NCBI RefSeq assembly: GCF_900188275.1
Contig: NZ_FZNY01000001.1
Span: forward strand, 1,364,001 to 1,428,000
DNA: 64,000 bases
Source: Dokdonia pacifica
GTDB lineage: Bacteria; Bacteroidota; Bacteroidia; Flavobacteriales; Flavobacteriaceae
Direction: 5' to 3'
How positions within the stretch are numbered: position 1 is the stretch's first letter; each line of letters opens with the position of its first letter. Made by a program: the position numbers and the translations under genes. Positions 1-64,000 of this stretch are shown here, one piece after another. The notes beneath the pieces were generated by a model, which made no database searches, had not been told where the DNA came from, and saw only the letters and a program-made list of their open reading frames with translations.

Positions 1-12
1 ATGATAGTGTTA

Positions 13-444
13 TTAACGATTCATTAATTTGATTTCTTCCTTAAAAGTATCTAGATCTACACCTTCACTCACAAGAGACAATGCTTTGTCTACAACATAC
101 TTTACATTATTTACTGTAAATCCTAAACCTACAGCAAGTCTTTCTAGCATGATAGTTTGCTTATCTCCAAGCTCATGATCTGCATAAACCATTCTTCCTA
201 AGTCAAAAAGACGTTCTAAACGGCTTTCATATGTAATAGGAGGATTGATTTTATGAGTTTTATAATCTTTTAATATGGCTTTGTAATCTTCTTCTGAAAT
301 ATCGAGATTACGAGCTGTTCTATCTAGGAATTTTTTTTCATCTTCAGTGATGATGGTATCACTCATTGCAATACGTACCATAGCTGCAAAATGATCTTCA
401 TTACGCTTGCGGAAACCGCTATCATACAAATCTGAAATAGACAT
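13..444 (-). CDS. TerB-like acidic helical protein
   Basis: A soluble, all-helical protein of 143 residues that resembles the TerB/DjlA N-terminal (tellurite-resistance TerB) fold. It has two related segments, each with a short acidic turn: MSDTIITEDEKKFL near the start of the domain and VYADHELGDKQTIML in the second half. TerB-like domains bind metal through such acidic residues; the role here is unknown. An in-frame ATG lies upstream at 471, but a TAnnTTTG-type promoter box at 469-476 overlaps it, so I place the start at ATG 444, giving MSISDLYDSG. The gene stands alone and is divergent from the HupE-like gene. It does not form a ter operon, so tellurite resistance should not be assumed. 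Confidence 0.7.
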   Translation of the reverse strand: MSISDLYDSGFRKRNEDHFAAMVRIAMSDTIITEDEKKFLDRTARNLDISEEDYKAILKDYKTHKINPPITYESRLERLFDLGRMVYADHELGDKQTIMLERLAVGLGFTVNNVKYVVDKALSLVSEGVDLDTFKEEIKLMNR

Positions 445-468
445 AGTTTTATCTTTATAATTAAGTCG

Positions 469-476
469 CAAATATA
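469..476 (-). promoter_or_regulatory. -7 promoter box (TATATTTG)
   Basis: On the minus strand this reads TATATTTG, matching the Bacteroidetes -7 consensus TAnnTTTG. The predicted transcript would start near 462-465, about 20 nt before ATG 444, which argues against the longer start at 471. No clear -33 TTG box is seen. Confidence 0.5.
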
Positions 477-533
477 GCTATTATTGCATCATTTTTAATT
501 TGTACATTTGGAAAACCCCCTAATATATTTTTG

Positions 534-1127
534 ATGGATACTTTTTGGTTTTATTTTAAAGAAGGACTTTTCCATGTACTTGATTGGAATGCCTATGACC
601 ACATTCTTTTTATTATAGTTTTAACCGTTCCATACACTTTTTCTAACTGGAAAAGATTATTATCGTTAGTAACTATTTTTACCGTAGGACATACCATATC
701 GCTTAGTCTTTCTGCATATGAAGTTGTCAAAATTAATACAACCCTTATAGAGTTTCTAATTCCTGTGACGATTCTAATTACAGCCCTATATAACATTTTT
801 ACAGCAGGGAAAAAGGGAAGAAAAGAACAAGTGGGGGTTTACTTTATTAGTACATTGTTTTTTGGGCTTATTCACGGTTTTGGGTTTTCTACGTATTTTA
901 AAATGATGACCGCTAGTACAGAGAATAAATTTATACCCCTATTAGAATATACATTGGGTATAGAAGCATCTCAAATTATTATAGTACTTTTAGTGCTCAT
1001 TATGAGCTTTGTAGGCCAGTTTTTGTTCCGTTTTTCATTAAGAGATTGGGTCATGGTCATTTCTGCTATTGTGATTGGGGTTGCAATTCCTATTTTTAGA
1101 AATGCATTATTTGCGTTAAATATTTAA
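534..1127 (+). CDS. HupE/UreJ-like membrane protein
   Basis: A 197-residue polytopic inner-membrane protein with about six hydrophobic segments, resembling the HupE/UreJ_2 family of putative metal (nickel/cobalt) transporters or hydrogenase accessory proteins. The family-typical histidine motifs are visible: HVLDWNAYDHILF near the N terminus and LIHGFGFS in the middle, plus the VGHTISLS segment. A TTG codon at 531 is in frame, but ATG 534 gives the usual family N terminus (MDTFWFYFKEG). No hydrogenase or urease genes are present in the window, and in flavobacteria this family is usually found without them, so the substrate is unknown. The gene is a single transcription unit, followed by a 103-bp gap that carries a dispersed palindrome. 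Confidence 0.75.
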   Translation: MDTFWFYFKEGLFHVLDWNAYDHILFIIVLTVPYTFSNWKRLLSLVTIFTVGHTISLSLSAYEVVKINTTLIEFLIPVTILITALYNIFTAGKKGRKEQVGVYFISTLFFGLIHGFGFSTYFKMMTASTENKFIPLLEYTLGIEASQIIIVLLVLIMSFVGQFLFRFSLRDWVMVISAIVIGVAIPIFRNALFALNI

Positions 1128-1190
1128 TAATCGGTTGCGTATCCCGTAAGAGGCACTTACTTTAGTAGTTATAAATTGGGTTTGGTTATT

Positions 1191-1214
1191 TATACGCTTT
1201 CGCGAAAGCGTATA
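1191..1214. repeat. Dispersed palindrome, 24 bp perfect copy
   Basis: A perfect 24-bp inverted repeat with core GCTTTCGCGAAAGC and arms extended by TATAC/GTATA. It lies 16 bp upstream of the dCMP deaminase start codon, so it is probably in the 5' leader or the promoter. Confidence 0.95.
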
Positions 1215-1230
1215 CCCGCATAATAAATAC

Positions 1231-1659
1231 ATGGGTTTAAAGCAACATAAATACGATATCGCCTATCTAAGAATGGCGCGCGAATGGGGAAAACTATCTT
1301 ACTGTGAGCGTAAACAAGTTGGCGCAATTATTGTAAAAGATAAAATGATCATATCTGATGGCTATAATGGAACGCCTACAGGATTTGAGAATTTTTGTGA
1401 AGATGAAGAAGGATATACAAAGTGGTATGTTTTACACGCCGAAGCAAATGCAATTTTAAAAGTAGCATCATCTACACAATCTTGTAAAGGAGCTACGTTA
1501 TACATTACATTAAGTCCTTGTAAAGAATGCAGTAAGCTTATTCATCAAGCTGGAATAAATCGCGTTGTTTTTAAAGAAGGTTATAAAGATCAGAGCGGTG
1601 TGAAATTTTTAGAAAAAGCAGGCGTTGAGATAGTACATCTTTCAAATTTAGAAGATTAA
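1231..1659 (+). CDS. Deoxycytidylate (dCMP) deaminase family protein
   Basis: A zinc-dependent cytidine/deoxycytidylate deaminase fold protein of 142 residues that would convert dCMP to dUMP, feeding thymidylate synthesis. The zinc and catalytic motifs are complete: HAEANAIL (His ligand and catalytic Glu) and PCKECSKLI (two Cys ligands). The N-terminal segment CERKQVGAIIVKD and GYNGTPTGF are typical of the dCMP deaminase/ComEB branch rather than of tRNA adenosine deaminase. Its TAA stop overlaps the ATG of the next gene (TAATG), so the two are translationally coupled. A 24-bp palindrome lies directly upstream. Confidence 0.92.
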   Translation: MGLKQHKYDIAYLRMAREWGKLSYCERKQVGAIIVKDKMIISDGYNGTPTGFENFCEDEEGYTKWYVLHAEANAILKVASSTQSCKGATLYITLSPCKECSKLIHQAGINRVVFKEGYKDQSGVKFLEKAGVEIVHLSNLED

Positions 1660-3245
1660 TGAAATTAAAAAAGAAATACGTACCCATCCTTTTTAGCTTA
1701 GGAATCGTTTTTGGAATTGTGCTAGGTAGTTTTTTAAACTTTGGTACTTCTTCCGATACCGCTTTTTTTAGTTCAAACAGTAAAAAAGAAAAACTTAATA
1801 AACTCATAGATTATATAGACTATGAGTATGTAGATACTGTAAATACAGATAGTATTGTAGAAGTAACTGTAAATGGAATTTTAGATAACCTAGATCCTCA
1901 CTCTACATATATTCCTCCAGAAGAATTAAAAGAGATTGAAGAAAATATGAAGGGTGATTTTGTAGGGATAGGTATAAGTTTCTACCCTTACCAAGATTCT
2001 GTTGCTGTTATACAAGCTATAGAAGGAGGACCTAGTGCTAAAGTAGGAATACAAGGCGGAGATCGTATTGTATCTGCAGATGGCATTCCGCTTTCAGGAA
2101 AAGCAATGGATGACGACTCTTTATCTAAAATTTTAAAAGGACGTATCGATACTTCTGTAAATCTAAAAATAAAAAGACAAGGTGAAGATGAGCTTATTTC
2201 ATATCGAGTAAAAAGAGATGTTGTTCCTATATCAAGTGTCATTGCAAATTATATGCTTACAGACCAATTAGGATATATTAAGATCAATAGATTTGCCGAA
2301 TCTACCTATGACGAATTTAAAAAAGCATTAAAAGAGCTTAAATCACAAGGAGCTACACAACTAGCATTAGACTTAAGAGATAACCCTGGCGGATACGTCT
2401 CTAGTGCAGAGGCAATAGCCGATGAATTCCTAGAAAAAAATAAACTCATCTTATTTACTAAAAATAAAACAGGAAAGATTAATAAAACATACTCAAATCG
2501 AGGAGGTATTTTTGAAGATGGAGAAGTGTTTATTTTGATTAATGAAAACTCAGCTTCTGCTAGTGAAATTGTTGCTGGAGCATTACAAGATAATGACAAA
2601 GGACTCATTATTGGAAGACGTTCCTTCGGGAAGGGGCTTGTGCAACGAGAAATGGCCTTGGGTGATGGTAGTGCTGTACGTCTTACCATAGCGAGATACT
2701 ATACTCCCACAGGTAGATCTATCCAAAAACCCTATGAGTTAGGAAATAAAGACTATTTTGAAGATTATTTAGAGCGTTATGAAAATGGCGAATTACGAAG
2801 TGCAGATAGTATTAAAGTAGCCGACTCTCTTAAATTTAAAACCCCATTAGGGAAAGTCGTATACGGTGGAGGAGGTATTATACCCGATGTCTTTGTTCCT
2901 AAAAATACTGATTATGAGATAGAACACCTTAATTATTTACTCAGATCTGGATATATGCGTATGTTTATTTTTGAAGAGTTAGAAAAAGATCGTCCGTATT
3001 ATAATACCCTTTCAATAGAGAAATTTCAAAATGAAATTATAATATCAGATACAATTGTAGAAGATTTTATATCTTACGCACAATTAAGGGGAATTAATTT
3101 AAGAGCAAAAAAATACAGGGACGTTTATAAAAGATACCTAAAAGCCACTATGGCAAAACAGCTCTTTGGGAACAATGCTTTTGAACAAATGGTTAATCAA
3201 GATGATGCGATTATCCAAAAGGTTGTTAGTATAAGTACCAATTAA
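1659..3245 (+). CDS. S41 family C-terminal processing peptidase
   Basis: A periplasmic, membrane-anchored serine protease of the CtpA/Prc S41 family, 528 residues. An N-terminal transmembrane anchor spans about residues 8-27, a PDZ domain about 90-170 (with GIGISFYPYQ and GGDRIVSADG), and the protease core about 200-350. The catalytic pair is visible: Ser300 in NENSASASEI and Lys325 in SFGKGLVQ, 25 residues apart as in E. coli Prc. A C-terminal extension of about 170 residues follows, usual for the Bacteroidetes form. The start overlaps the dCMP deaminase stop by one base. S41 proteases trim C termini of secreted proteins; the substrate here is not known. Confidence 0.95.
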   Translation: MKLKKKYVPILFSLGIVFGIVLGSFLNFGTSSDTAFFSSNSKKEKLNKLIDYIDYEYVDTVNTDSIVEVTVNGILDNLDPHSTYIPPEELKEIEENMKGDFVGIGISFYPYQDSVAVIQAIEGGPSAKVGIQGGDRIVSADGIPLSGKAMDDDSLSKILKGRIDTSVNLKIKRQGEDELISYRVKRDVVPISSVIANYMLTDQLGYIKINRFAESTYDEFKKALKELKSQGATQLALDLRDNPGGYVSSAEAIADEFLEKNKLILFTKNKTGKINKTYSNRGGIFEDGEVFILINENSASASEIVAGALQDNDKGLIIGRRSFGKGLVQREMALGDGSAVRLTIARYYTPTGRSIQKPYELGNKDYFEDYLERYENGELRSADSIKVADSLKFKTPLGKVVYGGGGIIPDVFVPKNTDYEIEHLNYLLRSGYMRMFIFEELEKDRPYYNTLSIEKFQNEIIISDTIVEDFISYAQLRGINLRAKKYRDVYKRYLKATMAKQLFGNNAFEQMVNQDDAIIQKVVSISTN

Positions 3246-3263
3246 TTAGGGGATATATTATAT

Positions 3264-3557
3264 ATGGTTATAATTGCATCAGTATTTGTATTTATTATCG
3301 CTGTTATCTTTAGATTACTAGATAACAGTGCTAAGTTATTTATCTCTAATGGGATCTCTGTAAGTCCATTTTATCTTTCAGCAGAAACGGTCATTGAAGA
3401 AATGAATAAACTTGATGATGATAAATTAAAACAAAAACTAAAACGTAACCTACTCTACCAAAAACTACATAAAATCTTTACCATCTTATCTATTATTACA
3501 TTAATGGTAGGTATAGGTTTAGAAATATATAAGCCTGAGCTTATTTATTTATTTTAA
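3264..3557 (+). CDS. Small membrane protein, unknown function
   Basis: A 97-residue protein with one hydrophobic segment at each end (about residues 2-20 and 70-92) and a charged helical stretch between them (EEMNKLDDDKLKQKLKRN). It starts 18 nt after the S41 protease stop, so it is probably cotranscribed. I do not recognise the family. The two-helix hairpin with a basic cytoplasmic loop could be a small accessory protein of the protease, but nothing in the sequence proves that. Confidence 0.6.
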   Translation: MVIIASVFVFIIAVIFRLLDNSAKLFISNGISVSPFYLSAETVIEEMNKLDDDKLKQKLKRNLLYQKLHKIFTILSIITLMVGIGLEIYKPELIYLF

Positions 3558-3571
3558 GGTTTTCACAAAAC

Positions 3572-3787
3572 TTATTTAGCACTTCGTCTTTGCTCCTTTT
3601 GCTTTTTTGCAATCTTTCTAGAGAGTTGTAAAATAAGAAGCAATATAATGGCACAAGTACTTCCTAAAATACCTATAAGAGCTACAGAGCTATCTCCTTG
3701 AAAAGGAGCATCAAAATTAACCTGTGTTACATTATAAATAAGTAAGATTGCTGCAAGTGCTATAAATACTGGGATGGCAATACGCAT
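3572..3787 (-). CDS. Small two-helix membrane protein, unknown function
   Basis: A 71-residue protein with two hydrophobic segments (about residues 4-22 and 36-55) separated by a short polar loop, and a very basic tail (SRKIAKKQKEQRRSAK) that should sit in the cytoplasm. It starts 5 nt after the MarC gene on the same strand, so the two form an operon. It ends 14 bp from the convergent membrane protein gene. I do not recognise a named family. Confidence 0.6.
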   Translation of the reverse strand: MRIAIPVFIALAAILLIYNVTQVNFDAPFQGDSSVALIGILGSTCAIILLLILQLSRKIAKKQKEQRRSAK

Positions 3788-3792
3788 ATGTT

Positions 3793-4374
3793 CTATTTAA
3801 ATAATTCCTGAATATTTGATGTAAATAATTTTACGGCAATAGCTAGCAAAATTACACCAAAAACTTTTTGAATCACAGCAATTCCATTTTTACCCATAAA
3901 TTTTTCAATATGTCTAGAGGTTTTTAAGACAATATATATGAGTAAAATATTAATAGCAATAGCCACAATTATATTTTCAATCTTATACTCTGCACGTAAG
4001 GCTACAAGTGATGTTAAACTTCCAGGACCTGCAAGTAATGGAAACGCTAGCGGAAATACCGTTACTGTTTTAGGACTCACCTCTTCATCCTTAAATAATG
4101 TAATACCTAGAATCATCTCTAAGGCAATAAAAAATAAGATAAAAGAACCCGCCACGGCAAATTCATTTACTTCAACACCTATCACATTCAAGATGCTTTC
4201 TCCTAAAAAAACAAAAGCAATCATAATCACTAAAGCTATAATAGATGCTTTAGCGCTTTGAATATGCCCTGCTTTTTTACGCAGTTTGATCACAATAGGA
4301 ATATTCCCTACAATATCAATAACGGCAAATAGGATCATAGTTGCCGCTGTTATTTCTTTAAAATTAAAATCCAT
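3793..4374 (-). CDS. MarC family integral membrane protein
   Basis: A 193-residue inner-membrane protein with about six hydrophobic segments, matching the MarC (UPF0056) family. Family landmarks are the N-terminal DIVGNIPIVIKL segment, FFIALEMILGITLF, and the LAFPLLAGPGSLTSL motif. Despite the name, MarC proteins have no proven role in antibiotic resistance; they are treated as transporters of unknown substrate. It is followed at 5 nt spacing by a small membrane protein. Confidence 0.9.
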   Translation of the reverse strand: MDFNFKEITAATMILFAVIDIVGNIPIVIKLRKKAGHIQSAKASIIALVIMIAFVFLGESILNVIGVEVNEFAVAGSFILFFIALEMILGITLFKDEEVSPKTVTVFPLAFPLLAGPGSLTSLVALRAEYKIENIIVAIAINILLIYIVLKTSRHIEKFMGKNGIAVIQKVFGVILLAIAVKLFTSNIQELFK

Positions 4375-4469
4375 AACCTGATGGTTTAAAATGCGCGGTA
4401 AAATTACTACAAATTATAGGATCTTACTTGTATATTCCATATGAAATTAAGGTAAAATTTATGTGAATT

Positions 4470-4493
4470 TATACGCTTTCGCGAAAGCGTATA
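4470..4493. repeat. Dispersed palindrome, 24 bp perfect copy
   Basis: Identical over 24 bp to the copy at 1191-1214. It lies in the divergent region between the MarC gene (ends its upstream side at 4374) and the DUF3109 gene (4615). Confidence 0.95.
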
Positions 4494-4602
4494 CAACCAT
4501 ATTTATTTCTATAACCATATTTTGAATAAAGATGTATTGATATAACTAATAGCTGTTTTTTAAATCTTAATACGGATATTTTATAGCTCATACTTTTCGA
4601 GG

Positions 4603-4610
4603 TATCTTTG
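4603..4610 (+). promoter_or_regulatory. -7 promoter box (TATCTTTG), leaderless start
   Basis: TATCTTTG matches the Bacteroidetes -7 box exactly. Only 4 nt separate it from ATG 4615, so transcription would start at or beside the A of the start codon. No Shine-Dalgarno sequence could fit in such a transcript. Confidence 0.6.
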
Positions 4611-4614
4611 TGAT

Positions 4615-5184
4615 ATGTTTCAGCTTAAAAATACCATCGTTTCCGAAGATATTATAGAAAAAGATTTTGTTTGCAATCTCAATGCATGCAAGGGAGAATG
4701 TTGTATAGCTGGTGAAGCTGGAGCTCCATTAGAAAAAGAAGAGGTTGAGATACTAAAGACTATTTATGATGATGTAAAACCTTTTTTGAGACCAGAAGGT
4801 ATTGCAGCAATAGAGCAACAAGGAACTTCTATTGTGACAGATTTAGGAGAATTAGAAACTACTTTAGTGAATGGTGCTGAGTGTGCCTATGTGACTTTTA
4901 ATGACAAAGGATTTGCGAGTTGTGGAATAGAAGATGCATACAATGCTGGAAAAGTAGATTTCAAAAAGCCTATATCGTGTCATCTATATCCTGTTCGTGT
5001 TCAAAAATACAGTTCGTTTTCTGCGGTAAATTATCACAGATGGCCTATTTGTGATGATGCATGTACACTAGGAAAAGAACTACAAGTACCAGTTTATAAG
5101 TTTACGAAAGATGCGCTTGTCCGTAAGTTTGGAGACGCTTGGTATGCAGAGTTAGAAAAAGTGGCAGCAGCTATAAAAAAGTAA
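4615..5184 (+). CDS. DUF3109 family cysteine-rich protein
   Basis: A 189-residue cytoplasmic protein of the DUF3109 family. The cysteine pattern is clear: CNLNACKGECC at about residues 21-31, then C in NGAECAYVTF, FASCGIEDA, ISCHLYPVRVQ and PICDDACTLG. The pattern recalls the YkgJ-type zinc/iron-cluster proteins (CxxxxxCxxxCC with SCHLYP), so a metal cluster is likely. The biochemical role of the family is not known to me. A TATCTTTG promoter box ends 4 nt before ATG 4615, suggesting a leaderless transcript. The next gene starts 62 bp downstream on the same strand. Confidence 0.88.
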   Translation: MFQLKNTIVSEDIIEKDFVCNLNACKGECCIAGEAGAPLEKEEVEILKTIYDDVKPFLRPEGIAAIEQQGTSIVTDLGELETTLVNGAECAYVTFNDKGFASCGIEDAYNAGKVDFKKPISCHLYPVRVQKYSSFSAVNYHRWPICDDACTLGKELQVPVYKFTKDALVRKFGDAWYAELEKVAAAIKK

Positions 5185-5246
5185 GGTCAGGCTTATAATA
5201 GAGACAGTGTAAGTGGTCTGCGCTTTCCATTGAAAGAGAATATACT

Positions 5247-6389
5247 ATGAAAAACACTTCCAAATTACCCGAGGTAACCAACTCTATTTTTAGTGTGATG
5301 GGGCAGATGGCACATGCACATAATGCTATTAATCTCTCTCAAGGATTCCCAGGTTTTGATACCGATCCCAAATTACATGCACTAGTTACTGAGGCAATGG
5401 CTTCTGGCCATAATCAATATGCACCTATGCAAGGTGTGTATAGCCTTAGAGAACAAATAGCTTTAAAACTTAATACGCTTTATAAAAGCGATTATCATCC
5501 AGAAACAGAAATTACAGTAACGGTAGGAGCAACACAAGCCATTTATACAGCAATCTCTGCATTTGTACATGTGAATGATGAGGTTATTGTACTAAAACCT
5601 GCGTATGACTCTTATGAGCCTGCTATATTAGTAAATGGAGGTAAGGTAGTGCCCATACAACTTAAGGCTCCAGACTATAAAGTAGATTGGGAAATAGTTA
5701 AACAAGCGATTACGCCAGCAACAAAAATGCTTATTATTAATACACCTCATAATCCAACGGGTACTGTATTGACGAAAGAAGATATGTTAGCGCTACAAGC
5801 TATTTTAGAAGGAACCAATATCATATTACTGAGCGATGAGGTGTATGAACATATTGTTTTTGATAGGATAGTACATGAGAGTGTTGCTAAATACCCTAAA
5901 CTGGCAGAGAGAGCTTTTATAACAGCTTCTTTTGGAAAAACATTTCATAATACAGGGTGGAAAATGGGATATGCTGCAGCGCCTAAGCATTTAATGAATG
6001 AATTTCAAAAAGTACACCAATTTGCTGTTTTTTCTGTACACCACCCTACACAAAAAGCCTTTGCTCACTATTTAAAAACACCCAATCATTATTTAGAATT
6101 AGGCGCATTTTACCAACGTAAAAGAGATTTGTTTTTAGAGCTGATTAAAGAGTCTAGATTTAAGATGACACCTTCTTCAGGAACGTATTTTCAATTATTG
6201 GATTATAGCGCTATTACTGATGAACATGATGTAGCTTTCGCCGAAAGGCTTATTAAAGAAAAAGGGATAGCTTCTATACCTACGTCTGTTTTTAATCTGG
6301 ATCAAGAAGATTTTAAAATGTTACGTTTTTGTTTTGCTAAAACCGACGAAACATTAGAACAAGCGGCGACGATACTTAATGCCATCTAA
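5247..6389 (+). CDS. Methionine-type aminotransferase (class I/II, YbdL-like)
   Basis: A PLP-dependent fold-type I aminotransferase of 380 residues, closest to the methionine/glutamine transaminase (YbdL, kynurenine aminotransferase) branch. Landmarks: LSQGFPGFDTDP at the substrate lip, TVGATQAIY, NTPHNPTGT (about 165-173), SDEVYEHIVFD, and the Schiff-base lysine K231 in SFGKTFHNTGWK. Such enzymes transaminate methionine or reaminate its keto-acid using glutamine. An omega-amidase gene that would complete that cycle lies at 19587-20363. A degenerate copy of the dispersed palindrome (6233-6250) encodes VAFAERL near residue 330. The hydrolase gene follows after 2 nt. Confidence 0.9.
   Translation: MKNTSKLPEVTNSIFSVMGQMAHAHNAINLSQGFPGFDTDPKLHALVTEAMASGHNQYAPMQGVYSLREQIALKLNTLYKSDYHPETEITVTVGATQAIYTAISAFVHVNDEVIVLKPAYDSYEPAILVNGGKVVPIQLKAPDYKVDWEIVKQAITPATKMLIINTPHNPTGTVLTKEDMLALQAILEGTNIILLSDEVYEHIVFDRIVHESVAKYPKLAERAFITASFGKTFHNTGWKMGYAAAPKHLMNEFQKVHQFAVFSVHHPTQKAFAHYLKTPNHYLELGAFYQRKRDLFLELIKESRFKMTPSSGTYFQLLDYSAITDEHDVAFAERLIKEKGIASIPTSVFNLDQEDFKMLRFCFAKTDETLEQAATILNAI
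6233..6250. repeat. Degenerate palindrome copy
   Basis: AGCTTTCGCCGAAAGGCT keeps both arms of the dispersed palindrome but has a changed centre and one inserted base. It lies in the aminotransferase frame, where it reads AFAERL, one change from the AFAKA encoded by perfect copies. Confidence 0.55.
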
Positions 6390-6391
6390 GA

Positions 6392-7252
6392 ATGAAAAGT
6401 GCTGCTTTTTATATACTGCTTGGTTTTTCTATTTTAAATGGATTTACGTCTTGCACTGTGTTGCAGTGGCGATCTAATGATGCAGAAATTCAAGCGTATT
6501 TTGCAGAAAAAGAAATTCCTACAGAGATTAGTTATTTTGAGATTGATAGCATGGATTTAAAAATTCGTGTACAACACATCAAACAATCAAAGTCAGATAT
6601 TAATATTATTTTTTTTCACGGTTCACCGAGTTCTTTGTCTGCATGGAATGGCTATTTAAATGATACAGCCTTTGTAAAAAAAGCAAGGATTCATGCTGTA
6701 GACAGACCAGGATATGGCTATTCAAATTTTGGAGATGCCATGACTTCTATAGATACACAAGCTAAAGTAATGAGTAATCTCTTAGATCATTATGATCTTG
6801 AGAATGTGATTGCTATAGGTTCTTCTTATGGAGGACCACTTGCTGCAAGACTTGCATATGAAAATCCTCGTGTAAAAGGAGTTGTGATGATCTCTCCAGC
6901 CATCGATCCAAATAATGAAAAGAAAATTTGGCAATCTAAGTTTACACAATGGTGGATTACGCGTTGGTTGTGCCCTACAGGATATCGTGTTGCGGGAGAT
7001 GAAAAAACAGTACATGCGCAAGAACTCGCTCTTATAGCAAATGATTGGAGTGCCGTAACTGTTCCTGTTTTACACATTCATGGAGATATAGATGATATTG
7101 TTCCTTATGAAAACATACAGTATACTAAAGAAGTTTTTCCGGATATAGAAATTATTACAACGCCTAATACAGGTCACGAGATTGCGTGGGGACGGCCAGA
7201 TTTGATGAAGCCTTTGATTTTGAAGTTTATGGAGAAGGTGTTTTTAGAATAG
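6392..7252 (+). CDS. Alpha/beta hydrolase lipoprotein
   Basis: A 286-residue alpha/beta hydrolase with an N-terminal lipoprotein signal: hydrophobic stretch followed by the lipobox FTSC (Cys21). The catalytic triad is complete: Ser145 in GSSYGG, Asp in HGDIDDIVP and His in TGHEIAW; the oxyanion motif is FFHGSPSS. It is therefore probably an esterase or similar hydrolase anchored in the periplasm or outer membrane; substrate unknown. It starts 2 nt after the aminotransferase stop, so they share a transcript. It ends 6 bp from the convergent DUF2459 gene. Confidence 0.85.
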   Translation: MKSAAFYILLGFSILNGFTSCTVLQWRSNDAEIQAYFAEKEIPTEISYFEIDSMDLKIRVQHIKQSKSDINIIFFHGSPSSLSAWNGYLNDTAFVKKARIHAVDRPGYGYSNFGDAMTSIDTQAKVMSNLLDHYDLENVIAIGSSYGGPLAARLAYENPRVKGVVMISPAIDPNNEKKIWQSKFTQWWITRWLCPTGYRVAGDEKTVHAQELALIANDWSAVTVPVLHIHGDIDDIVPYENIQYTKEVFPDIEIITTPNTGHEIAWGRPDLMKPLILKFMEKVFLE

Positions 7253-7258
7253 TAATAA

Positions 7259-7909
7259 TTACTCCTCATACCATCTCAAAACTCCAAAGTCAAAAGGTGT
7301 CCATAAACTTGCTTTCATATCACTTTCTTTAAGAGCAGTATTGGTCCAACTATTACAGGTTTTATAAAACATATAATTGCCATGGGCTTTATAAAAATTA
7401 TCTCTATCTGGAGTATAGGAAGCTCCTTCTATAAGTTGTTTTCCAGTATCATTTTCATCAAAAGTTTGGAGAATATATGTATTAAGTTTTTGAAGTTGTT
7501 TTTCAGTAATCTGAACTGCAATCCAACGCTCTCTTTTTGTGCGGTATCTAGTAACATGCATTAGGGTACTACTTTCTAAAAAGGCCGCTCTAAATGCAGT
7601 AGAGAATTTGAGTTCTCCCCAAGTAGGGGTATTTAAAAAAAAGTTTTCTTCTCCCCAACCATAGGCAAAATACTGTTCTTTAGGATGGTATTTTTGCCCT
7701 TTAAGAAGCTCGGGGATCATAAGCGTTTTAGGTAAAATTACATCACTATGTACACCATTCGTAGTTAAATAGATGGTATTATTTTTTTGAGCTTCTTCTA
7801 TTTCGTCTCCCACAGGAATGTATGTGAGAATTAGCGATATAATAATATAGCTAATCGGGATAAGTAAGACATAACCAATGCCTTTAAGAAGAAGCTTTAT
7901 ATATCTCAT
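7259..7909 (-). CDS. DUF2459 (TIGR02117) family protein
   Basis: A 216-residue protein with an N-terminal membrane anchor (about residues 7-30) and an extracytoplasmic domain of the DUF2459/TIGR02117 type. Recognisable pieces are TNGVHSDVILP, AYGWGEENFFLNTPTW and the KTCNSWTNTALK motif with a conserved cysteine. These, with the His and Cys, suggest a cysteine-peptidase-like or permuted hydrolase fold, but no activity is established as far as I know. The gene starts 3 nt after the serine hydrolase stop, and they form an operon. Confidence 0.8.
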   Translation of the reverse strand: MRYIKLLLKGIGYVLLIPISYIIISLILTYIPVGDEIEEAQKNNTIYLTTNGVHSDVILPKTLMIPELLKGQKYHPKEQYFAYGWGEENFFLNTPTWGELKFSTAFRAAFLESSTLMHVTRYRTKRERWIAVQITEKQLQKLNTYILQTFDENDTGKQLIEGASYTPDRDNFYKAHGNYMFYKTCNSWTNTALKESDMKASLWTPFDFGVLRWYEE

Positions 7910-7912
7910 CCA

Positions 7913-9061
7913 TTATAATGTTTTTGTAAGTTTAGCCATAAACTCACCTATTTTGCTAGGCTCTAACCATCGTGTAACAACCACAAGATCATGAGCACGA
8001 TCTACAATAATAAAATTTCCTCCAAACCCAGCAGCATAGTATACATCTTCGCCTACCTGCTCCCAATGTCTAGGTCCTTTCTTATTAAGCCACCACATAA
8101 AGCCATAATTTACATTAGGCTTAGAGGGTGCTATCGCATCTTGTATCCATTCTGAAGAGATCAAACGTTCGGTATTCCAAACCCCATCATTTAAAAATAA
8201 TAACCCAAACCGCGCCATATCTTTAGCACTAATAAATAATCCTGCACCACTGTGTCCGCCACCAGTAACAGATTTCATTTGGATACCATCTACCTCTACC
8301 CACGCATCTTCATAACCATGCCATCTCCAAGCAGTAGAAGCTCCTATTTTATCCATAATTTCCTCTTTTAAAACTTGAGGTAGGGGTTTGCGCCACACAT
8401 TTAAAAGACTATATGATAGTACATTTACACGTACGTCATTATACTCCATGACAGTGCCAGGAGTTTTGGGTGCTGCATACTGCCAGTCATCTAGATCACC
8501 TTCTCTAGGTGGGCGATCTGCCCAATCTTTTCCACCCCATAAAATTCCTTGCCAGGCACTATTTTGTTGTAATAAATGACGCCATGTAATTTGAGAATTA
8601 TGACGTCCATCAAATGTACCGTCCCAGAGATATTTTTTTACAGGATCATCTACACTAGCAATAAGGTTTTTATCAATAGCGAGACCAGCCATAGTAGACA
8701 AGAAGCTTTTCGTCACAGAAAAAGTCATATCTACGCGTTCTGTATCTCCCCATTGCGCTACGAGCTTTCCATTTTTTAGAATCATTCCAGCAGGGCCACC
8801 ACGTTTTTTTGTAGGGCCTAAAATTTGGTGAAATGGTTCGCGTCTAAACCCTTCTAAAATAGCAATACGCAGGTCTCTAGAGCCTGAATATTCGTTCGCT
8901 TTCGCGAAAGCGATTACATCAACAAGACCTTCTGAGTCAATACCCGCTTCTTTAGGAGTAATTTCCTCCCAATTGGCATTGCGTTCAGGAAAATAATAAT
9001 CTTGTGCCGTACCTTGAAAAAATGTAAGGCTAGCAATAAAAAATATACTGAGTGTTTTCAT
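7913..9061 (-). CDS. Secreted serine hydrolase (class C beta-lactamase fold)
   Basis: A 382-residue exported protein of the beta-lactamase/transpeptidase-like family (PF00144). It has a signal peptide (about 1-19, ending GTAQ), the SxxK motif SVTK with Ser115 and Lys118, a YxN motif in MEYNDVRVN, and a third motif region near GFGGN. Such proteins are usually esterases or D-aminopeptidases rather than antibiotic-resistance enzymes. A perfect 18-bp palindrome (8896-8913) lies inside the frame and encodes AFAKA at residues 51-55, in the N-terminal part before the catalytic serine. Confidence 0.88.
   Translation of the reverse strand: MKTLSIFFIASLTFFQGTAQDYYFPERNANWEEITPKEAGIDSEGLVDVIAFAKANEYSGSRDLRIAILEGFRREPFHQILGPTKKRGGPAGMILKNGKLVAQWGDTERVDMTFSVTKSFLSTMAGLAIDKNLIASVDDPVKKYLWDGTFDGRHNSQITWRHLLQQNSAWQGILWGGKDWADRPPREGDLDDWQYAAPKTPGTVMEYNDVRVNVLSYSLLNVWRKPLPQVLKEEIMDKIGASTAWRWHGYEDAWVEVDGIQMKSVTGGGHSGAGLFISAKDMARFGLLFLNDGVWNTERLISSEWIQDAIAPSKPNVNYGFMWWLNKKGPRHWEQVGEDVYYAAGFGGNFIIVDRAHDLVVVTRWLEPSKIGEFMAKLTKTL
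8896..8913. repeat. Dispersed palindrome, 18 bp perfect copy in a gene
   Basis: Core GCTTTCGCGAAAGC with TC/GA extension. It is inside the serine hydrolase gene and read on the minus strand as AFAKA. Confidence 0.95.
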
Positions 9062-9273
9062 AGACTTTAAATGTACTATTTTACGCTTTATAAATAAAAA
9101 AGATAGGGTTGTTTCAACTAAGAATACATAAAGAATGAGTTTGAAAATACCCGTTTTAATAGTAATCTGACAATTTTATAAGGCCTTAGATAGTAATTTA
9201 TGAATTTTTGAGAAAATAAGCTTGTTGTAGAAAAAGGGCGCTAAATTCCCTTGTTTTTTTATATCTTAAACCC

Positions 9274-9738
9274 ATGAATAATTCACTATTTGATGCCATT
9301 CGTTCTGCAGACCTAGAGACGGTCTCAAAAATATTGAATGCACATCCAGAGCTAGTTGATATAAAAGACCCTAGAGGATCAACTCCTCTATTGTTAGCAA
9401 CGTATTATGGACATAAAGATATTTCGGAAGTAATACTGAAGCACAAACCAGATGTAAATGCAAAAGACGGATCAGGAAATACACCTTTAATGGGGGTGTG
9501 CTTTAAAGGATATCCAGAAATTGCAAGACTCCTTATAGATGCTGGGGCAGATGTAAATGCTATTAATTTTAATAATGCAACAGCACTTATTTATGCCGCT
9601 ACTTTTGCGCAATCTGAGATTGCAAAATTACTCATAGAAAAAGGCGCCGATAAAAACCACAAAGATGAGCGTGGACATACAGCTTATGATCATGCAAAAA
9701 TGCAAGGAGTGACAACTCTTATGGAGATTTTATCATAA
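9274..9738 (+). CDS. Ankyrin-repeat protein
   Basis: A 154-residue cytoplasmic protein made almost wholly of about four ankyrin repeats. Repeat signatures include GSTPLLLATYYGHKDISEVI, GNTPLMGVCFKGYPEIARLL, NATALIYAATFAQSEIAKLL and GHTAYDHAKMQG. No signal peptide is seen. It is a likely protein-protein interaction scaffold. The upstream sequence has a degenerate -7 box (TATCTTAA, 9262-9269) only 4 nt before the ATG. It converges on the lipoprotein gene with a 12-bp gap. Confidence 0.92.
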   Translation: MNNSLFDAIRSADLETVSKILNAHPELVDIKDPRGSTPLLLATYYGHKDISEVILKHKPDVNAKDGSGNTPLMGVCFKGYPEIARLLIDAGADVNAINFNNATALIYAATFAQSEIAKLLIEKGADKNHKDERGHTAYDHAKMQGVTTLMEILS

Positions 9739-9750
9739 GTCTGATCATTT

Positions 9751-10218
9751 CTAATATGTAATTTTAAAATTCCCTTCAGTAATATCAAAAGAAGGATTCC
9801 CTTGAAGAATAGGCTTTGTCGTAAAATAGAAAGTTCCTTCTATATGTTTGTTTCCTATATCATGTGTCGTAATAGTGACAGAGCCACGAGTTGCAAATCC
9901 TGCAAGCTCTTCGTTTTCCTGATATTTTCCTTGAACGAGAAGATCCTCAAATTTATAAGTTCCAGGAGTTACTTCTTGAGGGAGAATTAACTGTATATCT
10001 TCCCCTGTACCCATTGCTCCAGTAAGTAGCAATGTGTTAGGTATTGTAGAAATAAAACCAGTAACGTGAATAGCGTTATATGATTTTCCATTTACAGCTG
10101 CTTTTAAACTATTTGTTGATACACGAATAGACTGTTTTTGTTCTTGTTGTTTACAACTGTTACTACTAAGTAAGGAGATTGTAAATAATAGGATGTATAT
10201 ATAGCTTGTGGTTTTCAT
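9751..10218 (-). CDS. Small lipoprotein, unknown function
   Basis: A 155-residue lipoprotein: hydrophobic leader followed by lipobox SNSC (Cys near residue 22). The mature part is beta-rich (NGKSYNAIHVTGF, GTYKFEDLLVQGKY, GTFYFTTKP), similar in style to flavobacterial lipoproteins that store a small beta-sandwich such as DUF6252; that assignment is tentative. Its leader region carries a GC-rich hairpin (10242-10267). The OmpA-type gene lies upstream on the same strand, 169 bp away. Confidence 0.65.
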   Translation of the reverse strand: MKTTSYIYILLFTISLLSSNSCKQQEQKQSIRVSTNSLKAAVNGKSYNAIHVTGFISTIPNTLLLTGAMGTGEDIQLILPQEVTPGTYKFEDLLVQGKYQENEELAGFATRGSVTITTHDIGNKHIEGTFYFTTKPILQGNPSFDITEGNFKITY

Positions 10219-10241
10219 ATGTTGAGTTTTATTTTGTTAAT

Positions 10242-10267
10242 GTTTGCGCCTAATTAAAGGCGCAAAC
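10242..10267. other. Inverted repeat in the lipoprotein 5' region
   Basis: GTTTGCGCC and GGCGCAAAC, a perfect 9-bp inverted repeat with an 8-nt loop, unusually GC-rich for this gap. On the minus strand it lies between the OmpA-type gene and the lipoprotein gene and is not followed by a T-run, so it is either a weak terminator or an operator/leader hairpin. Confidence 0.45.
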
Positions 10268-10387
10268 AAACAAAAAATGGGGTGTTTTAGTGAGATAAGG
10301 TTACTATATACATAAGCGGTTCTTAAAACTTATATACATTCATATAGTAGCGTAATTAGTCCCCATTTAGAGATGGCAATTCTGATA

Positions 10388-11692
10388 TTATAATTGAACG
10401 ATTTCTACACGTCTATTTTGAGCTTTGGCAGTTACGGTATTTTCATCAGAAAGTGGCTCTGATGATCCTTTTCCAAGAGTTTGAAGTCTTGAAGAATCTA
10501 TTCCAAATTCTTTCTTTAATATTTTTTGAACGGCAATGGCCCTATTTTCTGATAAAGGAATATTAACACTATCACTACCATCATTATCTGTGTGTCCAAT
10601 AATCTTATAAGATTTGTCTGGATTTGCTTTCATTGCTTGAGCAATTTGCTTTAAGGTTGCATATGATGATGCTTTAATACTTGCAGATCCACTATCAAAA
10701 GTGATTCCATGTGCTTGATAGCTTCCACTTTCAAATAAACGATCGGAACTATTAACCCCTGTTGCAAACTTGATGTTATTGAGGTAAAAATGCTCATTTT
10801 CAGTAGTGATTTCAGATTCAAAACGAATGGTTTTAAATAAGATATCTGATTCTGTAGCTCTAGGAATGTCTATGACTTTTTCTTCATTGGAATATACCTT
10901 TATACGGGTTCCTTTTTTAAGAATAGAAATATGTGTAATTTCATATGGAGTTCCTTCTTTTGTAAAAGAAATAGGATAACTCTTACTCGTCATATTCAAG
11001 CCTTTATTAGGCGTTTTTTTTGTGAAGAAAACACCTCTTCCACTACCACTACCTACTGCAAGACCTACTTTAGCATAGTGCTTCCCTTGGTTGTGTTTTC
11101 CCATATATGTATTGGGATCTGCTAGATCTGATAATAGGATATTTAAATGTCTTTTAAATGCCCAGGAATCGGGTTTAAAGTCATAAATAATATCAAATTC
11201 TAATGTAAAATCTTCTGGGATATTACTTGGTATTTCTGAAAATACATATATACCCACTCCTTTCCCAATGCGCATCCAGTTTCCAGGTGTTGTATTTATA
11301 GTAACCACTTCAGAGCTTAAGTTGGTATTCCATTTTTGAGGTAAATCTCCTACAACATCGCTAGAGAAATCTTCATAAGCAACTAGCTTTTCTCCAGGGA
11401 TAAAATCATATTTAGAGTAGGCTTTAAAACCTACTTCTGGAGTGGTTTCAATTTCATTTTCTGTGGTGTCTTCTGTTTCAGAATTTGAAGCGTCTTTTTT
11501 CTTTTTTTTACGTTTTTTCTTTTTTTTCTTGTCTCCATCAAAAACATCATCTATTTCTTTGTCAACTTGTTGGTCGACTTTTTGTTCAATTTTTCGTTCT
11601 ACCTTGTTTTTGATTTTTTTAAAGAGTTGTGCTTCTGCTTGTGAGCTGTATAATAATGCAATCATCACAAGTATTAGAGAGATATATTTCAT
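10388..11692 (-). CDS. OmpA-family protein with lectin-like middle domain
   Basis: A 434-residue exported protein. ATG 11692 is preferred over the upstream ATG 11731 because it gives a proper signal peptide (MKYISLILVMIALLYSSQAEA). A strongly basic low-complexity segment follows (residues about 22-70, runs of lysine), then a beta-rich domain resembling a concanavalin-type lectin fold (DFTLEFDIIYDF), and a C-terminal OmpA peptidoglycan-binding domain (GITFDSGSASIK, IIGHTDNDGSD, LSENRAIAVQKIL, GKGSSEPL, NRRVEIVQL). It should tie the outer membrane or periplasm to peptidoglycan. It is divergent from the ECF sigma gene, so it may be one of that factor's targets (inference only). Confidence 0.85.
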   Translation of the reverse strand: MKYISLILVMIALLYSSQAEAQLFKKIKNKVERKIEQKVDQQVDKEIDDVFDGDKKKKKKRKKKKKDASNSETEDTTENEIETTPEVGFKAYSKYDFIPGEKLVAYEDFSSDVVGDLPQKWNTNLSSEVVTINTTPGNWMRIGKGVGIYVFSEIPSNIPEDFTLEFDIIYDFKPDSWAFKRHLNILLSDLADPNTYMGKHNQGKHYAKVGLAVGSGSGRGVFFTKKTPNKGLNMTSKSYPISFTKEGTPYEITHISILKKGTRIKVYSNEEKVIDIPRATESDILFKTIRFESEITTENEHFYLNNIKFATGVNSSDRLFESGSYQAHGITFDSGSASIKASSYATLKQIAQAMKANPDKSYKIIGHTDNDGSDSVNIPLSENRAIAVQKILKKEFGIDSSRLQTLGKGSSEPLSDENTVTAKAQNRRVEIVQL

Positions 11693-11809
11693 AATGAGTA
11701 GTTGTTGATTCCACATCTTTATGAAAGTCATTTTAAAAAGGTTAACATAGTCTCGAAAAAAAAAATTATTTTAGGCTTGCTGTTAACCTTCTACTATCTA
11801 TTTACATAA

Positions 11810-12352
11810 ATGAAAAACGAACCTTCTATTACAACACTTAGAACTGGAGATTCAGTTGCATATCAAGTGATTTATGAAGGATATAGAGATGCTTTTATTG
11901 CTTTTGCTAGTAAGTATGATATTGATCAAGATGCTATTTTAGATGTCTATCAGGAAAGTATGATTGCCTTGTATGAAAATGTGATGAAAGGAAAGGTAAA
12001 AGACTTTAGCAGTACTATAAAAACATATCTTTTTGGTATTGGAAAGTTTAAACTTTATGAGCAGTTACGAGCTCAGAAAAAAATGGTGCTTGTAGATGAT
12101 TTTAACGACCAAGAAACCATGGAAGAAGTAGAAACAACAGCGCTTACAGAACGACAAAAAGCATTAAAACAACATTTTCAAAAATTAGGAGATCGTTGTC
12201 GTAATATATTAGAACTCTTTTATTTAAATGGTTTAAAAATTAAAGAGATTATGATAGCGGCCAATTATGAAAATGAAAATACAGTAAAAGCACAGAAGTC
12301 GCGTTGTCTGAAACAACTTAAAACAATGATGAACCCCCAAAATTATGGATAG
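11810..12352 (+). CDS. ECF-type sigma-70 factor
   Basis: A 180-residue RNA polymerase sigma factor with only region 2 and region 4, as in extracytoplasmic-function factors. Region 2 spans about residues 20-90 (IYEGYRDAFIAFASKY, then DVYQESMIALYENV) and region 4 about 130-175 (LGDRCRNILELFYLNGLKIK, NENTVKAQKSRCLKQLK helix-turn-helix). Its stop overlaps the next gene by 8 nt, so the TPR membrane protein is its likely anti-sigma partner. It is divergent from the OmpA-type gene with about 80-120 bp between them, a natural place for an autoregulated promoter. Confidence 0.92.
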   Translation: MKNEPSITTLRTGDSVAYQVIYEGYRDAFIAFASKYDIDQDAILDVYQESMIALYENVMKGKVKDFSSTIKTYLFGIGKFKLYEQLRAQKKMVLVDDFNDQETMEEVETTALTERQKALKQHFQKLGDRCRNILELFYLNGLKIKEIMIAANYENENTVKAQKSRCLKQLKTMMNPQNYG

Positions 12353-13073
12353 GGATTTACTTATACATAAATATTTACATCAAACTCTTACTAACGAAGA
12401 GCAGATGGCTCTGAATGAGTTATTAGAGAGTGATCCTGAGTTTAAAGCCAATTTTGAACTTGAGAAAGACTTACATACAGTACTCATAGATGTTGGAAAA
12501 GAAAGCTTAAAACAACAGTTTGTTGATTTTGAAAATCAAGAACAAGAACAGCAGTTTGAAAAAACATCCCCTTCATTCTTGAGATATGCAATTGCTGCTT
12601 GTTTGATTATAGGGCTTAGTATTTTTGCATCTAAATATTTTATAAATACAACAAGTACAGACGATCTTTTTGCAGAAAATTTTGTTGCTTATCGCAATAT
12701 CGTACTTCCTATAGAACGAGGAGAAGGAATAGATTCTCCTGAAAAAGAAGCTTTTTTCAAATATGAAATGAAAGAGTATCAAGCGGCCATCAATGCTTTT
12801 GAAACAGAGTTTTCTAGAACTCAACAACCATATTATTTGTTTTATACTGCAAATGCTTATTTGGCATTAGGAGACACAAAAAATGCTATTACACTACTTG
12901 AGAAACATCAGCGTTTTAAAGATGACTTTTATGAAAAATCACGATGGTATCTAGCCTTAGCATACCTAAAAGAAAAGAACCAAAATAAAAGTGTGATGCT
13001 TTTAGAAGAGATTAGTGCTAGTGATGGGTATCATCATAAAGAAGCAAGCGTTCTATTAAATGCTATTCGTTAG
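12345..13073 (+). CDS. Membrane TPR protein, probable anti-sigma factor
   Basis: A 242-residue single-pass membrane protein. The N-terminal cytoplasmic part (DLLIHKYLHQTLTNEEQMAL, then LLESDPEFKANFELEKDL) resembles the N-terminal domain of anti-sigma factors that pair with ECF sigmas. One transmembrane helix spans about residues 80-97 (AIAACLIIGLSIFASKYF), and the periplasmic part holds two to three TPR-like units (YYLFYTANAYLALGDTKNAI; SRWYLALAYLKEKNQNKS). It overlaps the sigma gene by 8 nt, and converges on the TPR-CHAT gene with an 11-bp overlap. TPRs on the outer side could dock the TPR-CHAT protein; this is inference. Confidence 0.82.
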   Translation: MDRDLLIHKYLHQTLTNEEQMALNELLESDPEFKANFELEKDLHTVLIDVGKESLKQQFVDFENQEQEQQFEKTSPSFLRYAIAACLIIGLSIFASKYFINTTSTDDLFAENFVAYRNIVLPIERGEGIDSPEKEAFFKYEMKEYQAAINAFETEFSRTQQPYYLFYTANAYLALGDTKNAITLLEKHQRFKDDFYEKSRWYLALAYLKEKNQNKSVMLLEEISASDGYHHKEASVLLNAIR

Positions 13074-16000
13074 CTTCTGTACGCTTTCGCGAAAGCGTAT
13101 ACAACACTCCTAAAAGTATAATTCCTCCTATAATATACCACCACATATACGAAGAGTTTACAATAGGAGAGGTGTCGCCACTAAGTATAAATCCAGCCCA
13201 ATAATAGGGTTGTTTTAAATCCTGATCTGTGGTTGTGCTTAAGTATAATCGTTTTGCCTCTTGTAATGCCTTATCCTTTGTCATTCCAGATTCTAGATTA
13301 TTATAAAAATAGGTGGTAATTGTAGCGGTTTCTTGATCAGGGACTTTCCATAATGTCATTAAAGTGCTACTCACACCTGCATAAGTAAATGCACGAGACA
13401 TACTCATGACTCCCTCTCCTTTTTCTAATTTTCCAAAACCAGTATTACACGAACTTAAAACAGCAAGATTTGCCTTGAGATTAAGCCCATAAATTTCAGA
13501 AGCTGTAAGTAAACTATCTCCTTGCTTCTGAGAAAAAAGCATTTTATTATAAAGTGGGTTGTTTTGATCTACTTCAGTATGCGTTGCGAGATGAAGAATA
13601 TTATATTCTTTACTCAACGTGATAAAATTTTCTTTGGTAGCCTCTTCTCCAAGGTATGATTTTCCGTTTGTGATTCTTTCAATTTCTTTTACTTCTTTTG
13701 CATTGTTAGGCAGTGGGTTTTTATCATATTTTGGAGCAAAACCTAACCACCCTTTTCCTTTATTATTTAGGTTGATTTGTTCTTCTAATAACTGTAAAGA
13801 TCCCGCATAACTAATCGCATAATTCTCTATAAGAAATGTTTCTTTTTGTTGTAATACTTCAAATGGGAGTAAGCTTAAAATATCATCTGTAATGAAGGTT
13901 AATTTTGTGATTTCGTCTGGGAGTTTTGGTAATAGCTGATCCCACATTTTTTGTGATAATGCGCTATTAAATTTTTGTTTGGATATAGAAGTTACTAATT
14001 GATTAATATCCTCTTTTAATGACTTAGAGGTGGAGAATTGTTCTATATAGTTTTTGTTTTTAGTAATAGTAAATCGATACCATGTATGGGTATCTATAAA
14101 ATACATAATGATGGCTTCTTCTTCCTGAAGATATTTGTTTGTGAAACCATTAAAATCTTTTGTGGCAGATAAGTATTTAAGGTTTTTTAATTTAGGATAT
14201 GTATTTTGAATAGCTTTTTGTAAACTATCGTATGTATGTTCAAACATAAGCTGTCTATTATATAGCTTTTGTATTTTATCTGAATCTTTATACTTAGATT
14301 GTTTTGTATTGTAAATACGTTTATTATTACGCTGTAATGAGTCTAATAATTGTGCTTCCGTATACAGTAATTCTTCTGGGATACCGGCTACTTTTTTAAA
14401 TCGTGTTCCTTGAATTCCCTCTAATAAAACTGAATTTTTATTGATTTCTAGGTATCTGAAAAAAATTGACTTCAAATCTTCAGAATCTTCTAGTTGTATA
14501 TTGTCATAAATTTTTGAAATAATTTTAGCTAGAAGTTCTTTTATTGTATTACCATAAATGATCTTATTAAACTGATTTGGAAATCTGTTTTTATGATCAA
14601 TAATTGTTTTTAAAAAGTGTTCATATTCCTTACTTGTTGGACTACTCTTTAAAAGAAGTTCATAAGCTTCAATTTTTAGCTCGATATCTGGATATGTATA
14701 CTTTTGAGGAATTTTTTCTTTAATCGATTTGAGAGCTTGTGTTGCGTTTTGAGTATCATTTACTGCAGTGTAGTATATGATAGTATTCATATCATTACGC
14801 CTATGAAAGTAATCTGCATCTTTAAAGCGATCCTGCAAGACTTCCTGAGATTTTTCTAGTAAAGGAGGCACTTTCTCTAATTGATTGGTTTCAAAATAGA
14901 GTTCAGGAAGATTGTTATACACATCTATCAAAAACAAATCTCTATTGATAGCTTGTGCAACACGCTCTGTTTTTAAGAAATAGGCTTCAGCTTTATCTAG
15001 CATTCCTAAATCTTTATACGTGTTTGCCAGATGAAGATATCCTGCGCAAACCCAATGATGGTTTTCAGGCACTACTTTAATGACAATATCTATTGCTTCC
15101 TTTCCTAATGAAATAGCCTCTTCTTTCCTACCTATTTTAGCGTATACCTTACCAAGGGTGCGAAGTGATTCTGCAATACGAGATGGTTGCTGGCTTAAAT
15201 ATAACTTTGCGTGTTCTAGTGCTTTTTCTCCATAAATCTGTGCTTTGGTATAATCGCCTATTTTCATATAAGAAGTGGCTACCTGATTATAATCTAATGC
15301 TAGATATGGATTTTTCTCATTAGCTTTTGAATCATATTTTACAGCCTCTTGAGCGTAAAAAAGACCTTTTTGATTATTCCCTAACCGATCACCAAACATA
15401 AGTGCAAGATTATAACTAGTGCTTGCTAGTACATCAAGATTTGGTTCTTGAAGCTGATCTCCTATTTGTAAAGATTTTTCATAGTATTTTGCAGCCATCT
15501 CAAAATCTTCTGTGAGATCATAGGTGGCTCCCATAATACTATATGCAATACTCACCTGATTTTTATAACCTAGATTTGAAAATAATTCAATAGCTTTTGT
15601 AAGACTTAAAATAGACTTTTCATACTCCCTCCAGTCTTGATGTATCCTTCCCATATACTCATGACTCAAGGCTTCTATAAAAGGATCATTTCCTGGTTTG
15701 TTTTTATAGGTTGTAACGTATGTTTTAATTTTTTCGGTATCGTATTTTTTTGAAACTTGAATATCCAGATACATCTCATAATAGGCAATAGTATGCTTTA
15801 TTTTTAGGTCATTAAGAGAAGCCGTTTCATAGTTTTTTTTTGCTTTTTTTATGAGTGTTTCTGCTTCATTAAAACGCCTCTTGTTTGATAGAATACGGGC
15901 AATATATACGGTCGCTTTTGTATTTTGAAGAGGAGCATTTTGAGTTTGCTTTTCTATGTTTTGAAAAGAGGTAAGTAAAGAATCTTGTTTACTCATAGCT

Positions 16001-16134
16001 CCTGTTTTGTACATGAGCTCAAATTCAGATATAGCACGATCTAAACGATCCTGATTAGATTGTGAATGGGTAGTAATACCATTACACAAAAAAGCAATCA
16101 TAAAAAGGATGTATGGATAAACCCTTGAATTCAT
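13063..16134 (-). CDS. Periplasmic TPR-CHAT (caspase-like) protein
   Basis: A 1023-residue exported protein. It has a signal peptide (about 1-25), a long TPR array (about residues 40-430, repeats such as AYSIMGATYDLTEDFEMAAK and DYNQVATSYMKIGDYTKAQI), a linker, and a CHAT domain (about 690-990). The caspase-like dyad is intact: His852 in LHLATHTE and Cys896 in LSSCNTG, with the SRAFTYAG and TLWKVPD motifs following. A C-terminal transmembrane helix (about 997-1014) ends in a basic tail LSRKRTEANE, which is encoded by a perfect palindrome (13080-13099). The domain is thus placed in the periplasm and anchored in the inner membrane. Convergent with, and overlapping by 11 bp, the sigma/anti-sigma pair. 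Confidence 0.9.
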   Translation of the reverse strand: MNSRVYPYILFMIAFLCNGITTHSQSNQDRLDRAISEFELMYKTGAMSKQDSLLTSFQNIEKQTQNAPLQNTKATVYIARILSNKRRFNEAETLIKKAKKNYETASLNDLKIKHTIAYYEMYLDIQVSKKYDTEKIKTYVTTYKNKPGNDPFIEALSHEYMGRIHQDWREYEKSILSLTKAIELFSNLGYKNQVSIAYSIMGATYDLTEDFEMAAKYYEKSLQIGDQLQEPNLDVLASTSYNLALMFGDRLGNNQKGLFYAQEAVKYDSKANEKNPYLALDYNQVATSYMKIGDYTKAQIYGEKALEHAKLYLSQQPSRIAESLRTLGKVYAKIGRKEEAISLGKEAIDIVIKVVPENHHWVCAGYLHLANTYKDLGMLDKAEAYFLKTERVAQAINRDLFLIDVYNNLPELYFETNQLEKVPPLLEKSQEVLQDRFKDADYFHRRNDMNTIIYYTAVNDTQNATQALKSIKEKIPQKYTYPDIELKIEAYELLLKSSPTSKEYEHFLKTIIDHKNRFPNQFNKIIYGNTIKELLAKIISKIYDNIQLEDSEDLKSIFFRYLEINKNSVLLEGIQGTRFKKVAGIPEELLYTEAQLLDSLQRNNKRIYNTKQSKYKDSDKIQKLYNRQLMFEHTYDSLQKAIQNTYPKLKNLKYLSATKDFNGFTNKYLQEEEAIIMYFIDTHTWYRFTITKNKNYIEQFSTSKSLKEDINQLVTSISKQKFNSALSQKMWDQLLPKLPDEITKLTFITDDILSLLPFEVLQQKETFLIENYAISYAGSLQLLEEQINLNNKGKGWLGFAPKYDKNPLPNNAKEVKEIERITNGKSYLGEEATKENFITLSKEYNILHLATHTEVDQNNPLYNKMLFSQKQGDSLLTASEIYGLNLKANLAVLSSCNTGFGKLEKGEGVMSMSRAFTYAGVSSTLMTLWKVPDQETATITTYFYNNLESGMTKDKALQEAKRLYLSTTTDQDLKQPYYWAGFILSGDTSPIVNSSYMWWYIIGGIILLGVLYTLSRKRTEANE
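13080..13099. repeat. Dispersed palindrome, 20 bp perfect copy in a gene
   Basis: TACGCTTTCGCGAAAGCGTA. It lies in the last codons of the TPR-CHAT gene and 7 bp after the convergent TPR anti-sigma stop. Read on the minus strand it gives YTLSRKR, the basic tail after the membrane helix. Confidence 0.95.
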
Positions 16135-16189
16135 AATAAAGAAGATGGTTAGTCAATTACTTGCATGTCAGTGTTAAAGATACCTTTTT

Positions 16190-16837
16190 TCAAATTGTGT
16201 ACGATTTAAAATCTTCTACCCAATCTGTACATCCATGTTGTAGCATCATTTCTTTATTCTTTAGACCCACTCCTAAGAAATCAATTTTTAATTCTTGCGC
16301 AGCTTTTAAATCCCATAATCCATCACCTACAGCTATTATTTTATTAAAATCTCGTTGGTAATACTCTTTAGATTTTTGAATAGCTTCTTTTACAAAGCCA
16401 ACTCTAGAAACACTCGTTATGGAAGTGGCTAATACCTCTGGAATAAAAGGAATATTAGCATCATTCATTTTAATGGCTGTCGCTTTTGGAAAAGCACCAG
16501 TTCCATAGGCAAATGGAATTTCTTTATGTTGAAGGTTTAATAATAGTTCTCTAGCGCCAGGTATTTCTATAACAGGGTCATGTTTGCGAAGCTCTGTTTC
16601 CAACAATGTATCTAATTCATATCGTAATGAGTCGGGTGCTTTTTTGCCAAAATTACGCTCGTAATTATACTCTAATGCATATCTATCTGTATGATGTAAG
16701 TAATTGTCATAATCTGTATCGATAGTATGTAAACCAATATCGCCAAGTACTTTTGTAATCACTTTTAAATAGGTTGGAATACTATCAGTAAGCGTTCCGT
16801 CTATATCAAATATATATAAGGTATTAGAAGCGTTCAT
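16190..16837 (-). CDS. HAD-family phosphatase
   Basis: A 215-residue haloacid dehalogenase-type hydrolase, phosphoglycolate-phosphatase-like. Motif I is IFDIDGTLTDS at the N terminus, motif II lies near FAYGTGAF, and motif III/IV is IIAVGDGLWDLKAA. The alpha-helical cap follows motif I. The substrate is not predictable; such enzymes dephosphorylate small phosphorylated metabolites. Its ATG overlaps the exonuclease TGA (ATGA), so the two are translationally coupled in the order cNMP/CBS protein, exonuclease, HAD. Confidence 0.88.
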   Translation of the reverse strand: MNASNTLYIFDIDGTLTDSIPTYLKVITKVLGDIGLHTIDTDYDNYLHHTDRYALEYNYERNFGKKAPDSLRYELDTLLETELRKHDPVIEIPGARELLLNLQHKEIPFAYGTGAFPKATAIKMNDANIPFIPEVLATSITSVSRVGFVKEAIQKSKEYYQRDFNKIIAVGDGLWDLKAAQELKIDFLGVGLKNKEMMLQHGCTDWVEDFKSYTI

Positions 16838-17490
16838 GTAAATAATTCTTTGAGCTTTAATGTGTCATTTTGTGCAAGGCGTTTACATATTTTTATAAAT
16901 GCAATAGCCGTAATCATAGCATCTCCAGAAGCGGTATGCCTATCATATAATGGTATTTTTAACGCTTCACTTAGTTGATCTAAACTATATCCTTGTTGCA
17001 TATTCATTCTATTTACAGGATGTTGTAATCGTTTGTATAAAGTTCCTGTATCTAAGGTTTTATTCTTTAATTTCCCTAGATGATGGCGTTGTAGCATTTT
17101 ATTAATGACTGCAATATCAAAACCAATATGATGCCCGATAATAATATCAGTACCAATAAAATGTAAGGTTCGTTGTATGGCTTCAATTGCTGAGATTTTA
17201 TCGTAAGCCCCTTTTTTTAAAATCCCATGTATGGGTGTGCTTTTAGGATCGTAATGATCCTGTTCTACATATAATTCTAAATTATCAGAAACTGTAATTG
17301 TATCTCCTTTTATGGCAATGGCTCCTATAGATAAAATGCGATCTTTTTTTATGTCTAAACCCGTGGTTTCTGTATCTAAGGCAATAAACCGAGTCTCTGC
17401 TAATGGTTTTTGTTCCGCTTTCGCGAAAGCGGACTCATACTGCTCCCAAAATGGAGGGTATTCTTTAGTATGTTGCCATGGCCATTTCAT
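16834..17490 (-). CDS. DnaQ-type 3'-5' exonuclease
   Basis: A 218-residue DEDDh exonuclease, similar to the proofreading/PolC-type exonuclease domain. Exo I is FIALDTETTGLDIKKDRI, Exo II is IGHHIGFDIAVIN, Exo III is DRHTASGDAMITA with the His-Asp pair. In flavobacteria this stand-alone exonuclease travels with the cNMP/CBS/DUF294 protein found upstream here at 9 nt. A perfect 20-bp palindrome (17414-17433) lies in the N-terminal extension and encodes SAFAKAE at residues 20-26, before the catalytic domain. Confidence 0.9.
   Translation of the reverse strand: MKWPWQHTKEYPPFWEQYESAFAKAEQKPLAETRFIALDTETTGLDIKKDRILSIGAIAIKGDTITVSDNLELYVEQDHYDPKSTPIHGILKKGAYDKISAIEAIQRTLHFIGTDIIIGHHIGFDIAVINKMLQRHHLGKLKNKTLDTGTLYKRLQHPVNRMNMQQGYSLDQLSEALKIPLYDRHTASGDAMITAIAFIKICKRLAQNDTLKLKELFT
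17414..17433. repeat. Dispersed palindrome, 20 bp perfect copy in a gene
   Basis: TCCGCTTTCGCGAAAGCGGA, in the N-terminal linker of the exonuclease gene, translated as AFAKA. Confidence 0.95.
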
Positions 17491-17499
17491 AGTATGGGG

Positions 17500-19407
17500 T
17501 TAAATATTTTGTGTTTGATATCGTACACGAAGCACCTCCTGAACATCACGTAAAGGCTTGAAACATCGTTTTAATTTTAGCTTTTCAGCCTTTGTAAGTG
17601 CTTCTAGATTGATAAAGCGACCACTATCATTTTGAGCCATCCCTCTTTTAGTACGAAATTTTAATAATGCCCTAAAAGCATATGAGCAATTCTCAAATAG
17701 CTCTCTATTAGGCGCATCTATTGCTGCCAAAGCTGTAAAACGCTCTGAAGTGTTTTTGGTATGTAAAATACCTTGCCCAAGAGCTAGCACTCTTGCAGCA
17801 TCACTTAAAGGAGCAATAGCTCTATGCTTTATGTCAAAAAAATCTTTATGCTCTCCATTAGATTCTACTATGAATTGTCTAAAGAAACTAATAGGCGGTA
17901 AGTTTTTAAGTGCATGTTTTGCCATATGGCGCAATACAACTTTTTGATGTGCAAGCTTTTCTGAAATATGATCTGTGAGTCCTTTTACTAATGTTTGATC
18001 TCCATACATAAACGTATAATCAAAGAAAATCCCTGAAAGAAGAATATTTTCTGGAGTAGGAGTTGTAATCCAAGTAGAAAACTGTGCTTCCCATTCTGAA
18101 AGAGAAAGACAATACAACGGATTACTAGCCATCATATCTGCAGGACAATAATCATATCCAATCTTGTGTAATCGTTTGTTCATTCTATTAGCAAGCTTTA
18201 AGAAATACTGCTTTACTTGTTCAGGATTTTCTGTATCGCTATTTGCATAGATCAGGGCATTATCTTGATCTGTATAAAGTAATTGTTCTTTTCTCCCTTG
18301 ACTTCCTAATGCTAACCATGCAAAAGTAACAGGTGGTGTCGTTTCCATCTTACGCAGTGATAACTGCATCGTTTGATGTATGAGAGCATCTTTAAGTTCG
18401 CCAAATATTTTAAGAATTTGTGATAACGGGAGGTTTTGATCTAAATATCTTTTTAATAAAAGCATTGTTTTACTCCAAGCCTGTCGTAGATGTTTTGTAC
18501 GTGTGGCTCGTTTTATTTCTTTAAGTAATCCAATGGGACTATTTGCAAAAGAAACCACAATATCATGCTTGCTTAAAATACCTACAATAGTTGTTTGAGG
18601 AGTTCCGTCTTTTGTGATCACTAGATGACTTATACCATGTGTAAGTAATATAAGCTGCGTTTGAGTCACATTAATATCTGGCGATGCACAAATGACAGGA
18701 GTGACCATCACCTCTTTTACCAAAGTAGTTGCTGTAAATTCTCCAGAAGCAATTACATTACGCAAATCTCTATTGGTGAGAATTCCAATGGGGATATTAT
18801 TTTCTGAAATGACTAAACAGCTTATCTGATATTTCTTCATCTTACTAGCTGCTTCTTGAATAGAGATATCTTGCGAACTTTGAATTACTTTTTCTGTAAA
18901 TCGAGCTTTGGAAACTCCGTAAATGTTTTGAGATCTCTCAGGATCATATTCACTTAGAAGTTGCCCACTATTCTCAAGGGTATATGGATCTTTTATATTA
19001 GAAGCAAAACTTGTGATGAGATAGTTAGAAACTGCCTTATTTTCTTTTGTAAGGGTCGCAAATGCTTCCATAGGAAGCGCATAGATAATTGTTTCTTCAT
19101 TAGCAATAGCAGTCGTGCGATAAGAATCTTCCTTAGTAACTCGTAATCCTAATAAGTCACCTTCATCACAAATATCTACCGTCTTAATTCCTTGATGAGA
19201 AGGACGTGAGAGTTTTATAGCTCCTTGGTGTACAATGTAAAAGTGTGTGTTATAAGGAGCATCTCGCTTAAAAAGTATTTGATCTTTGTCCAAATACTGT
19301 ACTTGTGCCAACTCGCAAATTTCTAACAAGTCTCTTTTTGCCATAAATTGGAATGGTGGAAACTGCTTTAAGAAATCATAGATACGATATGCAATCGTAT
19401 TTTTCAT
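17500..19407 (-). CDS. cNMP-binding / CBS / DUF294 nucleotidyltransferase-like protein
   Basis: A 635-residue cytoplasmic signalling protein. Domains in order: cyclic-nucleotide-binding fold (about 15-125), two CBS domains (about 170-225 and 232-292), a GlnD-like nucleotidyltransferase domain DUF294 (about 320-460) with motif GSQGRKEQ at 368-375 and acidic pair D380/D382, and DUF294_C (about 490-630). The combination suggests ligand-controlled nucleotidyl transfer or a decayed version of it; partner unknown. It heads an operon with the exonuclease (9 nt) and the HAD phosphatase (4 nt overlap). The upstream 179 bp is shared with the divergent omega-amidase gene. Confidence 0.9.
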   Translation of the reverse strand: MKNTIAYRIYDFLKQFPPFQFMAKRDLLEICELAQVQYLDKDQILFKRDAPYNTHFYIVHQGAIKLSRPSHQGIKTVDICDEGDLLGLRVTKEDSYRTTAIANEETIIYALPMEAFATLTKENKAVSNYLITSFASNIKDPYTLENSGQLLSEYDPERSQNIYGVSKARFTEKVIQSSQDISIQEAASKMKKYQISCLVISENNIPIGILTNRDLRNVIASGEFTATTLVKEVMVTPVICASPDINVTQTQLILLTHGISHLVITKDGTPQTTIVGILSKHDIVVSFANSPIGLLKEIKRATRTKHLRQAWSKTMLLLKRYLDQNLPLSQILKIFGELKDALIHQTMQLSLRKMETTPPVTFAWLALGSQGRKEQLLYTDQDNALIYANSDTENPEQVKQYFLKLANRMNKRLHKIGYDYCPADMMASNPLYCLSLSEWEAQFSTWITTPTPENILLSGIFFDYTFMYGDQTLVKGLTDHISEKLAHQKVVLRHMAKHALKNLPPISFFRQFIVESNGEHKDFFDIKHRAIAPLSDAARVLALGQGILHTKNTSERFTALAAIDAPNRELFENCSYAFRALLKFRTKRGMAQNDSGRFINLEALTKAEKLKLKRCFKPLRDVQEVLRVRYQTQNI

Positions 19408-19573
19408 TTATTTTAAGGTGCTTAAAATTAGTATGTACATAAGAGGCTTTTCAAAGTTACATAGAATTTGGACATTTAAAAATAATAAAGCTTACTTGTT
19501 AGTGCGATATAATCTTAATATTGCAATATTACATTTATGTAAAATGCAATATATTTATTTTTTAAACTTCTTG

Positions 19574-19581
19574 TATCTTTG
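19574..19581 (+). promoter_or_regulatory. -7 promoter box (TATCTTTG), leaderless start
   Basis: TATCTTTG ends 5 nt before ATG 19587, the same geometry as at 4603-4610 and at the panD gene, so a leaderless transcript is predicted for the omega-amidase gene. Confidence 0.6.
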
Positions 19582-19586
19582 GAGTT

Positions 19587-20363
19587 ATGATAGATACACT
19601 TCAAATTGCCATTATTCAAACCCATCTTGTTTGGGAAAATGCTACAGCAAATCGTAAAAACTTAGAGGCTTTAGTAGCGCAAGTGTCTGATGAGGTGCAA
19701 CTAATTATTTTACCGGAAATGTTTACAACAGGTTTTAGCATGGATCCTGTATCTCTTGCAGAGCCTATGGATGGAATTACTGTGCAATGGATGAAGAAAT
19801 GGGCAAGCCAAAAAGATATAGCAATTTGTGGGAGTATCATTATAACAGAAAACAATAAGTATTATAACCGATTTCTTTTTGTAAAACCAGATGGCACTAT
19901 AGACCATTATGACAAACGTCATCGATTTATGATGGCTGGAGAAGGTGAGTTATATACTGCTGGAGAAACTCAAGTTGTAATACCTTATAAAGGTTGGAAA
20001 TTGTTTCCACAAATATGTTATGATTTACGCTTCCCTGTTTTTGCTCGTAACACAGTAGATTATGATGTTGTGATTTATGTAGCAAATTGGCCAAAACCTC
20101 GTGTAGCAGCGTGGGATGCTTTACTTAAGGCAAGAGCAATAGAAAACATGAGCTATGCGATAGGAGTAAATCGCATAGGGCTTGACGGGAATGGATTGGA
20201 GTACGTAGGCCACTCTGGAGTATATAATGTGTTAGGAGATGAGATTGCTTTCGCGAAAGCGGAAGAAAAAATAATCACAGCTACATTATCTAAAAGCCAT
20301 ATTGAAGCCACAAGAAAAAAATTACCTTTCCTTGAAGATAGAGATCAATTCACACTAGTTTAA
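19587..20363 (+). CDS. Omega-amidase (nitrilase family, YafV/Nit2-like)
   Basis: A 258-residue carbon-nitrogen hydrolase. The catalytic triad is visible: Glu44 in LPEMFTTGFS, Lys110 in YDKRHRF and Cys144 in FPQICYDLRFP. The RHRF and MAGEGELYTAG context fits the omega-amidase (YafV/Nit2) branch, which deamidates alpha-ketoglutaramate and so drives glutamine-dependent transamination of the methionine keto-acid. The methionine-type aminotransferase at 5247-6389 would be its partner. A palindrome (20247-20260) is in frame and encodes AFAKA at residues 221-225, in the strand-turn near the C terminus. The gene converges on the Ig-like lipoprotein gene with a 4-bp overlap of stops. Confidence 0.9.
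   Translation: MIDTLQIAIIQTHLVWENATANRKNLEALVAQVSDEVQLIILPEMFTTGFSMDPVSLAEPMDGITVQWMKKWASQKDIAICGSIIITENNKYYNRFLFVKPDGTIDHYDKRHRFMMAGEGELYTAGETQVVIPYKGWKLFPQICYDLRFPVFARNTVDYDVVIYVANWPKPRVAAWDALLKARAIENMSYAIGVNRIGLDGNGLEYVGHSGVYNVLGDEIAFAKAEEKIITATLSKSHIEATRKKLPFLEDRDQFTLV
20247..20260. repeat. Dispersed palindrome, 14 bp core copy in a gene
   Basis: Core GCTTTCGCGAAAGC only, inside the omega-amidase gene, translated on the plus strand as AFAKA. Confidence 0.95.
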
Positions 20364-21994
20364 TCCTTTAATTCAAAAGTAGGAACGAGAGACCAACTGG
20401 CATTTACCTCAATAGCTTCCCCATAATGAATTACCTTTTCAGGTTGACGTTTTTTAAGATAGTTTCCAGTATCATAAATCTTATTGCCATTTGTATCTTC
20501 AATTAATTGTATCAGATAGGTAGCAGGTTTTAATGTAGTAAAGTCAAATACAGTTTCATTAGTGGTATAACGTTCTTGTATCACCTCTCCTTTTTGATCG
20601 GTAAGCTGAATGATATATGGGAAGTTTTTTGCATTGACTAACGTAAGTTTGATACTCCCGTAATCCGACGCTTCTTTTGTAGTAGAGGTGTAGGTTAATG
20701 TGTCATTTACATTTCCAAAAAAATCGGTCATAGCACCTGGTAATGCCAAGATAGAATATTTGGTTTTTTCTTCTGTTTTAAATGACAAAGAGAGTTTTGT
20801 ATCTCTTTCTGAAAGAAGTAATTCATAATCTAAAGGAATAGAATCTCTAATTACCCTTATAAGGCTATCTTGTATTTTTTCTATAGGAATATTACTCGTT
20901 ATTTCAAAAGGCGAATCTAGAACAAGTGTTCTTCCTGTTTTTGAAGAAAAGCGTAAGGAATCTACTTTAGGAGTACGTAGTTTTGCTACTAGCGTATCTC
21001 TATAGGTCGGTCCTGTTGCTTCAAAAACAAGAGAATCTATTTCGGGCTTCGGATCAAACCAATAGTACAAGGTATCTGAATTGATTTTTTGAGTGATTTT
21101 AGATCTAAAATTGGGAGGCGTTTCTGTAAGTAAATTTATAGCGATACTATCTATAGGTCCAGATACACCAAAAGTAATTCTATTGGAACCAGAATGTCTA
21201 GGTCGAGATGATTTGGTTTCAGGAACCTCTTTAAATAGCTTTAGCGTATATGAACTGTCATTAGGAACCGTTATAAACTCCTTTAAAAAAGCTACTTTAT
21301 CTTTGTTAGGTTGAAATGTAAAATTGGCATCCTCATCTTTCATGGCAATGAGCATATATTCTCCCTCTTTTATATTCCCTATTTCAAATGTGGTAAGACT
21401 ATCTAATGTATTAGTAACATAGCGAGGGCGTTCATTATAGATAATAGAATCATTAAATGTACTATCTATAGTATATAACATCACAGATACAAATTCATCA
21501 GGTTTTGTTTTTAATTCGTCAGTAATAGATCCTTTAACGGTAAGACTATCTATATAATCACCCGTAGAAAACACATATTTAAAATAAGAAAATGGGTTAC
21601 TCTCATTATTATCTACAATACTTTGACCAAAGTTAAATACATAGGTTGTATTAGGTTCTAATGTGTCTTTAATTTCAATATTTACATATTTAGCAGCAGA
21701 CCCTTGCGGAGAAATCACACTATTTTCTAAAGGTGGCGATACTATTAATTGCTTTTGATAATCTTTAAGCTTAATATATTCATCAAAATAGATGCGTATT
21801 CTATTACCATCAAAATTTGTAGTAAAATTAGGCGGTTCAGATTTAATAAACACAGGAGGAATGCTATCTTGAGGTCCTCCAGTAGGAGATCCTCTCTTTG
21901 CGCAATTCACTAAAGTAAGTGACATAAACACAATCATACCAACATAATAGAGGCACTTTTTTGCTTTCAAAATATATAGAGATGTAGTATTCAT
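20360..21994 (-). CDS. Ig-like (Big_5) domain lipoprotein
   Basis: A 544-residue lipoprotein with lipobox LVNC (Cys31), followed by AKRGSPTGGPQDSIPPVF, a start typical of flavobacterial Big_5 proteins. The first domain (about 45-140) is an SbsA-like Ig fold (NRIRIYFDEYIKLKDYQKQL, ...TYVFNFGQSIVDNNE). The rest is beta-rich with further Ig/carboxypeptidase-regulatory-like modules and ends in KIYDTGNYLKKRQPE, a pattern of calcium-binding or sortable surface lipoproteins. Function unknown, probably envelope-associated. The comF gene lies upstream on the same strand, 44 bp away. Confidence 0.8.
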   Translation of the reverse strand: MNTTSLYILKAKKCLYYVGMIVFMSLTLVNCAKRGSPTGGPQDSIPPVFIKSEPPNFTTNFDGNRIRIYFDEYIKLKDYQKQLIVSPPLENSVISPQGSAAKYVNIEIKDTLEPNTTYVFNFGQSIVDNNESNPFSYFKYVFSTGDYIDSLTVKGSITDELKTKPDEFVSVMLYTIDSTFNDSIIYNERPRYVTNTLDSLTTFEIGNIKEGEYMLIAMKDEDANFTFQPNKDKVAFLKEFITVPNDSSYTLKLFKEVPETKSSRPRHSGSNRITFGVSGPIDSIAINLLTETPPNFRSKITQKINSDTLYYWFDPKPEIDSLVFEATGPTYRDTLVAKLRTPKVDSLRFSSKTGRTLVLDSPFEITSNIPIEKIQDSLIRVIRDSIPLDYELLLSERDTKLSLSFKTEEKTKYSILALPGAMTDFFGNVNDTLTYTSTTKEASDYGSIKLTLVNAKNFPYIIQLTDQKGEVIQERYTTNETVFDFTTLKPATYLIQLIEDTNGNKIYDTGNYLKKRQPEKVIHYGEAIEVNASWSLVPTFELKD

Positions 21995-22038
21995 TTATGG
22001 TAACAAAGAAACAACTAATTTTTAGCCAAACGAAATAC

Positions 22039-22719
22039 TTATTTCGCTATTGCCATTGTTGCAATACTTAACTTTATTTTAGGGATTTTTAGTAATTGTA
22101 ATGCACATGCTTCTAAAGTAGCGCCAGTCGTTAGAATGTCATCTACTAATAAAATGTGCTTTCCTTCTAGCGCATGTTTATCTGTAATTGAAAAAGCATC
22201 TAGTACTTCATCACTTCTAGAAAAGCGCCCTTTAAAAACTTGTGTCTTGGTATTTTTAGATTTAATTAAAATATCATTTATATATGAAGCCTTAAGATGT
22301 TTTGATAAGGCAATAGCAAATCCTGTTACTTGATTATAACCACGCTTTTTTTTCTTTTTAGGGTGTATAGGAACAGGAATTATAGTATCTATAACTTGAT
22401 ATGAAGGCAATTCTGCTAGTTCTCTTCCTAACCAATCTCCTAAAAACGTACTGATCTCTTCTTTATCATTGTATTTTAAATTATGCAATAATTTTTGAAC
22501 AGGACCTTTCTTTTCAAAATAGAGTAAGGCTGTTGCTTGTTCTAGCATAATACGACCATAAAATACTTTTTGAATAACACTGTCGTTATACAAATGAAAC
22601 TGGGTAAGTGGTAAATAATGCCTGCATTGTGTGCAAATCATATATTCTGATGCTTGTAAGCTTTCAGAACACGCATAACAAGTCTTTGGAAATAAAAAAT
22701 AGCGTAATGATTGCAACAT
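22039..22719 (-). CDS. comF: ComF family phosphoribosyltransferase-like protein
   Basis: A 226-residue ComF/GntX-type protein. An N-terminal zinc ribbon is formed by CYAC and CTQC (Cys14, Cys17 and the pair near 31-34), followed by a type I phosphoribosyltransferase domain with the PRPP motif LLVDDILTTGATLEAC near the C terminus. ComF proteins take part in DNA uptake in naturally competent bacteria, with a helicase-linked role; in non-competent species the role is unclear. It lies upstream of the Ig-like lipoprotein gene and is divergent from the coiled-coil membrane protein. Confidence 0.92.
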   Translation of the reverse strand: MLQSLRYFLFPKTCYACSESLQASEYMICTQCRHYLPLTQFHLYNDSVIQKVFYGRIMLEQATALLYFEKKGPVQKLLHNLKYNDKEEISTFLGDWLGRELAELPSYQVIDTIIPVPIHPKKKKKRGYNQVTGFAIALSKHLKASYINDILIKSKNTKTQVFKGRFSRSDEVLDAFSITDKHALEGKHILLVDDILTTGATLEACALQLLKIPKIKLSIATMAIAK

Positions 22720-22773
22720 GCATTTGTTATTTTTTTTCTAATTTAACCACTTTTCAAAGAATATAGAACTTCT

Positions 22774-23655
22774 ATGGGTACTAAAAGTACTAAAAACACA
22801 CTTCTTATACTTACTATACTACTTTGTTTAGTTGTTGTAGGCTTGGGAGCATACACTATAAAAGTTCACGGTGATATGCAAGAAAATGAATCTCGCCTTA
22901 AAGAAGAAAAAGCCATTATTGAGAGAGAACTCAAAGAAGAAATAAAGAAGTATAATGATATTTTAACCGAAAAGAATATCCTCTCAAACGAACTTTCTGA
23001 TGCTAAGGAAAGCTTAGAAGCATTACAAAAACGATTAGATAGTAATGAAATAACCCAAGCTACAGTCAGGGCATATAGAATAGAACTCAATAAAATGCGC
23101 CGTGAGCGCGAACTATTATTTAAGCAAAATGATAGTCTTCTTAATGAAACAGAACGCTTAGCAAAACTCAATGAAGAAACACAAGATGCTTTAGAAAAAG
23201 TAGTAAAAGCTAAAAATGAACTAGAGAATGACAAGAGAGTTCTTGAAAATAAGATAAGTCTAGGAGCTCAGATAACGGCTAGTAATCTTATTGTAAGAGG
23301 TGTTATTCAGCGTAATAGCGGTAAGTTTTTTAATACTTCCAGAGCAAATCGTGCCAAAATGGTACGTATCTGTTATGAGGTAAATGAAAACAAATTAGCA
23401 AAACCAGGAGATCTTAACTTTTTTGTGCAAGTACTTAATAGCAAAGGCGAAATGATAGGAATTCCTAGAGAAGAAAAACTTTCTAATGGAGAGCGCATCC
23501 GTTTTAATTCGCGCACTACAATACCCTATAGTAATAAACCTTTTAACGTATGCGAGTTGGTGCTACCAGTACAAACTTTTGAAAAAGATGCTTACACTGT
23601 AAACGTATTTCATGAAGATAGACTCTTACTTACTTCCATACTTGAGTTAAAATAA
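22774..23655 (+). CDS. Membrane-anchored coiled-coil protein
   Basis: A 293-residue protein with one N-terminal transmembrane helix (about residues 9-27), a long coiled coil (about 36-165, heptads such as NELSDAKESLEALQKRLDSN), and a C-terminal beta-rich domain (about 170-293, GVIQRNSGKFFNTSRANRAK onward). The topology is a stalk with a globular head in the periplasm. It resembles flavobacterial proteins often labelled chromosome-segregation-like, but only the coiled coil supports that name. Function unknown. Confidence 0.75.
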   Translation: MGTKSTKNTLLILTILLCLVVVGLGAYTIKVHGDMQENESRLKEEKAIIERELKEEIKKYNDILTEKNILSNELSDAKESLEALQKRLDSNEITQATVRAYRIELNKMRRERELLFKQNDSLLNETERLAKLNEETQDALEKVVKAKNELENDKRVLENKISLGAQITASNLIVRGVIQRNSGKFFNTSRANRAKMVRICYEVNENKLAKPGDLNFFVQVLNSKGEMIGIPREEKLSNGERIRFNSRTTIPYSNKPFNVCELVLPVQTFEKDAYTVNVFHEDRLLLTSILELK

Positions 23656-23690
23656 CACAATTTCAATTTCTTCAAATTAAGAGGTATCCC

Positions 23691-23698
23691 TATTTTTG
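23691..23698 (+). promoter_or_regulatory. -7 promoter box (TATTTTTG) for glyS
   Basis: TATTTTTG matches TAnnTTTG. Transcription would start near 23703, giving a leader of about 110 nt that contains the 24-bp palindrome at 23743-23766. Confidence 0.5.
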
Positions 23699-23742
23699 CG
23701 ATCTTATTATAAATAGTTACTCGTGTAATTACTTGTAAAAAG

Positions 23743-23766
23743 TATACGCTTTCGCGAAAGCGTATA
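23743..23766. repeat. Dispersed palindrome, 24 bp perfect copy
   Basis: Identical over 24 bp to the copies at 1191 and 4470. It lies in the predicted 5' untranslated leader of glyS, where the RNA could fold into a 10-bp stem with a CGCG loop. Confidence 0.95.
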
Positions 23767-23815
23767 AAGCAATAAAACAATATAGCAACAGCATAAAGAA
23801 ATTAGAAAACAAGTT

Positions 23816-25351
23816 ATGGCTAAGCAAGAAGATCAATTTAAGAAGGTAATCTCTCACGCAAAAGAATACGGGTATATTTTTGGAAGTAGTGAGATTTATG
23901 ATGGATTAAGTGCGGTATATGATTATGGCCAGAATGGGGCAGAACTTAAAAAAAATATACGTGAGTACTGGTGGAAAAGTATGGTCAATATGCACCAAAA
24001 TATTGTAGGACTTGATGCTGCTATATTTATGCACCCTACTACTTGGAAAGCTTCTGGTCACGTAGATGCATTTAGTGATCCACTCATAGATAATAAAGAT
24101 TCTAAGAAGAGATATAGAGCCGATGTTTTGGTGGAAGATTATGCTGAAAAATTAAATATTAAAGCCGAAAAAGAAATTACAAAAGCTGCAAAGCGTTTTG
24201 GAGAAAGCTTTGATCGCGATCAATACGAGACTACAAATCCTCGTGTGATGGGATATCGTCAAAAACAAAAAGATGCTACTACTAGACTCGCTAGATTATT
24301 AGAAGCAGAAGATCTTGCAGGTGTAAAAGCACTTATAGAAGAACTAGAAATTGCTTGTCCAGAGTCAGGATCAAAAAATTGGACAGATGTACGCCAGTTT
24401 AATTTAATGTTTGGAACAAAACTAGGCGCCTCTGCAGAAACTGCTACAGATTTGTACTTACGTCCAGAAACAGCACAAGGGATCTTTGTTAATTTTTTAA
24501 ATGTTCAGAAAACAGGAAGAATGAAAATTCCTTTTGGAATTGCTCAAACGGGAAAGGCATTTAGAAACGAAATTGTGGCAAGACAGTTTATTTTCCGTAT
24601 GAGAGAATTTGAACAAATGGAAATGCAGTTTTTTGTACGTCCAGGAGAAGAAATGAAATGGTATGAATACTGGAAAGAAACTCGTTTAAAATGGCATAAG
24701 TCACTAGGGTTAGGAGAAGAGAATTATCGTTTTCATGATCATGAAAAATTAGCACATTATGCTAACGCTGCTGCAGATATAGAATTTAACTTCCCATTTG
24801 GATTTAAAGAATTGGAAGGGATACATTCTCGTACAGATTTTGATCTTAAAGCTCATGAGGAGCATTCAGGTAAAAAATTACAATTTTTTGATCCAGAGCT
24901 TAACGAAAGTTATGTTCCTTATGTAGTTGAAACCTCTATTGGTCTTGATCGTATGTTTTTAGCGGTGTTTTCTAAATCTCTACAAGAAGAGACATTAGAG
25001 GACGGAACATCTAGGGTGGTTTTAAAATTGCCTTCTATCCTTGCTCCTGTAAAAGCAGCGATCCTACCACTCGTTAAAAAAGATGGCTTGCCAGAAATAG
25101 CACAACAAATCGTAGATGATTTAAAGTTTGATTTTAATGTAATTTATGATGAAAAAGATGCAATAGGTCGCCGTTACCGTCGCCAAGATGCTGCAGGTAC
25201 TCCTTTTTGTATTACGATAGATCACGACACTATTAAGGATCAAACAGTCACAATACGTCATCGCGATTCTATGAAGCAAGAACGAATAGCTATAAAAGAT
25301 ATTAAAGGAATTATTGAACAGCAAGTGAGTTTTAAAAACTGGATATTATAG
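23816..25351 (+). CDS. glyS: Glycine-tRNA ligase (alpha2 type)
   Basis: A class II aminoacyl-tRNA synthetase of 511 residues that charges tRNA-Gly, of the single-chain alpha2 kind (GlyQS/eukaryal-like), as expected in Bacteroidetes instead of the alpha2-beta2 GlyQ+GlyS enzyme. Landmarks: EIYDGLSAVYDYGQNG, RPETAQGIFVNF, motif 2 FRNEIVARQFIFRMREFEQM, SIGLDRMF (motif 3) and the anticodon-binding C-terminal domain (APVKAAILPLVKKD ... GRRYRRQDAAGTPFC). It is monocistronic, with a long leader holding a palindrome. Confidence 0.97.
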   Translation: MAKQEDQFKKVISHAKEYGYIFGSSEIYDGLSAVYDYGQNGAELKKNIREYWWKSMVNMHQNIVGLDAAIFMHPTTWKASGHVDAFSDPLIDNKDSKKRYRADVLVEDYAEKLNIKAEKEITKAAKRFGESFDRDQYETTNPRVMGYRQKQKDATTRLARLLEAEDLAGVKALIEELEIACPESGSKNWTDVRQFNLMFGTKLGASAETATDLYLRPETAQGIFVNFLNVQKTGRMKIPFGIAQTGKAFRNEIVARQFIFRMREFEQMEMQFFVRPGEEMKWYEYWKETRLKWHKSLGLGEENYRFHDHEKLAHYANAAADIEFNFPFGFKELEGIHSRTDFDLKAHEEHSGKKLQFFDPELNESYVPYVVETSIGLDRMFLAVFSKSLQEETLEDGTSRVVLKLPSILAPVKAAILPLVKKDGLPEIAQQIVDDLKFDFNVIYDEKDAIGRRYRRQDAAGTPFCITIDHDTIKDQTVTIRHRDSMKQERIAIKDIKGIIEQQVSFKNWIL

Positions 25352-25484
25352 TATAAAGTATTATGCATACATAGTTAAAACAAGGAATTGTGTGTCTTTT
25401 TATGTTGTAGTTAGCGAGATTTTAAGTAAATTTAGCAACTTTTTAACAAAAACTTTATACTAATAGACTAAAAAACTACACACG

Positions 25485-28154
25485 ATGAGTAAGTTCATGA
25501 AACTAGTGGTAGTTGCATTATTAGCCTTCGGCTTTAATGCTACTGCTCAAGAGAAATTTCCAGCAGGAAGTAAAGGAACATTGCCTGCGCCAATATTGGT
25601 TCCTAGTATTGCAGACCAGATTAAAAATGGTACCGTAAAATACGCAGACAATACACCTCAATTAGGACACCCTAAAGGAAAACCAGGAAATAATGTTGTG
25701 CCAGGTAAAGGAGCATTAGAAGCACCAGATCCTTTAATTGAGTTACAGCGTAATACTGTACAAACTCGAATGAGAGCTCCAAACCTTATCTTTACAGCAG
25801 ATATTTCTCAAGCTACACCATCTGATCCAACAGGAGCAGCAGGTGTAAACCAATACATGGCGGCTTGGAATAGTGCCTTTAGAATTTTTGATAAAGATGG
25901 AAATCCAGAATCAGCAGAACTTGCTTTAGGAACTATCTTTCCAGGAAATAATATTGGAGATCCGATTATCTTTTTTGATGCTGAAGCAGAAAATGGAGAT
26001 GGAGAACCAAGAGGACGTTTTGTAATCACTGAGTTTGACAACAACCCTAATGGATTTAACGTAGCAGTATCTACAGGTCCAGATGCAATGACATCTGCTT
26101 GGCATGTATATACTACAGGTTTTGGAACAGGTGCTTTCCCTGATTATACTAAGTTTTCTGTATGGGGAGATTCTTATATCGTAACTGCAAACGTAAATAA
26201 CGGAGCAAACGGAGATAGAGTATTTGCTGTTGAGCGTAATGAAATGTTACAAGGTAATGCTGCACAGTTTGTAGGATTCCCATTACCTGGAATCGCTACA
26301 AACGGTTTCTATAGTCCACAAGGATTCCATATTACTGATGATCAGCATCCAGATCCAGGAACACCAGCGCCAATTATTTACATGCAAGATGATGCATGGG
26401 CTGGAGTTACAGAAGATCACTTACAAATATGGGAAGCTACTATCGATTGGGCAAACCCAGCAAACCATGGTATTGTTTCTGCACAAGAAATAGGCCCTTC
26501 AGAAGGTTTAACTCCATTTGTATCTGTTTTTGATGGAGGAAGTTTCTCAAACAGACCACAACCAGGAGGTCCAGATCTAGATGTATTACAAGCAACTGTA
26601 ATGAATCAAGTTCAGTACAGAAGATTCGGAACTCATAACTCTGTTGTACTTAACTTCGTTATTAATGATAATGTTAATCAAGCAGAATTAGCGGTAATCC
26701 GTTGGTATGAATTAAGACAACCTACGGGTGATGATACTGAGGATTGGGAAATATACCAAGAAGGTACGTATGTAGCACCAGATGGAAGAGATGCGTATTC
26801 TGGTAGTATGGTAATGAACACAGAAGGAGATATTGCTTTAGCATATTCATCTTCATCTGCTACAGATATGATTTCTATACGTTATACAGGACGTCAAAGT
26901 GATGATGCATTAAACGTAATGACATCTGCAGAAGAGCTTATCGCTCAAAGTACTGGTGCAAACCCATCTAACAGATTTGCAGATTATGTACAACTTACTA
27001 TTGACCCAGTAGATGATACTTTCTGGCACATTGCAGAATATTTTGAACCTACACGTCGTGATGTAGTGGCAAACTTTGAATTATTAGAGCCAATGCCAGA
27101 TGATATTGGAGTTTCAAGTATTGATGGTCCAATGAGTGGAGTTTTAACAAATGCAGAGGATATTACAGTATCTATCAGAAACTTTGGTAATAATGATATT
27201 ACAGATCCTATGGTAAGTTACTCTGTAGATGGTGTTGAAGTAGCAACAGAAATGTTTTCTGGAACAATTACAGCAGGAACTACTGAGTCATATACTTTTA
27301 CTGCTCAGGCTGATTTAGGAGTTGATGGTCAAACATATGAGATATTTGCGACTACACTTCTTTCAGGTGATTCTAACACAGATAATGATTCAAGTACTAT
27401 AATGGTAACAAATTCAGTTCAGTTATGTGAACCAGTATCTAACTGTGCAGGATTTAATGATGGTGTAACAGAGTTACAACTAGCAGATCAAGATATTAGT
27501 GTAAACTGTGGCGCTACAGGTTATAGTGATGATCGTGATATCATATTTACATTTGATCCTGATGGACCAGGAGGTTTAGATGGTGTCTTACAAATGGGAT
27601 TTGCTGATTCTATTTTTGCAATCTGGATTGATGTAAATGATAACGGAGTTTTTGAATCAGGTGAAGTTGTTGCTTCTGAGCAAGTAGCAAGTGCAGATAC
27701 TGATTTTGCATTTACATTAGATCTATCAGCATTTACTGTTGAAGAATTATTAGGTGAGCACACAATGCGTGTAAGAGGAGAAGACGAAAGTACTGCTGGA
27801 GATGTATTAGATCCTTGTGGTGACTTAGCATTTGGTAGAACAAATGATTATACAGCATTCTTCGATCCTGCATTAAATGTAAATGAAGAAGTATTTGAAG
27901 CGTCTGATTTAGTAATTTCTACTTTAGATAATAATATATTCGATATCAACTTTATTACTCCATTTGATGGTAGAACAGCGATAAGTGTATTCAATTTAGC
28001 TGGTCAAAGACTAGTTTATAATAACCTTACTAAAGAAGGGAATCAATTTAACTATAACCTAGATATGTCATATGCGGCAGCGGGAGTATATTTAGTTCAA
28101 TTTGATGCTATTGATGGAGGATCGCCAATTACTAAAAAGATTATTGTAAAATAA
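25485..28154 (+). CDS. T9SS cargo surface protein with CARDB and GEVED domains
   Basis: An 889-residue secreted protein. It has a signal peptide (about 1-21, ending NATAQ), a large N-terminal beta-rich domain (about 95-540, perhaps a propeller: PSDPTGAAGVNQYMAAWNSA, FDAEAENGDGEPRGRFV), a CARDB-like Ig domain (DDIGVSSIDGPMSGVLTNAE), a cysteine-bearing GEVED domain (AIWIDVNDNGVFESGEVV) and a type A sorting tail ending AGVYLVQFDAIDGG...KKIIVK. It is exported to the cell surface by the type IX system. The next gene is a paralogue in tandem; a strong terminator separates them. Confidence 0.9.
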   Translation: MSKFMKLVVVALLAFGFNATAQEKFPAGSKGTLPAPILVPSIADQIKNGTVKYADNTPQLGHPKGKPGNNVVPGKGALEAPDPLIELQRNTVQTRMRAPNLIFTADISQATPSDPTGAAGVNQYMAAWNSAFRIFDKDGNPESAELALGTIFPGNNIGDPIIFFDAEAENGDGEPRGRFVITEFDNNPNGFNVAVSTGPDAMTSAWHVYTTGFGTGAFPDYTKFSVWGDSYIVTANVNNGANGDRVFAVERNEMLQGNAAQFVGFPLPGIATNGFYSPQGFHITDDQHPDPGTPAPIIYMQDDAWAGVTEDHLQIWEATIDWANPANHGIVSAQEIGPSEGLTPFVSVFDGGSFSNRPQPGGPDLDVLQATVMNQVQYRRFGTHNSVVLNFVINDNVNQAELAVIRWYELRQPTGDDTEDWEIYQEGTYVAPDGRDAYSGSMVMNTEGDIALAYSSSSATDMISIRYTGRQSDDALNVMTSAEELIAQSTGANPSNRFADYVQLTIDPVDDTFWHIAEYFEPTRRDVVANFELLEPMPDDIGVSSIDGPMSGVLTNAEDITVSIRNFGNNDITDPMVSYSVDGVEVATEMFSGTITAGTTESYTFTAQADLGVDGQTYEIFATTLLSGDSNTDNDSSTIMVTNSVQLCEPVSNCAGFNDGVTELQLADQDISVNCGATGYSDDRDIIFTFDPDGPGGLDGVLQMGFADSIFAIWIDVNDNGVFESGEVVASEQVASADTDFAFTLDLSAFTVEELLGEHTMRVRGEDESTAGDVLDPCGDLAFGRTNDYTAFFDPALNVNEEVFEASDLVISTLDNNIFDINFITPFDGRTAISVFNLAGQRLVYNNLTKEGNQFNYNLDMSYAAAGVYLVQFDAIDGGSPITKKIIVK

Positions 28155-28191
28155 ACAAGTGTAGTTTATTTAAAATAATACATAAATAATA

Positions 28192-28221
28192 AAAGCCCTG
28201 TCTTACTAAAGACAGGGCTTT
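28192..28221 (+). terminator. Rho-independent terminator
   Basis: AAAGCCCTGTCTT / AAGACAGGGCTTT, a perfect 13-bp stem with a 4-nt loop and a T-rich tail, 38 bp after the first T9SS cargo gene. Confidence 0.95.
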
Positions 28222-28373
28222 CTTATTGTTAACTATCTTCAAAATAATATGTTATATAGTTTAATTGATATGTGAAATATTAATCAAATCGTAATAGTTT
28301 TAACTTTTTCTTTAGAAAAGTCTTTTTTTTTCGATACTTTTATCCTTCATAAATCCTATTAAAATAATATAAC

Positions 28374-31331
28374 ATGATTAGAAAACTAAAATTGGCAGTT
28401 ATTGCCATGCTTGCTATTGGGTTTAACTCAATAGCTCAACAAGACACCGAAGCTCAAGGTGGTACCTTAGAGTATGTTGGTCACGCAGCATCTATGCGTA
28501 TTGTGCCTTCAATGGCTTCAAGATCTTCTTCATTAATTCCAGCTCCTGAATGGAATGGTAAAGAGCCTAAAGATGGTAAATATGTAAGAGGAGTAAAAGC
28601 TGAAGTAGTACCAGGTAAAGATCCTCAAACAGAAAACGATAGACTTGCAGCTAATCCAGGTAGATTAGACAAAGCAATCCATTTAAACAGAAATTTAGAA
28701 AATGACTTTGTTGTAAATAACAATGTTGGTTCTCCTTCAGATCCAGCACTAGCTGTTGGACCTGATCACGTATTTATTGTATATAATACAGGATATATTA
28801 TTTACGATAAAGATGGAAATGATCTTACGGGTCCTTTAAGTGTAAACAATATATTTTCAGCTGGAGGATGTTGTGATTTAACAGCTACATATGATAATAA
28901 TGCTGATAGATGGGTGATTACGTATTTATTTGTAGGTGCAGGTCTAGAACTTGCTGTTTCTAGTGGGCCAGATCCTATTACTTCTACTTGGACGTTATTT
29001 TCATTCCCACAAATAAATGATTATAATAAAATGTCTAGATGGACAGACGGATATTATATTACAGATAATGGTGCAAATGATGTTTGGGTAATCGATAGAG
29101 ATGCCGTATTAGCTGGAGATCCAGCAGCAAATATCCAAGGCTTCAATATAGCAGGAGTGCAAGGACAAGGTTTTACAAGTGCTCAAGTAGCAAATATTAC
29201 AGATGATGTAATGCCTACTACAGGAGGTGCTCCTTTAGTGTATATGAGAGATGATGGTTTTGCGGGTGTCACTACAGATGCTATTAATATTTGGACACTA
29301 GATATTGATTTTGATACACCAGCAAACTCTACTGTTTCTGCTCCAGAAGTATTTGCAGATCCAGTGATAACACCATTTATTAATGTATTTGATGGAGGTG
29401 GGTTTAGTAATTTAACGCAACCAGGAGGAGGAATTCCTATTGATGCACTTCAGTCAACGATTATGAATCAGATGCAGTTTAGAAAATTTGCTACTCATAA
29501 CTCACTGATATTTAACTTTGTTGTAGATACCGATGCTAGTGCAGGAGAACTTGCAGGAATTCGTTGGTATGAGTTTCGCCAGACAGTAGATGGTGGTCCT
29601 TGGTCATTAGAACAAGAAGGCACCTATACTGCACCAGATGGAAGACATGCATGGAATGGAAGTATGGCAATGGATAATCAAGGGAATATCGGAATGGGAT
29701 ATTCTTCTATGGCAGGGCCTACAACACCAAACCCTACAGATTTTAGAGTAGGAGCTTATTATACAGGACAATTAGGAACTAGTACGCCTGGCGTAATGAA
29801 TGTTGCTGAAGAATTTATTGGTAGTGCTGGAAATATTGCAGGACTTAGATTTGGAGATTATGCAAAAGCAGATGTTGATCCAAGCAATGATAAAGAATTC
29901 TGGTTCATTACTGAATATCAAAATACAAACCATGTAGCTGTATTCCAAATTCAATCAGATTTTGATAATGATATAGGAGTGGTAGCTATTGATACTCCAG
30001 TAGATGGAGATTTAGCAGCACCTCAAGATGTGACGGTAACTATTTTTAATTTTGGTCTTAATGATGCATCTGGTTTTGATGTTACGTATTCAATTGATGG
30101 AACAACGGTTGCAACAGAAGCTTTCCCTGGAACAATCGCTGGCGGAGCTAGTGAGCAGTATACATTTACTGCACAAGGAGATTTCTCTGTAGTAGGTCAA
30201 ACATATGAGATCACAGCAGCTACAGTTTATGGAGCAGATGAGTTTAATGAAAATGATGCTACAACAAGAAATGTAACCCACCTTAATCCTGATGATGTAG
30301 GAGCAATTAGTATTACAGCAACACCATCTGATGCTGCACAAGTAACTATTGAAATTGAAAACTTTGGTACGGCAACACAAACATCTATTCCTGTATTTTA
30401 TACATTAGATGGAAACACGGTTCAGGAAACGTATACAGGGTCTATTGCTCTTGGAGAAACAGATACCTACACATTTACAACAACAGAAGACCTTTCTGCA
30501 TTAGGAGATTATGTGTTTACTGCGGGAACTGAACTTGCAGGCGATGCAGATGAGACTAATGATGATGTAACAGCTACAATAACAAACGCTATTTGTGAGC
30601 CTGAGTCTAATTGCGCAGGATTTGATGATGGAGTTACTCAAATTCAATTAGCAGATCAAGATATTGCTACAAATTGTGGAGGTTCTCCAGCAGGATATAG
30701 CGATGATACAGATATCATATTTAACTTTGTGCTAGATGAAAATCCATTTGAAGGCGTATTACAAGTAGGTTTTAATGCTTCTACATTTGCTATCTGGATT
30801 GATTTTAACGATAACAATTCTTTTGAAGCAGATGAGCTAGTTGTTACAGATTTAGTTGCGAATGCAAATAGTGACTTTGCATTTACTGTAGACTTCTCTA
30901 CAGTTGCTGCAGATGTCACTCCAGGAATGCACAGAATGAGATTGAGAGGAGAAGATGATGATCAAGCTGGAGATCTTTTAGATCCTTGTGATGATTTAGC
31001 ATTTGGTAGAACGAATGACTATACGGCTAATATTAGTGGTACTTTAGGAACTACAGATGAGTTATTTGCAACTACAGATTTACAAGTACACTCTTTAGGA
31101 AATGATCAGTTTGAAGTAGTATTTAACAACACTTCGAGTTTCACAGAAAAACTTCCTATTGCTGTATACAATACATTAGGTCAAACATTAGCATATTACA
31201 CTGTTGATAATAACGGTGGAGGATATACAAAAACCATAGATATGTCTTATGTGTCTGATGGAGTTTATTTTATAAAAGTGGGTAATGCCGATTTAAATAA
31301 AGTAAAAAGAATTTTAGTGGGAGCTAACTAA
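28374..31331 (+). CDS. T9SS cargo surface protein, paralogue with two CARDB modules
   Basis: A 985-residue secreted protein with the same architecture as its upstream neighbour. It has a signal peptide (about 1-21, ending NSIAQ), a beta-rich domain (SPSDPALAVGPDHVFIVYNT, RWTDGYYITDNGANDVWVID), two CARDB-like Ig modules instead of one (DNDIGVVAIDTPVDGDLAAP; DDVGAISITATPSDAAQVTI), a GEVED domain (AIWIDFNDNNSFEADELV) and a type A sorting tail. The extra CARDB module accounts for most of the length difference. Surface adhesin-like function is inferred from the family. Confidence 0.9.
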   Translation: MIRKLKLAVIAMLAIGFNSIAQQDTEAQGGTLEYVGHAASMRIVPSMASRSSSLIPAPEWNGKEPKDGKYVRGVKAEVVPGKDPQTENDRLAANPGRLDKAIHLNRNLENDFVVNNNVGSPSDPALAVGPDHVFIVYNTGYIIYDKDGNDLTGPLSVNNIFSAGGCCDLTATYDNNADRWVITYLFVGAGLELAVSSGPDPITSTWTLFSFPQINDYNKMSRWTDGYYITDNGANDVWVIDRDAVLAGDPAANIQGFNIAGVQGQGFTSAQVANITDDVMPTTGGAPLVYMRDDGFAGVTTDAINIWTLDIDFDTPANSTVSAPEVFADPVITPFINVFDGGGFSNLTQPGGGIPIDALQSTIMNQMQFRKFATHNSLIFNFVVDTDASAGELAGIRWYEFRQTVDGGPWSLEQEGTYTAPDGRHAWNGSMAMDNQGNIGMGYSSMAGPTTPNPTDFRVGAYYTGQLGTSTPGVMNVAEEFIGSAGNIAGLRFGDYAKADVDPSNDKEFWFITEYQNTNHVAVFQIQSDFDNDIGVVAIDTPVDGDLAAPQDVTVTIFNFGLNDASGFDVTYSIDGTTVATEAFPGTIAGGASEQYTFTAQGDFSVVGQTYEITAATVYGADEFNENDATTRNVTHLNPDDVGAISITATPSDAAQVTIEIENFGTATQTSIPVFYTLDGNTVQETYTGSIALGETDTYTFTTTEDLSALGDYVFTAGTELAGDADETNDDVTATITNAICEPESNCAGFDDGVTQIQLADQDIATNCGGSPAGYSDDTDIIFNFVLDENPFEGVLQVGFNASTFAIWIDFNDNNSFEADELVVTDLVANANSDFAFTVDFSTVAADVTPGMHRMRLRGEDDDQAGDLLDPCDDLAFGRTNDYTANISGTLGTTDELFATTDLQVHSLGNDQFEVVFNNTSSFTEKLPIAVYNTLGQTLAYYTVDNNGGGYTKTIDMSYVSDGVYFIKVGNADLNKVKRILVGAN

Positions 31332-31353
31332 GTCTAGTTCTTATCTATACTTT

Positions 31354-31386
31354 AAAAAGGATGAAAGTGTAACTTTCATCCTTTTT
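31354..31386 (+). terminator. Rho-independent terminator
   Basis: AAAAAGGATGAAAGT / ACTTTCATCCTTTTT, a perfect 15-bp stem with a 3-nt loop and a T-run, 22 bp after the second T9SS cargo gene. Confidence 0.95.
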
Positions 31387-31469
31387 CTTTTGTACTAAAT
31401 ATATAAATTGATTCTTTCGTTTTGCGCTTTATCGCTTTGCTTTTCCTATGGTCATGAATCTCACGAGTT

Positions 31470-31485
31470 CGCTTTCGCGAAAGCG
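31470..31485. repeat. Dispersed palindrome, 16 bp perfect copy
   Basis: CGCTTTCGCGAAAGCG, in the convergent gap between the second T9SS cargo gene and the small lipoprotein gene. Confidence 0.95.
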
Positions 31486-31587
31486 TACCAATAATGAGTA
31501 AAGTATATATAAAAATAGGTCTAACTCAGAAACCGAATTAAACCTATTTTACGATGGTGTTTTTAATTTCTTTTAAGAATATAGTAG

Positions 31588-31935
31588 TTATTCTTTTGCA
31601 ACTCGCATTTCCTCTATAGATACCGGATTTGCTTTTGTACAACGATTCATCATACGTAATCCTCTAAATTTAAAATAGACAGCCATGCCATCTTTTTTGT
31701 AGCTGTCTTCTAAGTTAATAGGATCATAATACAATCCATCTTTTAACTTGATGGTATACTCGCAATCATCTTTTTCTTTAGAATAAGCAATGATACCACT
31801 TGTGTATCCAGTTGGGTCAAATGCCTCCTCAGCTACTTTTTCTTCAATGTTATCTTTTGCCACTTTTTCTGTGTTTTTGCAGGAATTAAAACATAGCAAT
31901 GCTACAGTTCCCAATACTAATAGTGTAGTTTTCAT
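31588..31935 (-). CDS. Small lipoprotein, unknown function
   Basis: A 115-residue lipoprotein with lipobox FNSC (Cys about 19), a short acidic linker (EEKVAEEAFDPTGYT) and a compact domain holding two cysteines (DDCEYTIKLKDGLYYDPINL ... MMNRCTK) that may form a disulfide. The family is not recognised. It lies 37 bp downstream of the SprA-like gene on the same strand and could be cotranscribed with it. Confidence 0.65.
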   Translation of the reverse strand: MKTTLLVLGTVALLCFNSCKNTEKVAKDNIEEKVAEEAFDPTGYTSGIIAYSKEKDDCEYTIKLKDGLYYDPINLEDSYKKDGMAVYFKFRGLRMMNRCTKANPVSIEEMRVAKE

Positions 31936-31972
31936 AATGGTTTGATTTTAAAAATTAAAGGTCGTAAAAATT

Positions 31973-34900
31973 TTAGAATAACGCTTTTAATTGAATATTT
32001 CCTGTGTGTATGGTTCTAGAATCTTCACTTTTTCTACCAAAATAGGAGATGTTTAAATCTAAAAATTTAGTCAATCTTTTTTGAGCAATTAGGTTCCATG
32101 TAAAATTGGTACCTGGTTGCAAACCTTCTAGTATCTGATACGCAACAGGACTAAAAGCACTTCCTTCAAATTGATTGTCTATATAATTAAATTCTCCCAT
32201 AAGAGATAGCTTCTCACCATCTGCTATCGCAAAAGAAGTGCCAAAACTATTTTGCTGTAGCGCTTCTAGTCCTCCATTGGTGTTCTTTTTATCTTGATAT
32301 GTGTAAAATAAAGATACCCTAGAAGTCTTACTTATGAGGTATGAAATCTTAGGATTTGCATTGGTATTGTCAATACTAAAATTTCTAGATGGAAAATTTT
32401 CTGCAACACTTTTTGTTGTTCCAGTTTCTCCTTTAAAATTAAAAAGCCAACTCTCTTTTATTTTATGTAAAAAATTAATTTGATGTGTTTCTAATTCGTT
32501 ATCCTGAAGCCCGGTTGAAAGTAAATTAGTAGATTGATTAGAAATATAACTATACGTTGTGGTATAGTTTTGTTTTCCGCGATTAAAGGTAAATGCATTA
32601 CGAAAATTCAAACCTAATCCTATTTCATTTTCATCGGCTTCAAATGGATTGATTGTAAAGCTTTCTCCTTCGCGCAAAGCCCTTCTGTCTATACTGTAGT
32701 TGGTTTGGTTGTAAAAGTGTGATAAAACCTTCTTAAATCCCTTCTGGCCATTCCATTGTTGAGGATTAATCGTTAATTGGCTACTTAATTTATTCTGATG
32801 TGTCTGTAGGAAAATTTGATTAGGTAATAAGACACGTATAAAATCGGCTTGATCTTGAAACTGAGCAAGATCAAATTCTTCTAATTGCTGAATACCATCC
32901 CCATTAAAATCATTCCAAGTATGTGTACCCTGTCCTTCATCTACCGCAATAAATGTAAACTCCTGTTGTGGTTGAGTGCCGCTATTGGTTTCAAAAACAG
33001 TATTAAGTCTGATAATGTCTTTTGCAAAGCGCTGATCATATAATAATCTTGAGTTTAATGAATTTTGAGTTTCTATAGCAGTATCTTCAAACGCCAAGGT
33101 TCTATAGTTTACAAAAAGAGACAAATTGGTTTTTTTATTCTTTACCAGTTGAGATTTTAAAAAATAAGTATTTGAGGTATTTACGCGTTGTATGCTATTT
33201 GCTCGTAAACTATCATTGATTCGATACCGGTAGCCCGCCTCTATATAGACATTTGTACTATCACCCACACCCACAAAACCTTCATATAGTTGAAATCGCT
33301 GACTGTCGGGAGTAATAGAATCATTTGCCTTTGTTATTCTCACATTATCTTCCGTATAAAATTTACCTCCTACCCAAGCTTTTTTAAGATCATATACTGC
33401 ACTACTGTATAATTTGGAGAAGTTGGAAGTCACATTCAGGTCGTTTGTATTTAAGATACTTCCTGTAATAGCTCCTTTTACTTTTTTAGAATGAATAGTA
33501 CTTGCAACTGAATGCCTCGTTCCTGAATACGTAGTATTAAAATCTAGATTTTCAAAACTATATATGATAGAGCCTAGTTTATTATTCTGATATCGTAAGC
33601 CTGTGGTCAAAAAACTTTGATTTCCTGTTATAATAAGTCCATTTCCATTAGTGTTTTGAAGCCCTGTGTCTATATTCCAATCACGGTTAAACTCTACATT
33701 ATATAAACCTTCAACATTGGTAAAACTTTCTTGAATATAATCCCATTTTCCAAAAGCCTCCAATGTAGCAGTGCTGTCTTTTTTAAACAATTGCTGTTTT
33801 GCATTGATATGTGTTGCAAATGCATTGTTATCATCATCATCGAGATTAGAAAAAAGATTTAAGTCATTTTTACTTCCCGCAGCTTCAAAAGAAATAGCTG
33901 TTTTTTCTGAAGGGGTATAACTTCCATTAACAATAGCAAGCTGTAATAAGGTAGGCGCAAAAAGTCTAATTTGAGGAGCAAAAGAGCCTTGAGAAACCCC
34001 ATCAATAGGGGCGACATATTCAAAAGTGCGTCGTAATGTATTAGTGGTGCTTAAAATATAATCACCTTGATTAGGTCCTACATTTGTAAATCGAACATTA
34101 AATAGTTCTTCTTCGGGATCGGTACTAAATTCAAATACATCTACACCATTTACAGTAATCTGACGGTATAAAACTTTATTATCACTAAAGGTGTCTGGCA
34201 CGGCACTTTGAGCAACCATTTGGTTTGGATCGTCACCAGCATTGGCAAGTACAGCGACTTGAGCCTCACTAAGTGTTTGCTGTAAAGGTTGGTTTTTGGC
34301 ATCAGATTCAGAATACACTTGTGCGGCAATCTTAAAAGTATCGCTTTCGCGAAAGCTACCACCTCCATACGCCACAAAACGAGTAAAATTGCGCTCACTA
34401 AACTGATAATCTACCGTAATACGCATCTCACTGGTGATGGGAAATGTAGAATTAAAACGAATCTCACCTGCATTATAATCAATGATATAATCTTTTGCTT
34501 CGCCACGTTCCAGAAGAATTCCATTTACATATACAGCCTCACTTCCAGACACAATCAAAACGAAAAGTTCGCCATTAGGCCCTGTAAGTTTATAAGGCCC
34601 TTGATTTCCTTCTTGCCCAGTAAATACACTAGTATTAAAAACTCCTCTTACTAGAGCGCCTGTTGCAAATAGGTTTGTCTTACTATCTTCAGAATGGTTA
34701 ATGTCTCCACGTAAAGACAAGCCCTGTATTTTTTTAGTAAACTGTCCGTAATAAGATTCGGTGTCTTGAAGATTAATATCTCCTGCTCGAATATTCCAAT
34801 TGTCACTAAAAAGCTCAATAAATATTTGATCAAACTCATCTAAATTTTGAGAAAAACCACCTTCCTGACTAGGGATATTAGCGTCCTGTATAGAAGCTCG

Positions 34901-35410
34901 TAGCGTAACTTTATCACTTAGTTTTCCACTTAATTGTAAATCTAATTCAGAATTTACAGTGCTATTTTGATTGCTTCCTACCGTGACACCTCGTACAATA
35001 CTACCACTTGTATTTAAACCATTAAAGGGTGTAAAACCTTTTCGTTTTTTTTGATTTCTTAGATTGGTAAGACGATCTAAATTCCCAGAGCTACTAACAA
35101 TACGTTTCTTATCAAATTGCACATATTTTCGAGTAAGAAAATTGGGATATACCCTGTAGGTGATCACTAAAGTGTCTGTAGGGATGGTTTCTTTCGCTTT
35201 AAGCGAAAGCAAACTATTGGGATAATCAATCGTATATTTTGTACTATCTAACGTAGCACCTTCTCGTGTTGTGATTTTAAACAAAGAAGGGTTGATACTA
35301 ACCGAATCTAATTGTATGGAATCTCGTAAAGGAATTCTTTTGGTGCGTACCTCTTGAGCTACAAGTGTAGCTGCGCATAAGAAGAAAAACAAAAAGTAAA
35401 GATTCCGCAT
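31973..35410 (-). CDS. SprA-like large outer-membrane protein
   Basis: A 1145-residue exported protein with a signal peptide (about 1-18, ending VAQ). Its N-terminal part (NTSGSIVRGVTVGSNQNSTV, LQLSGKLSDKVTLRASIQDA, NIPSQEGG, FDQIFIELFSD) resembles the matching segment of SprA, the gliding-motility/T9SS translocon protein, but the whole is about half SprA length. The rest is rich in alternating aromatic and polar strands and ends in LKALF, as outer-membrane barrels do. A calcium-type loop DFNGDGIQQLEEFD is present. A palindrome (34343-34356) is in frame as SFRES near residues 352-356, and a variant repeat at 35191-35209 as LSLKAKE near residues 68-74. Confidence 0.75.
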   Translation of the reverse strand: MRNLYFLFFFLCAATLVAQEVRTKRIPLRDSIQLDSVSINPSLFKITTREGATLDSTKYTIDYPNSLLSLKAKETIPTDTLVITYRVYPNFLTRKYVQFDKKRIVSSSGNLDRLTNLRNQKKRKGFTPFNGLNTSGSIVRGVTVGSNQNSTVNSELDLQLSGKLSDKVTLRASIQDANIPSQEGGFSQNLDEFDQIFIELFSDNWNIRAGDINLQDTESYYGQFTKKIQGLSLRGDINHSEDSKTNLFATGALVRGVFNTSVFTGQEGNQGPYKLTGPNGELFVLIVSGSEAVYVNGILLERGEAKDYIIDYNAGEIRFNSTFPITSEMRITVDYQFSERNFTRFVAYGGGSFRESDTFKIAAQVYSESDAKNQPLQQTLSEAQVAVLANAGDDPNQMVAQSAVPDTFSDNKVLYRQITVNGVDVFEFSTDPEEELFNVRFTNVGPNQGDYILSTTNTLRRTFEYVAPIDGVSQGSFAPQIRLFAPTLLQLAIVNGSYTPSEKTAISFEAAGSKNDLNLFSNLDDDDNNAFATHINAKQQLFKKDSTATLEAFGKWDYIQESFTNVEGLYNVEFNRDWNIDTGLQNTNGNGLIITGNQSFLTTGLRYQNNKLGSIIYSFENLDFNTTYSGTRHSVASTIHSKKVKGAITGSILNTNDLNVTSNFSKLYSSAVYDLKKAWVGGKFYTEDNVRITKANDSITPDSQRFQLYEGFVGVGDSTNVYIEAGYRYRINDSLRANSIQRVNTSNTYFLKSQLVKNKKTNLSLFVNYRTLAFEDTAIETQNSLNSRLLYDQRFAKDIIRLNTVFETNSGTQPQQEFTFIAVDEGQGTHTWNDFNGDGIQQLEEFDLAQFQDQADFIRVLLPNQIFLQTHQNKLSSQLTINPQQWNGQKGFKKVLSHFYNQTNYSIDRRALREGESFTINPFEADENEIGLGLNFRNAFTFNRGKQNYTTTYSYISNQSTNLLSTGLQDNELETHQINFLHKIKESWLFNFKGETGTTKSVAENFPSRNFSIDNTNANPKISYLISKTSRVSLFYTYQDKKNTNGGLEALQQNSFGTSFAIADGEKLSLMGEFNYIDNQFEGSAFSPVAYQILEGLQPGTNFTWNLIAQKRLTKFLDLNISYFGRKSEDSRTIHTGNIQLKALF
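34343..34356. repeat. Dispersed palindrome, 14 bp core copy in a gene
   Basis: Core GCTTTCGCGAAAGC, in the SprA-like gene, translated on the minus strand as SFRES. Confidence 0.95.
35191..35209. repeat. Second inverted-repeat type (TTTCGCTTTAAGCGAAA)
   Basis: CTTTCGCTTTAAGCGAAAG shares the outer arms of the main palindrome but has a TTTAAG-type centre with one unpaired base. It lies near the N terminus of the SprA-like gene, in frame as SLKAKE. The same sequence in reverse complement occurs at 54019-54035. Confidence 0.8.
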
Positions 35411-35536
35411 TATAACTAGAACTCTCTTGTATTAAAAATATTTTGTGGGTATTACAAATCAAAGGTAAACTTTATAGCCTTTTTAACTTGATATGTTCAC
35501 TACTTTTATAAATTAGCATTTTAACATTTTTAATGC

Positions 35537-35563
35537 GAGAACGCAGTGGTTAGACACGTTCTC
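35537..35563. other. Inverted repeat upstream of xth
   Basis: GAGAACG and CGTTCTC, a perfect 7-bp inverted repeat with a 13-nt spacer, 45 bp before the xth start and in the divergent region with the SprA-like gene. No T-run follows. It may be an operator or leader hairpin. Confidence 0.35.
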
Positions 35564-35607
35564 AATTTTATAAGTATTATATTAAATAACTATTAAAATT
35601 TAAACGT

Positions 35608-36372
35608 GTGAAAATTATTTCTTACAATGTAAACGGTATTCGTGCCGCACTCCGAAAAGGATTTGATACTTGGCTACAAGCTACAAACCCAGATGTTGTC
35701 CTAATTCAAGAGACAAAAGCAACTGTAGATCAAGTAGATGTGGCTGTTTTTGAAGCATTAGGATATCACCATTATTGGTTTAGTGCACAAAAAAAAGGCT
35801 ATAGCGGAGTGGCTATTTTAACCAAGCAAAAACCCAATCATGTCGAGTATGGTACAGGCATAGAATCTATGGATTTTGAAGGTCGTAACATCCGCGTAGA
35901 CTTTGATAACGTATCTGTAATGAGTCTGTATTTACCATCAGGTACCAATAGCGCTCGTTTAGATCATAAGCTAGAATACATGGATTTATTCCAATCGTAT
36001 ATTTCTGACTTAACAAAAGAATATCCAAATCTTGTGATAGGAGGGGATTACAATATCTGTCACGAAGCCATAGATATACACGACCCAATACGCAATAAAA
36101 ATACAAGTGGATTTTTACCTGTAGAGCGAGAATGGATTGGTAATTTTATGAAAAGTGGTTTTGTAGATTCTTTCCGTCACTTAAATAAAGAACCTGATAA
36201 TTATACTTGGTGGAGCTATCGTGCCAATGCCAGAGCAAATAATAAAGGATGGCGTATCGATTACAATATGGTAAGTGTCCCTTTAAAAGATAAAATTGCA
36301 CGCGCTGTTATTTTAAAAGACGCTATGCATAGTGATCATTGTCCGCATATGGTTGAATTATCACTCCCATAA
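35608..36372 (+). CDS. xth: Exodeoxyribonuclease III
   Basis: A 254-residue endonuclease/exonuclease/phosphatase-fold protein that cuts DNA at abasic sites in base-excision repair. The catalytic residues are in place: Asn7 in SYNVNGIRAA, Glu35 in LIQETKA, the D-x-N pair in GGDYNICH, and SDHCPHMVE at the end with the His. The start is GTG at 35608, giving MKIISYNVNGIRAA, the normal family N terminus; no ATG in frame precedes it. The gene is followed after 38 bp by an OmpA lipoprotein gene. Confidence 0.95.
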   Translation: MKIISYNVNGIRAALRKGFDTWLQATNPDVVLIQETKATVDQVDVAVFEALGYHHYWFSAQKKGYSGVAILTKQKPNHVEYGTGIESMDFEGRNIRVDFDNVSVMSLYLPSGTNSARLDHKLEYMDLFQSYISDLTKEYPNLVIGGDYNICHEAIDIHDPIRNKNTSGFLPVEREWIGNFMKSGFVDSFRHLNKEPDNYTWWSYRANARANNKGWRIDYNMVSVPLKDKIARAVILKDAMHSDHCPHMVELSLP

Positions 36373-36410
36373 ATCAAAAACAATAATAACCCAAAAATTG
36401 AGAATACCTA

Positions 36411-37394
36411 ATGATAAAGAAAGTCCTACTCCTGTGCCTTGCTGGAATTACCTTAAATTCTTGTGTTTCAAAAAAAGTCTTTGAAGACCTTGAGTCAAAA
36501 TATGCACGACTTCGTAAAGAAAATCGTAATCTGTCAAGTGATCTCGCTTCCGCGAAAAAAGACTTAGCTAAGCTGACTGCAGATTATGACGCAGCTTCGG
36601 TAGAACTCGATGCCGCAAAATCTTCTTTGGCTACGTATAAAACTAATTATGAAAGTGCGCAAGCACAGTTAGCAGCTTTGCAAGCCTCTTACGATGCTTT
36701 GGAAGCGAATAGTAGTGCAAGTATTGCAGCAAATTCAAAGAAAAATAGAGAACTCCTTGCAGAGTTAGAAGTAAAACAAGCAGCTCTTGCCGCAAATAAA
36801 GAAGCTTTGGAAGCAGAGCGCAAACGACTAGAGCAATTACAAAAAGACCTTGCAGATCGCTCTAATCGTATTGATGAATTAGAAGCTGTAATTGCAGCAA
36901 AAGATGCCAACTTACGAAACCTAAAAGATGCGATATCAAAAGCACTTACAGATTTTGAAGGGAAAGGACTTACTGTAGAGCAAAGAGATGGGAAAGTCTA
37001 TGTGTCTTTAGAAAACAAACTCCTTTTTGATAGCGGGAGCTGGACCGTTGGAGCAAACGGAAGAACAGCCGTAAAGCAATTAGGAAATGTATTAGGAGAC
37101 AACCCCGATATTGCGGTATTGATAGAAGGACATACTGATAATGTACCTTATTCTGGAAGTGGAAACTTAAAAGGAAACTGGGACTTGTCAGCAAAAAGAG
37201 CCACAGCCATTGTCAATATATTACGAGAAAATAAAAGTATAGATCCAAAAAACTTAACGGCCGCAGGTCGTGGAGAATATGCGCCCGTAGCTCCTAATGA
37301 TACTGCCGAAAACAAAGCGAAAAATAGACGTATCGAAGTGATTTTAACACCAAAACTTGATGAAGTCACTGCGTTATTACAAGATATAGATTAA
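36411..37394 (+). CDS. OmpA-family lipoprotein with coiled coil
   Basis: A 327-residue lipoprotein with lipobox LNSC (Cys18), a long alanine-rich coiled coil (about 25-180, SDLASAKKDLAKLTADYDAA) and a C-terminal OmpA domain (about 195-315: VYVSLENKLLFDSGSW, LIEGHTDNVPYSGSG, NRRIEVILTP). The lipid anchor, stalk and peptidoglycan-binding head suggest it spaces the outer membrane from the cell wall. A degenerate palindrome copy (36545-36558) lies in the coiled-coil part. The gene is likely cotranscribed with the downstream small membrane protein (19 nt). Confidence 0.92.
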   Translation: MIKKVLLLCLAGITLNSCVSKKVFEDLESKYARLRKENRNLSSDLASAKKDLAKLTADYDAASVELDAAKSSLATYKTNYESAQAQLAALQASYDALEANSSASIAANSKKNRELLAELEVKQAALAANKEALEAERKRLEQLQKDLADRSNRIDELEAVIAAKDANLRNLKDAISKALTDFEGKGLTVEQRDGKVYVSLENKLLFDSGSWTVGANGRTAVKQLGNVLGDNPDIAVLIEGHTDNVPYSGSGNLKGNWDLSAKRATAIVNILRENKSIDPKNLTAAGRGEYAPVAPNDTAENKAKNRRIEVILTPKLDEVTALLQDID

Positions 37395-37413
37395 GTGATT
37401 AAATAATGAGACA

Positions 37414-37824
37414 ATGAAAGAATATATGGATTTGACCATTAAGGAGTTCCTGCGTATTCTTTCTTATAGCCTTATCGCATTAGTATCTGTGTCTTTATTA
37501 GTTTTTTTATTATTCATAAATACAATGGGTAATCATTTTGTTGAGAAAGAATTCTCATCTAGTATTTGGAAAGCCGATCAAGAAAGCCGAATAGAAATGA
37601 TAGATGATCTTGTAAGTAAAAAAATAATAGATGACTTACCGGTATGGCAGATGATTACTCTTCTAGGTATGCCAGACGAAGACTGTTATTTTTATCAACC
37701 AGATCACGATATGATCTATTATTTAGGACCAGAGAGAGGTTATTTTAGCATAGATAGTGAGTTTTTGCTAATCTGGTTAAATGATGATAATTTTGTAGAA
37801 AAATATGAAATAGTGCTAGATTAA
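37414..37824 (+). CDS. Small membrane-anchored protein, BamE-like pattern
   Basis: A 136-residue protein with one transmembrane helix (about 12-36) and an extracytoplasmic domain. The domain runs DDLVSKKIIDDLPVWQMITL, LGMPDED, YYLGPERGYFSIDSEFLLIW and FVEKYEIVLD, an order that resembles the SmpA/BamE fold (helix, LG-x-P turn, then three beta strands). The likeness is by eye and tentative. It lies 19 nt after the OmpA lipoprotein gene. Confidence 0.6.
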   Translation: MKEYMDLTIKEFLRILSYSLIALVSVSLLVFLLFINTMGNHFVEKEFSSSIWKADQESRIEMIDDLVSKKIIDDLPVWQMITLLGMPDEDCYFYQPDHDMIYYLGPERGYFSIDSEFLLIWLNDDNFVEKYEIVLD

Positions 37825-37869
37825 ATAATCTAGTTGTAATTAAAAAACCGTTGCTGCGGAAAAAGAAAA

Positions 37870-38904
37870 ATGAAATACACCCACTTACCAAACACAGACA
37901 TTAAAGTCTCAAAAATATGCCTAGGTTCTATGACTTGGGGAGAACAAAATACCGAAGCCGAAGGGCATGCACAATTAGATTATGCCATATCACAAGGTGT
38001 TAATTTTATTGATACTGCAGAGCTATACAGTGTGCCTAATGCACGTGCAGAAACCTATGGAAGCACAGAACGTATCATAGGAAGCTGGCTAAAGAAAACA
38101 GGAAAACGCGATCAAGTAGTCATTGCTTCTAAAATTGCAGGCCCTGCCGAGTTTACAAAACACATCCGTACCGGTGGATTTGCAAAACATGAATTGGAAG
38201 ATGCGGTCAATAAAAGTTTAGAGCGTCTCGGGACAGATTACATTGATTTATACCAGTTGCATTGGCCAGAACGACCGACTAACTTTTTTGGTCAATTGGG
38301 ATATACACCTAATGATGATGATGCTTGGGAAGATAACTTTGCTCAAATCTTAGAAGACCTAGATGGATTGATTAAAACTGGGAAGATTAGAAATGTCGGA
38401 CTCTCTAATGAAACACCTTATGGATTGTCAAGATATCTAGAAGAAGCGCGTAAAGGAGCCCCTAAAATGATTACGGTACAGAATCCATATAGTTTACTAA
38501 ATAGAAAAGATGAGGTAGGACTTACAGAGATTATGCATAGAGAAGAAGTAGGTCACTTACCGTATTCTCCTCTTGGTTTTGGACAGTTAACTGGAAAATA
38601 CCTTGATGGATATCCTCCAAATGCGAGAGTTACCTTATTCCCAAATTATGCAAGATATCATAATGAAAACTCATTTGAAGCAACCAGACGTTATAAGGCC
38701 ATTGCAGATACTCATGGGTTAAGTTTGACACAAATGTCACTTGCTTATGTAAATACAAGACCTTTTGTGACGGCAAATATCATAGGAGCTACTTCTGTAG
38801 AACAGCTTACAGAAAACATTGGTAGTATTGATGTCAAATTATCTGAAGAGGTACTAAATGCTATCGAAGAGGTACACGCAGCTATTCCGAATCCTGCGCC
38901 ATAA
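37870..38904 (+). CDS. Aldo/keto reductase (Tas-like)
   Basis: A 344-residue NADPH-dependent aldo/keto reductase, close to the E. coli Tas/YajO group. The TIM-barrel catalytic tetrad can be read: Asp in FIDTAE, Tyr in ELYSVP, Lys in VVIASKIAG and His in YQLHWP. The N-terminal LPNTDIKVSKICLGSMTWG and C-terminal RPFVTANIIGATSVEQL are typical. It reduces carbonyls; the physiological substrate is not predictable. A strong terminator follows. Confidence 0.95.
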   Translation: MKYTHLPNTDIKVSKICLGSMTWGEQNTEAEGHAQLDYAISQGVNFIDTAELYSVPNARAETYGSTERIIGSWLKKTGKRDQVVIASKIAGPAEFTKHIRTGGFAKHELEDAVNKSLERLGTDYIDLYQLHWPERPTNFFGQLGYTPNDDDAWEDNFAQILEDLDGLIKTGKIRNVGLSNETPYGLSRYLEEARKGAPKMITVQNPYSLLNRKDEVGLTEIMHREEVGHLPYSPLGFGQLTGKYLDGYPPNARVTLFPNYARYHNENSFEATRRYKAIADTHGLSLTQMSLAYVNTRPFVTANIIGATSVEQLTENIGSIDVKLSEEVLNAIEEVHAAIPNPAP

Positions 38905-38929
38905 CTGTTGTAAAATACGTTGAAAATAT

Positions 38930-38963
38930 AAAAGCCTGTATTAGATTTCTAATACAGGCTTTT
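38930..38963 (+). terminator. Rho-independent terminator
   Basis: AAAGCCTGTATTA / TAATACAGGCTTT, a perfect 13-bp stem with a 6-nt loop, 26 bp after the aldo/keto reductase gene; the tail is a short T-run. Confidence 0.9.
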
Positions 38964-39000
38964 GGCTTAAAATAGGTCTTAAATTTAGATTATTCTAGTT

Positions 39001-39020
39001 TACGCTTTCGCGAAAGCGTA
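39001..39020. repeat. Dispersed palindrome, 20 bp perfect copy
   Basis: TACGCTTTCGCGAAAGCGTA, 38 bp after the aldo/keto reductase terminator. Confidence 0.95.
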
Positions 39021-39253
39021 TAAAAACTTCTCTATAATTTTATAGCGTATGTAGGTTTTTTAAAACGATTTAAATTAGGGTGTTAGATTAGGAATAGCTT
39101 CGTTATATATTTCTGATAAATAAGTTTACATCAAATAATATATTGTGTTTACTCGTTATAAAGTATAGTTTACTCATTCATGTCAATCATTGGCTCAATT
39201 CTTGTTTACATCCTATAGTCTGAATACTACATTTATATTAAAATAAGCCAATT

Positions 39254-40714
39254 ATGAGAAACGTGTATCTATTAGTATGTTGCTTTTTTATTTGTCAAGT
39301 GTATTCACAAGGAGAGTTTAAAGAATATAAAAATGGACTGATTTATTCGCCTACAGCTATTTCTAAACTTTCAGAAATTGTGGGAGATAAGAATGAAGAG
39401 TTTAGGACTTGTGATATCACTAAAAATTTTACGTCTACATTACAAACAAAGGGTTATGTTTTTGAATTAGGAAAAGCATATAGAAGTATGTTAAAAAAAG
39501 ACCTAAAAAATAATATCTCTTTAGAGGCTTTTATTTCAAAATATAAAACAGATAAAAAACCACTTTCTTTAATCGTAAAATCATCGTATACCAATAGGTA
39601 TGAAAAGAAAAAATATGTTCGATTAGATGAGTACCCAGGAGAGAATTCTGTGCGTATTTTAGAAGATAATTGGATAGATGCACAATTTGGTTCTTGGATC
39701 GTAGATTTTACTCGAAAAGACCGCCTCAAGGTTATTTATTTAGAAGATAATTTTAAGAGTGTTGCATTGCCAGATACGTATAAAAGAATGGTGCAATATT
39801 CAGAATGCTTAATAGATTCTACAACGACTGTTTTTAAAAAAAATACATCAAGAAGTTGGGATGGGTATGAAGAAAAAGATACACTTAAGAAGCAGAAACA
39901 AAAAAGATTTTTTGATTTTGTAAATAGTAAGTTAAGCGTAAAACCTCCAAAATGGGAAGATTATGAACTAAAAAACGGCGATACTAATTATAAAAAATAT
40001 AGTAAAGCACTTGTTGCTTATGAAGCAAAAAAGAAAGAACATATAACTTCCTATTTATCTGAAGACCCTCAATTTATACAATTGTTAAATCAGACGTATG
40101 AAGAAGCGGTAGAACATGGAAATTCTAATGATGAGATAGAAAGATATATTGGTGAATATCTGTCAAAAGCAAAAACATTAGAATTAAAAAGAAATAGAAT
40201 TGTAGTGGGGTCATGTAGTATGGATAATAGTCCAAGAATTCATGCGATGAATATTTCACAATTATCTGCAGAGAGTTACAATTGGGATGTGTTTTTGAGA
40301 GCACATCTTAATATTATGAATGATCGCTTTGAGAGGGCTTCTGATGGAAGTTATGCGTGGCAACAGCGCCATACCTATATAAAAGAATTAGAAGTTCTTA
40401 ATATCAATGTTCCAGATTTGTTATTAGGAATGACGTTAAGAGTGAATAATCCTAGTAAAAACCATTATTATGGGAATATAAGTAGGTTGGGGCGTGCAAT
40501 TGCAGAGAGTGAAGATCTAACTGCTTTTGAAAATATCATTGTTAGTGCGATTGGTGATCCAGCACTTGATGATTATAATAGATTACTCATGTTTTATTTA
40601 TATGGGAATCTACGCTATAATCTAGATAAAAATGCAGGATTAGAATTTGACAGAACCGTACTTAAAGAAAAGGGAAAGCTTCTTCCTGAGTATCTGACAA
40701 AAGAGATTCATTGA
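39254..40714 (+). CDS. Secreted protein of unknown function
   Basis: A 486-residue exported protein with a signal peptide (about 1-18, MRNVYLLVCCFFICQVYSQG). The mature part is helical and charged with no motif I recognise; the C-terminal half (AMNISQLSAESYNWDVFLRA, GMTLRVNNPSKNHYYGNISR, GDPALDDYNRLLMFYLYGNL) looks like a helical-repeat domain. No sorting tail is seen. It is a single gene, converging on radA with a 13-bp gap. Confidence 0.7.
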   Translation: MRNVYLLVCCFFICQVYSQGEFKEYKNGLIYSPTAISKLSEIVGDKNEEFRTCDITKNFTSTLQTKGYVFELGKAYRSMLKKDLKNNISLEAFISKYKTDKKPLSLIVKSSYTNRYEKKKYVRLDEYPGENSVRILEDNWIDAQFGSWIVDFTRKDRLKVIYLEDNFKSVALPDTYKRMVQYSECLIDSTTTVFKKNTSRSWDGYEEKDTLKKQKQKRFFDFVNSKLSVKPPKWEDYELKNGDTNYKKYSKALVAYEAKKKEHITSYLSEDPQFIQLLNQTYEEAVEHGNSNDEIERYIGEYLSKAKTLELKRNRIVVGSCSMDNSPRIHAMNISQLSAESYNWDVFLRAHLNIMNDRFERASDGSYAWQQRHTYIKELEVLNINVPDLLLGMTLRVNNPSKNHYYGNISRLGRAIAESEDLTAFENIIVSAIGDPALDDYNRLLMFYLYGNLRYNLDKNAGLEFDRTVLKEKGKLLPEYLTKEIH

Positions 40715-40727
40715 GAAGAGGAGACAT

Positions 40728-42098
40728 TTATCCAAATAAATGCCTTACGACATCGTGTACTTTAGCTACTTTAATGATGGAAATCTTATAGTCATGATTT
40801 GGAATTTTACAGTATTTAGAGACAATAATTCCTCTAAACCCTAATTTTTCGGCTTCATGGATGCGTTGCTCTACTCGTGTAACTGGACGTACTTCTCCAG
40901 CAAGGCCAATTTCGGCAGCAAGGCATAATGATTTGTCTATGGCAATATCTACATTACTAGATAACACCGCTGCGATCACAGCAAGATCAATGGCTGGGTC
41001 GTCTACAGAAATTCCTCCAGTAACATTTAAGAATACATCTTTTGCACCTAATTTGAAACCAGCTCTTTTTTCTAAAACCGCCAATAGCATATTGAGACGT
41101 TTTACATTATAACCTGTGGCACTACGTTGAGGTGTTCCATAGACAGCAGTACTTACTAATGCTTGGATTTCAATCATGAGAGGTCGTAAGCCTTCTAAAG
41201 TTGCAGCGATAGCGGTACCACTTAAATCTTCATCGTTTTTTGATATTAAAATCTCACTAGGGTTTGATACTTCTCGCAAACCGCTTCCTTGCATTTCATA
41301 AATACCTAATTCATTGGTGCTCCCAAAACGGTTTTTATGGGCTCTTAAAATTCGATATACGTGATTACGATCTCCTTCAAACTGGAGAACAGTATCTACC
41401 ATATGCTCTAAAATTTTTGGCCCAGCAATATTTCCATCTTTAGTGATATGACCAATTAAGATAACAGGTGTTGCGGTTTCTTTTGCATATTTGATGAGCT
41501 CTGAAGTGGTCTCTCGTATTTGGGAAATGCTTCCAGGGCTACTTTCTATGTGATTGGTGTGTAACGTTTGTATAGAATCTATAATGACAATATCGGGTTG
41601 TATCTCTGAAATATGTCTAAAGATATTTTGTGTTTTTGTCTCTGCAAGAATATAGCATTGATCACTATCTGGATGGATCCGATCTGCTCTCATTTTAATT
41701 TGTTGCTGACTTTCTTCTCCAGAAACATATAGTGTTTTATAGGGAAGGTTTAAAGAAATTTGAAGGCAGAGTGTACTTTTTCCAATACCAGGTTCTCCTC
41801 CTAATAGTGTTAAGGAGCCAGGTACTAATCCTCCTCCCAAAACACGATTGAGTTCGCCGTTTTTTGTGTCTAATCTTTTTTCGGCAGAGGCGGTAATTTC
41901 ATTTATTTTTAATGGTTTATTGGTACGGGTATTTGCTTTCGCGAAAGCGGTATCCTGTTTCCAATCCTTTTTGTCTTCCTTTTGGATGACTTCTTCAACA
42001 ATAGTATTCCATTCTTTACAGGCATGACACTGTCCTTGCCACTTGGCGTGTTGTGTTCCGCAGTTTTGACAGAAGAAAGTTGTTTTTGTTTTGGCCAT
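40728..42098 (-). CDS. radA: DNA repair protein RadA
   Basis: A 456-residue RadA/Sms recombination ATPase that promotes branch migration in recombinational repair. Parts in order: C4 zinc finger (Cys10, Cys13, Cys24, Cys27), RecA-like ATPase with Walker A GEPGIGKST (101-109), the RadA signature HKNRFGSTNELGIYEM, and a Lon-protease-like C-terminal domain (VFLNVTGGISVDDPAIDLAV). A palindrome (41935-41948) lies in frame between the zinc finger and the ATPase and encodes TAFAKANTRT at residues 50-59. A variant repeat (42106-42122) lies 8 bp upstream of the start. Confidence 0.97.
   Translation of the reverse strand: MAKTKTTFFCQNCGTQHAKWQGQCHACKEWNTIVEEVIQKEDKKDWKQDTAFAKANTRTNKPLKINEITASAEKRLDTKNGELNRVLGGGLVPGSLTLLGGEPGIGKSTLCLQISLNLPYKTLYVSGEESQQQIKMRADRIHPDSDQCYILAETKTQNIFRHISEIQPDIVIIDSIQTLHTNHIESSPGSISQIRETTSELIKYAKETATPVILIGHITKDGNIAGPKILEHMVDTVLQFEGDRNHVYRILRAHKNRFGSTNELGIYEMQGSGLREVSNPSEILISKNDEDLSGTAIAATLEGLRPLMIEIQALVSTAVYGTPQRSATGYNVKRLNMLLAVLEKRAGFKLGAKDVFLNVTGGISVDDPAIDLAVIAAVLSSNVDIAIDKSLCLAAEIGLAGEVRPVTRVEQRIHEAEKLGFRGIIVSKYCKIPNHDYKISIIKVAKVHDVVRHLFG
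41935..41948. repeat. Dispersed palindrome, 14 bp core copy in a gene
   Basis: Core GCTTTCGCGAAAGC in the RadA linker between zinc finger and ATPase, translated as AFAKA (residues 51-55). Confidence 0.95.
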
Positions 42099-42105
42099 TG
42101 TTAAA

Positions 42106-42122
42106 TTTCGCTTTAAGCTAAA
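42106..42122. repeat. Second inverted-repeat type, degenerate
   Basis: TTTCGCTTTAAGCTAAA, one substitution from the second repeat type seen at 35191-35209, located just upstream of the radA start codon, where it may overlap its promoter or leader. Confidence 0.5.
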
Positions 42123-42242
42123 ATACTAATAAAAATAGGTAGAAATACGTGCTTTTTGATAATAAGGACGCCTTATATTTGTCTCAGTCAAAAAACATGT
42201 CGTGTTTTGATAAAATATTTGATTGGGGGATTGAATATTATG

Positions 42243-42277
42243 CAAAAGAGCAGTTACTTAGTAACTGCTCTCTTTTG
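42243..42277 (-). terminator. Terminator-like hairpin
   Basis: AGAGCAGTTAC / GTAACTGCTCT, an 11-bp stem with a 3-nt loop flanked by CAAAA and TTTTG runs. It lies 23 bp downstream of the esterase-like gene (minus) and ahead of radA; the flanking runs allow it to act in either direction. Confidence 0.75.
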
Positions 42278-42299
42278 TTTTAATACGTTTTATTACGTC

Positions 42300-43448
42300 T
42301 TAATAACCAAAATCTGCTTTAATCTGATCTGCTTTGTCAAGCATTAAATCCTTGGTTAAAAAAGATATTTCTTCTAGTAAATATGCATTTTGATATGTAC
42401 GCATTGCTTTTTTAGGTTCTCCAGATTTTTCAAAAGATAAGGCAAGGTAATAATTACCTAACATGGTATCAGGGTATTGTTTTCTGGCTAGTTGCCCTAA
42501 TTGTTCCATGCCTTCCCAATTTGATTTTTTTTCTAACGCCTTTCCTACAGCAATAATATCATTAACTCGCATAGCATCATCTAGTCCGAAAAGCTGCTTT
42601 ACCGTAGTGTATTTGTCTATAAGGTAATCATAAGGAGAACCGTCTAGTTTTAGAAGTACTTCTTTGTATTCTTTTTTGCTAATAGGGCGGTATATAGAAA
42701 AAATTTCTTCAATTGCCTTAGGAATGGCTCTTCCTACGAGAGAGTAGTGTGTTGCTCCTTCAAAATTATCGTAATAATATTTTAAGTTTGAATTTGAAAC
42801 TAACTTTATTTGACTGTTTAAAGGTTCTATGGTTTCTCGTAAAACACGTATGTCTTCTGTAGCAGTAGCTAAATAGTAAAATATTTTTTGCTCTGTTGCA
42901 CCTAGTCTTGCCACAAGACGAGTTTCCATTTCTGGCGCTAGGTCAGGACTTAATGATACGTATCCTTGAAAGAGTGCAGGACTCTTCATAAGGTAATAAT
43001 TCATAAAATTTGCAGTAAGGTCATGACCTACGACCATTCTAAATTGATTCGTACGGTATTTTTCATCAAGCCATGGCATTAACTCTAATCCTATAAATTC
43101 AAAAAAAGCAGCGCCTTCGTCTACAGGTAAGTAACTTACATCATCATAATAAGTATCGCTATCTCTTGTATCTACCTGATTAATTCCAACAACAATGACT
43201 TCTGGCATTTCTTCCCAATAGCTGTAATAGTCTACATTACCTGCTACAGGTTCAAATAAATAATCCCCATCTAGTACAACAATGACAGGATATGTTTTTT
43301 CAACATTAGACTCGTAATTGCGAGGCAATTGTATTTTAAGTTGGCGTGTTTCGTCTAGTTTTATAGAAGATATTTCTTCATACTGTGTTTGTGCTGTGCA
43401 TACAAACGAAAGACATAGAAATAAAACTGAAAAAAATAGTGATTTCAT
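42300..43448 (-). CDS. Secreted esterase-like protein lacking the catalytic serine
   Basis: A 382-residue exported protein of the esterase D/Fes-like alpha/beta fold (PF00756) with C-terminal TPR-like helices. ATG 43448 is preferred to ATG 43484 because it gives a clean signal peptide (MKSLFFSVLFLCLSFVCTAQ). The fold is recognisable: YPVIVVLDGDYLF, VIVVGINQVDTRD, FQGYVSLSPDLAPE and THYSLV. At the nucleophile elbow the sequence is VVGHDLTA: the usual Ser of GHS is Asp143 (codon GAC). The gene may therefore be a non-catalytic member. A 7-bp inverted repeat (43448-43477) abuts its start codon. Confidence 0.82.
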   Translation of the reverse strand: MKSLFFSVLFLCLSFVCTAQTQYEEISSIKLDETRQLKIQLPRNYESNVEKTYPVIVVLDGDYLFEPVAGNVDYYSYWEEMPEVIVVGINQVDTRDSDTYYDDVSYLPVDEGAAFFEFIGLELMPWLDEKYRTNQFRMVVGHDLTANFMNYYLMKSPALFQGYVSLSPDLAPEMETRLVARLGATEQKIFYYLATATEDIRVLRETIEPLNSQIKLVSNSNLKYYYDNFEGATHYSLVGRAIPKAIEEIFSIYRPISKKEYKEVLLKLDGSPYDYLIDKYTTVKQLFGLDDAMRVNDIIAVGKALEKKSNWEGMEQLGQLARKQYPDTMLGNYYLALSFEKSGEPKKAMRTYQNAYLLEEISFLTKDLMLDKADQIKADFGY

Positions 43449-43477
43449 TAGGGCTGTTATTTTAATAAGTGCCCTAA
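43448..43477. other. Inverted repeat at the esterase-like start
   Basis: TTAGGGC and GCCCTAA with a 16-nt spacer, the first arm touching the start codon at 43448. It could be an operator or a leader hairpin controlling translation. Confidence 0.35.
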
Positions 43478-43488
43478 AATACAAAATT

Positions 43489-44451
43489 TTATCTGCGACG
43501 TATTACAAATACATAAAGAGCGCAAATACCACCTATGAGAATATTAAAAATGGTTTGTGTTCCCCAGATAATAGATCCAAAGGCATCTCCATCTGCATTT
43601 GTGTATCCAAAAAATGTAAATATGCCCGCCATTGCCAATGGATATAAGCCCATACCTGCATTTGTTGCACTCATTGAGAAAGCGCCTATTACAAAAGCGG
43701 TTAGTGTAACGCCTATAGAAACTCCTTTTAATCCAGGTACTGTAAGTGTTACGATCCAAAACATGGCAATATACATTGCCCAAATAAAAAGTGTATGAAA
43801 GATAAAAGCTGCATTTTTTTTCATAGATAAAATGCTCTTTACACCTTCTAAGATTCCTAAACCAAACTCACGAATTTTAATAATAAATGGATGTGATGAT
43901 TTTTTTAAAATACGTAGCCCTATAATTCCTATTATTAGAAGAACAGCAAGACTTATGATAGAAGAAATAAGATTTGTTTCTTTATTAAATAAGTCAATGA
44001 GTGCTGTAGATTGTAACACCACTGCAATGATCATAATTAATAGTAACATTACAAGATCTGCAATACGTTCTGAAACTATAGTTCCAAATGCTTTTTCAAA
44101 AGGAATGTCATCTGTGCGTTTTATAGAGACTGCACGTAAAACTTCTCCCGATCGTAGTACAAAGGTATTTGCAAAATAACCTGTCATTACAGCAGCTAGA
44201 CTATTACCAAATTTAGGTTTATACCCCATAGGTTCTAGCATAAACTTCCAGCGATAGGCTCTTGACATATGACTTAGGATAGAAAATATAAAGGAAATTA
44301 AAATCCAGAGAGGGTTTGCATTTTTAATAGTATCCCACAAGTCAATTCTATCTTGAGGTGTCATTCCTCCAAGCCAGTACCACATTAAAAAAACTCCCAG
44401 TGCGAGTGGGAGTATAATTTTGAGTGTTTTTATAGCTTGTTTATAAGCCAC
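43489..44451 (-). CDS. Flippase-like membrane protein (LPG synthase TM / UPF0104)
   Basis: A 320-residue polytopic membrane protein of the UPF0104/lysylphosphatidylglycerol synthase transmembrane family (flippase-like). About eight hydrophobic segments are visible; family pieces include SHMSRAYRWKFMLEPMGYKP, NTFVLRSGEVLRAVSIKR and FGTIVSERIADLVMLLL. Members often move lipid-linked molecules, but the substrate here is unknown. Its start is 3 nt after the panD stop, so it is in the panC-panD operon, an arrangement common in flavobacteria. Confidence 0.88.
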   Translation of the reverse strand: MAYKQAIKTLKIILPLALGVFLMWYWLGGMTPQDRIDLWDTIKNANPLWILISFIFSILSHMSRAYRWKFMLEPMGYKPKFGNSLAAVMTGYFANTFVLRSGEVLRAVSIKRTDDIPFEKAFGTIVSERIADLVMLLLIMIIAVVLQSTALIDLFNKETNLISSIISLAVLLIIGIIGLRILKKSSHPFIIKIREFGLGILEGVKSILSMKKNAAFIFHTLFIWAMYIAMFWIVTLTVPGLKGVSIGVTLTAFVIGAFSMSATNAGMGLYPLAMAGIFTFFGYTNADGDAFGSIIWGTQTIFNILIGGICALYVFVIRRR

Positions 44452-44454
44452 AAG

Positions 44455-44805
44455 TTATTTTAATAGGTTTGTGCTTTCGTCTGGAAAACAGAGTGTAGGT
44501 TTGAATTTTTTTGCTTCATCAAAATCCATAAATGCATACACGATTAAGATTAAGATATCTCCTTTGGCTACTTTTCTTGCAGCAGCACCATTTAAGGTAA
44601 TCTCTCCACTTTTTCTAGGCCCAGGAATTGCATAGGTTTCTAGACGCTCTCCATTAGTAACATTTACAATTTGGACACGTTCTCCCTCTATAATATTTGC
44701 AGCATCCATAAGATCTTCATCAATGGTAATACTTCCTATATAGTGTAATTCAGCTCCTGTTACTTTAACACGGTGAATTTTAGATTTTACAACATTTACT
44801 AACAT
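44455..44805 (-). CDS. panD: Aspartate 1-decarboxylase
   Basis: A 116-residue pyruvoyl enzyme that makes beta-alanine from aspartate for pantothenate (vitamin B5, coenzyme A) synthesis. The self-processing site Gly24-Ser25 is in [12 protein letters not shown]; Lys9 in VKSKIHRV and Tyr58-region residues are as in the family. It follows panC by 19 nt. That short gap holds a perfect -7 box (44811-44818) ending 5 nt before the ATG, so panD can also be transcribed alone as a leaderless message. Confidence 0.97.
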
Positions 44806-44810
44806 GGGGG

Positions 44811-44818
44811 CAAAGATA
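44811..44818 (-). promoter_or_regulatory. -7 promoter box (TATCTTTG) for panD, leaderless start
   Basis: Minus-strand TATCTTTG, then 5 nt (CCCCC), then the panD ATG: the same spacing as upstream of the DUF3109 and omega-amidase genes. It lies inside the panC-panD gap. Confidence 0.6.
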
Positions 44819-44824
44819 GGTATT

Positions 44825-45673
44825 TTAGTTAATAGCCATATTGTCTATGAGACGTATTTCTCCTGAAAAAGCAGCAATAAAAGCGCGATACTTTTGATGG
44901 GTACGCTTTCGCGAAAGCGGTTTTAGATTCTTTATATTAGAGATTTCAAAATACTCTAACCTAAGATGAGGATTGTTTTCAAATTGAGTAGTCACCCAAG
45001 CTCTAAGCGTGTGAGCACTTTTGGTTTTAAAATCCTCTTTCACTTGGCGGAGTATTTTGTAAATAAAAGTAGCTTCTTCTAATTGTTGAGGTGTTAATCT
45101 GGCATTACGACTACTCATTGCCAAGCCATTTTCTTGTCTATGAATAGGGCATCCAGTAATTTTTAGTGGTAATTTTTCAATTTCTACAAGTTTTTTTACA
45201 ATAAGTAATTGTTGGAAATCTTTTTCTCCAAAAAATGCTTCGTCAGGATTTACTTGTCTAAATAAATGATTTAGAACGGTTCCGACACCATCAAAATGTC
45301 CAGGCCTATGAGTACCTTCCATGACAGTTTCTATGCCATTAAAATTGTATTGCTTTGATACGACTTTATCTCCATACACTTCTTGAGGTGTAGGGGCATA
45401 AATACAAACACTTTCTTTGTATTTGTCTAAAAATGAGGCGTCTTCATCTAAAGTACGAGGGTATTTTTCTAAATCTGAAACATTATTAAATTGTGTGGGA
45501 TTCACAAAAATACTTACAATTATATAATCGTGACGTTTTAAACCAAACTCAATAAGTGATGCGTGTCCTTGATGTAAAGCTCCCATTGTTGGGACAAAGC
45601 CTATGGTAGATTTTTGCTTTCTTTTCTCTGAAACATATTTAGCTATTTCAGTTTTTGTTTTTTTTAAGTTCAC
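44825..45673 (-). CDS. panC: Pantothenate synthetase
   Basis: A 282-residue enzyme joining pantoate and beta-alanine with ATP. Signature pieces: [15 protein letters not shown] (HIGH-like), [21 protein letters not shown] region and MSSRNARL (KMSKS-like). The start codon is GTG at 45673 ([10 protein letters not shown]); no ATG nearby gives a family-like N terminus. A palindrome (44904-44919) lies in the C-terminal subdomain and encodes LSRKR at about residues 252-256, between the strand ending NLKP and the RLIDN motif. It is divergent from the glycogen-synthase-like gene. Confidence 0.97.
44904..44919. repeat. Dispersed palindrome, 16 bp perfect copy in a gene
   Basis: CGCTTTCGCGAAAGCG, in the C-terminal part of panC, translated on the minus strand as LSRKR. 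Confidence 0.95.
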
Positions 45674-45695
45674 TTTATTAAAAAATTAACGTCTG

Positions 45696-45703
45696 CAAAC
45701 TTA
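45696..45703 (-). promoter_or_regulatory. -7 promoter box (TAAGTTTG) for panC
   Basis: Minus-strand TAAGTTTG matches TAnnTTTG and would give a leader of about 18 nt before the panC GTG start. It lies 32 bp from the divergent box at 45735-45742. Confidence 0.45.
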
Positions 45704-45734
45704 CTATATTAAAGGCAGATTGCATAAAATTTAG

Positions 45735-45742
45735 TATTTTTG
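45735..45742 (+). promoter_or_regulatory. -7 promoter box (TATTTTTG)
   Basis: TATTTTTG matches TAnnTTTG, 26 nt before ATG 45769, serving the glycogen-synthase-like gene and probably the DUF4270 and glmS genes after it. Confidence 0.5.
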
Positions 45743-45768
45743 CGTGTTTTTAAATCAACATTATACAT

Positions 45769-46578
45769 ATGAAAGATAAGAGGATATTGTACGTGTCATC
45801 TGAAGTTATTCCCTATTTACCAGAGACCGAAATTGCCTCTATGTCGTTTGAAGCTCCTCAAATGGTGAATTCAAAGGGGGGTCAAATACGCATTTTTATG
45901 CCTCGTTATGGTAATATCAATGAGCGTAGACATCAGCTGCATGAAGTAATAAGGCTATCAGGGATGAATCTAGTTATTAATGACTTTGACATGCCTCTCA
46001 TTATAAAAGTCGCTTCTATTCCTAAAGAACGCATACAGGTATACTTTATTGATAATGAAGAATACTTTAAAAGAAAAGCAACGTTTACAGATGAAGATGG
46101 AAATCTTTTTCCTGACAACGATGAACGTGCTATTTTCTTTGCAAAAGGCGTTGTTGAAACGGTAAAGAAGTTAAATTGGTCGCCAGATATCATTCATGTA
46201 CATGGATGGTTGGCATCCTTACTACCATTATATCTTAAGCAATATTATGCTAGTGAACCTCTTTTTAGTCAAAGTAAAATAGTTACGTCTATTTATAACC
46301 AAGGCTTTGAAGGATCATTAAATAAAGAAATGATTAATAAAATTGCTTTTGATGGTGTAGACACAGAAAGTATTTCAGAATTACAAGATCCTACATACGA
46401 GAACCTTATGAAAGTAGTAGTGAAAAATTCTGATGCTGCTATCGTTGGATCTCCAGAACTAAACGAAGACTTGGCTAAAATACTTAACACATCTAAGATT
46501 CCTGTTTTATCGTATAAAAAGAAAGAGGAATTTCCACAAGCGTACGAAGAATTTTATACCACTAAAGTACTAGAGTAA
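45769..46578 (+). CDS. Stand-alone N-terminal glycogen/starch synthase domain
   Basis: A 269-residue protein matching only the N-terminal Rossmann half of GT5 glycogen synthase (ILYVSSEVIPYLPETEIA, KGGQIRIFMPRYGNI, DNDERAIFFAKGVVETV, PDIIHVHGWLASLLPLYL). The C-terminal nucleotide-sugar-binding half is absent, so it cannot be a normal glycogen synthase. Short versions like this beside panC occur in flavobacteria and are presumed to have another role, possibly sugar-sensing or regulatory. It is followed at 7 nt by the DUF4270 lipoprotein gene. Confidence 0.85.
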   Translation: MKDKRILYVSSEVIPYLPETEIASMSFEAPQMVNSKGGQIRIFMPRYGNINERRHQLHEVIRLSGMNLVINDFDMPLIIKVASIPKERIQVYFIDNEEYFKRKATFTDEDGNLFPDNDERAIFFAKGVVETVKKLNWSPDIIHVHGWLASLLPLYLKQYYASEPLFSQSKIVTSIYNQGFEGSLNKEMINKIAFDGVDTESISELQDPTYENLMKVVVKNSDAAIVGSPELNEDLAKILNTSKIPVLSYKKKEEFPQAYEEFYTTKVLE

Positions 46579-46585
46579 AAAGACT

Positions 46586-48283
46586 ATGAAAATTTATAAT
46601 TATATAAGTAAAGGCTTGGTAGCCTTACTTTTCGTATTTGCATACATTGCCTGCGAAGAAGACTTAGGTGAAGTAGGTACTGGCATTGTAGGCGAAGTAA
46701 ATTTTGATACCGAAATGGTAGACGATCTAGATGTTGTTTCCTATAGTATGAATTATCCTGTAGGTGTTCAAACCAATGGAGCGCCAGTAGGAGTTTTAGG
46801 AGTGTATAATGATCCTGTATATGGTAAAACAACAGCTTCATACCTGTCTCAAATGGCACTTTCAAGAACAAATCCAGATTTTGGTGATAATACCGTGTTG
46901 GACAGTGTTATATTTACATTGCCATATTTTGCGAGACAAGTAGAAGTAGATGAAGATGGGAATAACACTTTTGAGCTTGATTCTATATTTGCAAATACAG
47001 GGGGTATTACATTATCTGCATTTAGATCAAATTTTTTCTTAAATGATCTTGATCCAAACTCAAATTTTGAAGATCCAGAAATCTATTTTTCTAATGATGT
47101 TCCAAACTTTCAAGGTGTAGAAGGAGATTTATTATTCCAAGTAACAGATTTTATTCCACAAGCAGATGAAATTATTTTGACAGAAGTAACTTTTGATGAA
47201 GATGGAAATCCAATTTTAGATGACGACAATGAAGTTGTTAAAGAATTTTCTGAACGCATTTCTCCAGCATTAAGGCTAGAACTTAATACAGACTATTGGA
47301 CTCAAAATATTCTAGAAAGAGAAGGAGATGATGTGCTTTTAAATATAAACACATTTAATGATTATTTCAGAGGTCTTTATTTGAAAGCAGAAGATGCAGA
47401 TAGTAATGGTAATTTATTCTTGTTTGACTTCAGTCAAGCAAATATTACGCTTTATTATTCCTTTGAAGGAGATGATGATTCTGCAGATCCAGGAGAACCT
47501 AGTAATGATGGCTTTGGGGAAATTTCTTTAAATTTTAATGGTGTTAGTATAATTGATTATCAAAATGAGTTTAATCCTGCAATTGTTACTGCAATAGAAA
47601 ACTCTGACATTGATAATGGAGAAGATAATTTATACCTAAAAGGAGGTGATGGTAGTATTGCTATTGTAGAGCTTTTTGGTCCTGATTTTGACGGAGATGA
47701 AGTCGCAGATCAACTGGAAGTACTTCGTACGTGTGATAATATTATTATTAATGAAGCTAACTTGACTTTTTATGTAGATCAAGATGATTTAGGTGCTGGA
47801 GGAGGTGCTTTGGAACCTGAGAGATTATTTGTAGTAGATTTTGATAATAATAGTTTATTAATAGATAATTTAATAGACAATACAGCAGGAATTAATGGTC
47901 CAATTAATACAAGGACTAATCACTTAGGAAGACTTGTAAGAGAAGAAGATGGGAATGAATCAAGTTTAGGACAGAGTTATAGAATACGAATTACACAACA
48001 CGTAAATAATATCATTAAAAATGATTCTACAAACGTGCGTTTGGCGTTAGCTGTATCACAAAATGTAAATGTAGATAATACAGCCATTATAGGAGGTACA
48101 GGAGGTATAGAAGATGCTCAAAGAACGCCTATTTCTAGTGTGATTTCTCCGGAAGGAACTATTCTTCATGGTAATTTAAGTGCTGATGAAGCCAAAAGAT
48201 TAAAATTAAGAATATTCTATACATTAACAGGAGATATAGACCCTGACAGTCCTTGTGGTCAAATATTAGGTTTAGATAATTAA
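46586..48283 (+). CDS. DUF4270 lipoprotein
   Basis: A 565-residue lipoprotein with lipobox YIAC (Cys23) followed by acidic EED, a pattern linked to surface export of Bacteroidetes lipoproteins. The body matches DUF4270 (GEVNFDTEMVDDLDVVSYSM, PVGVLGVYNDPVYGKTTASY, LSQMALSRTNPDFGDNTVLD) and is beta-rich and strongly acidic. The family is specific to Bacteroidetes and its function is unknown. It is flanked by the glycogen-synthase-like gene (7 nt) and glmS (23 nt), the usual order in this group. Confidence 0.9.
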   Translation: MKIYNYISKGLVALLFVFAYIACEEDLGEVGTGIVGEVNFDTEMVDDLDVVSYSMNYPVGVQTNGAPVGVLGVYNDPVYGKTTASYLSQMALSRTNPDFGDNTVLDSVIFTLPYFARQVEVDEDGNNTFELDSIFANTGGITLSAFRSNFFLNDLDPNSNFEDPEIYFSNDVPNFQGVEGDLLFQVTDFIPQADEIILTEVTFDEDGNPILDDDNEVVKEFSERISPALRLELNTDYWTQNILEREGDDVLLNINTFNDYFRGLYLKAEDADSNGNLFLFDFSQANITLYYSFEGDDDSADPGEPSNDGFGEISLNFNGVSIIDYQNEFNPAIVTAIENSDIDNGEDNLYLKGGDGSIAIVELFGPDFDGDEVADQLEVLRTCDNIIINEANLTFYVDQDDLGAGGGALEPERLFVVDFDNNSLLIDNLIDNTAGINGPINTRTNHLGRLVREEDGNESSLGQSYRIRITQHVNNIIKNDSTNVRLALAVSQNVNVDNTAIIGGTGGIEDAQRTPISSVISPEGTILHGNLSADEAKRLKLRIFYTLTGDIDPDSPCGQILGLDN

Positions 48284-48306
48284 ATAATTGAATAACATAT
48301 AGCAGT

Positions 48307-50154
48307 ATGTGCGGAATTGTTGGTTACATAGGATATCGAGATGCATATCCTATCATTTTACAAGGATTACAACGTCTTGAATATAGAGGATATGATAGTG
48401 CTGGAATAGCACTCTATGATGGTGAAAATCTCAAACTATCAAAAACAAAAGGGAAAGTAGAAGATTTGAAAATTCGTTTAGAAAGCGAGATAACTACAAA
48501 TGGATCTATAGGTATAGGGCATACAAGATGGGCAACACATGGTGTTCCTAATGATGTTAACTCTCATCCACATATCTCTAATTCAGGAAACCTTGTTATT
48601 ATACATAATGGGATCATAGAAAATTATGACCCATTACGTAAAGAGTTGATTAATAGAGGGTATTCTTTTACTTCAGATACAGATACAGAAGTACTTGTAA
48701 ACTTGATTGAGGATGTAAAGATCAAAGAGGGCGTAAAGCTTGGGAAAGCTGTGCAGATAGCACTTAATCAAACAATAGGCGCTTATGCAGTGGCTGTTTT
48801 TGACAAAACGAAGCCTAATGAAATTGTAGTGGCTAGACTCGGAAGTCCATTAGCAATAGGTGTAGGTGATAATGAACTTTTTATTGCATCAGATGCAACT
48901 CCTTTTATCGAATACACAAATAATGCTATCTATCTTGAAGATGGTGAGATGGCAGTAGTTCGTAATCATAAGAAATTAAAAATACGTAAAATTAAAGATG
49001 ATTCTCTTGTTGATCCATATATACAAGAGCTCCAATTAAATCTAGAACAGATAGAAAAAGGAGGTTATGATCACTTTATGCTTAAGGAGATTTATGAGCA
49101 ACCTGATGCGATTACAGATACTTTTAGAGGGCGTATGCTTGTAGATAAAGGTATTGTGAAAATGGCAGGAATAGATGATAATTTAGAGAAGTTTTTGAAC
49201 GCAAGACGTATTATAATTGTTGCTTGTGGTACTTCTTGGCATGCAGGTCTTGTTGCAGAATATATCTTTGAAGAATTTGCTCGTATTCCTGTGGAAGTTG
49301 AATATGCTTCGGAATTTAGATATAGAAATCCAATTGTATATAAAGATGATGTTGTTATTGCAATTTCTCAAAGTGGAGAAACTGCAGATACTATGGCGGC
49401 AATTAAATTGGCAAAAGACCAAGGAGCTTTTGTTTTTGGGGTATGTAATGTTGTAGGGTCTTCTATTTCTAGAGAAACTCATGCAGGAGCATATACACAT
49501 GCAGGACCAGAAATAGGTGTAGCTTCAACAAAAGCATTTACAACTCAAATTACAATCCTTACACTAATAGCTTTAAAATTAGCAAAGCATAAAGGAACAC
49601 TTTCAAACTCTGAGTTTAGAGCTTATTTGCAAGAATTGGAACGTATTCCAGCAAAAGTTGCTAAAGCATTAAAATCTAATGAGCAAGCAGAACATGTAGC
49701 TTCTCAATATAAAGATGCTTCAAATGCGCTATACTTAGGTCGAGGATATAACTTTCCTGTAGCTTTAGAGGGAGCTTTAAAACTTAAAGAGATTTCATAT
49801 ATCCATGCAGAAGGATATCCTGCGGCAGAAATGAAGCACGGACCCATTGCATTAATTGATGAGCAAATGCCAGTAGTTGTAATAGCTACCAAGAAAGGGC
49901 ATTATGAGAAAGTAGTAAGCAATGTAGAAGAAATTAAGGCGAGAAGTGGAAAAATCATTGGAATTGTCACTGAAGGAGATGAGGAAGTGAAAAAATTGGC
50001 AGATCATGTTATTGAAATACCAGAAACATTAGAGCCATTTACGCCATTGCTAGCTACCATTCCATTACAGTTACTGTCCTATCATATTGCAGTAATGTTA
50101 GAAAAGAATGTAGATCAACCTAGAAATTTAGCTAAATCTGTTACAGTAGAATAG
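48307..50154 (+). CDS. glmS: Glutamine-fructose-6-phosphate aminotransferase
   Basis: A 615-residue enzyme that makes glucosamine-6-phosphate, the first step to peptidoglycan and lipopolysaccharide amino sugars. The glutaminase domain starts with the catalytic Cys2 (MCGIVGYIGYRDAYP) and carries GIGHTRWATHG; two SIS domains follow (VACGTSWHAGLVAEY, SQSGETADTMAA; YLGRGYNFPVALEGALKLKE), and it ends LAKSVTVE. Length and motifs are normal. No glmS ribozyme is expected or seen in the 23-bp upstream gap. A terminator follows. Confidence 0.97.
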   Translation: MCGIVGYIGYRDAYPIILQGLQRLEYRGYDSAGIALYDGENLKLSKTKGKVEDLKIRLESEITTNGSIGIGHTRWATHGVPNDVNSHPHISNSGNLVIIHNGIIENYDPLRKELINRGYSFTSDTDTEVLVNLIEDVKIKEGVKLGKAVQIALNQTIGAYAVAVFDKTKPNEIVVARLGSPLAIGVGDNELFIASDATPFIEYTNNAIYLEDGEMAVVRNHKKLKIRKIKDDSLVDPYIQELQLNLEQIEKGGYDHFMLKEIYEQPDAITDTFRGRMLVDKGIVKMAGIDDNLEKFLNARRIIIVACGTSWHAGLVAEYIFEEFARIPVEVEYASEFRYRNPIVYKDDVVIAISQSGETADTMAAIKLAKDQGAFVFGVCNVVGSSISRETHAGAYTHAGPEIGVASTKAFTTQITILTLIALKLAKHKGTLSNSEFRAYLQELERIPAKVAKALKSNEQAEHVASQYKDASNALYLGRGYNFPVALEGALKLKEISYIHAEGYPAAEMKHGPIALIDEQMPVVVIATKKGHYEKVVSNVEEIKARSGKIIGIVTEGDEEVKKLADHVIEIPETLEPFTPLLATIPLQLLSYHIAVMLEKNVDQPRNLAKSVTVE

Positions 50155-50176
50155 TAGATAGATTTAGTAATACTAT

Positions 50177-50205
50177 AAAAAATCCCGCTATTTGCGGGAT
50201 TTTTT
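50177..50205 (+). terminator. Rho-independent terminator
   Basis: AAAAAATCCCGC / GCGGGATTTTTT, a 12-bp stem with a 5-nt loop, 22 bp after glmS. It can also serve the convergent minus-strand genes. Confidence 0.95.
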
Positions 50206-50213
50206 ATATTTTA

Positions 50214-50474
50214 TTATGAGTTCCTTATAGGTAATTTTAATTGCTCTTTTTCAATATCAAAGTTGGCTTTAAGCCAATCTGATATTTGCCAGATATGCCT
50301 GTATTCTTTTGGTCTTTCAAATCTATTTATAAATGTTCTAGAATATGTGGCAAAATGGATAATTAGGTAGCATTTCCGATGTATTCTTTTAATTTCTAAT
50401 GAAGAGTATGTTTTATCACGTAAAGACTTAATGAGTGTTTCATGTGTGTTAGCGTTTTCTTCTTTCTCTCCCAT
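50214..50474 (-). CDS. Small basic protein, unknown function
   Basis: An 86-residue protein without signal peptide (KSLRDKTYSSLEIKRIHRKC, RTFINRFERPKEYRHIWQIS). It starts 4 nt after the pyrophosphatase stop, which supports translation in the same operon. No family is recognised. The basic, aromatic make-up could suit nucleic-acid binding, but that is a guess. Confidence 0.5.
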   Translation of the reverse strand: MGEKEENANTHETLIKSLRDKTYSSLEIKRIHRKCYLIIHFATYSRTFINRFERPKEYRHIWQISDWLKANFDIEKEQLKLPIRNS

Positions 50475-50478
50475 AAAC

Positions 50479-51093
50479 TCATTTCTTGTTTTTAAGTACT
50501 AAGCTTTTAGTAATTTCCTTAAGTGCTTCCTCTTCATCTCCCCATCCTTTGCTCAATAATATGTCTCCTCCAATATCATAATGTAAAAACCAAGATTCTA
50601 TCATGTTTTTTGCATGCATGTATTCTTCAGAAAAACTTTTGTAGGTAGTAGCTTTTATAATACGTTTTTTAGGGTCTTTTGGGACACAAATGATTTTATA
50701 ATCGTATGCTCCATTATCAAACAATTTAAGCATTGCAATAGGAATGGCCTCTATGATGGATCCAGTAGGAGTTGACTCTGAAATGAGTAATATATCTAAG
50801 GCATCTCCATCACCTCCTTGAGAACTATCTGAGAGCGTAGATGGGATAAAACCGTAATTTGCTGGATAGGGTAAGAACGAAATAATACGGTCTTTGCCAT
50901 CTCTTTGATCTACTACAAAAGAATGAGTTTCGGGATTAAATTCTATTTTTTTATTGGTTCCTCCAGGAATTTCTATGACACAATGTAAAGTACCTTCTTT
51001 AGAAAAAGTAGGAGTGTTATATACATCATTTTTAGAGGTGCAGTTTGTAAGTAGAGATGCTATCAATAACATATAGAGTATGCGTATGGCCAT
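50479..51093 (-). CDS. Lipoprotein inorganic pyrophosphatase (type I)
   Basis: A 204-residue type I (soluble-fold) inorganic pyrophosphatase carrying a lipoprotein signal: MAIRILYMLLIASLLTNC with Cys18 as the lipidated residue. The catalytic features are intact: ISFLPYPANYGFIPST, GGDGDALD (93-100) with the D-x-D-x-x-D metal ligands, and CVPKDPKKR. It would hydrolyse pyrophosphate to phosphate on the outer side of the inner membrane, not in the cytoplasm like normal Ppa. It lies just downstream of a LytTR two-component pair and 2.5 kb from a polyphosphate-polymerase operon on the same strand. Confidence 0.88.
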   Translation of the reverse strand: MAIRILYMLLIASLLTNCTSKNDVYNTPTFSKEGTLHCVIEIPGGTNKKIEFNPETHSFVVDQRDGKDRIISFLPYPANYGFIPSTLSDSSQGGDGDALDILLISESTPTGSIIEAIPIAMLKLFDNGAYDYKIICVPKDPKKRIIKATTYKSFSEEYMHAKNMIESWFLHYDIGGDILLSKGWGDEEEALKEITKSLVLKNKK

Positions 51094-51102
51094 ATTTATT
51101 TA

Positions 51103-51801
51103 TTAAAGGTTAAGAGCTTTTAAAACGTTGGCTTTATAGGTTTGGCCAATGGGTATCGTATGAGAATCTAGCATTATTTTATTTCCCGAAAGGTGATTTA
51201 ACCTACTTAAATTTATACTAAATGATTTATGAGTGCGCACAAAGTAATCAGGAAGGTTTTCTATAAACTTAGAGAAGGTGCTATGTGTGATAATAACTTT
51301 TTTCTCAACCATTACTTTCACATAATCACCATAGGCTTCTATATATTGAATATCTTTAAAAAACACTTTATGAAGTACTTTATTTTCTTTTAGAATAACA
51401 AAGTCATCTAAAATTTCTTTTTGAGGAGTATTGTTTAGGACTTTATGTATTGCTTTTAAAAAGCGATCATACGCGATCGGTTTTAATAGATAGTCAATAG
51501 CATTTACTTCAAACCCTTCTACAGCATATTGAGGATAGGCAGTTGTAAATATGACAGCAGGAGGATGCTGTAGGCTTTTGTAAAAGTCTAATCCAGATTG
51601 TTGTGGCATATTAATATCTAGAAATAAAAGATCAACATCATCTTGTAATTGTAAGTATTTATATGCCTCTGATGAATTATTGCATACTTGTTTTAATTCT
51701 AAAACCTCCGTGTCTTTAATAAAATGCTGTAATACGCGTTGAGATGAAATTTCATCATCAATAATGAGGCAACGTATATGTTTATCTTTATTGGTGCTCA
51801 T
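51103..51801 (-). CDS. LytTR response regulator
   Basis: A 232-residue response regulator with an N-terminal receiver (phospho-acceptor Asp in LLFLDINMP, acidic pair in LIIDDE) and a C-terminal LytTR DNA-binding domain (VLHKVFFKDIQYIEAYGDYV, TFSKFIENLPDYFVRTHKSF). ATG 51801 is chosen over ATG 51813, to limit the overlap with the kinase stop at 51788 to 14 nt. It pairs with the upstream histidine kinase and probably controls secreted-protein or envelope genes; targets cannot be read from the sequence. Confidence 0.92.
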   Translation of the reverse strand: MSTNKDKHIRCLIIDDEISSQRVLQHFIKDTEVLELKQVCNNSSEAYKYLQLQDDVDLLFLDINMPQQSGLDFYKSLQHPPAVIFTTAYPQYAVEGFEVNAIDYLLKPIAYDRFLKAIHKVLNNTPQKEILDDFVILKENKVLHKVFFKDIQYIEAYGDYVKVMVEKKVIITHSTFSKFIENLPDYFVRTHKSFSINLSRLNHLSGNKIMLDSHTIPIGQTYKANVLKALNL

Positions 51802-52858
51802 CTTTAATTTCAATAGTTACTTTAAAGGTGTCTACTGTGTTTTCTACAATAAATTGATGACGTTCAGGGTATACCAAATGTAAGTTATTCTTTAGATTTT
51901 CTAGACCTACTCCTGAGTAGGTGTCGTCTAGATTGTTTTTTGCAGAAGGATTTATAGTATTAATGATTACAAATTTAAAATGATTTTCAGATTGTAGTAG
52001 TTCAATTTGTATTGTTTCAGTAGTATTGGGATCAAGGACTCCATATTTATAACTATTTTCTATAAGTGGTAAAAGCAACATAGGGTATATTTTAAAATGC
52101 TCATTTTGGATAGCTATTTTTAAATGAACACTATTTGTGGCATGTGTGCGATACTCCTGAAATGCAATATAGTTTTGTAATAATTTCACCTCATCTTTTA
52201 AAGTGACACGCTCTGTATTTGAGTCGTAAATTACATAACGCAATACATCAGAAAGCTCTACAATTGCTTTTGTAATATGGGCATCTTTTTCTAGTGCCAT
52301 AGCATAGATCACGTTTATGGAATTAAATAAAAAATGAGGATTTATTTGTGCTCTTAATGAAGATAGTTGTGTTTGTATATGCTGATTTTCTAGTTTTAAA
52401 ATTTTGTTTTCATTTGTGTTGAAATAAAACCAATCTTCAGCTAATTTTAAAAGTGTTGTCGCTATTAGAAAAATACTAAATATCGTATATCCATTTGTGT
52501 TGGATATATAGAATACAAAGAAAAAATCGGGGAATACGTAATCTAATAATGATTGAAAAAACAGTATATAAATTGTTGAGAAAAAGAGCAGATTTATAAT
52601 AAATAATGAAATATAAATAACATATTTTTCGAGCTGAAGAAACCTTGGAATTAAGACATAAAAATTAATGGTTACTGGAATTGCCATAAAAAGTAGAAAT
52701 ACAAAAGTGTATATGTAATCTACTTTTATTGGAGTTTTTCCTTTTGAAAAAATAAACAGTAAAATAACAAAAGCAAGTAACCACAGTACACTATTAAAAA
52801 TAAGTGGTCTGTGGTAACTGTTTTTTTTAATAAACGTATTAAGACTAAAGTGTTGCAT
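51788..52858 (-). CDS. Sensor histidine kinase (LytS/YpdA-type)
   Basis: A 356-residue membrane kinase: four hydrophobic segments (about residues 18-36, 47-68, 79-101, 115-140), then a His_kinase domain (PF06580) with the acceptor His175 in LRAQINPHFLFNSINVIYAM and an ATPase domain (LLLPLIENSYKYGV, YSGVGLENLKNNLHLVYP). It partners the overlapping LytTR regulator. The signal it senses is unknown; no extracytoplasmic domain of size is present. Confidence 0.93.
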   Translation of the reverse strand: MQHFSLNTFIKKNSYHRPLIFNSVLWLLAFVILLFIFSKGKTPIKVDYIYTFVFLLFMAIPVTINFYVLIPRFLQLEKYVIYISLFIINLLFFSTIYILFFQSLLDYVFPDFFFVFYISNTNGYTIFSIFLIATTLLKLAEDWFYFNTNENKILKLENQHIQTQLSSLRAQINPHFLFNSINVIYAMALEKDAHITKAIVELSDVLRYVIYDSNTERVTLKDEVKLLQNYIAFQEYRTHATNSVHLKIAIQNEHFKIYPMLLLPLIENSYKYGVLDPNTTETIQIELLQSENHFKFVIINTINPSAKNNLDDTYSGVGLENLKNNLHLVYPERHQFIVENTVDTFKVTIEIKDEHQ

Positions 52859-52876
52859 CTAGATGAGCTTGGTTAT

Positions 52877-53530
52877 TTAAATAGCTTTTTTTGTTAATTT
52901 CAAGATGTCTGATGATTTCCATTTGTCTTTAATAGAAGATGCGTTATATTTTTTTAGAAAGGCTGAAAGTTCTTTTGATGAAGCGGTTAAAAGCAACACC
53001 TCATCCGGACCTACGATTTCATGCTTTAAACGTAATTTATCTGCTTTAAATAAGTTTTTTATATGCTCTTCTGTAAGCCATAAAAATGAAATATTATTTG
53101 TATCGTCAAGTTCTATTTTTGCAACCGAATGTGTTTTTAAAAGATGTTGTGACGCTAAATCATTAATACTTTCAGAATCAAAATCATAAGGAATAAAATC
53201 TAAAAAATATTGTCCTTCTATTTTAAATGGCATTGCAATGAAAAGAACTTCTTTATTCTTTTTTGTATAATTAATAATATACCCGTCTTTATAGGTTTCA
53301 AAAGATTCTTTTTCATCTTCAGATAGTTTTTCTCCCTCTTTTAGGCCTTTCGCAAATTCTTCTTTTACGGAGGTGACACTCCACGTATCATTTTTTTGAT
53401 CTGTCCAAGTGCCTATGAGTTTTTCATTGTATGAGAGATCTTCAGTATTATAAAAGGGTTGTAGTGATTTTACAATACAAGAACTAAAAAGTAAAACAGA
53501 CGTTAGTAAGATAAGAGCCTTAGATTTCAT
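52877..53530 (-). CDS. Lipoprotein, unknown function
   Basis: A 217-residue lipoprotein with lipobox FSSC (Cys18) and a mixed alpha/beta mature domain rich in Lys and Asp (KLIGTWTDQKNDTWSVTSVK, GQYFLDFIPYDFDSESINDL, HSVAKIELDDTNNISFLWLT). The GTW-type strand pattern recalls lipocalin-like or LolA-like flavobacterial lipoproteins, without a firm assignment. It lies 18 bp upstream of the histidine kinase on the same strand, and 102 bp downstream of the VTC gene. Confidence 0.65.
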   Translation of the reverse strand: MKSKALILLTSVLLFSSCIVKSLQPFYNTEDLSYNEKLIGTWTDQKNDTWSVTSVKEEFAKGLKEGEKLSEDEKESFETYKDGYIINYTKKNKEVLFIAMPFKIEGQYFLDFIPYDFDSESINDLASQHLLKTHSVAKIELDDTNNISFLWLTEEHIKNLFKADKLRLKHEIVGPDEVLLLTASSKELSAFLKKYNASSIKDKWKSSDILKLTKKAI

Positions 53531-53632
53531 AATGTTTAATTTTAAAAGTTTTGGCTAAACTCACAGTTCTATACCTGACTAACAACAAATTTCGACAAAC
53601 ACAAAGGAACTCATGCCAAACACTATAGCTGC

Positions 53633-54343
53633 CTAATTATTCTGTTGATGATGTATAAGATGTACACCTCTTACATATTTTGAGTTTTTAGATAAACGGC
53701 TCGTAAGTTGCTGCGTGAGTTGTCTACTTTCTTTATCGTGAGGAACTTCGTATTTCAGTTCTAAAACAACATCAGATAGTTGCGCTTTGGACACTTCGTA
53801 ATTTGTAAAATGCGGATTATAAAAAGTCATATTGTAATCGATAGTGATTCTATACCTTTTACAATTAGATAAGAAATACCTTCGCTCATATGAGTTGTAT
53901 AAAGAAGGTGTTAAGCTGCCAAGTTTTAAAGCAAGTTCTTGCGGGTGTGCTTCTTGAATAGCTTTTGTAATCTTTTGTTGAATTTCTTTTGTCGAATCTT
54001 CTTTGAGATTAAAAGTGTTTTCGCTTAAAGCGAAAGACAATTTATCACCTACAGCGCCATATTTTTTCTTGATCTCAAGAACTGGATTTTCTATAATTTC
54101 AAAAGCATCTCCATACCACCGAAGCCTATATTTATCACGAATTTCATCTCCAGATACATTTTGATGATAAAAACTCATAGATGCATCATCATAATAAATA
54201 TTATTGACGGTACGGCGGTGAAAAATTTCGCGAAAGCAAAAAGAATTAGAAAGCACAACAGTATGTATAAGATCTTCAGGGGTTCCTGTCTCATAAATAA
54301 ATTTACGCTCGTATCTTAAATTTTTAGCGGCTACTTTTCCCAT
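53633..54343 (-). CDS. VTC-domain polyphosphate polymerase
   Basis: A 236-residue protein made of one VTC catalytic domain, the tunnel fold that polymerises polyphosphate from ATP in yeast Vtc4. Tunnel residues seen: E-R-K in LRYERKFIYE, Arg-x-Arg in DKYRLRWYGDAF, Glu-x-Lys in VLEIKKKYG, RYFLSNCKRYRI and Glu-x-Lys in VVLELKYEVPHD. No membrane segment, so the domain should act in the cytoplasm. An earlier in-frame ATG at 54367 exists; ATG 54343 leaves a 20-nt overlap with the CotH gene. Operon order: DUF4956, CotH, VTC. A variant repeat (54019-54036) and a degenerate palindrome (54226-54237) are in frame. Confidence 0.88.
   Translation of the reverse strand: MGKVAAKNLRYERKFIYETGTPEDLIHTVVLSNSFCFREIFHRRTVNNIYYDDASMSFYHQNVSGDEIRDKYRLRWYGDAFEIIENPVLEIKKKYGAVGDKLSFALSENTFNLKEDSTKEIQQKITKAIQEAHPQELALKLGSLTPSLYNSYERRYFLSNCKRYRITIDYNMTFYNPHFTNYEVSKAQLSDVVLELKYEVPHDKESRQLTQQLTSRLSKNSKYVRGVHLIHHQQNN
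54019..54036. repeat. Second inverted-repeat type, reverse orientation
   Basis: TTTCGCTTAAAGCGAAAG, the exact reverse complement of the repeat at 35191-35209, in frame in the VTC gene as LSFALSE. Confidence 0.75.
54226..54237. repeat. Degenerate palindrome copy
   Basis: TTTCGCGAAAGC keeps the centre and right arm of the main palindrome; the left GC is changed. In frame as FREI in the VTC gene. Confidence 0.55.
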
Positions 54344-57338
54344 ATTCCTTACCGTACATTTGATCAATTACATTGTCAGATACTGTTTTGACAGTGATGT
54401 CATTTAATATGAGACTGGACTTGTTCTCTATCAGGTAATCAAGCTCATTCCCTTGTAGCGTGGTGTTTTTAAGTGTGATAGAAGCTACACCATATTCTGA
54501 TTTTTTTTGAAAAGCAGAAATGCCAAGACGCGTATCTATAATACTTAAATTAGTAAGCTCTACCCTAGAAAGATCCTTGCTTACTACACCTATTTCTCCT
54601 CCTGAAACATGAATGTCTTGACCCTTGATTAGACTGTTTTCTCCAGCACTAATTGCTTTATCTGATGGGTTTTTTATAGTGATATCTTTTAAGTAAAGTT
54701 CAGACCCTGATACATCAATACCATCATTGCCTGCGTTTAAAAAAGTACACCGTTCTAATGTGCCCGTTACAAAATCACCATCAAATGCATCAGATTTTGT
54801 GCCTTCAAATCTACTGTCAGTTATAGAAAATGACGAGCGTATAATGTTTAGCCCATCTTCACATCGATTATTTATAAATGAGGAGTGTGTGATGATTACG
54901 TCACTTTCGTGAAAATTGACCGCGCCAGATACTTCCCAAATAGCCGATATCGGATTAGAAAGATTATCAAACGTACTGTAATGTATTTGTGATTGTTGTG
55001 CCGCATTTGAAACAAAAATACCTCGACCTGTACTATCTGAAGAATAAAACTTGATAGGTTTTTCTTTTGTTCCATTACTTAAAAAAGTAGCATAGGAAAG
55101 GAGTGAGGCATTATTTTTAAAATCCAGATGGCAACCAGGAGTTATTTGTATAGTATATCCCGAAGGAATAATAAGGTCTTTTGTAATCTCGTGAACCCCT
55201 TCTTTAAATATAAGAATCTGCCCTTCTTGTTCTTCAATAAAAGAGAACTCTTGAAAGTTTTGTGCTTTCGCGTTTTTGTAATAGGCAATACTTTTATCTA
55301 AGCTTTGATTTTTACTAAAAGGAGCGATGGGGGCATTTCTTTTTGTAGAGATCCCATTTACGTAATGAGAGATTCTCAATTTTTGAACATCTTTTGGGTA
55401 TTGAAATGTTCCTTTTTTATTTTTTTTGGAGACAAATGCATTTACAAAATAGTTGCTGAGTGAAAAATCAACGACAGTACTGGATTTTTCTTTTAAGGTA
55501 ATGGCACTTTTATTTGTACTTAAAACTCTTCCTTCTGTGTCTAATAGACTTTCGATGGTAATAGGATGTCCAGACACATTATTTATTTCAACCTTCATAT
55601 GGCTCTTATCAAACGATACGAGGTCTGCTGTAATAAGAACTGCTGGATTGATTTGTTTTTTAATGAAGTTGCTATTGTAGGTAAGAATGTCAAGATCAAG
55701 TTCGTTATTATATTCTGTATAAAGACTTTCTTCTAATTGCTCAAGCTCTTTTGTATGGCGAACAATCAGCTCGGTTACAAAACTAGAACTGCTCACTACT
55801 TTAAGTTTTTCTAATACCTTTTCGTGAAGTATAGTATCATTTTTTGACATAGGATATTCGAGCATCTTACTTAAACGAGTACCGCTATTTGAATCAAAAG
55901 AAATAGGTTCTAATTTATTGGTAATGGGGTTGTAGTAGATGCGCAAATTATGCCAGATTAGTCCGTGATACCCTCCAAAGAGGTTGGTAAGTGCTAAAAA
56001 AGTAGCAAGCTTATCGGTGTCAAAAACATCAGAAGGTTGGTATTTTCCTTGTCGTAGTCCTTCTAATAAATCTTTTGCAGTTTCAAATTGCTTTAAAAGT
56101 TTTGGATCAGAAAGCACTTTATTTTCATTAAACACTTTAATTTGAGCATTAGCCAAGCTATGAAGCGTTTTAGATTGTGCATTGCTTTCTAGTCCCAACA
56201 TGCGTTGTTTTTCTCTGTCTTTCCATAAAAGAGACTCATCAAAACCAATAATGATTCCTTCTCTCTTTTTGTTGTTCTCAATAAGAATTTTATCAAAAGA
56301 CTCTTCTATAGCCATAATCCCCATGGGGATTTTTGTAGTTGTAGTATCTTGCACCTGTATTGTTACATCTGCAAAACTATATCGTAATCCTACAAGATCA
56401 TGATCTTTTATAGCTTTATTAAAAAGCCATTCCCATAAATAGTTTCGCACTACTGGATGTTGCACAGAAAATTTACGCATTCCTTTAAAGGTGTTTTCAC
56501 CTTTCATAATTAAACGATACGACCACTTATTTTCATGTTTTAAATGATCTGTCCAATCTCCTTTAAGGCGTAATTCTGTTTTTTGATCTTCTTCATCATT
56601 AAGGCGTACACTTCCATTTACAAGATCATCATCTTGAGAAATATGAATGCCTTTACTTAAAGCATCATCTCTTTTGTTTTTTATTTTATCAAATGCTTTT
56701 TTAGAAATCGTAATTTCAATATGATCCAAACCATTGTATAATTGACCCGAAGGAATATTGGAAGGATCTAATTTTCTAAGATCAAGAGACCTTCCTACAG
56801 TAGGTTTAAACCGTCCAGTATTGATATAGTCAATGTTGTTAATAGGAATGTGGCCTTCTTTATAGCTGCTACTTGTTAAATCTCTCTGAAAAACATAATA
56901 GGTCTTTCCCTCTATTAAAAAGGTTTTAGGTTTTTGTATAAAATCTACATTTGCAAACTGCGCTTTCCCTTTTAGTTTAGAAGAATCTTTTACATAGACG
57001 TGTAGAAAAAAGTTATCGGTAAGTTGGCGATCACTAGGTTCATTTTTATACGCATAAATTACTTTAGGAATTGCAGTGCCACTCATTAAGTAGATGGAGA
57101 GTTCATCATCATCGTGGAGTGCATAATCGGAAGAACTAAATAATTCATTGTATTCAACAGTAGGAAGTGTAGTGCGAGTATTTAAATCTTCATTATTTAA
57201 AGAGGTTGTTTTGGACACCTCCTTTTGAGTGCTATTAGTAGTATTTGTTAGTACAAAAAAACTCAAACATAATACCCCTATAATAGCTACGACCGTAAAG
57301 GGGTTTACTTTTGCAGAGGTGTTATTTTTAATTTTCAT
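54324..57338 (-). CDS. CotH-like kinase fused to a beta-helix
   Basis: A 1004-residue protein with an N-terminal membrane anchor (about 12-32) and an extracytoplasmic body. The CotH kinase domain (about 200-560) shows LRLKGDWTDHLKHENKWSYR, MRKFSVQHPVVRNYLWEW, EESFDKILIENNKKREGIII, LFGGYHGLIWHNLRIYYNPI and PISFDSNSG. CotH proteins phosphorylate other surface proteins in Bacillus spores. A second part (about 720-990) is a right-handed parallel beta-helix (GYTIQITPGCHLDF, CEDGLNIIRSSF, CTFLNAGNDGIDVSGSEL, ISAGENSLIKG). It lies between the DUF4956 and VTC genes; this trio recurs in bacteria. A degenerate palindrome half lies at 55264-55272. Confidence 0.85.
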   Translation of the reverse strand: MKIKNNTSAKVNPFTVVAIIGVLCLSFFVLTNTTNSTQKEVSKTTSLNNEDLNTRTTLPTVEYNELFSSSDYALHDDDELSIYLMSGTAIPKVIYAYKNEPSDRQLTDNFFLHVYVKDSSKLKGKAQFANVDFIQKPKTFLIEGKTYYVFQRDLTSSSYKEGHIPINNIDYINTGRFKPTVGRSLDLRKLDPSNIPSGQLYNGLDHIEITISKKAFDKIKNKRDDALSKGIHISQDDDLVNGSVRLNDEEDQKTELRLKGDWTDHLKHENKWSYRLIMKGENTFKGMRKFSVQHPVVRNYLWEWLFNKAIKDHDLVGLRYSFADVTIQVQDTTTTKIPMGIMAIEESFDKILIENNKKREGIIIGFDESLLWKDREKQRMLGLESNAQSKTLHSLANAQIKVFNENKVLSDPKLLKQFETAKDLLEGLRQGKYQPSDVFDTDKLATFLALTNLFGGYHGLIWHNLRIYYNPITNKLEPISFDSNSGTRLSKMLEYPMSKNDTILHEKVLEKLKVVSSSSFVTELIVRHTKELEQLEESLYTEYNNELDLDILTYNSNFIKKQINPAVLITADLVSFDKSHMKVEINNVSGHPITIESLLDTEGRVLSTNKSAITLKEKSSTVVDFSLSNYFVNAFVSKKNKKGTFQYPKDVQKLRISHYVNGISTKRNAPIAPFSKNQSLDKSIAYYKNAKAQNFQEFSFIEEQEGQILIFKEGVHEITKDLIIPSGYTIQITPGCHLDFKNNASLLSYATFLSNGTKEKPIKFYSSDSTGRGIFVSNAAQQSQIHYSTFDNLSNPISAIWEVSGAVNFHESDVIITHSSFINNRCEDGLNIIRSSFSITDSRFEGTKSDAFDGDFVTGTLERCTFLNAGNDGIDVSGSELYLKDITIKNPSDKAISAGENSLIKGQDIHVSGGEIGVVSKDLSRVELTNLSIIDTRLGISAFQKKSEYGVASITLKNTTLQGNELDYLIENKSSLILNDITVKTVSDNVIDQMYGKEYGKSSR

Positions 57339-57347
57339 GAATACTAT

Positions 57348-58022
57348 TTAAAGCGTATTATCTATAAAAGTTACTTGTACCTTAGGATCTATAGCAATCA
57401 ATTTGGTGTTAATGCTATTTAAATCTTCTAATGATTTTACTTTTACCAGAAAATTAATAGCTACAGATGTTTCTTCGTGCTGTATTCTCTTTACTTCAAC
57501 TTGTGTTGTGTTTGCACTTACCGTATCACTTATCTCTTTAATGATCGCTGTTTTTTTATCGGTATCACATGTTAGGTTTACTAGTAAGTTTTGAGTAATA
57601 GAAGAGCTTTGACCTTTATGTTGTAGTATGATAATTAAGAGTAATACCACAAACCCTATTAATGTTGGTAATAACTGATTAGCTCCCATACCTAATCCTA
57701 TAGCAATAGCCATAAAGAAATACCCTAATTCTTCAGGCTCTTTAATAGCGGTTCTAAAACGTACTATAGATAAAGCTCCTACAAGTCCTAGTGAGAGCGC
57801 TAAAGATGATTTTACAATAGATATAATGATAAAGGTAGTAAGTCCTACAATCATTAAAACTTTAGATAATTGAGATCTATTTGAAATAGATTGTCCATAC
57901 CTATTGTATATAACAGCTAGTAAATAAAGTAATGCAGCACAGAGTAAGATGTATGCAATATAATTTGTGGAAGAAAACGAATCTTCAACAGTTAAAGAAA
58001 ATTGTTCTAAAAATTTATCCAT
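57348..58022 (-). CDS. DUF4956 membrane protein
   Basis: A 224-residue inner-membrane protein with about four hydrophobic segments (AYILLCAALLYLLAVIYN, VLMIVGLTTFIIISIV, ALSLGLVGALSIVRFRTAIK, GYFFMAIAIGLGMGANQLLP, LIGFVVLLLIIIL) and a cytoplasmic C-terminal domain resembling an ACT/ferredoxin-like fold. The GALSIVRFRTAIKEPEEL motif is the hallmark of DUF4956. This family is found next to VTC and CotH genes, as here (9 bp before CotH), so a role in polyphosphate export or in the CotH system is inferred, not proved. Confidence 0.88.
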   Translation of the reverse strand: MDKFLEQFSLTVEDSFSSTNYIAYILLCAALLYLLAVIYNRYGQSISNRSQLSKVLMIVGLTTFIIISIVKSSLALSLGLVGALSIVRFRTAIKEPEELGYFFMAIAIGLGMGANQLLPTLIGFVVLLLIIILQHKGQSSSITQNLLVNLTCDTDKKTAIIKEISDTVSANTTQVEVKRIQHEETSVAINFLVKVKSLEDLNSINTKLIAIDPKVQVTFIDNTL

Positions 58023-58179
58023 AAATCAATTGTAAAATTAATGAAAAGCTAATGTAAATTTATTTCTTTAGACCAGCTAAAATTATTGTTAGTTTTTCAT
58101 TGTTATACTAGGATATTGTGATGATAAGAGATGGATTTTTTACTTTAAAATGGAAGCTGTTTTTAAGCAGTTTTAGTAC

Positions 58180-58193
58180 GCTTTCGCGAAAGC
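58180..58193. repeat. Dispersed palindrome, 14 bp core copy
   Basis: Core GCTTTCGCGAAAGC, in the divergent gap between the DUF4956 gene and atpD, 57 bp upstream of the atpD -7 box. Confidence 0.95.
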
Positions 58194-58249
58194 AAAAACT
58201 TCCTTATAAAATTTAAATAGAATAGGCTTTTTTATAAAGAAGAAAACAG

Positions 58250-58257
58250 TATCTTTG
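58250..58257 (+). promoter_or_regulatory. -7 promoter box (TATCTTTG) for atpD
   Basis: TATCTTTG matches TAnnTTTG and would give a leader of about 56 nt before ATG 58318, enough for normal ribosome binding. Confidence 0.6.
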
Positions 58258-58311
58258 CGCGGTGAAAAACGAAGTATTTTTTCATCATATATTTTGCTAA
58301 ACATTAAATAG

Positions 58312-59826
<1,515 letters not shown>

Positions 59827-59891
59827 TTAAGTATACAGTAAAGAAACAATATAATTGTTGCTAACACTGTTTTACTGAAAAACTAAAAAGT

Positions 59892-60170
59892 ATGCACTTA
59901 GAAATTGTAACACCAGAAGCATCACTAGTAAAAGGAGAAGTAACATCTGTTACAGTACCTGGCGTAAATGGAGAATTCCAAATGCTAAATAATCACGCTG
60001 CTGTAGTATCATTACTTGCAGAAGGGAAAGTGAAATTTGCTGGAAGTCCTGAGATTGCAGAAGGTTTTGAAGATAAATTTGTAAAAGAAAGTGACGGAAG
60101 ATGGTCACTGGCTATTACAAGTGGAACTATCGAAATGAATAATAATAAAGTGATTGTACTAGCAGATTAA
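59892..60170 (+). CDS. atpC: F1 ATP synthase subunit epsilon, short form
   Basis: A 92-residue epsilon subunit containing only the N-terminal beta-sandwich (MHLEIVTPEASLVKGEVTSV, PGVNGEFQMLNNHAAVVSLL, TSGTIEMNNNKVIVLAD). The C-terminal helical hairpin that inhibits ATP hydrolysis in E. coli is absent, so that mode of self-inhibition is not available. The short form is normal for flavobacteria. It follows atpD at 65 bp and ends in a terminator. Confidence 0.95.
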   Translation: MHLEIVTPEASLVKGEVTSVTVPGVNGEFQMLNNHAAVVSLLAEGKVKFAGSPEIAEGFEDKFVKESDGRWSLAITSGTIEMNNNKVIVLAD

Positions 60171-60191
60171 GTATCATCCTTTAATCAAATA

Positions 60192-60224
60192 AAAAAATGC
60201 GAAGCTAAAAGCTTCGCATTTTTT
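60192..60224 (+). terminator. Rho-independent terminator
   Basis: AAAAAATGCGAAGC / GCTTCGCATTTTTT, a perfect 14-bp stem with a 5-nt loop in the convergent gap between atpC and the M61 gene, so it should work in both directions. Confidence 0.95.
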
Positions 60225-60242
60225 GTTTTTAAGAGTAATTGT

Positions 60243-62027
60243 TTACTTAGGATCCAGCCACATATCACGTCTTTTTACTATGGACTTATCGGATATTGTC
60301 GTGTCTAATTGAATAATATAAGAAGGGTCTTTTTGTAAAGTCGCTGTTGTTTCTTTAGTGACCCCATAACGCTCATAGGCGATGTTTAAGATATCATTAG
60401 GAGAAAGTGATGCTATGATATCTTTAAAGGAAGTGTCCTTTGTTACAGCCGTATTATTCACTTTAATGATTTTATCTCCTTTCTCTAATCCTGCTTTATA
60501 GGCAGCAGTGCCTATAGTTGTATTTTGAGTAATGGTTCCATTTGTGATATTCACACCAAAAGAAGCTTTGGTGGCATCTTGTGATATTGATACACCTACA
60601 CTTTCAAAAAGACGATTCATATCTGGCATATTACTTTTGTAAATGTAATTCTGAAAGAAAAAATCTCCAAAGGCATCTCCAGCATATTTCTTTAATAAGT
60701 TATGCAAATCTTCTACGGTATATGGTTTTTCTTTTTTGCCATGTTTTTGCCAAACTAGTTTCATATAATCATCTAGTTGTAATCCTTTTTCTCTAAGAGA
60801 TAGGTCTAAAGCAAGTCCTAATGCACTTCCGTATGAGTAGTAAGATATAAATGTGTTGTTTCTGTTTACGGGATCTACGGCGGTAGCAGCATCTACAAAA
60901 GGTGCTTGGTAACTCATTTCTATAGGATTGAAAAAGTCACGAGCTGGAGAGTTCCATACATAATTAAATGTACGTGTTAACCCCTTTATGTACTCTTCTT
61001 TTGAAAGAAGTCCAGCTCTACACATCATTAAACTCGTATAATAGCTAGTAAAACCTTCGGCAAACCATAATTCTCCGCTCATATTAGCTGCTTCAAAATC
61101 AAAAGGCTCTAAGCTTTGAGGTCTAATGCGTTCTACATTCCATCCATGAAAAAACTCATGAGATACTGTGCCTATATTTCTTTTTAAACCTCCATTGGCT
61201 AAGCTTCGAGTACTTGTGAGAATTGTAGAGTTTCTGTGTTCCATGCCATCACCAGATGCATTAGGAATGTAACATGCTAGAAAGTAGTAATTATCATAAT
61301 CATAATTAGGTAGTTTCCCAAAGACTTCTTTTTGTTGCAATACTACTTTTTTTACATCTTCAAAATAAGTATCTAATTCTGCTTCTGTACCGTTGTGATG
61401 TAGTACAAAATTAATCGTTTGCTTATCTACGGTAAAAGAGCGTATACTGTGATTACTAATTTCTGTTGGACTGTCCATAAAATACTGTAAGTCTCTTGCA
61501 TAATAGCTGTTGTTGCCATTAGATTTCAATTGGGTAGCGACCTTCCAGTTGAGGTCTTTTCGAGGCTTGAAAGTTACCTGTATTGCTTTATCTGCAAGGC
61601 TTGGCATATACATAAACGTAGCAGGCATATTAAGATGTGCATGTGTTTCGTCTATTTGTGCGTAGGTACCGTCTCCACGATTTGCAAACAGTGTATAAGA
61701 CACCTGAACAGTTCCGTCATGATCTTTTACGTTCCATGAGTAAGGATCTGGTCGTGTGGTGTTAAGCGTGTTTCCTTTTCCATCTGTGACTACCACATTA
61801 TATACGTTTTTTGCAAATTCGTGTATGGCATATCTTCCTGGGGATGTTCTACTCATCCTGAAGGTTACTTCTTTGTCTTTTACATTTGAAAAAACTGCCA
61901 TTACTTGGGCTTCATGATGGATTGCATTTTCAAATGAAATGGTATAAGAAGTAGCTACTTTTTCTTTTTGAGCTTGTATTGTAAAGGATAAAGAAATGGT
62001 GAGTAGTAGTACTAAGATGTATTTCAT
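60243..62027 (-). CDS. M61 family metallopeptidase with PDZ domain
   Basis: A 594-residue exported peptidase of the M61 (glycyl aminopeptidase) family. It has a signal peptide (about 1-20, ending IQAQ), an N-terminal beta domain, the zinc site HEFFH at 290-294 with third ligand Glu324 in WFAEGFTSYY, and a PDZ domain near residues 490-570 (ITQNTTIGTAAYKAGLEKGD, KIIKVNNTAVTKD). Probably acts in the periplasm or outside on short peptides. It is convergent with atpC. A palindrome lies between it and the spermidine-synthase gene, upstream. Confidence 0.95.
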   Translation of the reverse strand: MKYILVLLLTISLSFTIQAQKEKVATSYTISFENAIHHEAQVMAVFSNVKDKEVTFRMSRTSPGRYAIHEFAKNVYNVVVTDGKGNTLNTTRPDPYSWNVKDHDGTVQVSYTLFANRGDGTYAQIDETHAHLNMPATFMYMPSLADKAIQVTFKPRKDLNWKVATQLKSNGNNSYYARDLQYFMDSPTEISNHSIRSFTVDKQTINFVLHHNGTEAELDTYFEDVKKVVLQQKEVFGKLPNYDYDNYYFLACYIPNASGDGMEHRNSTILTSTRSLANGGLKRNIGTVSHEFFHGWNVERIRPQSLEPFDFEAANMSGELWFAEGFTSYYTSLMMCRAGLLSKEEYIKGLTRTFNYVWNSPARDFFNPIEMSYQAPFVDAATAVDPVNRNNTFISYYSYGSALGLALDLSLREKGLQLDDYMKLVWQKHGKKEKPYTVEDLHNLLKKYAGDAFGDFFFQNYIYKSNMPDMNRLFESVGVSISQDATKASFGVNITNGTITQNTTIGTAAYKAGLEKGDKIIKVNNTAVTKDTSFKDIIASLSPNDILNIAYERYGVTKETTATLQKDPSYIIQLDTTISDKSIVKRRDMWLDPK

Positions 62028-62072
62028 AGTATGTGATTTTAATATAATATAACGTTTTATAAATGCTTTTTT

Positions 62073-62086
62073 GCTTTCGCGAAAGC
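62073..62086. repeat. Dispersed palindrome, 14 bp core copy
   Basis: Core GCTTTCGCGAAAGC in the 63-bp gap between the spermidine-synthase gene (ends 62091) and the M61 gene (starts 62027). Confidence 0.95.
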
Positions 62087-62090
62087 GTAT

Positions 62091-63629
62091 TTAATATAAA
62101 TCCCAATTGCCTTGTTTGTAATACGTATACAATGTGGGTTCAAATATGGTGTTGATTTTAATTCCTGTAGTATCTACAAGGGGTTTTCCAAAAGAAGTAA
62201 TAGCTGGTAATACTTCTTTGTTAAGCCATTTAAGTTGAAGATTTTTGAAATCAATAGATTCTAAATCTTCTTTATGTAATGGTGTTTTTTTTGCAAGAAT
62301 CCATCCCCATTCTCCTAATGTAAGTATTTGGTTATGCATAGGTAATGTGTGAAATCCAGATGTTCTTAGTGTTTTTTCAATACAATAAAATGCTTTGGTA
62401 GCATAATAAGGACTTCCTGATTGTGTAATAAAAGTACCCTCATCAGCAAGGTGATTGTAACAAATGGTATAAAATTCTTTTGTGTATAATTTATTGAGAT
62501 CTACATTGTTTGGATCTGGTAAGTCTACAAGGATAACATCATAGGTGTTTTTTGATTGCTCTAAAAAAGTAAAAGCATCTGCGGTAATTGTAGTTACTTT
62601 AGGATGATTGAGCGAGTTTTTATTTATAGAAGCAAAAATGGGATGTGTTTTTCCAATTTCAATCATTTTTGGATCTAAATCTACCAGTGTGATGGTATTT
62701 ACATGTTCATATTGTAGTAATTCGCGCGCTATACATCCATCACCTCCGCCTAATATGAGAATATCTTTTTTAATAGCTGTTATTCCTAAGGCTATATGTA
62801 CCATAGGCTCATGATACAGGTATTCATCAAAAGTAGATAACTGCTGATTTCCATTGATGTATAGCGAATGCCAATCACTCCATTCTGTGATCACTATTTT
62901 TTGATATTTAGTCTGTTCGCTAAAGACAATCTTATCTTTATACTTTGCTTGTTCTCCAAAAAGCACAAGTGGCTTTGCATAAAGTAATCCTAGTAAGACG
63001 ATACTAAAAACACTTATATAAGAAATCCATAAAACACGTTGAAGTTTCTTAGAAATATGTTCTTTAAGTGTGTAGAACAGCCAGAAAGAAACGATAAGAT
63101 TTACCAATCCTAATACAAAAGGAGTGTAAGTCAATCCTAAATACGGAAGTCCAATGAACGCAAAAAATAAACCTCCCAAAAGACTACCATAATAGTCTTT
63201 TTCTAAGATGTTAGAAATGTTAAGTCGTAATTCTTCATACGAATCATTGATACGTGTTGCAAATGGAATTTCTAGCCCTATGAGTAGTCCTATAGCAATG
63301 GATAATAGATAAATGATAATCCAAGAGTTATTAGAATACCCATATACCATATAAGATGCAATAGCCGAAAATGAAACGAGTAGGGATAAGAGCAATTCTG
63401 CAATAACAAAATAGAATACAATATTTGAGCTAAAGGTTTTACTAATTCTACTTCCTAGCCCCATTGAAAATAGCATGATAGATACTATGAGGGTAAATTG
63501 TAAAATAGCATTACCTATAAAATAACTCGCTAGTGTAGATAAAACATACTCCGCAACAATACCACTAAAGCCCGTTGCGAATAGCGCTATTTTTAATACG
63601 AGAGATTTCTTTTTGTTTGAGATACTCAA
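62091..63629 (-). CDS. speE: Membrane spermidine synthase (polyamine aminopropyltransferase)
   Basis: A 512-residue protein. The N-terminal part (about 1-220) has seven hydrophobic segments (GFSGIVAEYVLSTLASYFIG, GLLIGLEIPFATRIN); the C-terminal part is a SAM-like spermidine-synthase fold with GGGDGCIAREL, LVDLDPKMIEIG, VILVDLPDPNN and TQSGSPYY. It would transfer aminopropyl groups to polyamines, or a related acceptor, at the membrane. Fused membrane-SpeE proteins are known in bacteria. It is preceded at 8 bp by a serine-rich small gene on the same strand. Confidence 0.9.
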   Translation of the reverse strand: MSISNKKKSLVLKIALFATGFSGIVAEYVLSTLASYFIGNAILQFTLIVSIMLFSMGLGSRISKTFSSNIVFYFVIAELLLSLLVSFSAIASYMVYGYSNNSWIIIYLLSIAIGLLIGLEIPFATRINDSYEELRLNISNILEKDYYGSLLGGLFFAFIGLPYLGLTYTPFVLGLVNLIVSFWLFYTLKEHISKKLQRVLWISYISVFSIVLLGLLYAKPLVLFGEQAKYKDKIVFSEQTKYQKIVITEWSDWHSLYINGNQQLSTFDEYLYHEPMVHIALGITAIKKDILILGGGDGCIARELLQYEHVNTITLVDLDPKMIEIGKTHPIFASINKNSLNHPKVTTITADAFTFLEQSKNTYDVILVDLPDPNNVDLNKLYTKEFYTICYNHLADEGTFITQSGSPYYATKAFYCIEKTLRTSGFHTLPMHNQILTLGEWGWILAKKTPLHKEDLESIDFKNLQLKWLNKEVLPAITSFGKPLVDTTGIKINTIFEPTLYTYYKQGNWDLY

Positions 63630-63637
63630 TGCAACCT

Positions 63638-64000
63638 TTATTTTCCAAACCCTCCAGAACGAGAACGCGTAGAAGAAGAGCTATTATAGCGAGAACTACT
63701 GCGACTTGTTTTCTTCGAAGAAGTCGTATATGATTTCCAAGAATTGCTTGATCTTTTTCTATTAAAAAACGACGGACGCTTTGCTTTTTGATACGTACTA
63801 TTGGTACCATATTTTGATGTACCATTAGATTGTGATCCATAATAAGATCTTCCAGCAGCGTTAGCAGTTCTATATCCAGCATAATCTCTTTGATATGTAG
63901 GCCTGCGTAACATCCAATACCAGAATAGTAAACTTGGTCCGCGCGAACGCCATCTTCTTTCAGATTGATTATTTGTTGTACTAGCTGTACTTGTACTATC
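63638..64000 (-). CDS. Serine/arginine-rich protein, 5' end outside the window
   Basis: The frame is open from the stop at 63638 to the right edge, giving at least 121 residues, so the start lies beyond 64000 and the ATG at 63913 is internal. The visible protein begins ...STSTASTTNNQSERRWRSRG, continues through an aromatic stretch (SLLFWYWMLRRPTYQRD), and ends in a very Ser/Arg/Tyr-rich segment (SRYNSSSSTRSRSGGFGK). The composition is low-complexity and basic; no domain is recognised. It is cotranscribed with the speE gene (8 bp). In other bacteria small DUF350/DUF4247-type genes sit upstream of speE, so it may be of that neighbourhood. Confidence 0.7.
   Translation of the reverse strand, partial: DSTSTASTTNNQSERRWRSRGPSLLFWYWMLRRPTYQRDYAGYRTANAAGRSYYGSQSNGTSKYGTNSTYQKAKRPSFFNRKRSSNSWKSYTTSSKKTSRSSSRYNSSSSTRSRSGGFGK

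Follow-up and report, generated by a model that had tools for sequence, protein, structure and literature searches.

We tentatively propose that a perfect 14-bp palindrome, GCTTTCGCGAAAGC, with the weaker footprint around it, may be a self-recognition mark maintained by its hosts, Dokdonia, Nonlabens and one further flavobacterial genus, most likely working in the manner of the known DNA uptake sequences (DUS/USS). It is the even spacing of the copies, together with their conservation in place, two features absent from the original prediction, that points to a mark of this kind.

Copies in the window and across the family

The window, that is, the whole 64-kb stretch of Dokdonia pacifica DNA analysed, has all 14 perfect copies claimed for it, and 100 shuffles gave no exact match, in line with the original prediction of far fewer than one copy by chance. 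No copy with one mismatch is present in the window, and a single copy has two. The sites are listed below; the start positions given previously are 0 to 5 bases smaller, each having been taken at the first base of the longest perfect palindrome around the site.

Copy 1, 1196..1209: intergenic, between plus-strand ORFs (one ends at 1127, the next starts at 1231); 24-bp palindrome at 1191-1214
Copy 2, 4475..4488: intergenic, divergent ORFs on either side; 24-bp palindrome at 4470-4493
Copy 3, 8898..8911: within ORF 7913-9061 (minus strand), PF00144 family; reads A-F-A-K-A
Copy 4, 13083..13096: close to the 3' end of ORF 13063-16134 (minus strand), a CHAT/TPR protein
Copy 5, 17417..17430: close to the 5' end of ORF 16834-17490 (minus strand), an exonuclease (RNase_T); reads A-F-A-K-A
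Copy 6, 20247..20260: within ORF 19587-20363 (plus strand), a carbon-nitrogen hydrolase; reads A-F-A-K-A
Copy 7, 23748..23761: intergenic, upstream of the ORF at 23816 (tRNA synthetase class II); 24-bp palindrome at 23743-23766
Copy 8, 31471..31484: convergent intergenic; also one end of a dispersed element of about 65 bp (31425-31487)
Copy 9, 34343..34356: within ORF 31973-35410 (minus strand), no Pfam hit
Copy 10, 39004..39017: intergenic, tandem plus-strand ORFs on either side
Copy 11, 41935..41948: within ORF 40728-42098 (minus strand), putatively RadA-like by its domain set; reads A-F-A-K-A
Copy 12, 44905..44918: close to the 3' end of ORF 44825-45673 (minus strand)
Degenerate copy AATTTCGCGAAAGC, 54224..54237: two outer letters differ from the 14-mer
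Copy 13, 58180..58193: divergent intergenic
Copy 14, 62073..62086: intergenic, minus-strand ORFs on either side (60243-62027 and 62091-63629)

The three intergenic copies described earlier as identical over 24 bp (at 1191, 4470 and 23743) are real, each being TATAC-14mer-GTATA. The motif-free gap of the window, at 44.9-58.2 kb, contains ordinary genes.

Several hundred copies per genome had been predicted, and the 5.52-Mb genome of D. pacifica (G000) has 903, with none for a reversed-pattern control. All 18 Dokdonia genomes searched carry between 369 and 905 copies and, among 397 genomes of the family, more than 19 copies were found only in Dokdonia, Nonlabens and one further genus. These counts, in the genome and in its relatives, bear out the view that a flavobacterial motif has been selected or spread: the copies far exceed what composition predicts and extend well beyond the window. 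In what follows, G016 is a Dokdonia genome, G289 a Nonlabens genome and G238 a genome of the third motif-rich genus. Copy number is flat against genome size in 12 genomes, and density drops with size (rho -0.80, P 0.0016).

A survey of 18 genomes from 17 other genera (20 kb each, the all-N stretches of G018 and G026 being left out) found no 12- or 14-mer palindrome with at least three copies that might be another palindromic "dialect". The extended motif had no match below E 0.9 among plasmids and phages, and two related Nonlabens phages (65.7 kb) have no copy, where about 13 would be expected at host density. Exact-string and topic searches of one open-access collection of papers gave no match for the 14-mer. 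The string TTTCGCGAAA does occur in 10 papers of that collection, among them an account of words absent from the human genome.

Spacing, conservation and architecture of the sites

The motif occurs about once per 4-5 kb of chromosome, and its copies are more even than random in four genomes. The spacing CV is 0.536 against 0.98 for random placement in G000 (464 kb; 0 of 5000 randomisations), 0.415 against 0.969 in Nonlabens G289 (200 kb; 0 of 3000), 0.712 against 0.982 in G014 (400 kb; P 0.001) and 0.648 against 0.935 in G238 (160 kb; P 0.025). Gaps shorter than 1.5 kb number 4 in G000, 17 in G016 and 5 in G014, where 24.8, 40.8 and 21.4, respectively, would be expected, and the Fano value per 20 kb is 0.24 in G000 and 0.23 in G016. 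A 5-kb fragment contains a copy at 80-90% of positions, compared with 64-69% if placement were random. Around the G016 chromosome, the only one sampled in this way, each of 20 stretches has 4 to 8 copies, a uniform distribution with none of the ori-ter bias that the original prediction had suggested looking for. Stretches of 13-27 kb without the motif do occur; three such gaps resemble accessory clusters, and long unaligned segments are weakly poorer in copies (1.72 versus 2.12 per 10 kb). ORFs, which make up 92% of the DNA, hold 66 of 95 copies, and the remaining 29 are found in the 8% that is intergenic, where they track the length available in each gene orientation (17:9:3, chi-square P 0.89).

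Conservation in place is strong and acts at the DNA level. When sites of G000 are aligned with G014, whose DNA is 85% identical, 66 of 70 are identical, about 7 being expected, and 235 of 237 third codon positions inside the 14-mer are unchanged, compared with a fraction of 0.733 beside it. The flanks are as conserved as the genome average (0.854 versus 0.855, P 0.37). Nine sites that differ between the two genomes comprise four at one mismatch, two at two mismatches and three at background. In close Dokdonia proteins, 16 of 26 absent counterparts are substitutions without a gap, and gaps are commoner than at random places. Absent counterparts are often near-variants, so spread by recombination can be taken as no more than a proposal. 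Between Dokdonia and Nonlabens, a site is shared in 2 of 24 protein comparisons, so sites are mostly unshared.

Variants of the 14-mer are scarce: the ratio of one-mismatch to perfect copies is 17:266 in the samples of Dokdonia (G000 and G016) and Nonlabens (G289), and 12 of these 17 native variants differ in the outer two letters. For the USS of H. influenzae the corresponding ratio is 764:1471 (PMC1939737). G238 has 9 variants to 29 perfect copies, a proportion close to that on islands in foreign genera. On the g99 island, in a genus otherwise free of the motif, the copies have decayed, with 9 variants to 15 perfect; islands outside g99 are marginally more decayed (5:25, P 0.047), and native and foreign copies of an efflux region show no difference (28:1 and 14:1).

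Each site is a perfect dyad with a weaker, symmetric footprint reaching about +19 bp on each side. Read outward from the core, the strand has few G residues on either side, at 0.064-0.069 for +4 to +19 versus 0.148-0.167 for +25 to +40. Neither of its inner sequences, CGCG and TCGCGA, is in excess elsewhere than in the 14-mer (237 versus about 401 expected, and 35 versus about 43). A hairpin, cruciform or RNA hairpin was rejected, as the flanks, the part of the site variable enough for such a test, show no consistent pairing; the correlation of flank pairs is negative at +6 in G000 (z -3.6) and at +5 in G016 (z -3.2), and positive at +2 (Nonlabens, z 3.0) and +8 (G238, z 2.2). Nor did the sites show a hidden direction, an EM split of the flanks falling within the re-dealt null (-7738.9 versus a mean of -7747.6, sd 5.6, best null -7730.9).

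A possible uptake-like mark

What might such a site do? In the literature (PMC1939737, PMC2397512, PMC3630211, PMC7811141), DUS/USS are present in hundreds to thousands of near-perfect copies, evenly spaced and limited to related genera, enriched between genes, and stringently conserved in place with weaker flanks. The 14-mer resembles them in its over-representation and few one-mismatch variants (G238, at 9:29, excepted), in even spacing without ori-ter bias, in stringent conservation in place, weaker flanks and restriction to related genera, and in intergenic enrichment with about two thirds of the copies in ORFs, the USS of H. influenzae being 65% in ORFs (PMC1939737). It differs in being a perfect palindrome, orientation-free, longer, purer and in Bacteroidetes, whereas the DUS/USS described in those papers are non-palindromic. 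Its flanks are no more divergent than average, unlike those of the Neisseria DUS, which are described as diverging more than average. Moreover, unlike DUS/USS, the 14-mer is a candidate mark with a putative receptor, and a pilus ATPase is inconsistent across the motif-rich genomes.

Under this proposal, a sequence-specific receptor would bind kin DNA by means of the palindrome, and the bound DNA would be taken in (ComEC is present in the motif-rich genomes tested) and then enter the chromosome by homologous recombination. If this recombination favoured DNA that bears the motif, the result would be a putative molecular drive that could give rise to new copies in permissive places, repair variants and space the copies, leaving one in most fragments a few kb long. 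ComEC is as common in motif-poor relatives (19 of 20) as in motif-rich genomes (10 of 10), so it does not explain the taxonomic limit. The type IV pilus/T2SS ATPase PF00437 exceeds the cut-off in 2 of 10 motif-rich and 5 of 20 motif-poor genomes. No reader protein was found among the families searched (pilus ATPase, PF00145 and PF01555 methyltransferases, RAYT and ParB), and the literature searched yielded no uptake or competence experiment on Dokdonia or Nonlabens.

It is conceivable, if on the doubtful side, that these genomes have a new kind of genome-wide marking system: a 14-bp palindrome, free of orientation and placed at even intervals between G-poor outward tracts, maintained against mutation by a putative sequence-specific reader and tied to no pilus ATPase, to neither of the two methyltransferase families searched, to no RAYT and to no shared additional ParB. 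Should it be linked to uptake, it would amount to an uptake sequence of palindromic form among the Bacteroidetes; otherwise it would be a nucleoid ruler of a new, evenly spaced type. Uptake sequences are described in Pasteurellaceae and Neisseriaceae, and the flavobacterium Riemerella columbina is described as preferring its own DNA in uptake, with A/T-rich candidate repeats that are unproven. A palindromic counterpart in marine Bacteroidetes, if true, would imply that DNA exchange selective for self arose with another geometry, and probably with another receptor. It would also help to explain how these bacteria choose kin DNA from sea water. If there is no role in uptake, a near-invariant, evenly spaced site in about 400-900 copies would amount to a new layer of bacterial chromosome organisation, of which, to our knowledge, there is no description.

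Other readings of the palindrome

The main rival, in our judgement rather unlikely, is that the 14-mer serves chromosome organisation inside the cell: a protein of that function (gyrase, condensin, a nucleoid-occlusion factor or a nucleoid-associated protein) would bind it, and its sites would be needed at regular intervals. The perfect dyad and symmetric footprint would suit a dimeric protein, and the even spacing and strong DNA-level conservation are consistent with it. However, copy number does not follow chromosome length, density is lower in large genomes, and stretches of 13-27 kb lack the motif. The parS, Noc, SlmA and matS sites are palindromes of 12-16 bp that number tens or fewer and favour particular chromosome regions; the 14-mer, palindromic like them, has hundreds of copies, uniform in the G016 chromosome, and the lack of an ori-ter gradient argues against a MatP-like or Noc-like mark of a chromosomal domain. 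Furthermore, no extra ParB-family protein is particular to motif-rich genomes: 9 of 10 have a single one, as do most motif-poor genomes, and the second ParB-family protein of G000 (616 aa) belongs to a type that motif-poor genomes have as well.

Improbable in our view is a mechanism like that of cyanobacterial HIP1, a repair bias linked to methylation: the core would be marked by a methyltransferase, and mismatch repair would convert near-matches into the palindrome. The original prediction had noted a likeness to HIP1, which holds as regards style, the 14-mer being a highly iterated palindrome whose variants lie mostly in the outer letters, as described for HIP1 (PMC4390886). The link to a methyltransferase does not hold for the two families tested: the C5 methyltransferase PF00145 is present in 7 of 16 motif-rich genomes, PF01555 exceeds the cut-off in 2 of 16, and G000 has neither. 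HIP1 and the alternate HIPs are also of 8 bases rather than 14, and the short core of the 14-mer is not enriched by itself.

Less probable still is a Chi-like recombination or self/non-self signal for a helicase-nuclease, its palindromic form allowing it to work in both directions. The density of the motif, its absence from the two Nonlabens phages and the G-poor outward strand next to the core on both sides would fit such a signal. Known Chi sites, however, are of 5-8 bases and non-palindromic, and neither even spacing nor a near-invariant 14-bp core would be expected of Chi. A transcription terminator or promoter element is very unlikely: intergenic enrichment would suit it, but most copies are within ORFs, the orientation classes follow available length, and consistent flank pairing is lacking.

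A mobile or amplified repeat (a REP/RAYT element or MITE) is the least likely reading, despite the commoner gaps at absent sites, the hundreds of palindromic copies that recall REP/BIME-RAYT families, and the dispersed element of about 65 bp, of which 5 copies were detected in 464 kb, 4 of them ending on one side in a perfect 14-mer; the likeness to REP drawn originally fails because sites are conserved in place, many of them in genes, because most absent counterparts are ungapped substitutions, and because the Y1 transposase (RAYT family) that was to be sought is missing in 6 of the 10 motif-rich genomes tested, D. pacifica among them, while 91 of 95 copies lie outside the 65-bp element.

Abundance, range and spacing of the palindrome

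All 14 perfect copies of the palindrome GCTTTCGCGAAAGC that the original prediction placed in the window are present. Its coordinates mark where the longest perfect palindrome of each site begins; the 14-mer itself starts 0–5 bases downstream. No match arose in 100 dinucleotide shuffles of the window, which also contains no one-mismatch copy and a single two-mismatch copy. The whole genome (G000; 5.52 Mb in 31 contigs) carries 903 copies, with none for a backwards-pattern control. A contiguous 464 kb of it, made up of the window and 400 kb fetched, holds 95 perfect copies, plus 11 with one mismatch and 18 with two; the corresponding counts in three Markov controls were 0, 0–1 and 0–1. The palindrome is a real and strong feature.

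A search of 79 genomes, G000 included, found 369–905 copies in all 18 Dokdonia genomes. Among 397 genomes of the family, high counts occur only in the window's genus, g1, taken here as Dokdonia, in g11, taken as Nonlabens (578, 664 and 609), and in a third genus, g213 (408), the rest having 0–19. The titles among 104 matches listed in a scan of named contigs include Dokdonia (38), Nonlabens (25) and strain BBFL7 (4), and no comparable palindrome was found in 20 kb sampled from each of 18 genomes of 17 other genera. A comEC tree places g213 as sister to Dokdonia (97/94), although its long branch makes this unsure; Nonlabens forms a separate clade whose placement is not settled.

The copies are spread more evenly than chance would have them. 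Spacing in the 464 kb of G000 has a CV of 0.536, as against 0.98 for random placement (0 of 5000 placements were equally low), and gaps under 1.5 kb number 4 where 24.8 are expected. The CV is 0.415 against 0.969 in Nonlabens (47 copies, 200 kb), 0.648 in g213 (23 copies, 160 kb; P 0.025) and, one 27-kb gap included, 0.712 against 0.982 in a second Dokdonia, G014 (82 copies, 400 kb; P 0.001). Twenty 20-kb stretches of the complete chromosome of a third, G016, hold 4–8 copies apiece (124 in total, 4 one-mismatch), so density shows no ori-ter gradient, and again few gaps are shorter than 1.5 kb (17 versus 40.8 expected). The Fano factor per 20 kb is 0.23 for G016 and 0.24 for G000. A 5-kb fragment would carry at least one copy in 80% of cases in G000 and 90% in the Nonlabens genome G289, versus 64% and 69% under random placement.

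With a simple ORF caller, 66 of the 95 G000 copies lie within ORFs, as compared with 92% of the DNA being coding; 46 of these 66 are in the frame reading A-F-A-K-A. Intergenic copies divide 17:9:3 by gene orientation, tracking the available length. There is also a dispersed intergenic element of about 65 bp. One end is the 14-mer (perfect in four of five copies, one-mismatch in the fifth); the opposite end is TACGCTTT or resembles it. G014 has many short matches to the element, at 74–97% identity. Its copies are:

31425–31487 of the window
offsets 261530, 309525, 319318 and 391835 from position 964000 of G000 contig C21

Conservation in place and the footprint around the core

Alignment of G000 with G014 (84.9% identity across 344 kb) made 70 of the 95 G000 sites comparable, 10 of the other 25 lying in the 56-kb end beyond the fetched G014 stretch. 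Sixty-six of the 70 are identical over all 14 bases, where about 7 would be expected by chance, and in reverse 66 of 71 comparable G014 sites (from 82) are identical. Because several differing sites were misaligned, the best 14-mer was sought within 60 bp of each counterpart, which gave 67/72 perfect in one direction and 67/71 in the other. The nine differing sites have one mismatch (four), two (two) or five, no better than background (three), and are therefore near-variants or blanks. This resembles, on few sites (n = 9), a pattern described in a report on DNA uptake sequences (DUS), where absent copies face one-mismatch forms or unrelated sequence (PMC2397512). At 55 coding sites, 235 of 237 third codon positions are identical inside the motif versus 1100 of 1501 beside it; selection or drive therefore works at the DNA level.

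When a 30-kb region is set against other Dokdonia (71–78% identity), G000 sites match fully in 14 of 17 comparisons; taken from the relatives' side, several copies lack a counterpart in G000. Among Dokdonia protein pairs of at least 70% identity, 176 comparisons, which count one site repeatedly across several genomes, fall into 146 same, 4 near, 10 gapped and 16 substituted. Some of the substituted cases exchange all five residues at unchanged length, and these wider comparisons also contain two- and three-mismatch intermediates. Gaps fall at motif sites in 9 of 17 Dokdonia/g213 comparisons (at least 70% identity) versus 1.6% of random places, which indicates that copies lie in variable loops. 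Genera have few positions in common: with Dokdonia queries, 18 of 64 are shared with g213 and 2 of 24 with Nonlabens.

The footprint extends beyond the core. On either side G is preferred at +1 and A at +3, and A is preferred over the intervening letters at +7, +10, +13, +16 and +19 (z 5.5 in G016, 4.7 in Nonlabens, 0.4 in g213). G is avoided from +4 to +19 (0.069 in G016, 0.064 in Nonlabens) relative to +25 to +40 (0.167 and 0.148). Both flanks are alike in these preferences; consistent pairing of flank letters within sites was not found, and a directional flank model did no better than re-dealt flanks. Twelve of 17 variants native to Dokdonia and Nonlabens are in the outer two letters. Outside the 14-mer, TTTCGCGAAA is found 22 times (expectation 0.5), with no enrichment of CGCG or TCGCGA.

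Candidate functions and machinery

Our leading reading, held at somewhat under even chances and by analogy, is that the motif may be a putative self-recognition mark for uptake or recombination. Its statistical anatomy agrees with that of DUS and USS, the uptake sequences of Neisseriaceae and Pasteurellaceae, on most testable points. Unlike them, however, it is palindromic, its flanks diverge no more than the average, and pilus ATPases do not follow its distribution: type IV pilus/T2SS ATPases exceed the cut-off in 2/10 motif-rich and 5/20 motif-poor genomes. ComEC is present in 29 of 30 genomes tested (10/10 motif-rich, 19/20 motif-poor). The comEC genes of six Dokdonia and of G238, from g213, carry a motif copy at the same position (L371–L375, L377, L378). 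In the flavobacterium Riemerella columbina, one account has own DNA preferred in transformation and describes candidate repeats that are A/T-rich and unproven (PMC7965970).

The main rival reading, that the motif is an intracellular chromosome-organising site, seems to us the less likely of the two; ParB-family matches do not follow the motif's presence. Among motif-rich genomes, to which the methyltransferase search was confined, C5 methyltransferases occur in 7/16 and PF01555 exceeds the cut-off in 2/16; a Y1 transposase occurs in 4/10. All three are absent from G000.

Accessory DNA, phages and islands in foreign genera

Across 12 congeners at least 99% complete (6 of 18, at 76–93%, were left out; genome sizes rounded), copy number is unrelated to genome size (rho 0.32, P 0.31); larger genomes have a lower motif density (rho −0.80, P 0.0016). 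Three long motif-free gaps were examined among those listed, a fourth of 13 kb lying outside the sample; from their gene content, we infer that they are accessory DNA:

Gap 1, glycan/natural-product cluster, GC 0.30–0.31
Gap 2, region of a subtilase and unknown genes, GC 0.30
Gap 3, contractile injection cluster, GC 0.35

The 13-kb gap within the window itself contains ordinary genes, and the motif is only slightly less dense in long unaligned stretches. Host density would predict about 13 copies in the 65.7 kb of two related Nonlabens phages, which contain none.

The motif can serve as an origin tag for transferred DNA. In G124, of the otherwise motif-free genus g99, one 78-kb segment contains every perfect copy (16) and all but one of the 10 one-mismatch copies, and G334 carries related segments on two contigs, C4 and C5 (these form its island sample; two further copies are on C9). 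A motif pair 933 bp apart marks heavy-metal efflux islands, which the whole-genome set shows in five other genera and which also occur on a contig titled Aquimarina; of 19 motif-rich genomes, 12 have the efflux region too, at 71–85% identity. The efflux-island loci are:

L041, TolC-like gene containing the pair (157–1103), heavy-metal ATPase and multicopper-oxidase-like gene, named from translation
L394, L403, L406–L409 and L413–L424, further loci

One-mismatch to perfect copies stand at 22:58 in all fetched island stretches versus 17:266 in the native Dokdonia and Nonlabens samples (P 7e-7), and at 14:40 without G334, which shares ancestry with G124 (P 5e-5). The G124 island alone gives 9:15 (P 3e-5) and the islands of other genera alone 5:25 (P 0.047). 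Inner-letter variants make up 15/22 in islands versus 5/17 in native DNA (P 0.025), G124 and G334 not being independent. Three observations tell against decay outside the native hosts. Motif-rich g213 itself stands at 9:29, which points to weaker or looser upkeep in that genus; native (28:1) and foreign (14:1) copies of the conserved efflux region do not differ; and several island sites are perfect though the islands of their hosts are only 70–80% alike, a sign, in our reading, that these islands arrived separately and recently, each from a different native donor. The case for motif decay outside its hosts therefore leans mainly on the g99 island.

Across 8.3 kb, G000's own efflux region (L423, 71% identity) lacks both perfect and one-mismatch copies, in which it differs from all 12 others among the 13 native efflux loci compared. 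In G238 (L278, L318–L327), a single variant, GCTTTCGCGGAAGC, accounts for four of the nine one-mismatch copies; that genus may tolerate it.
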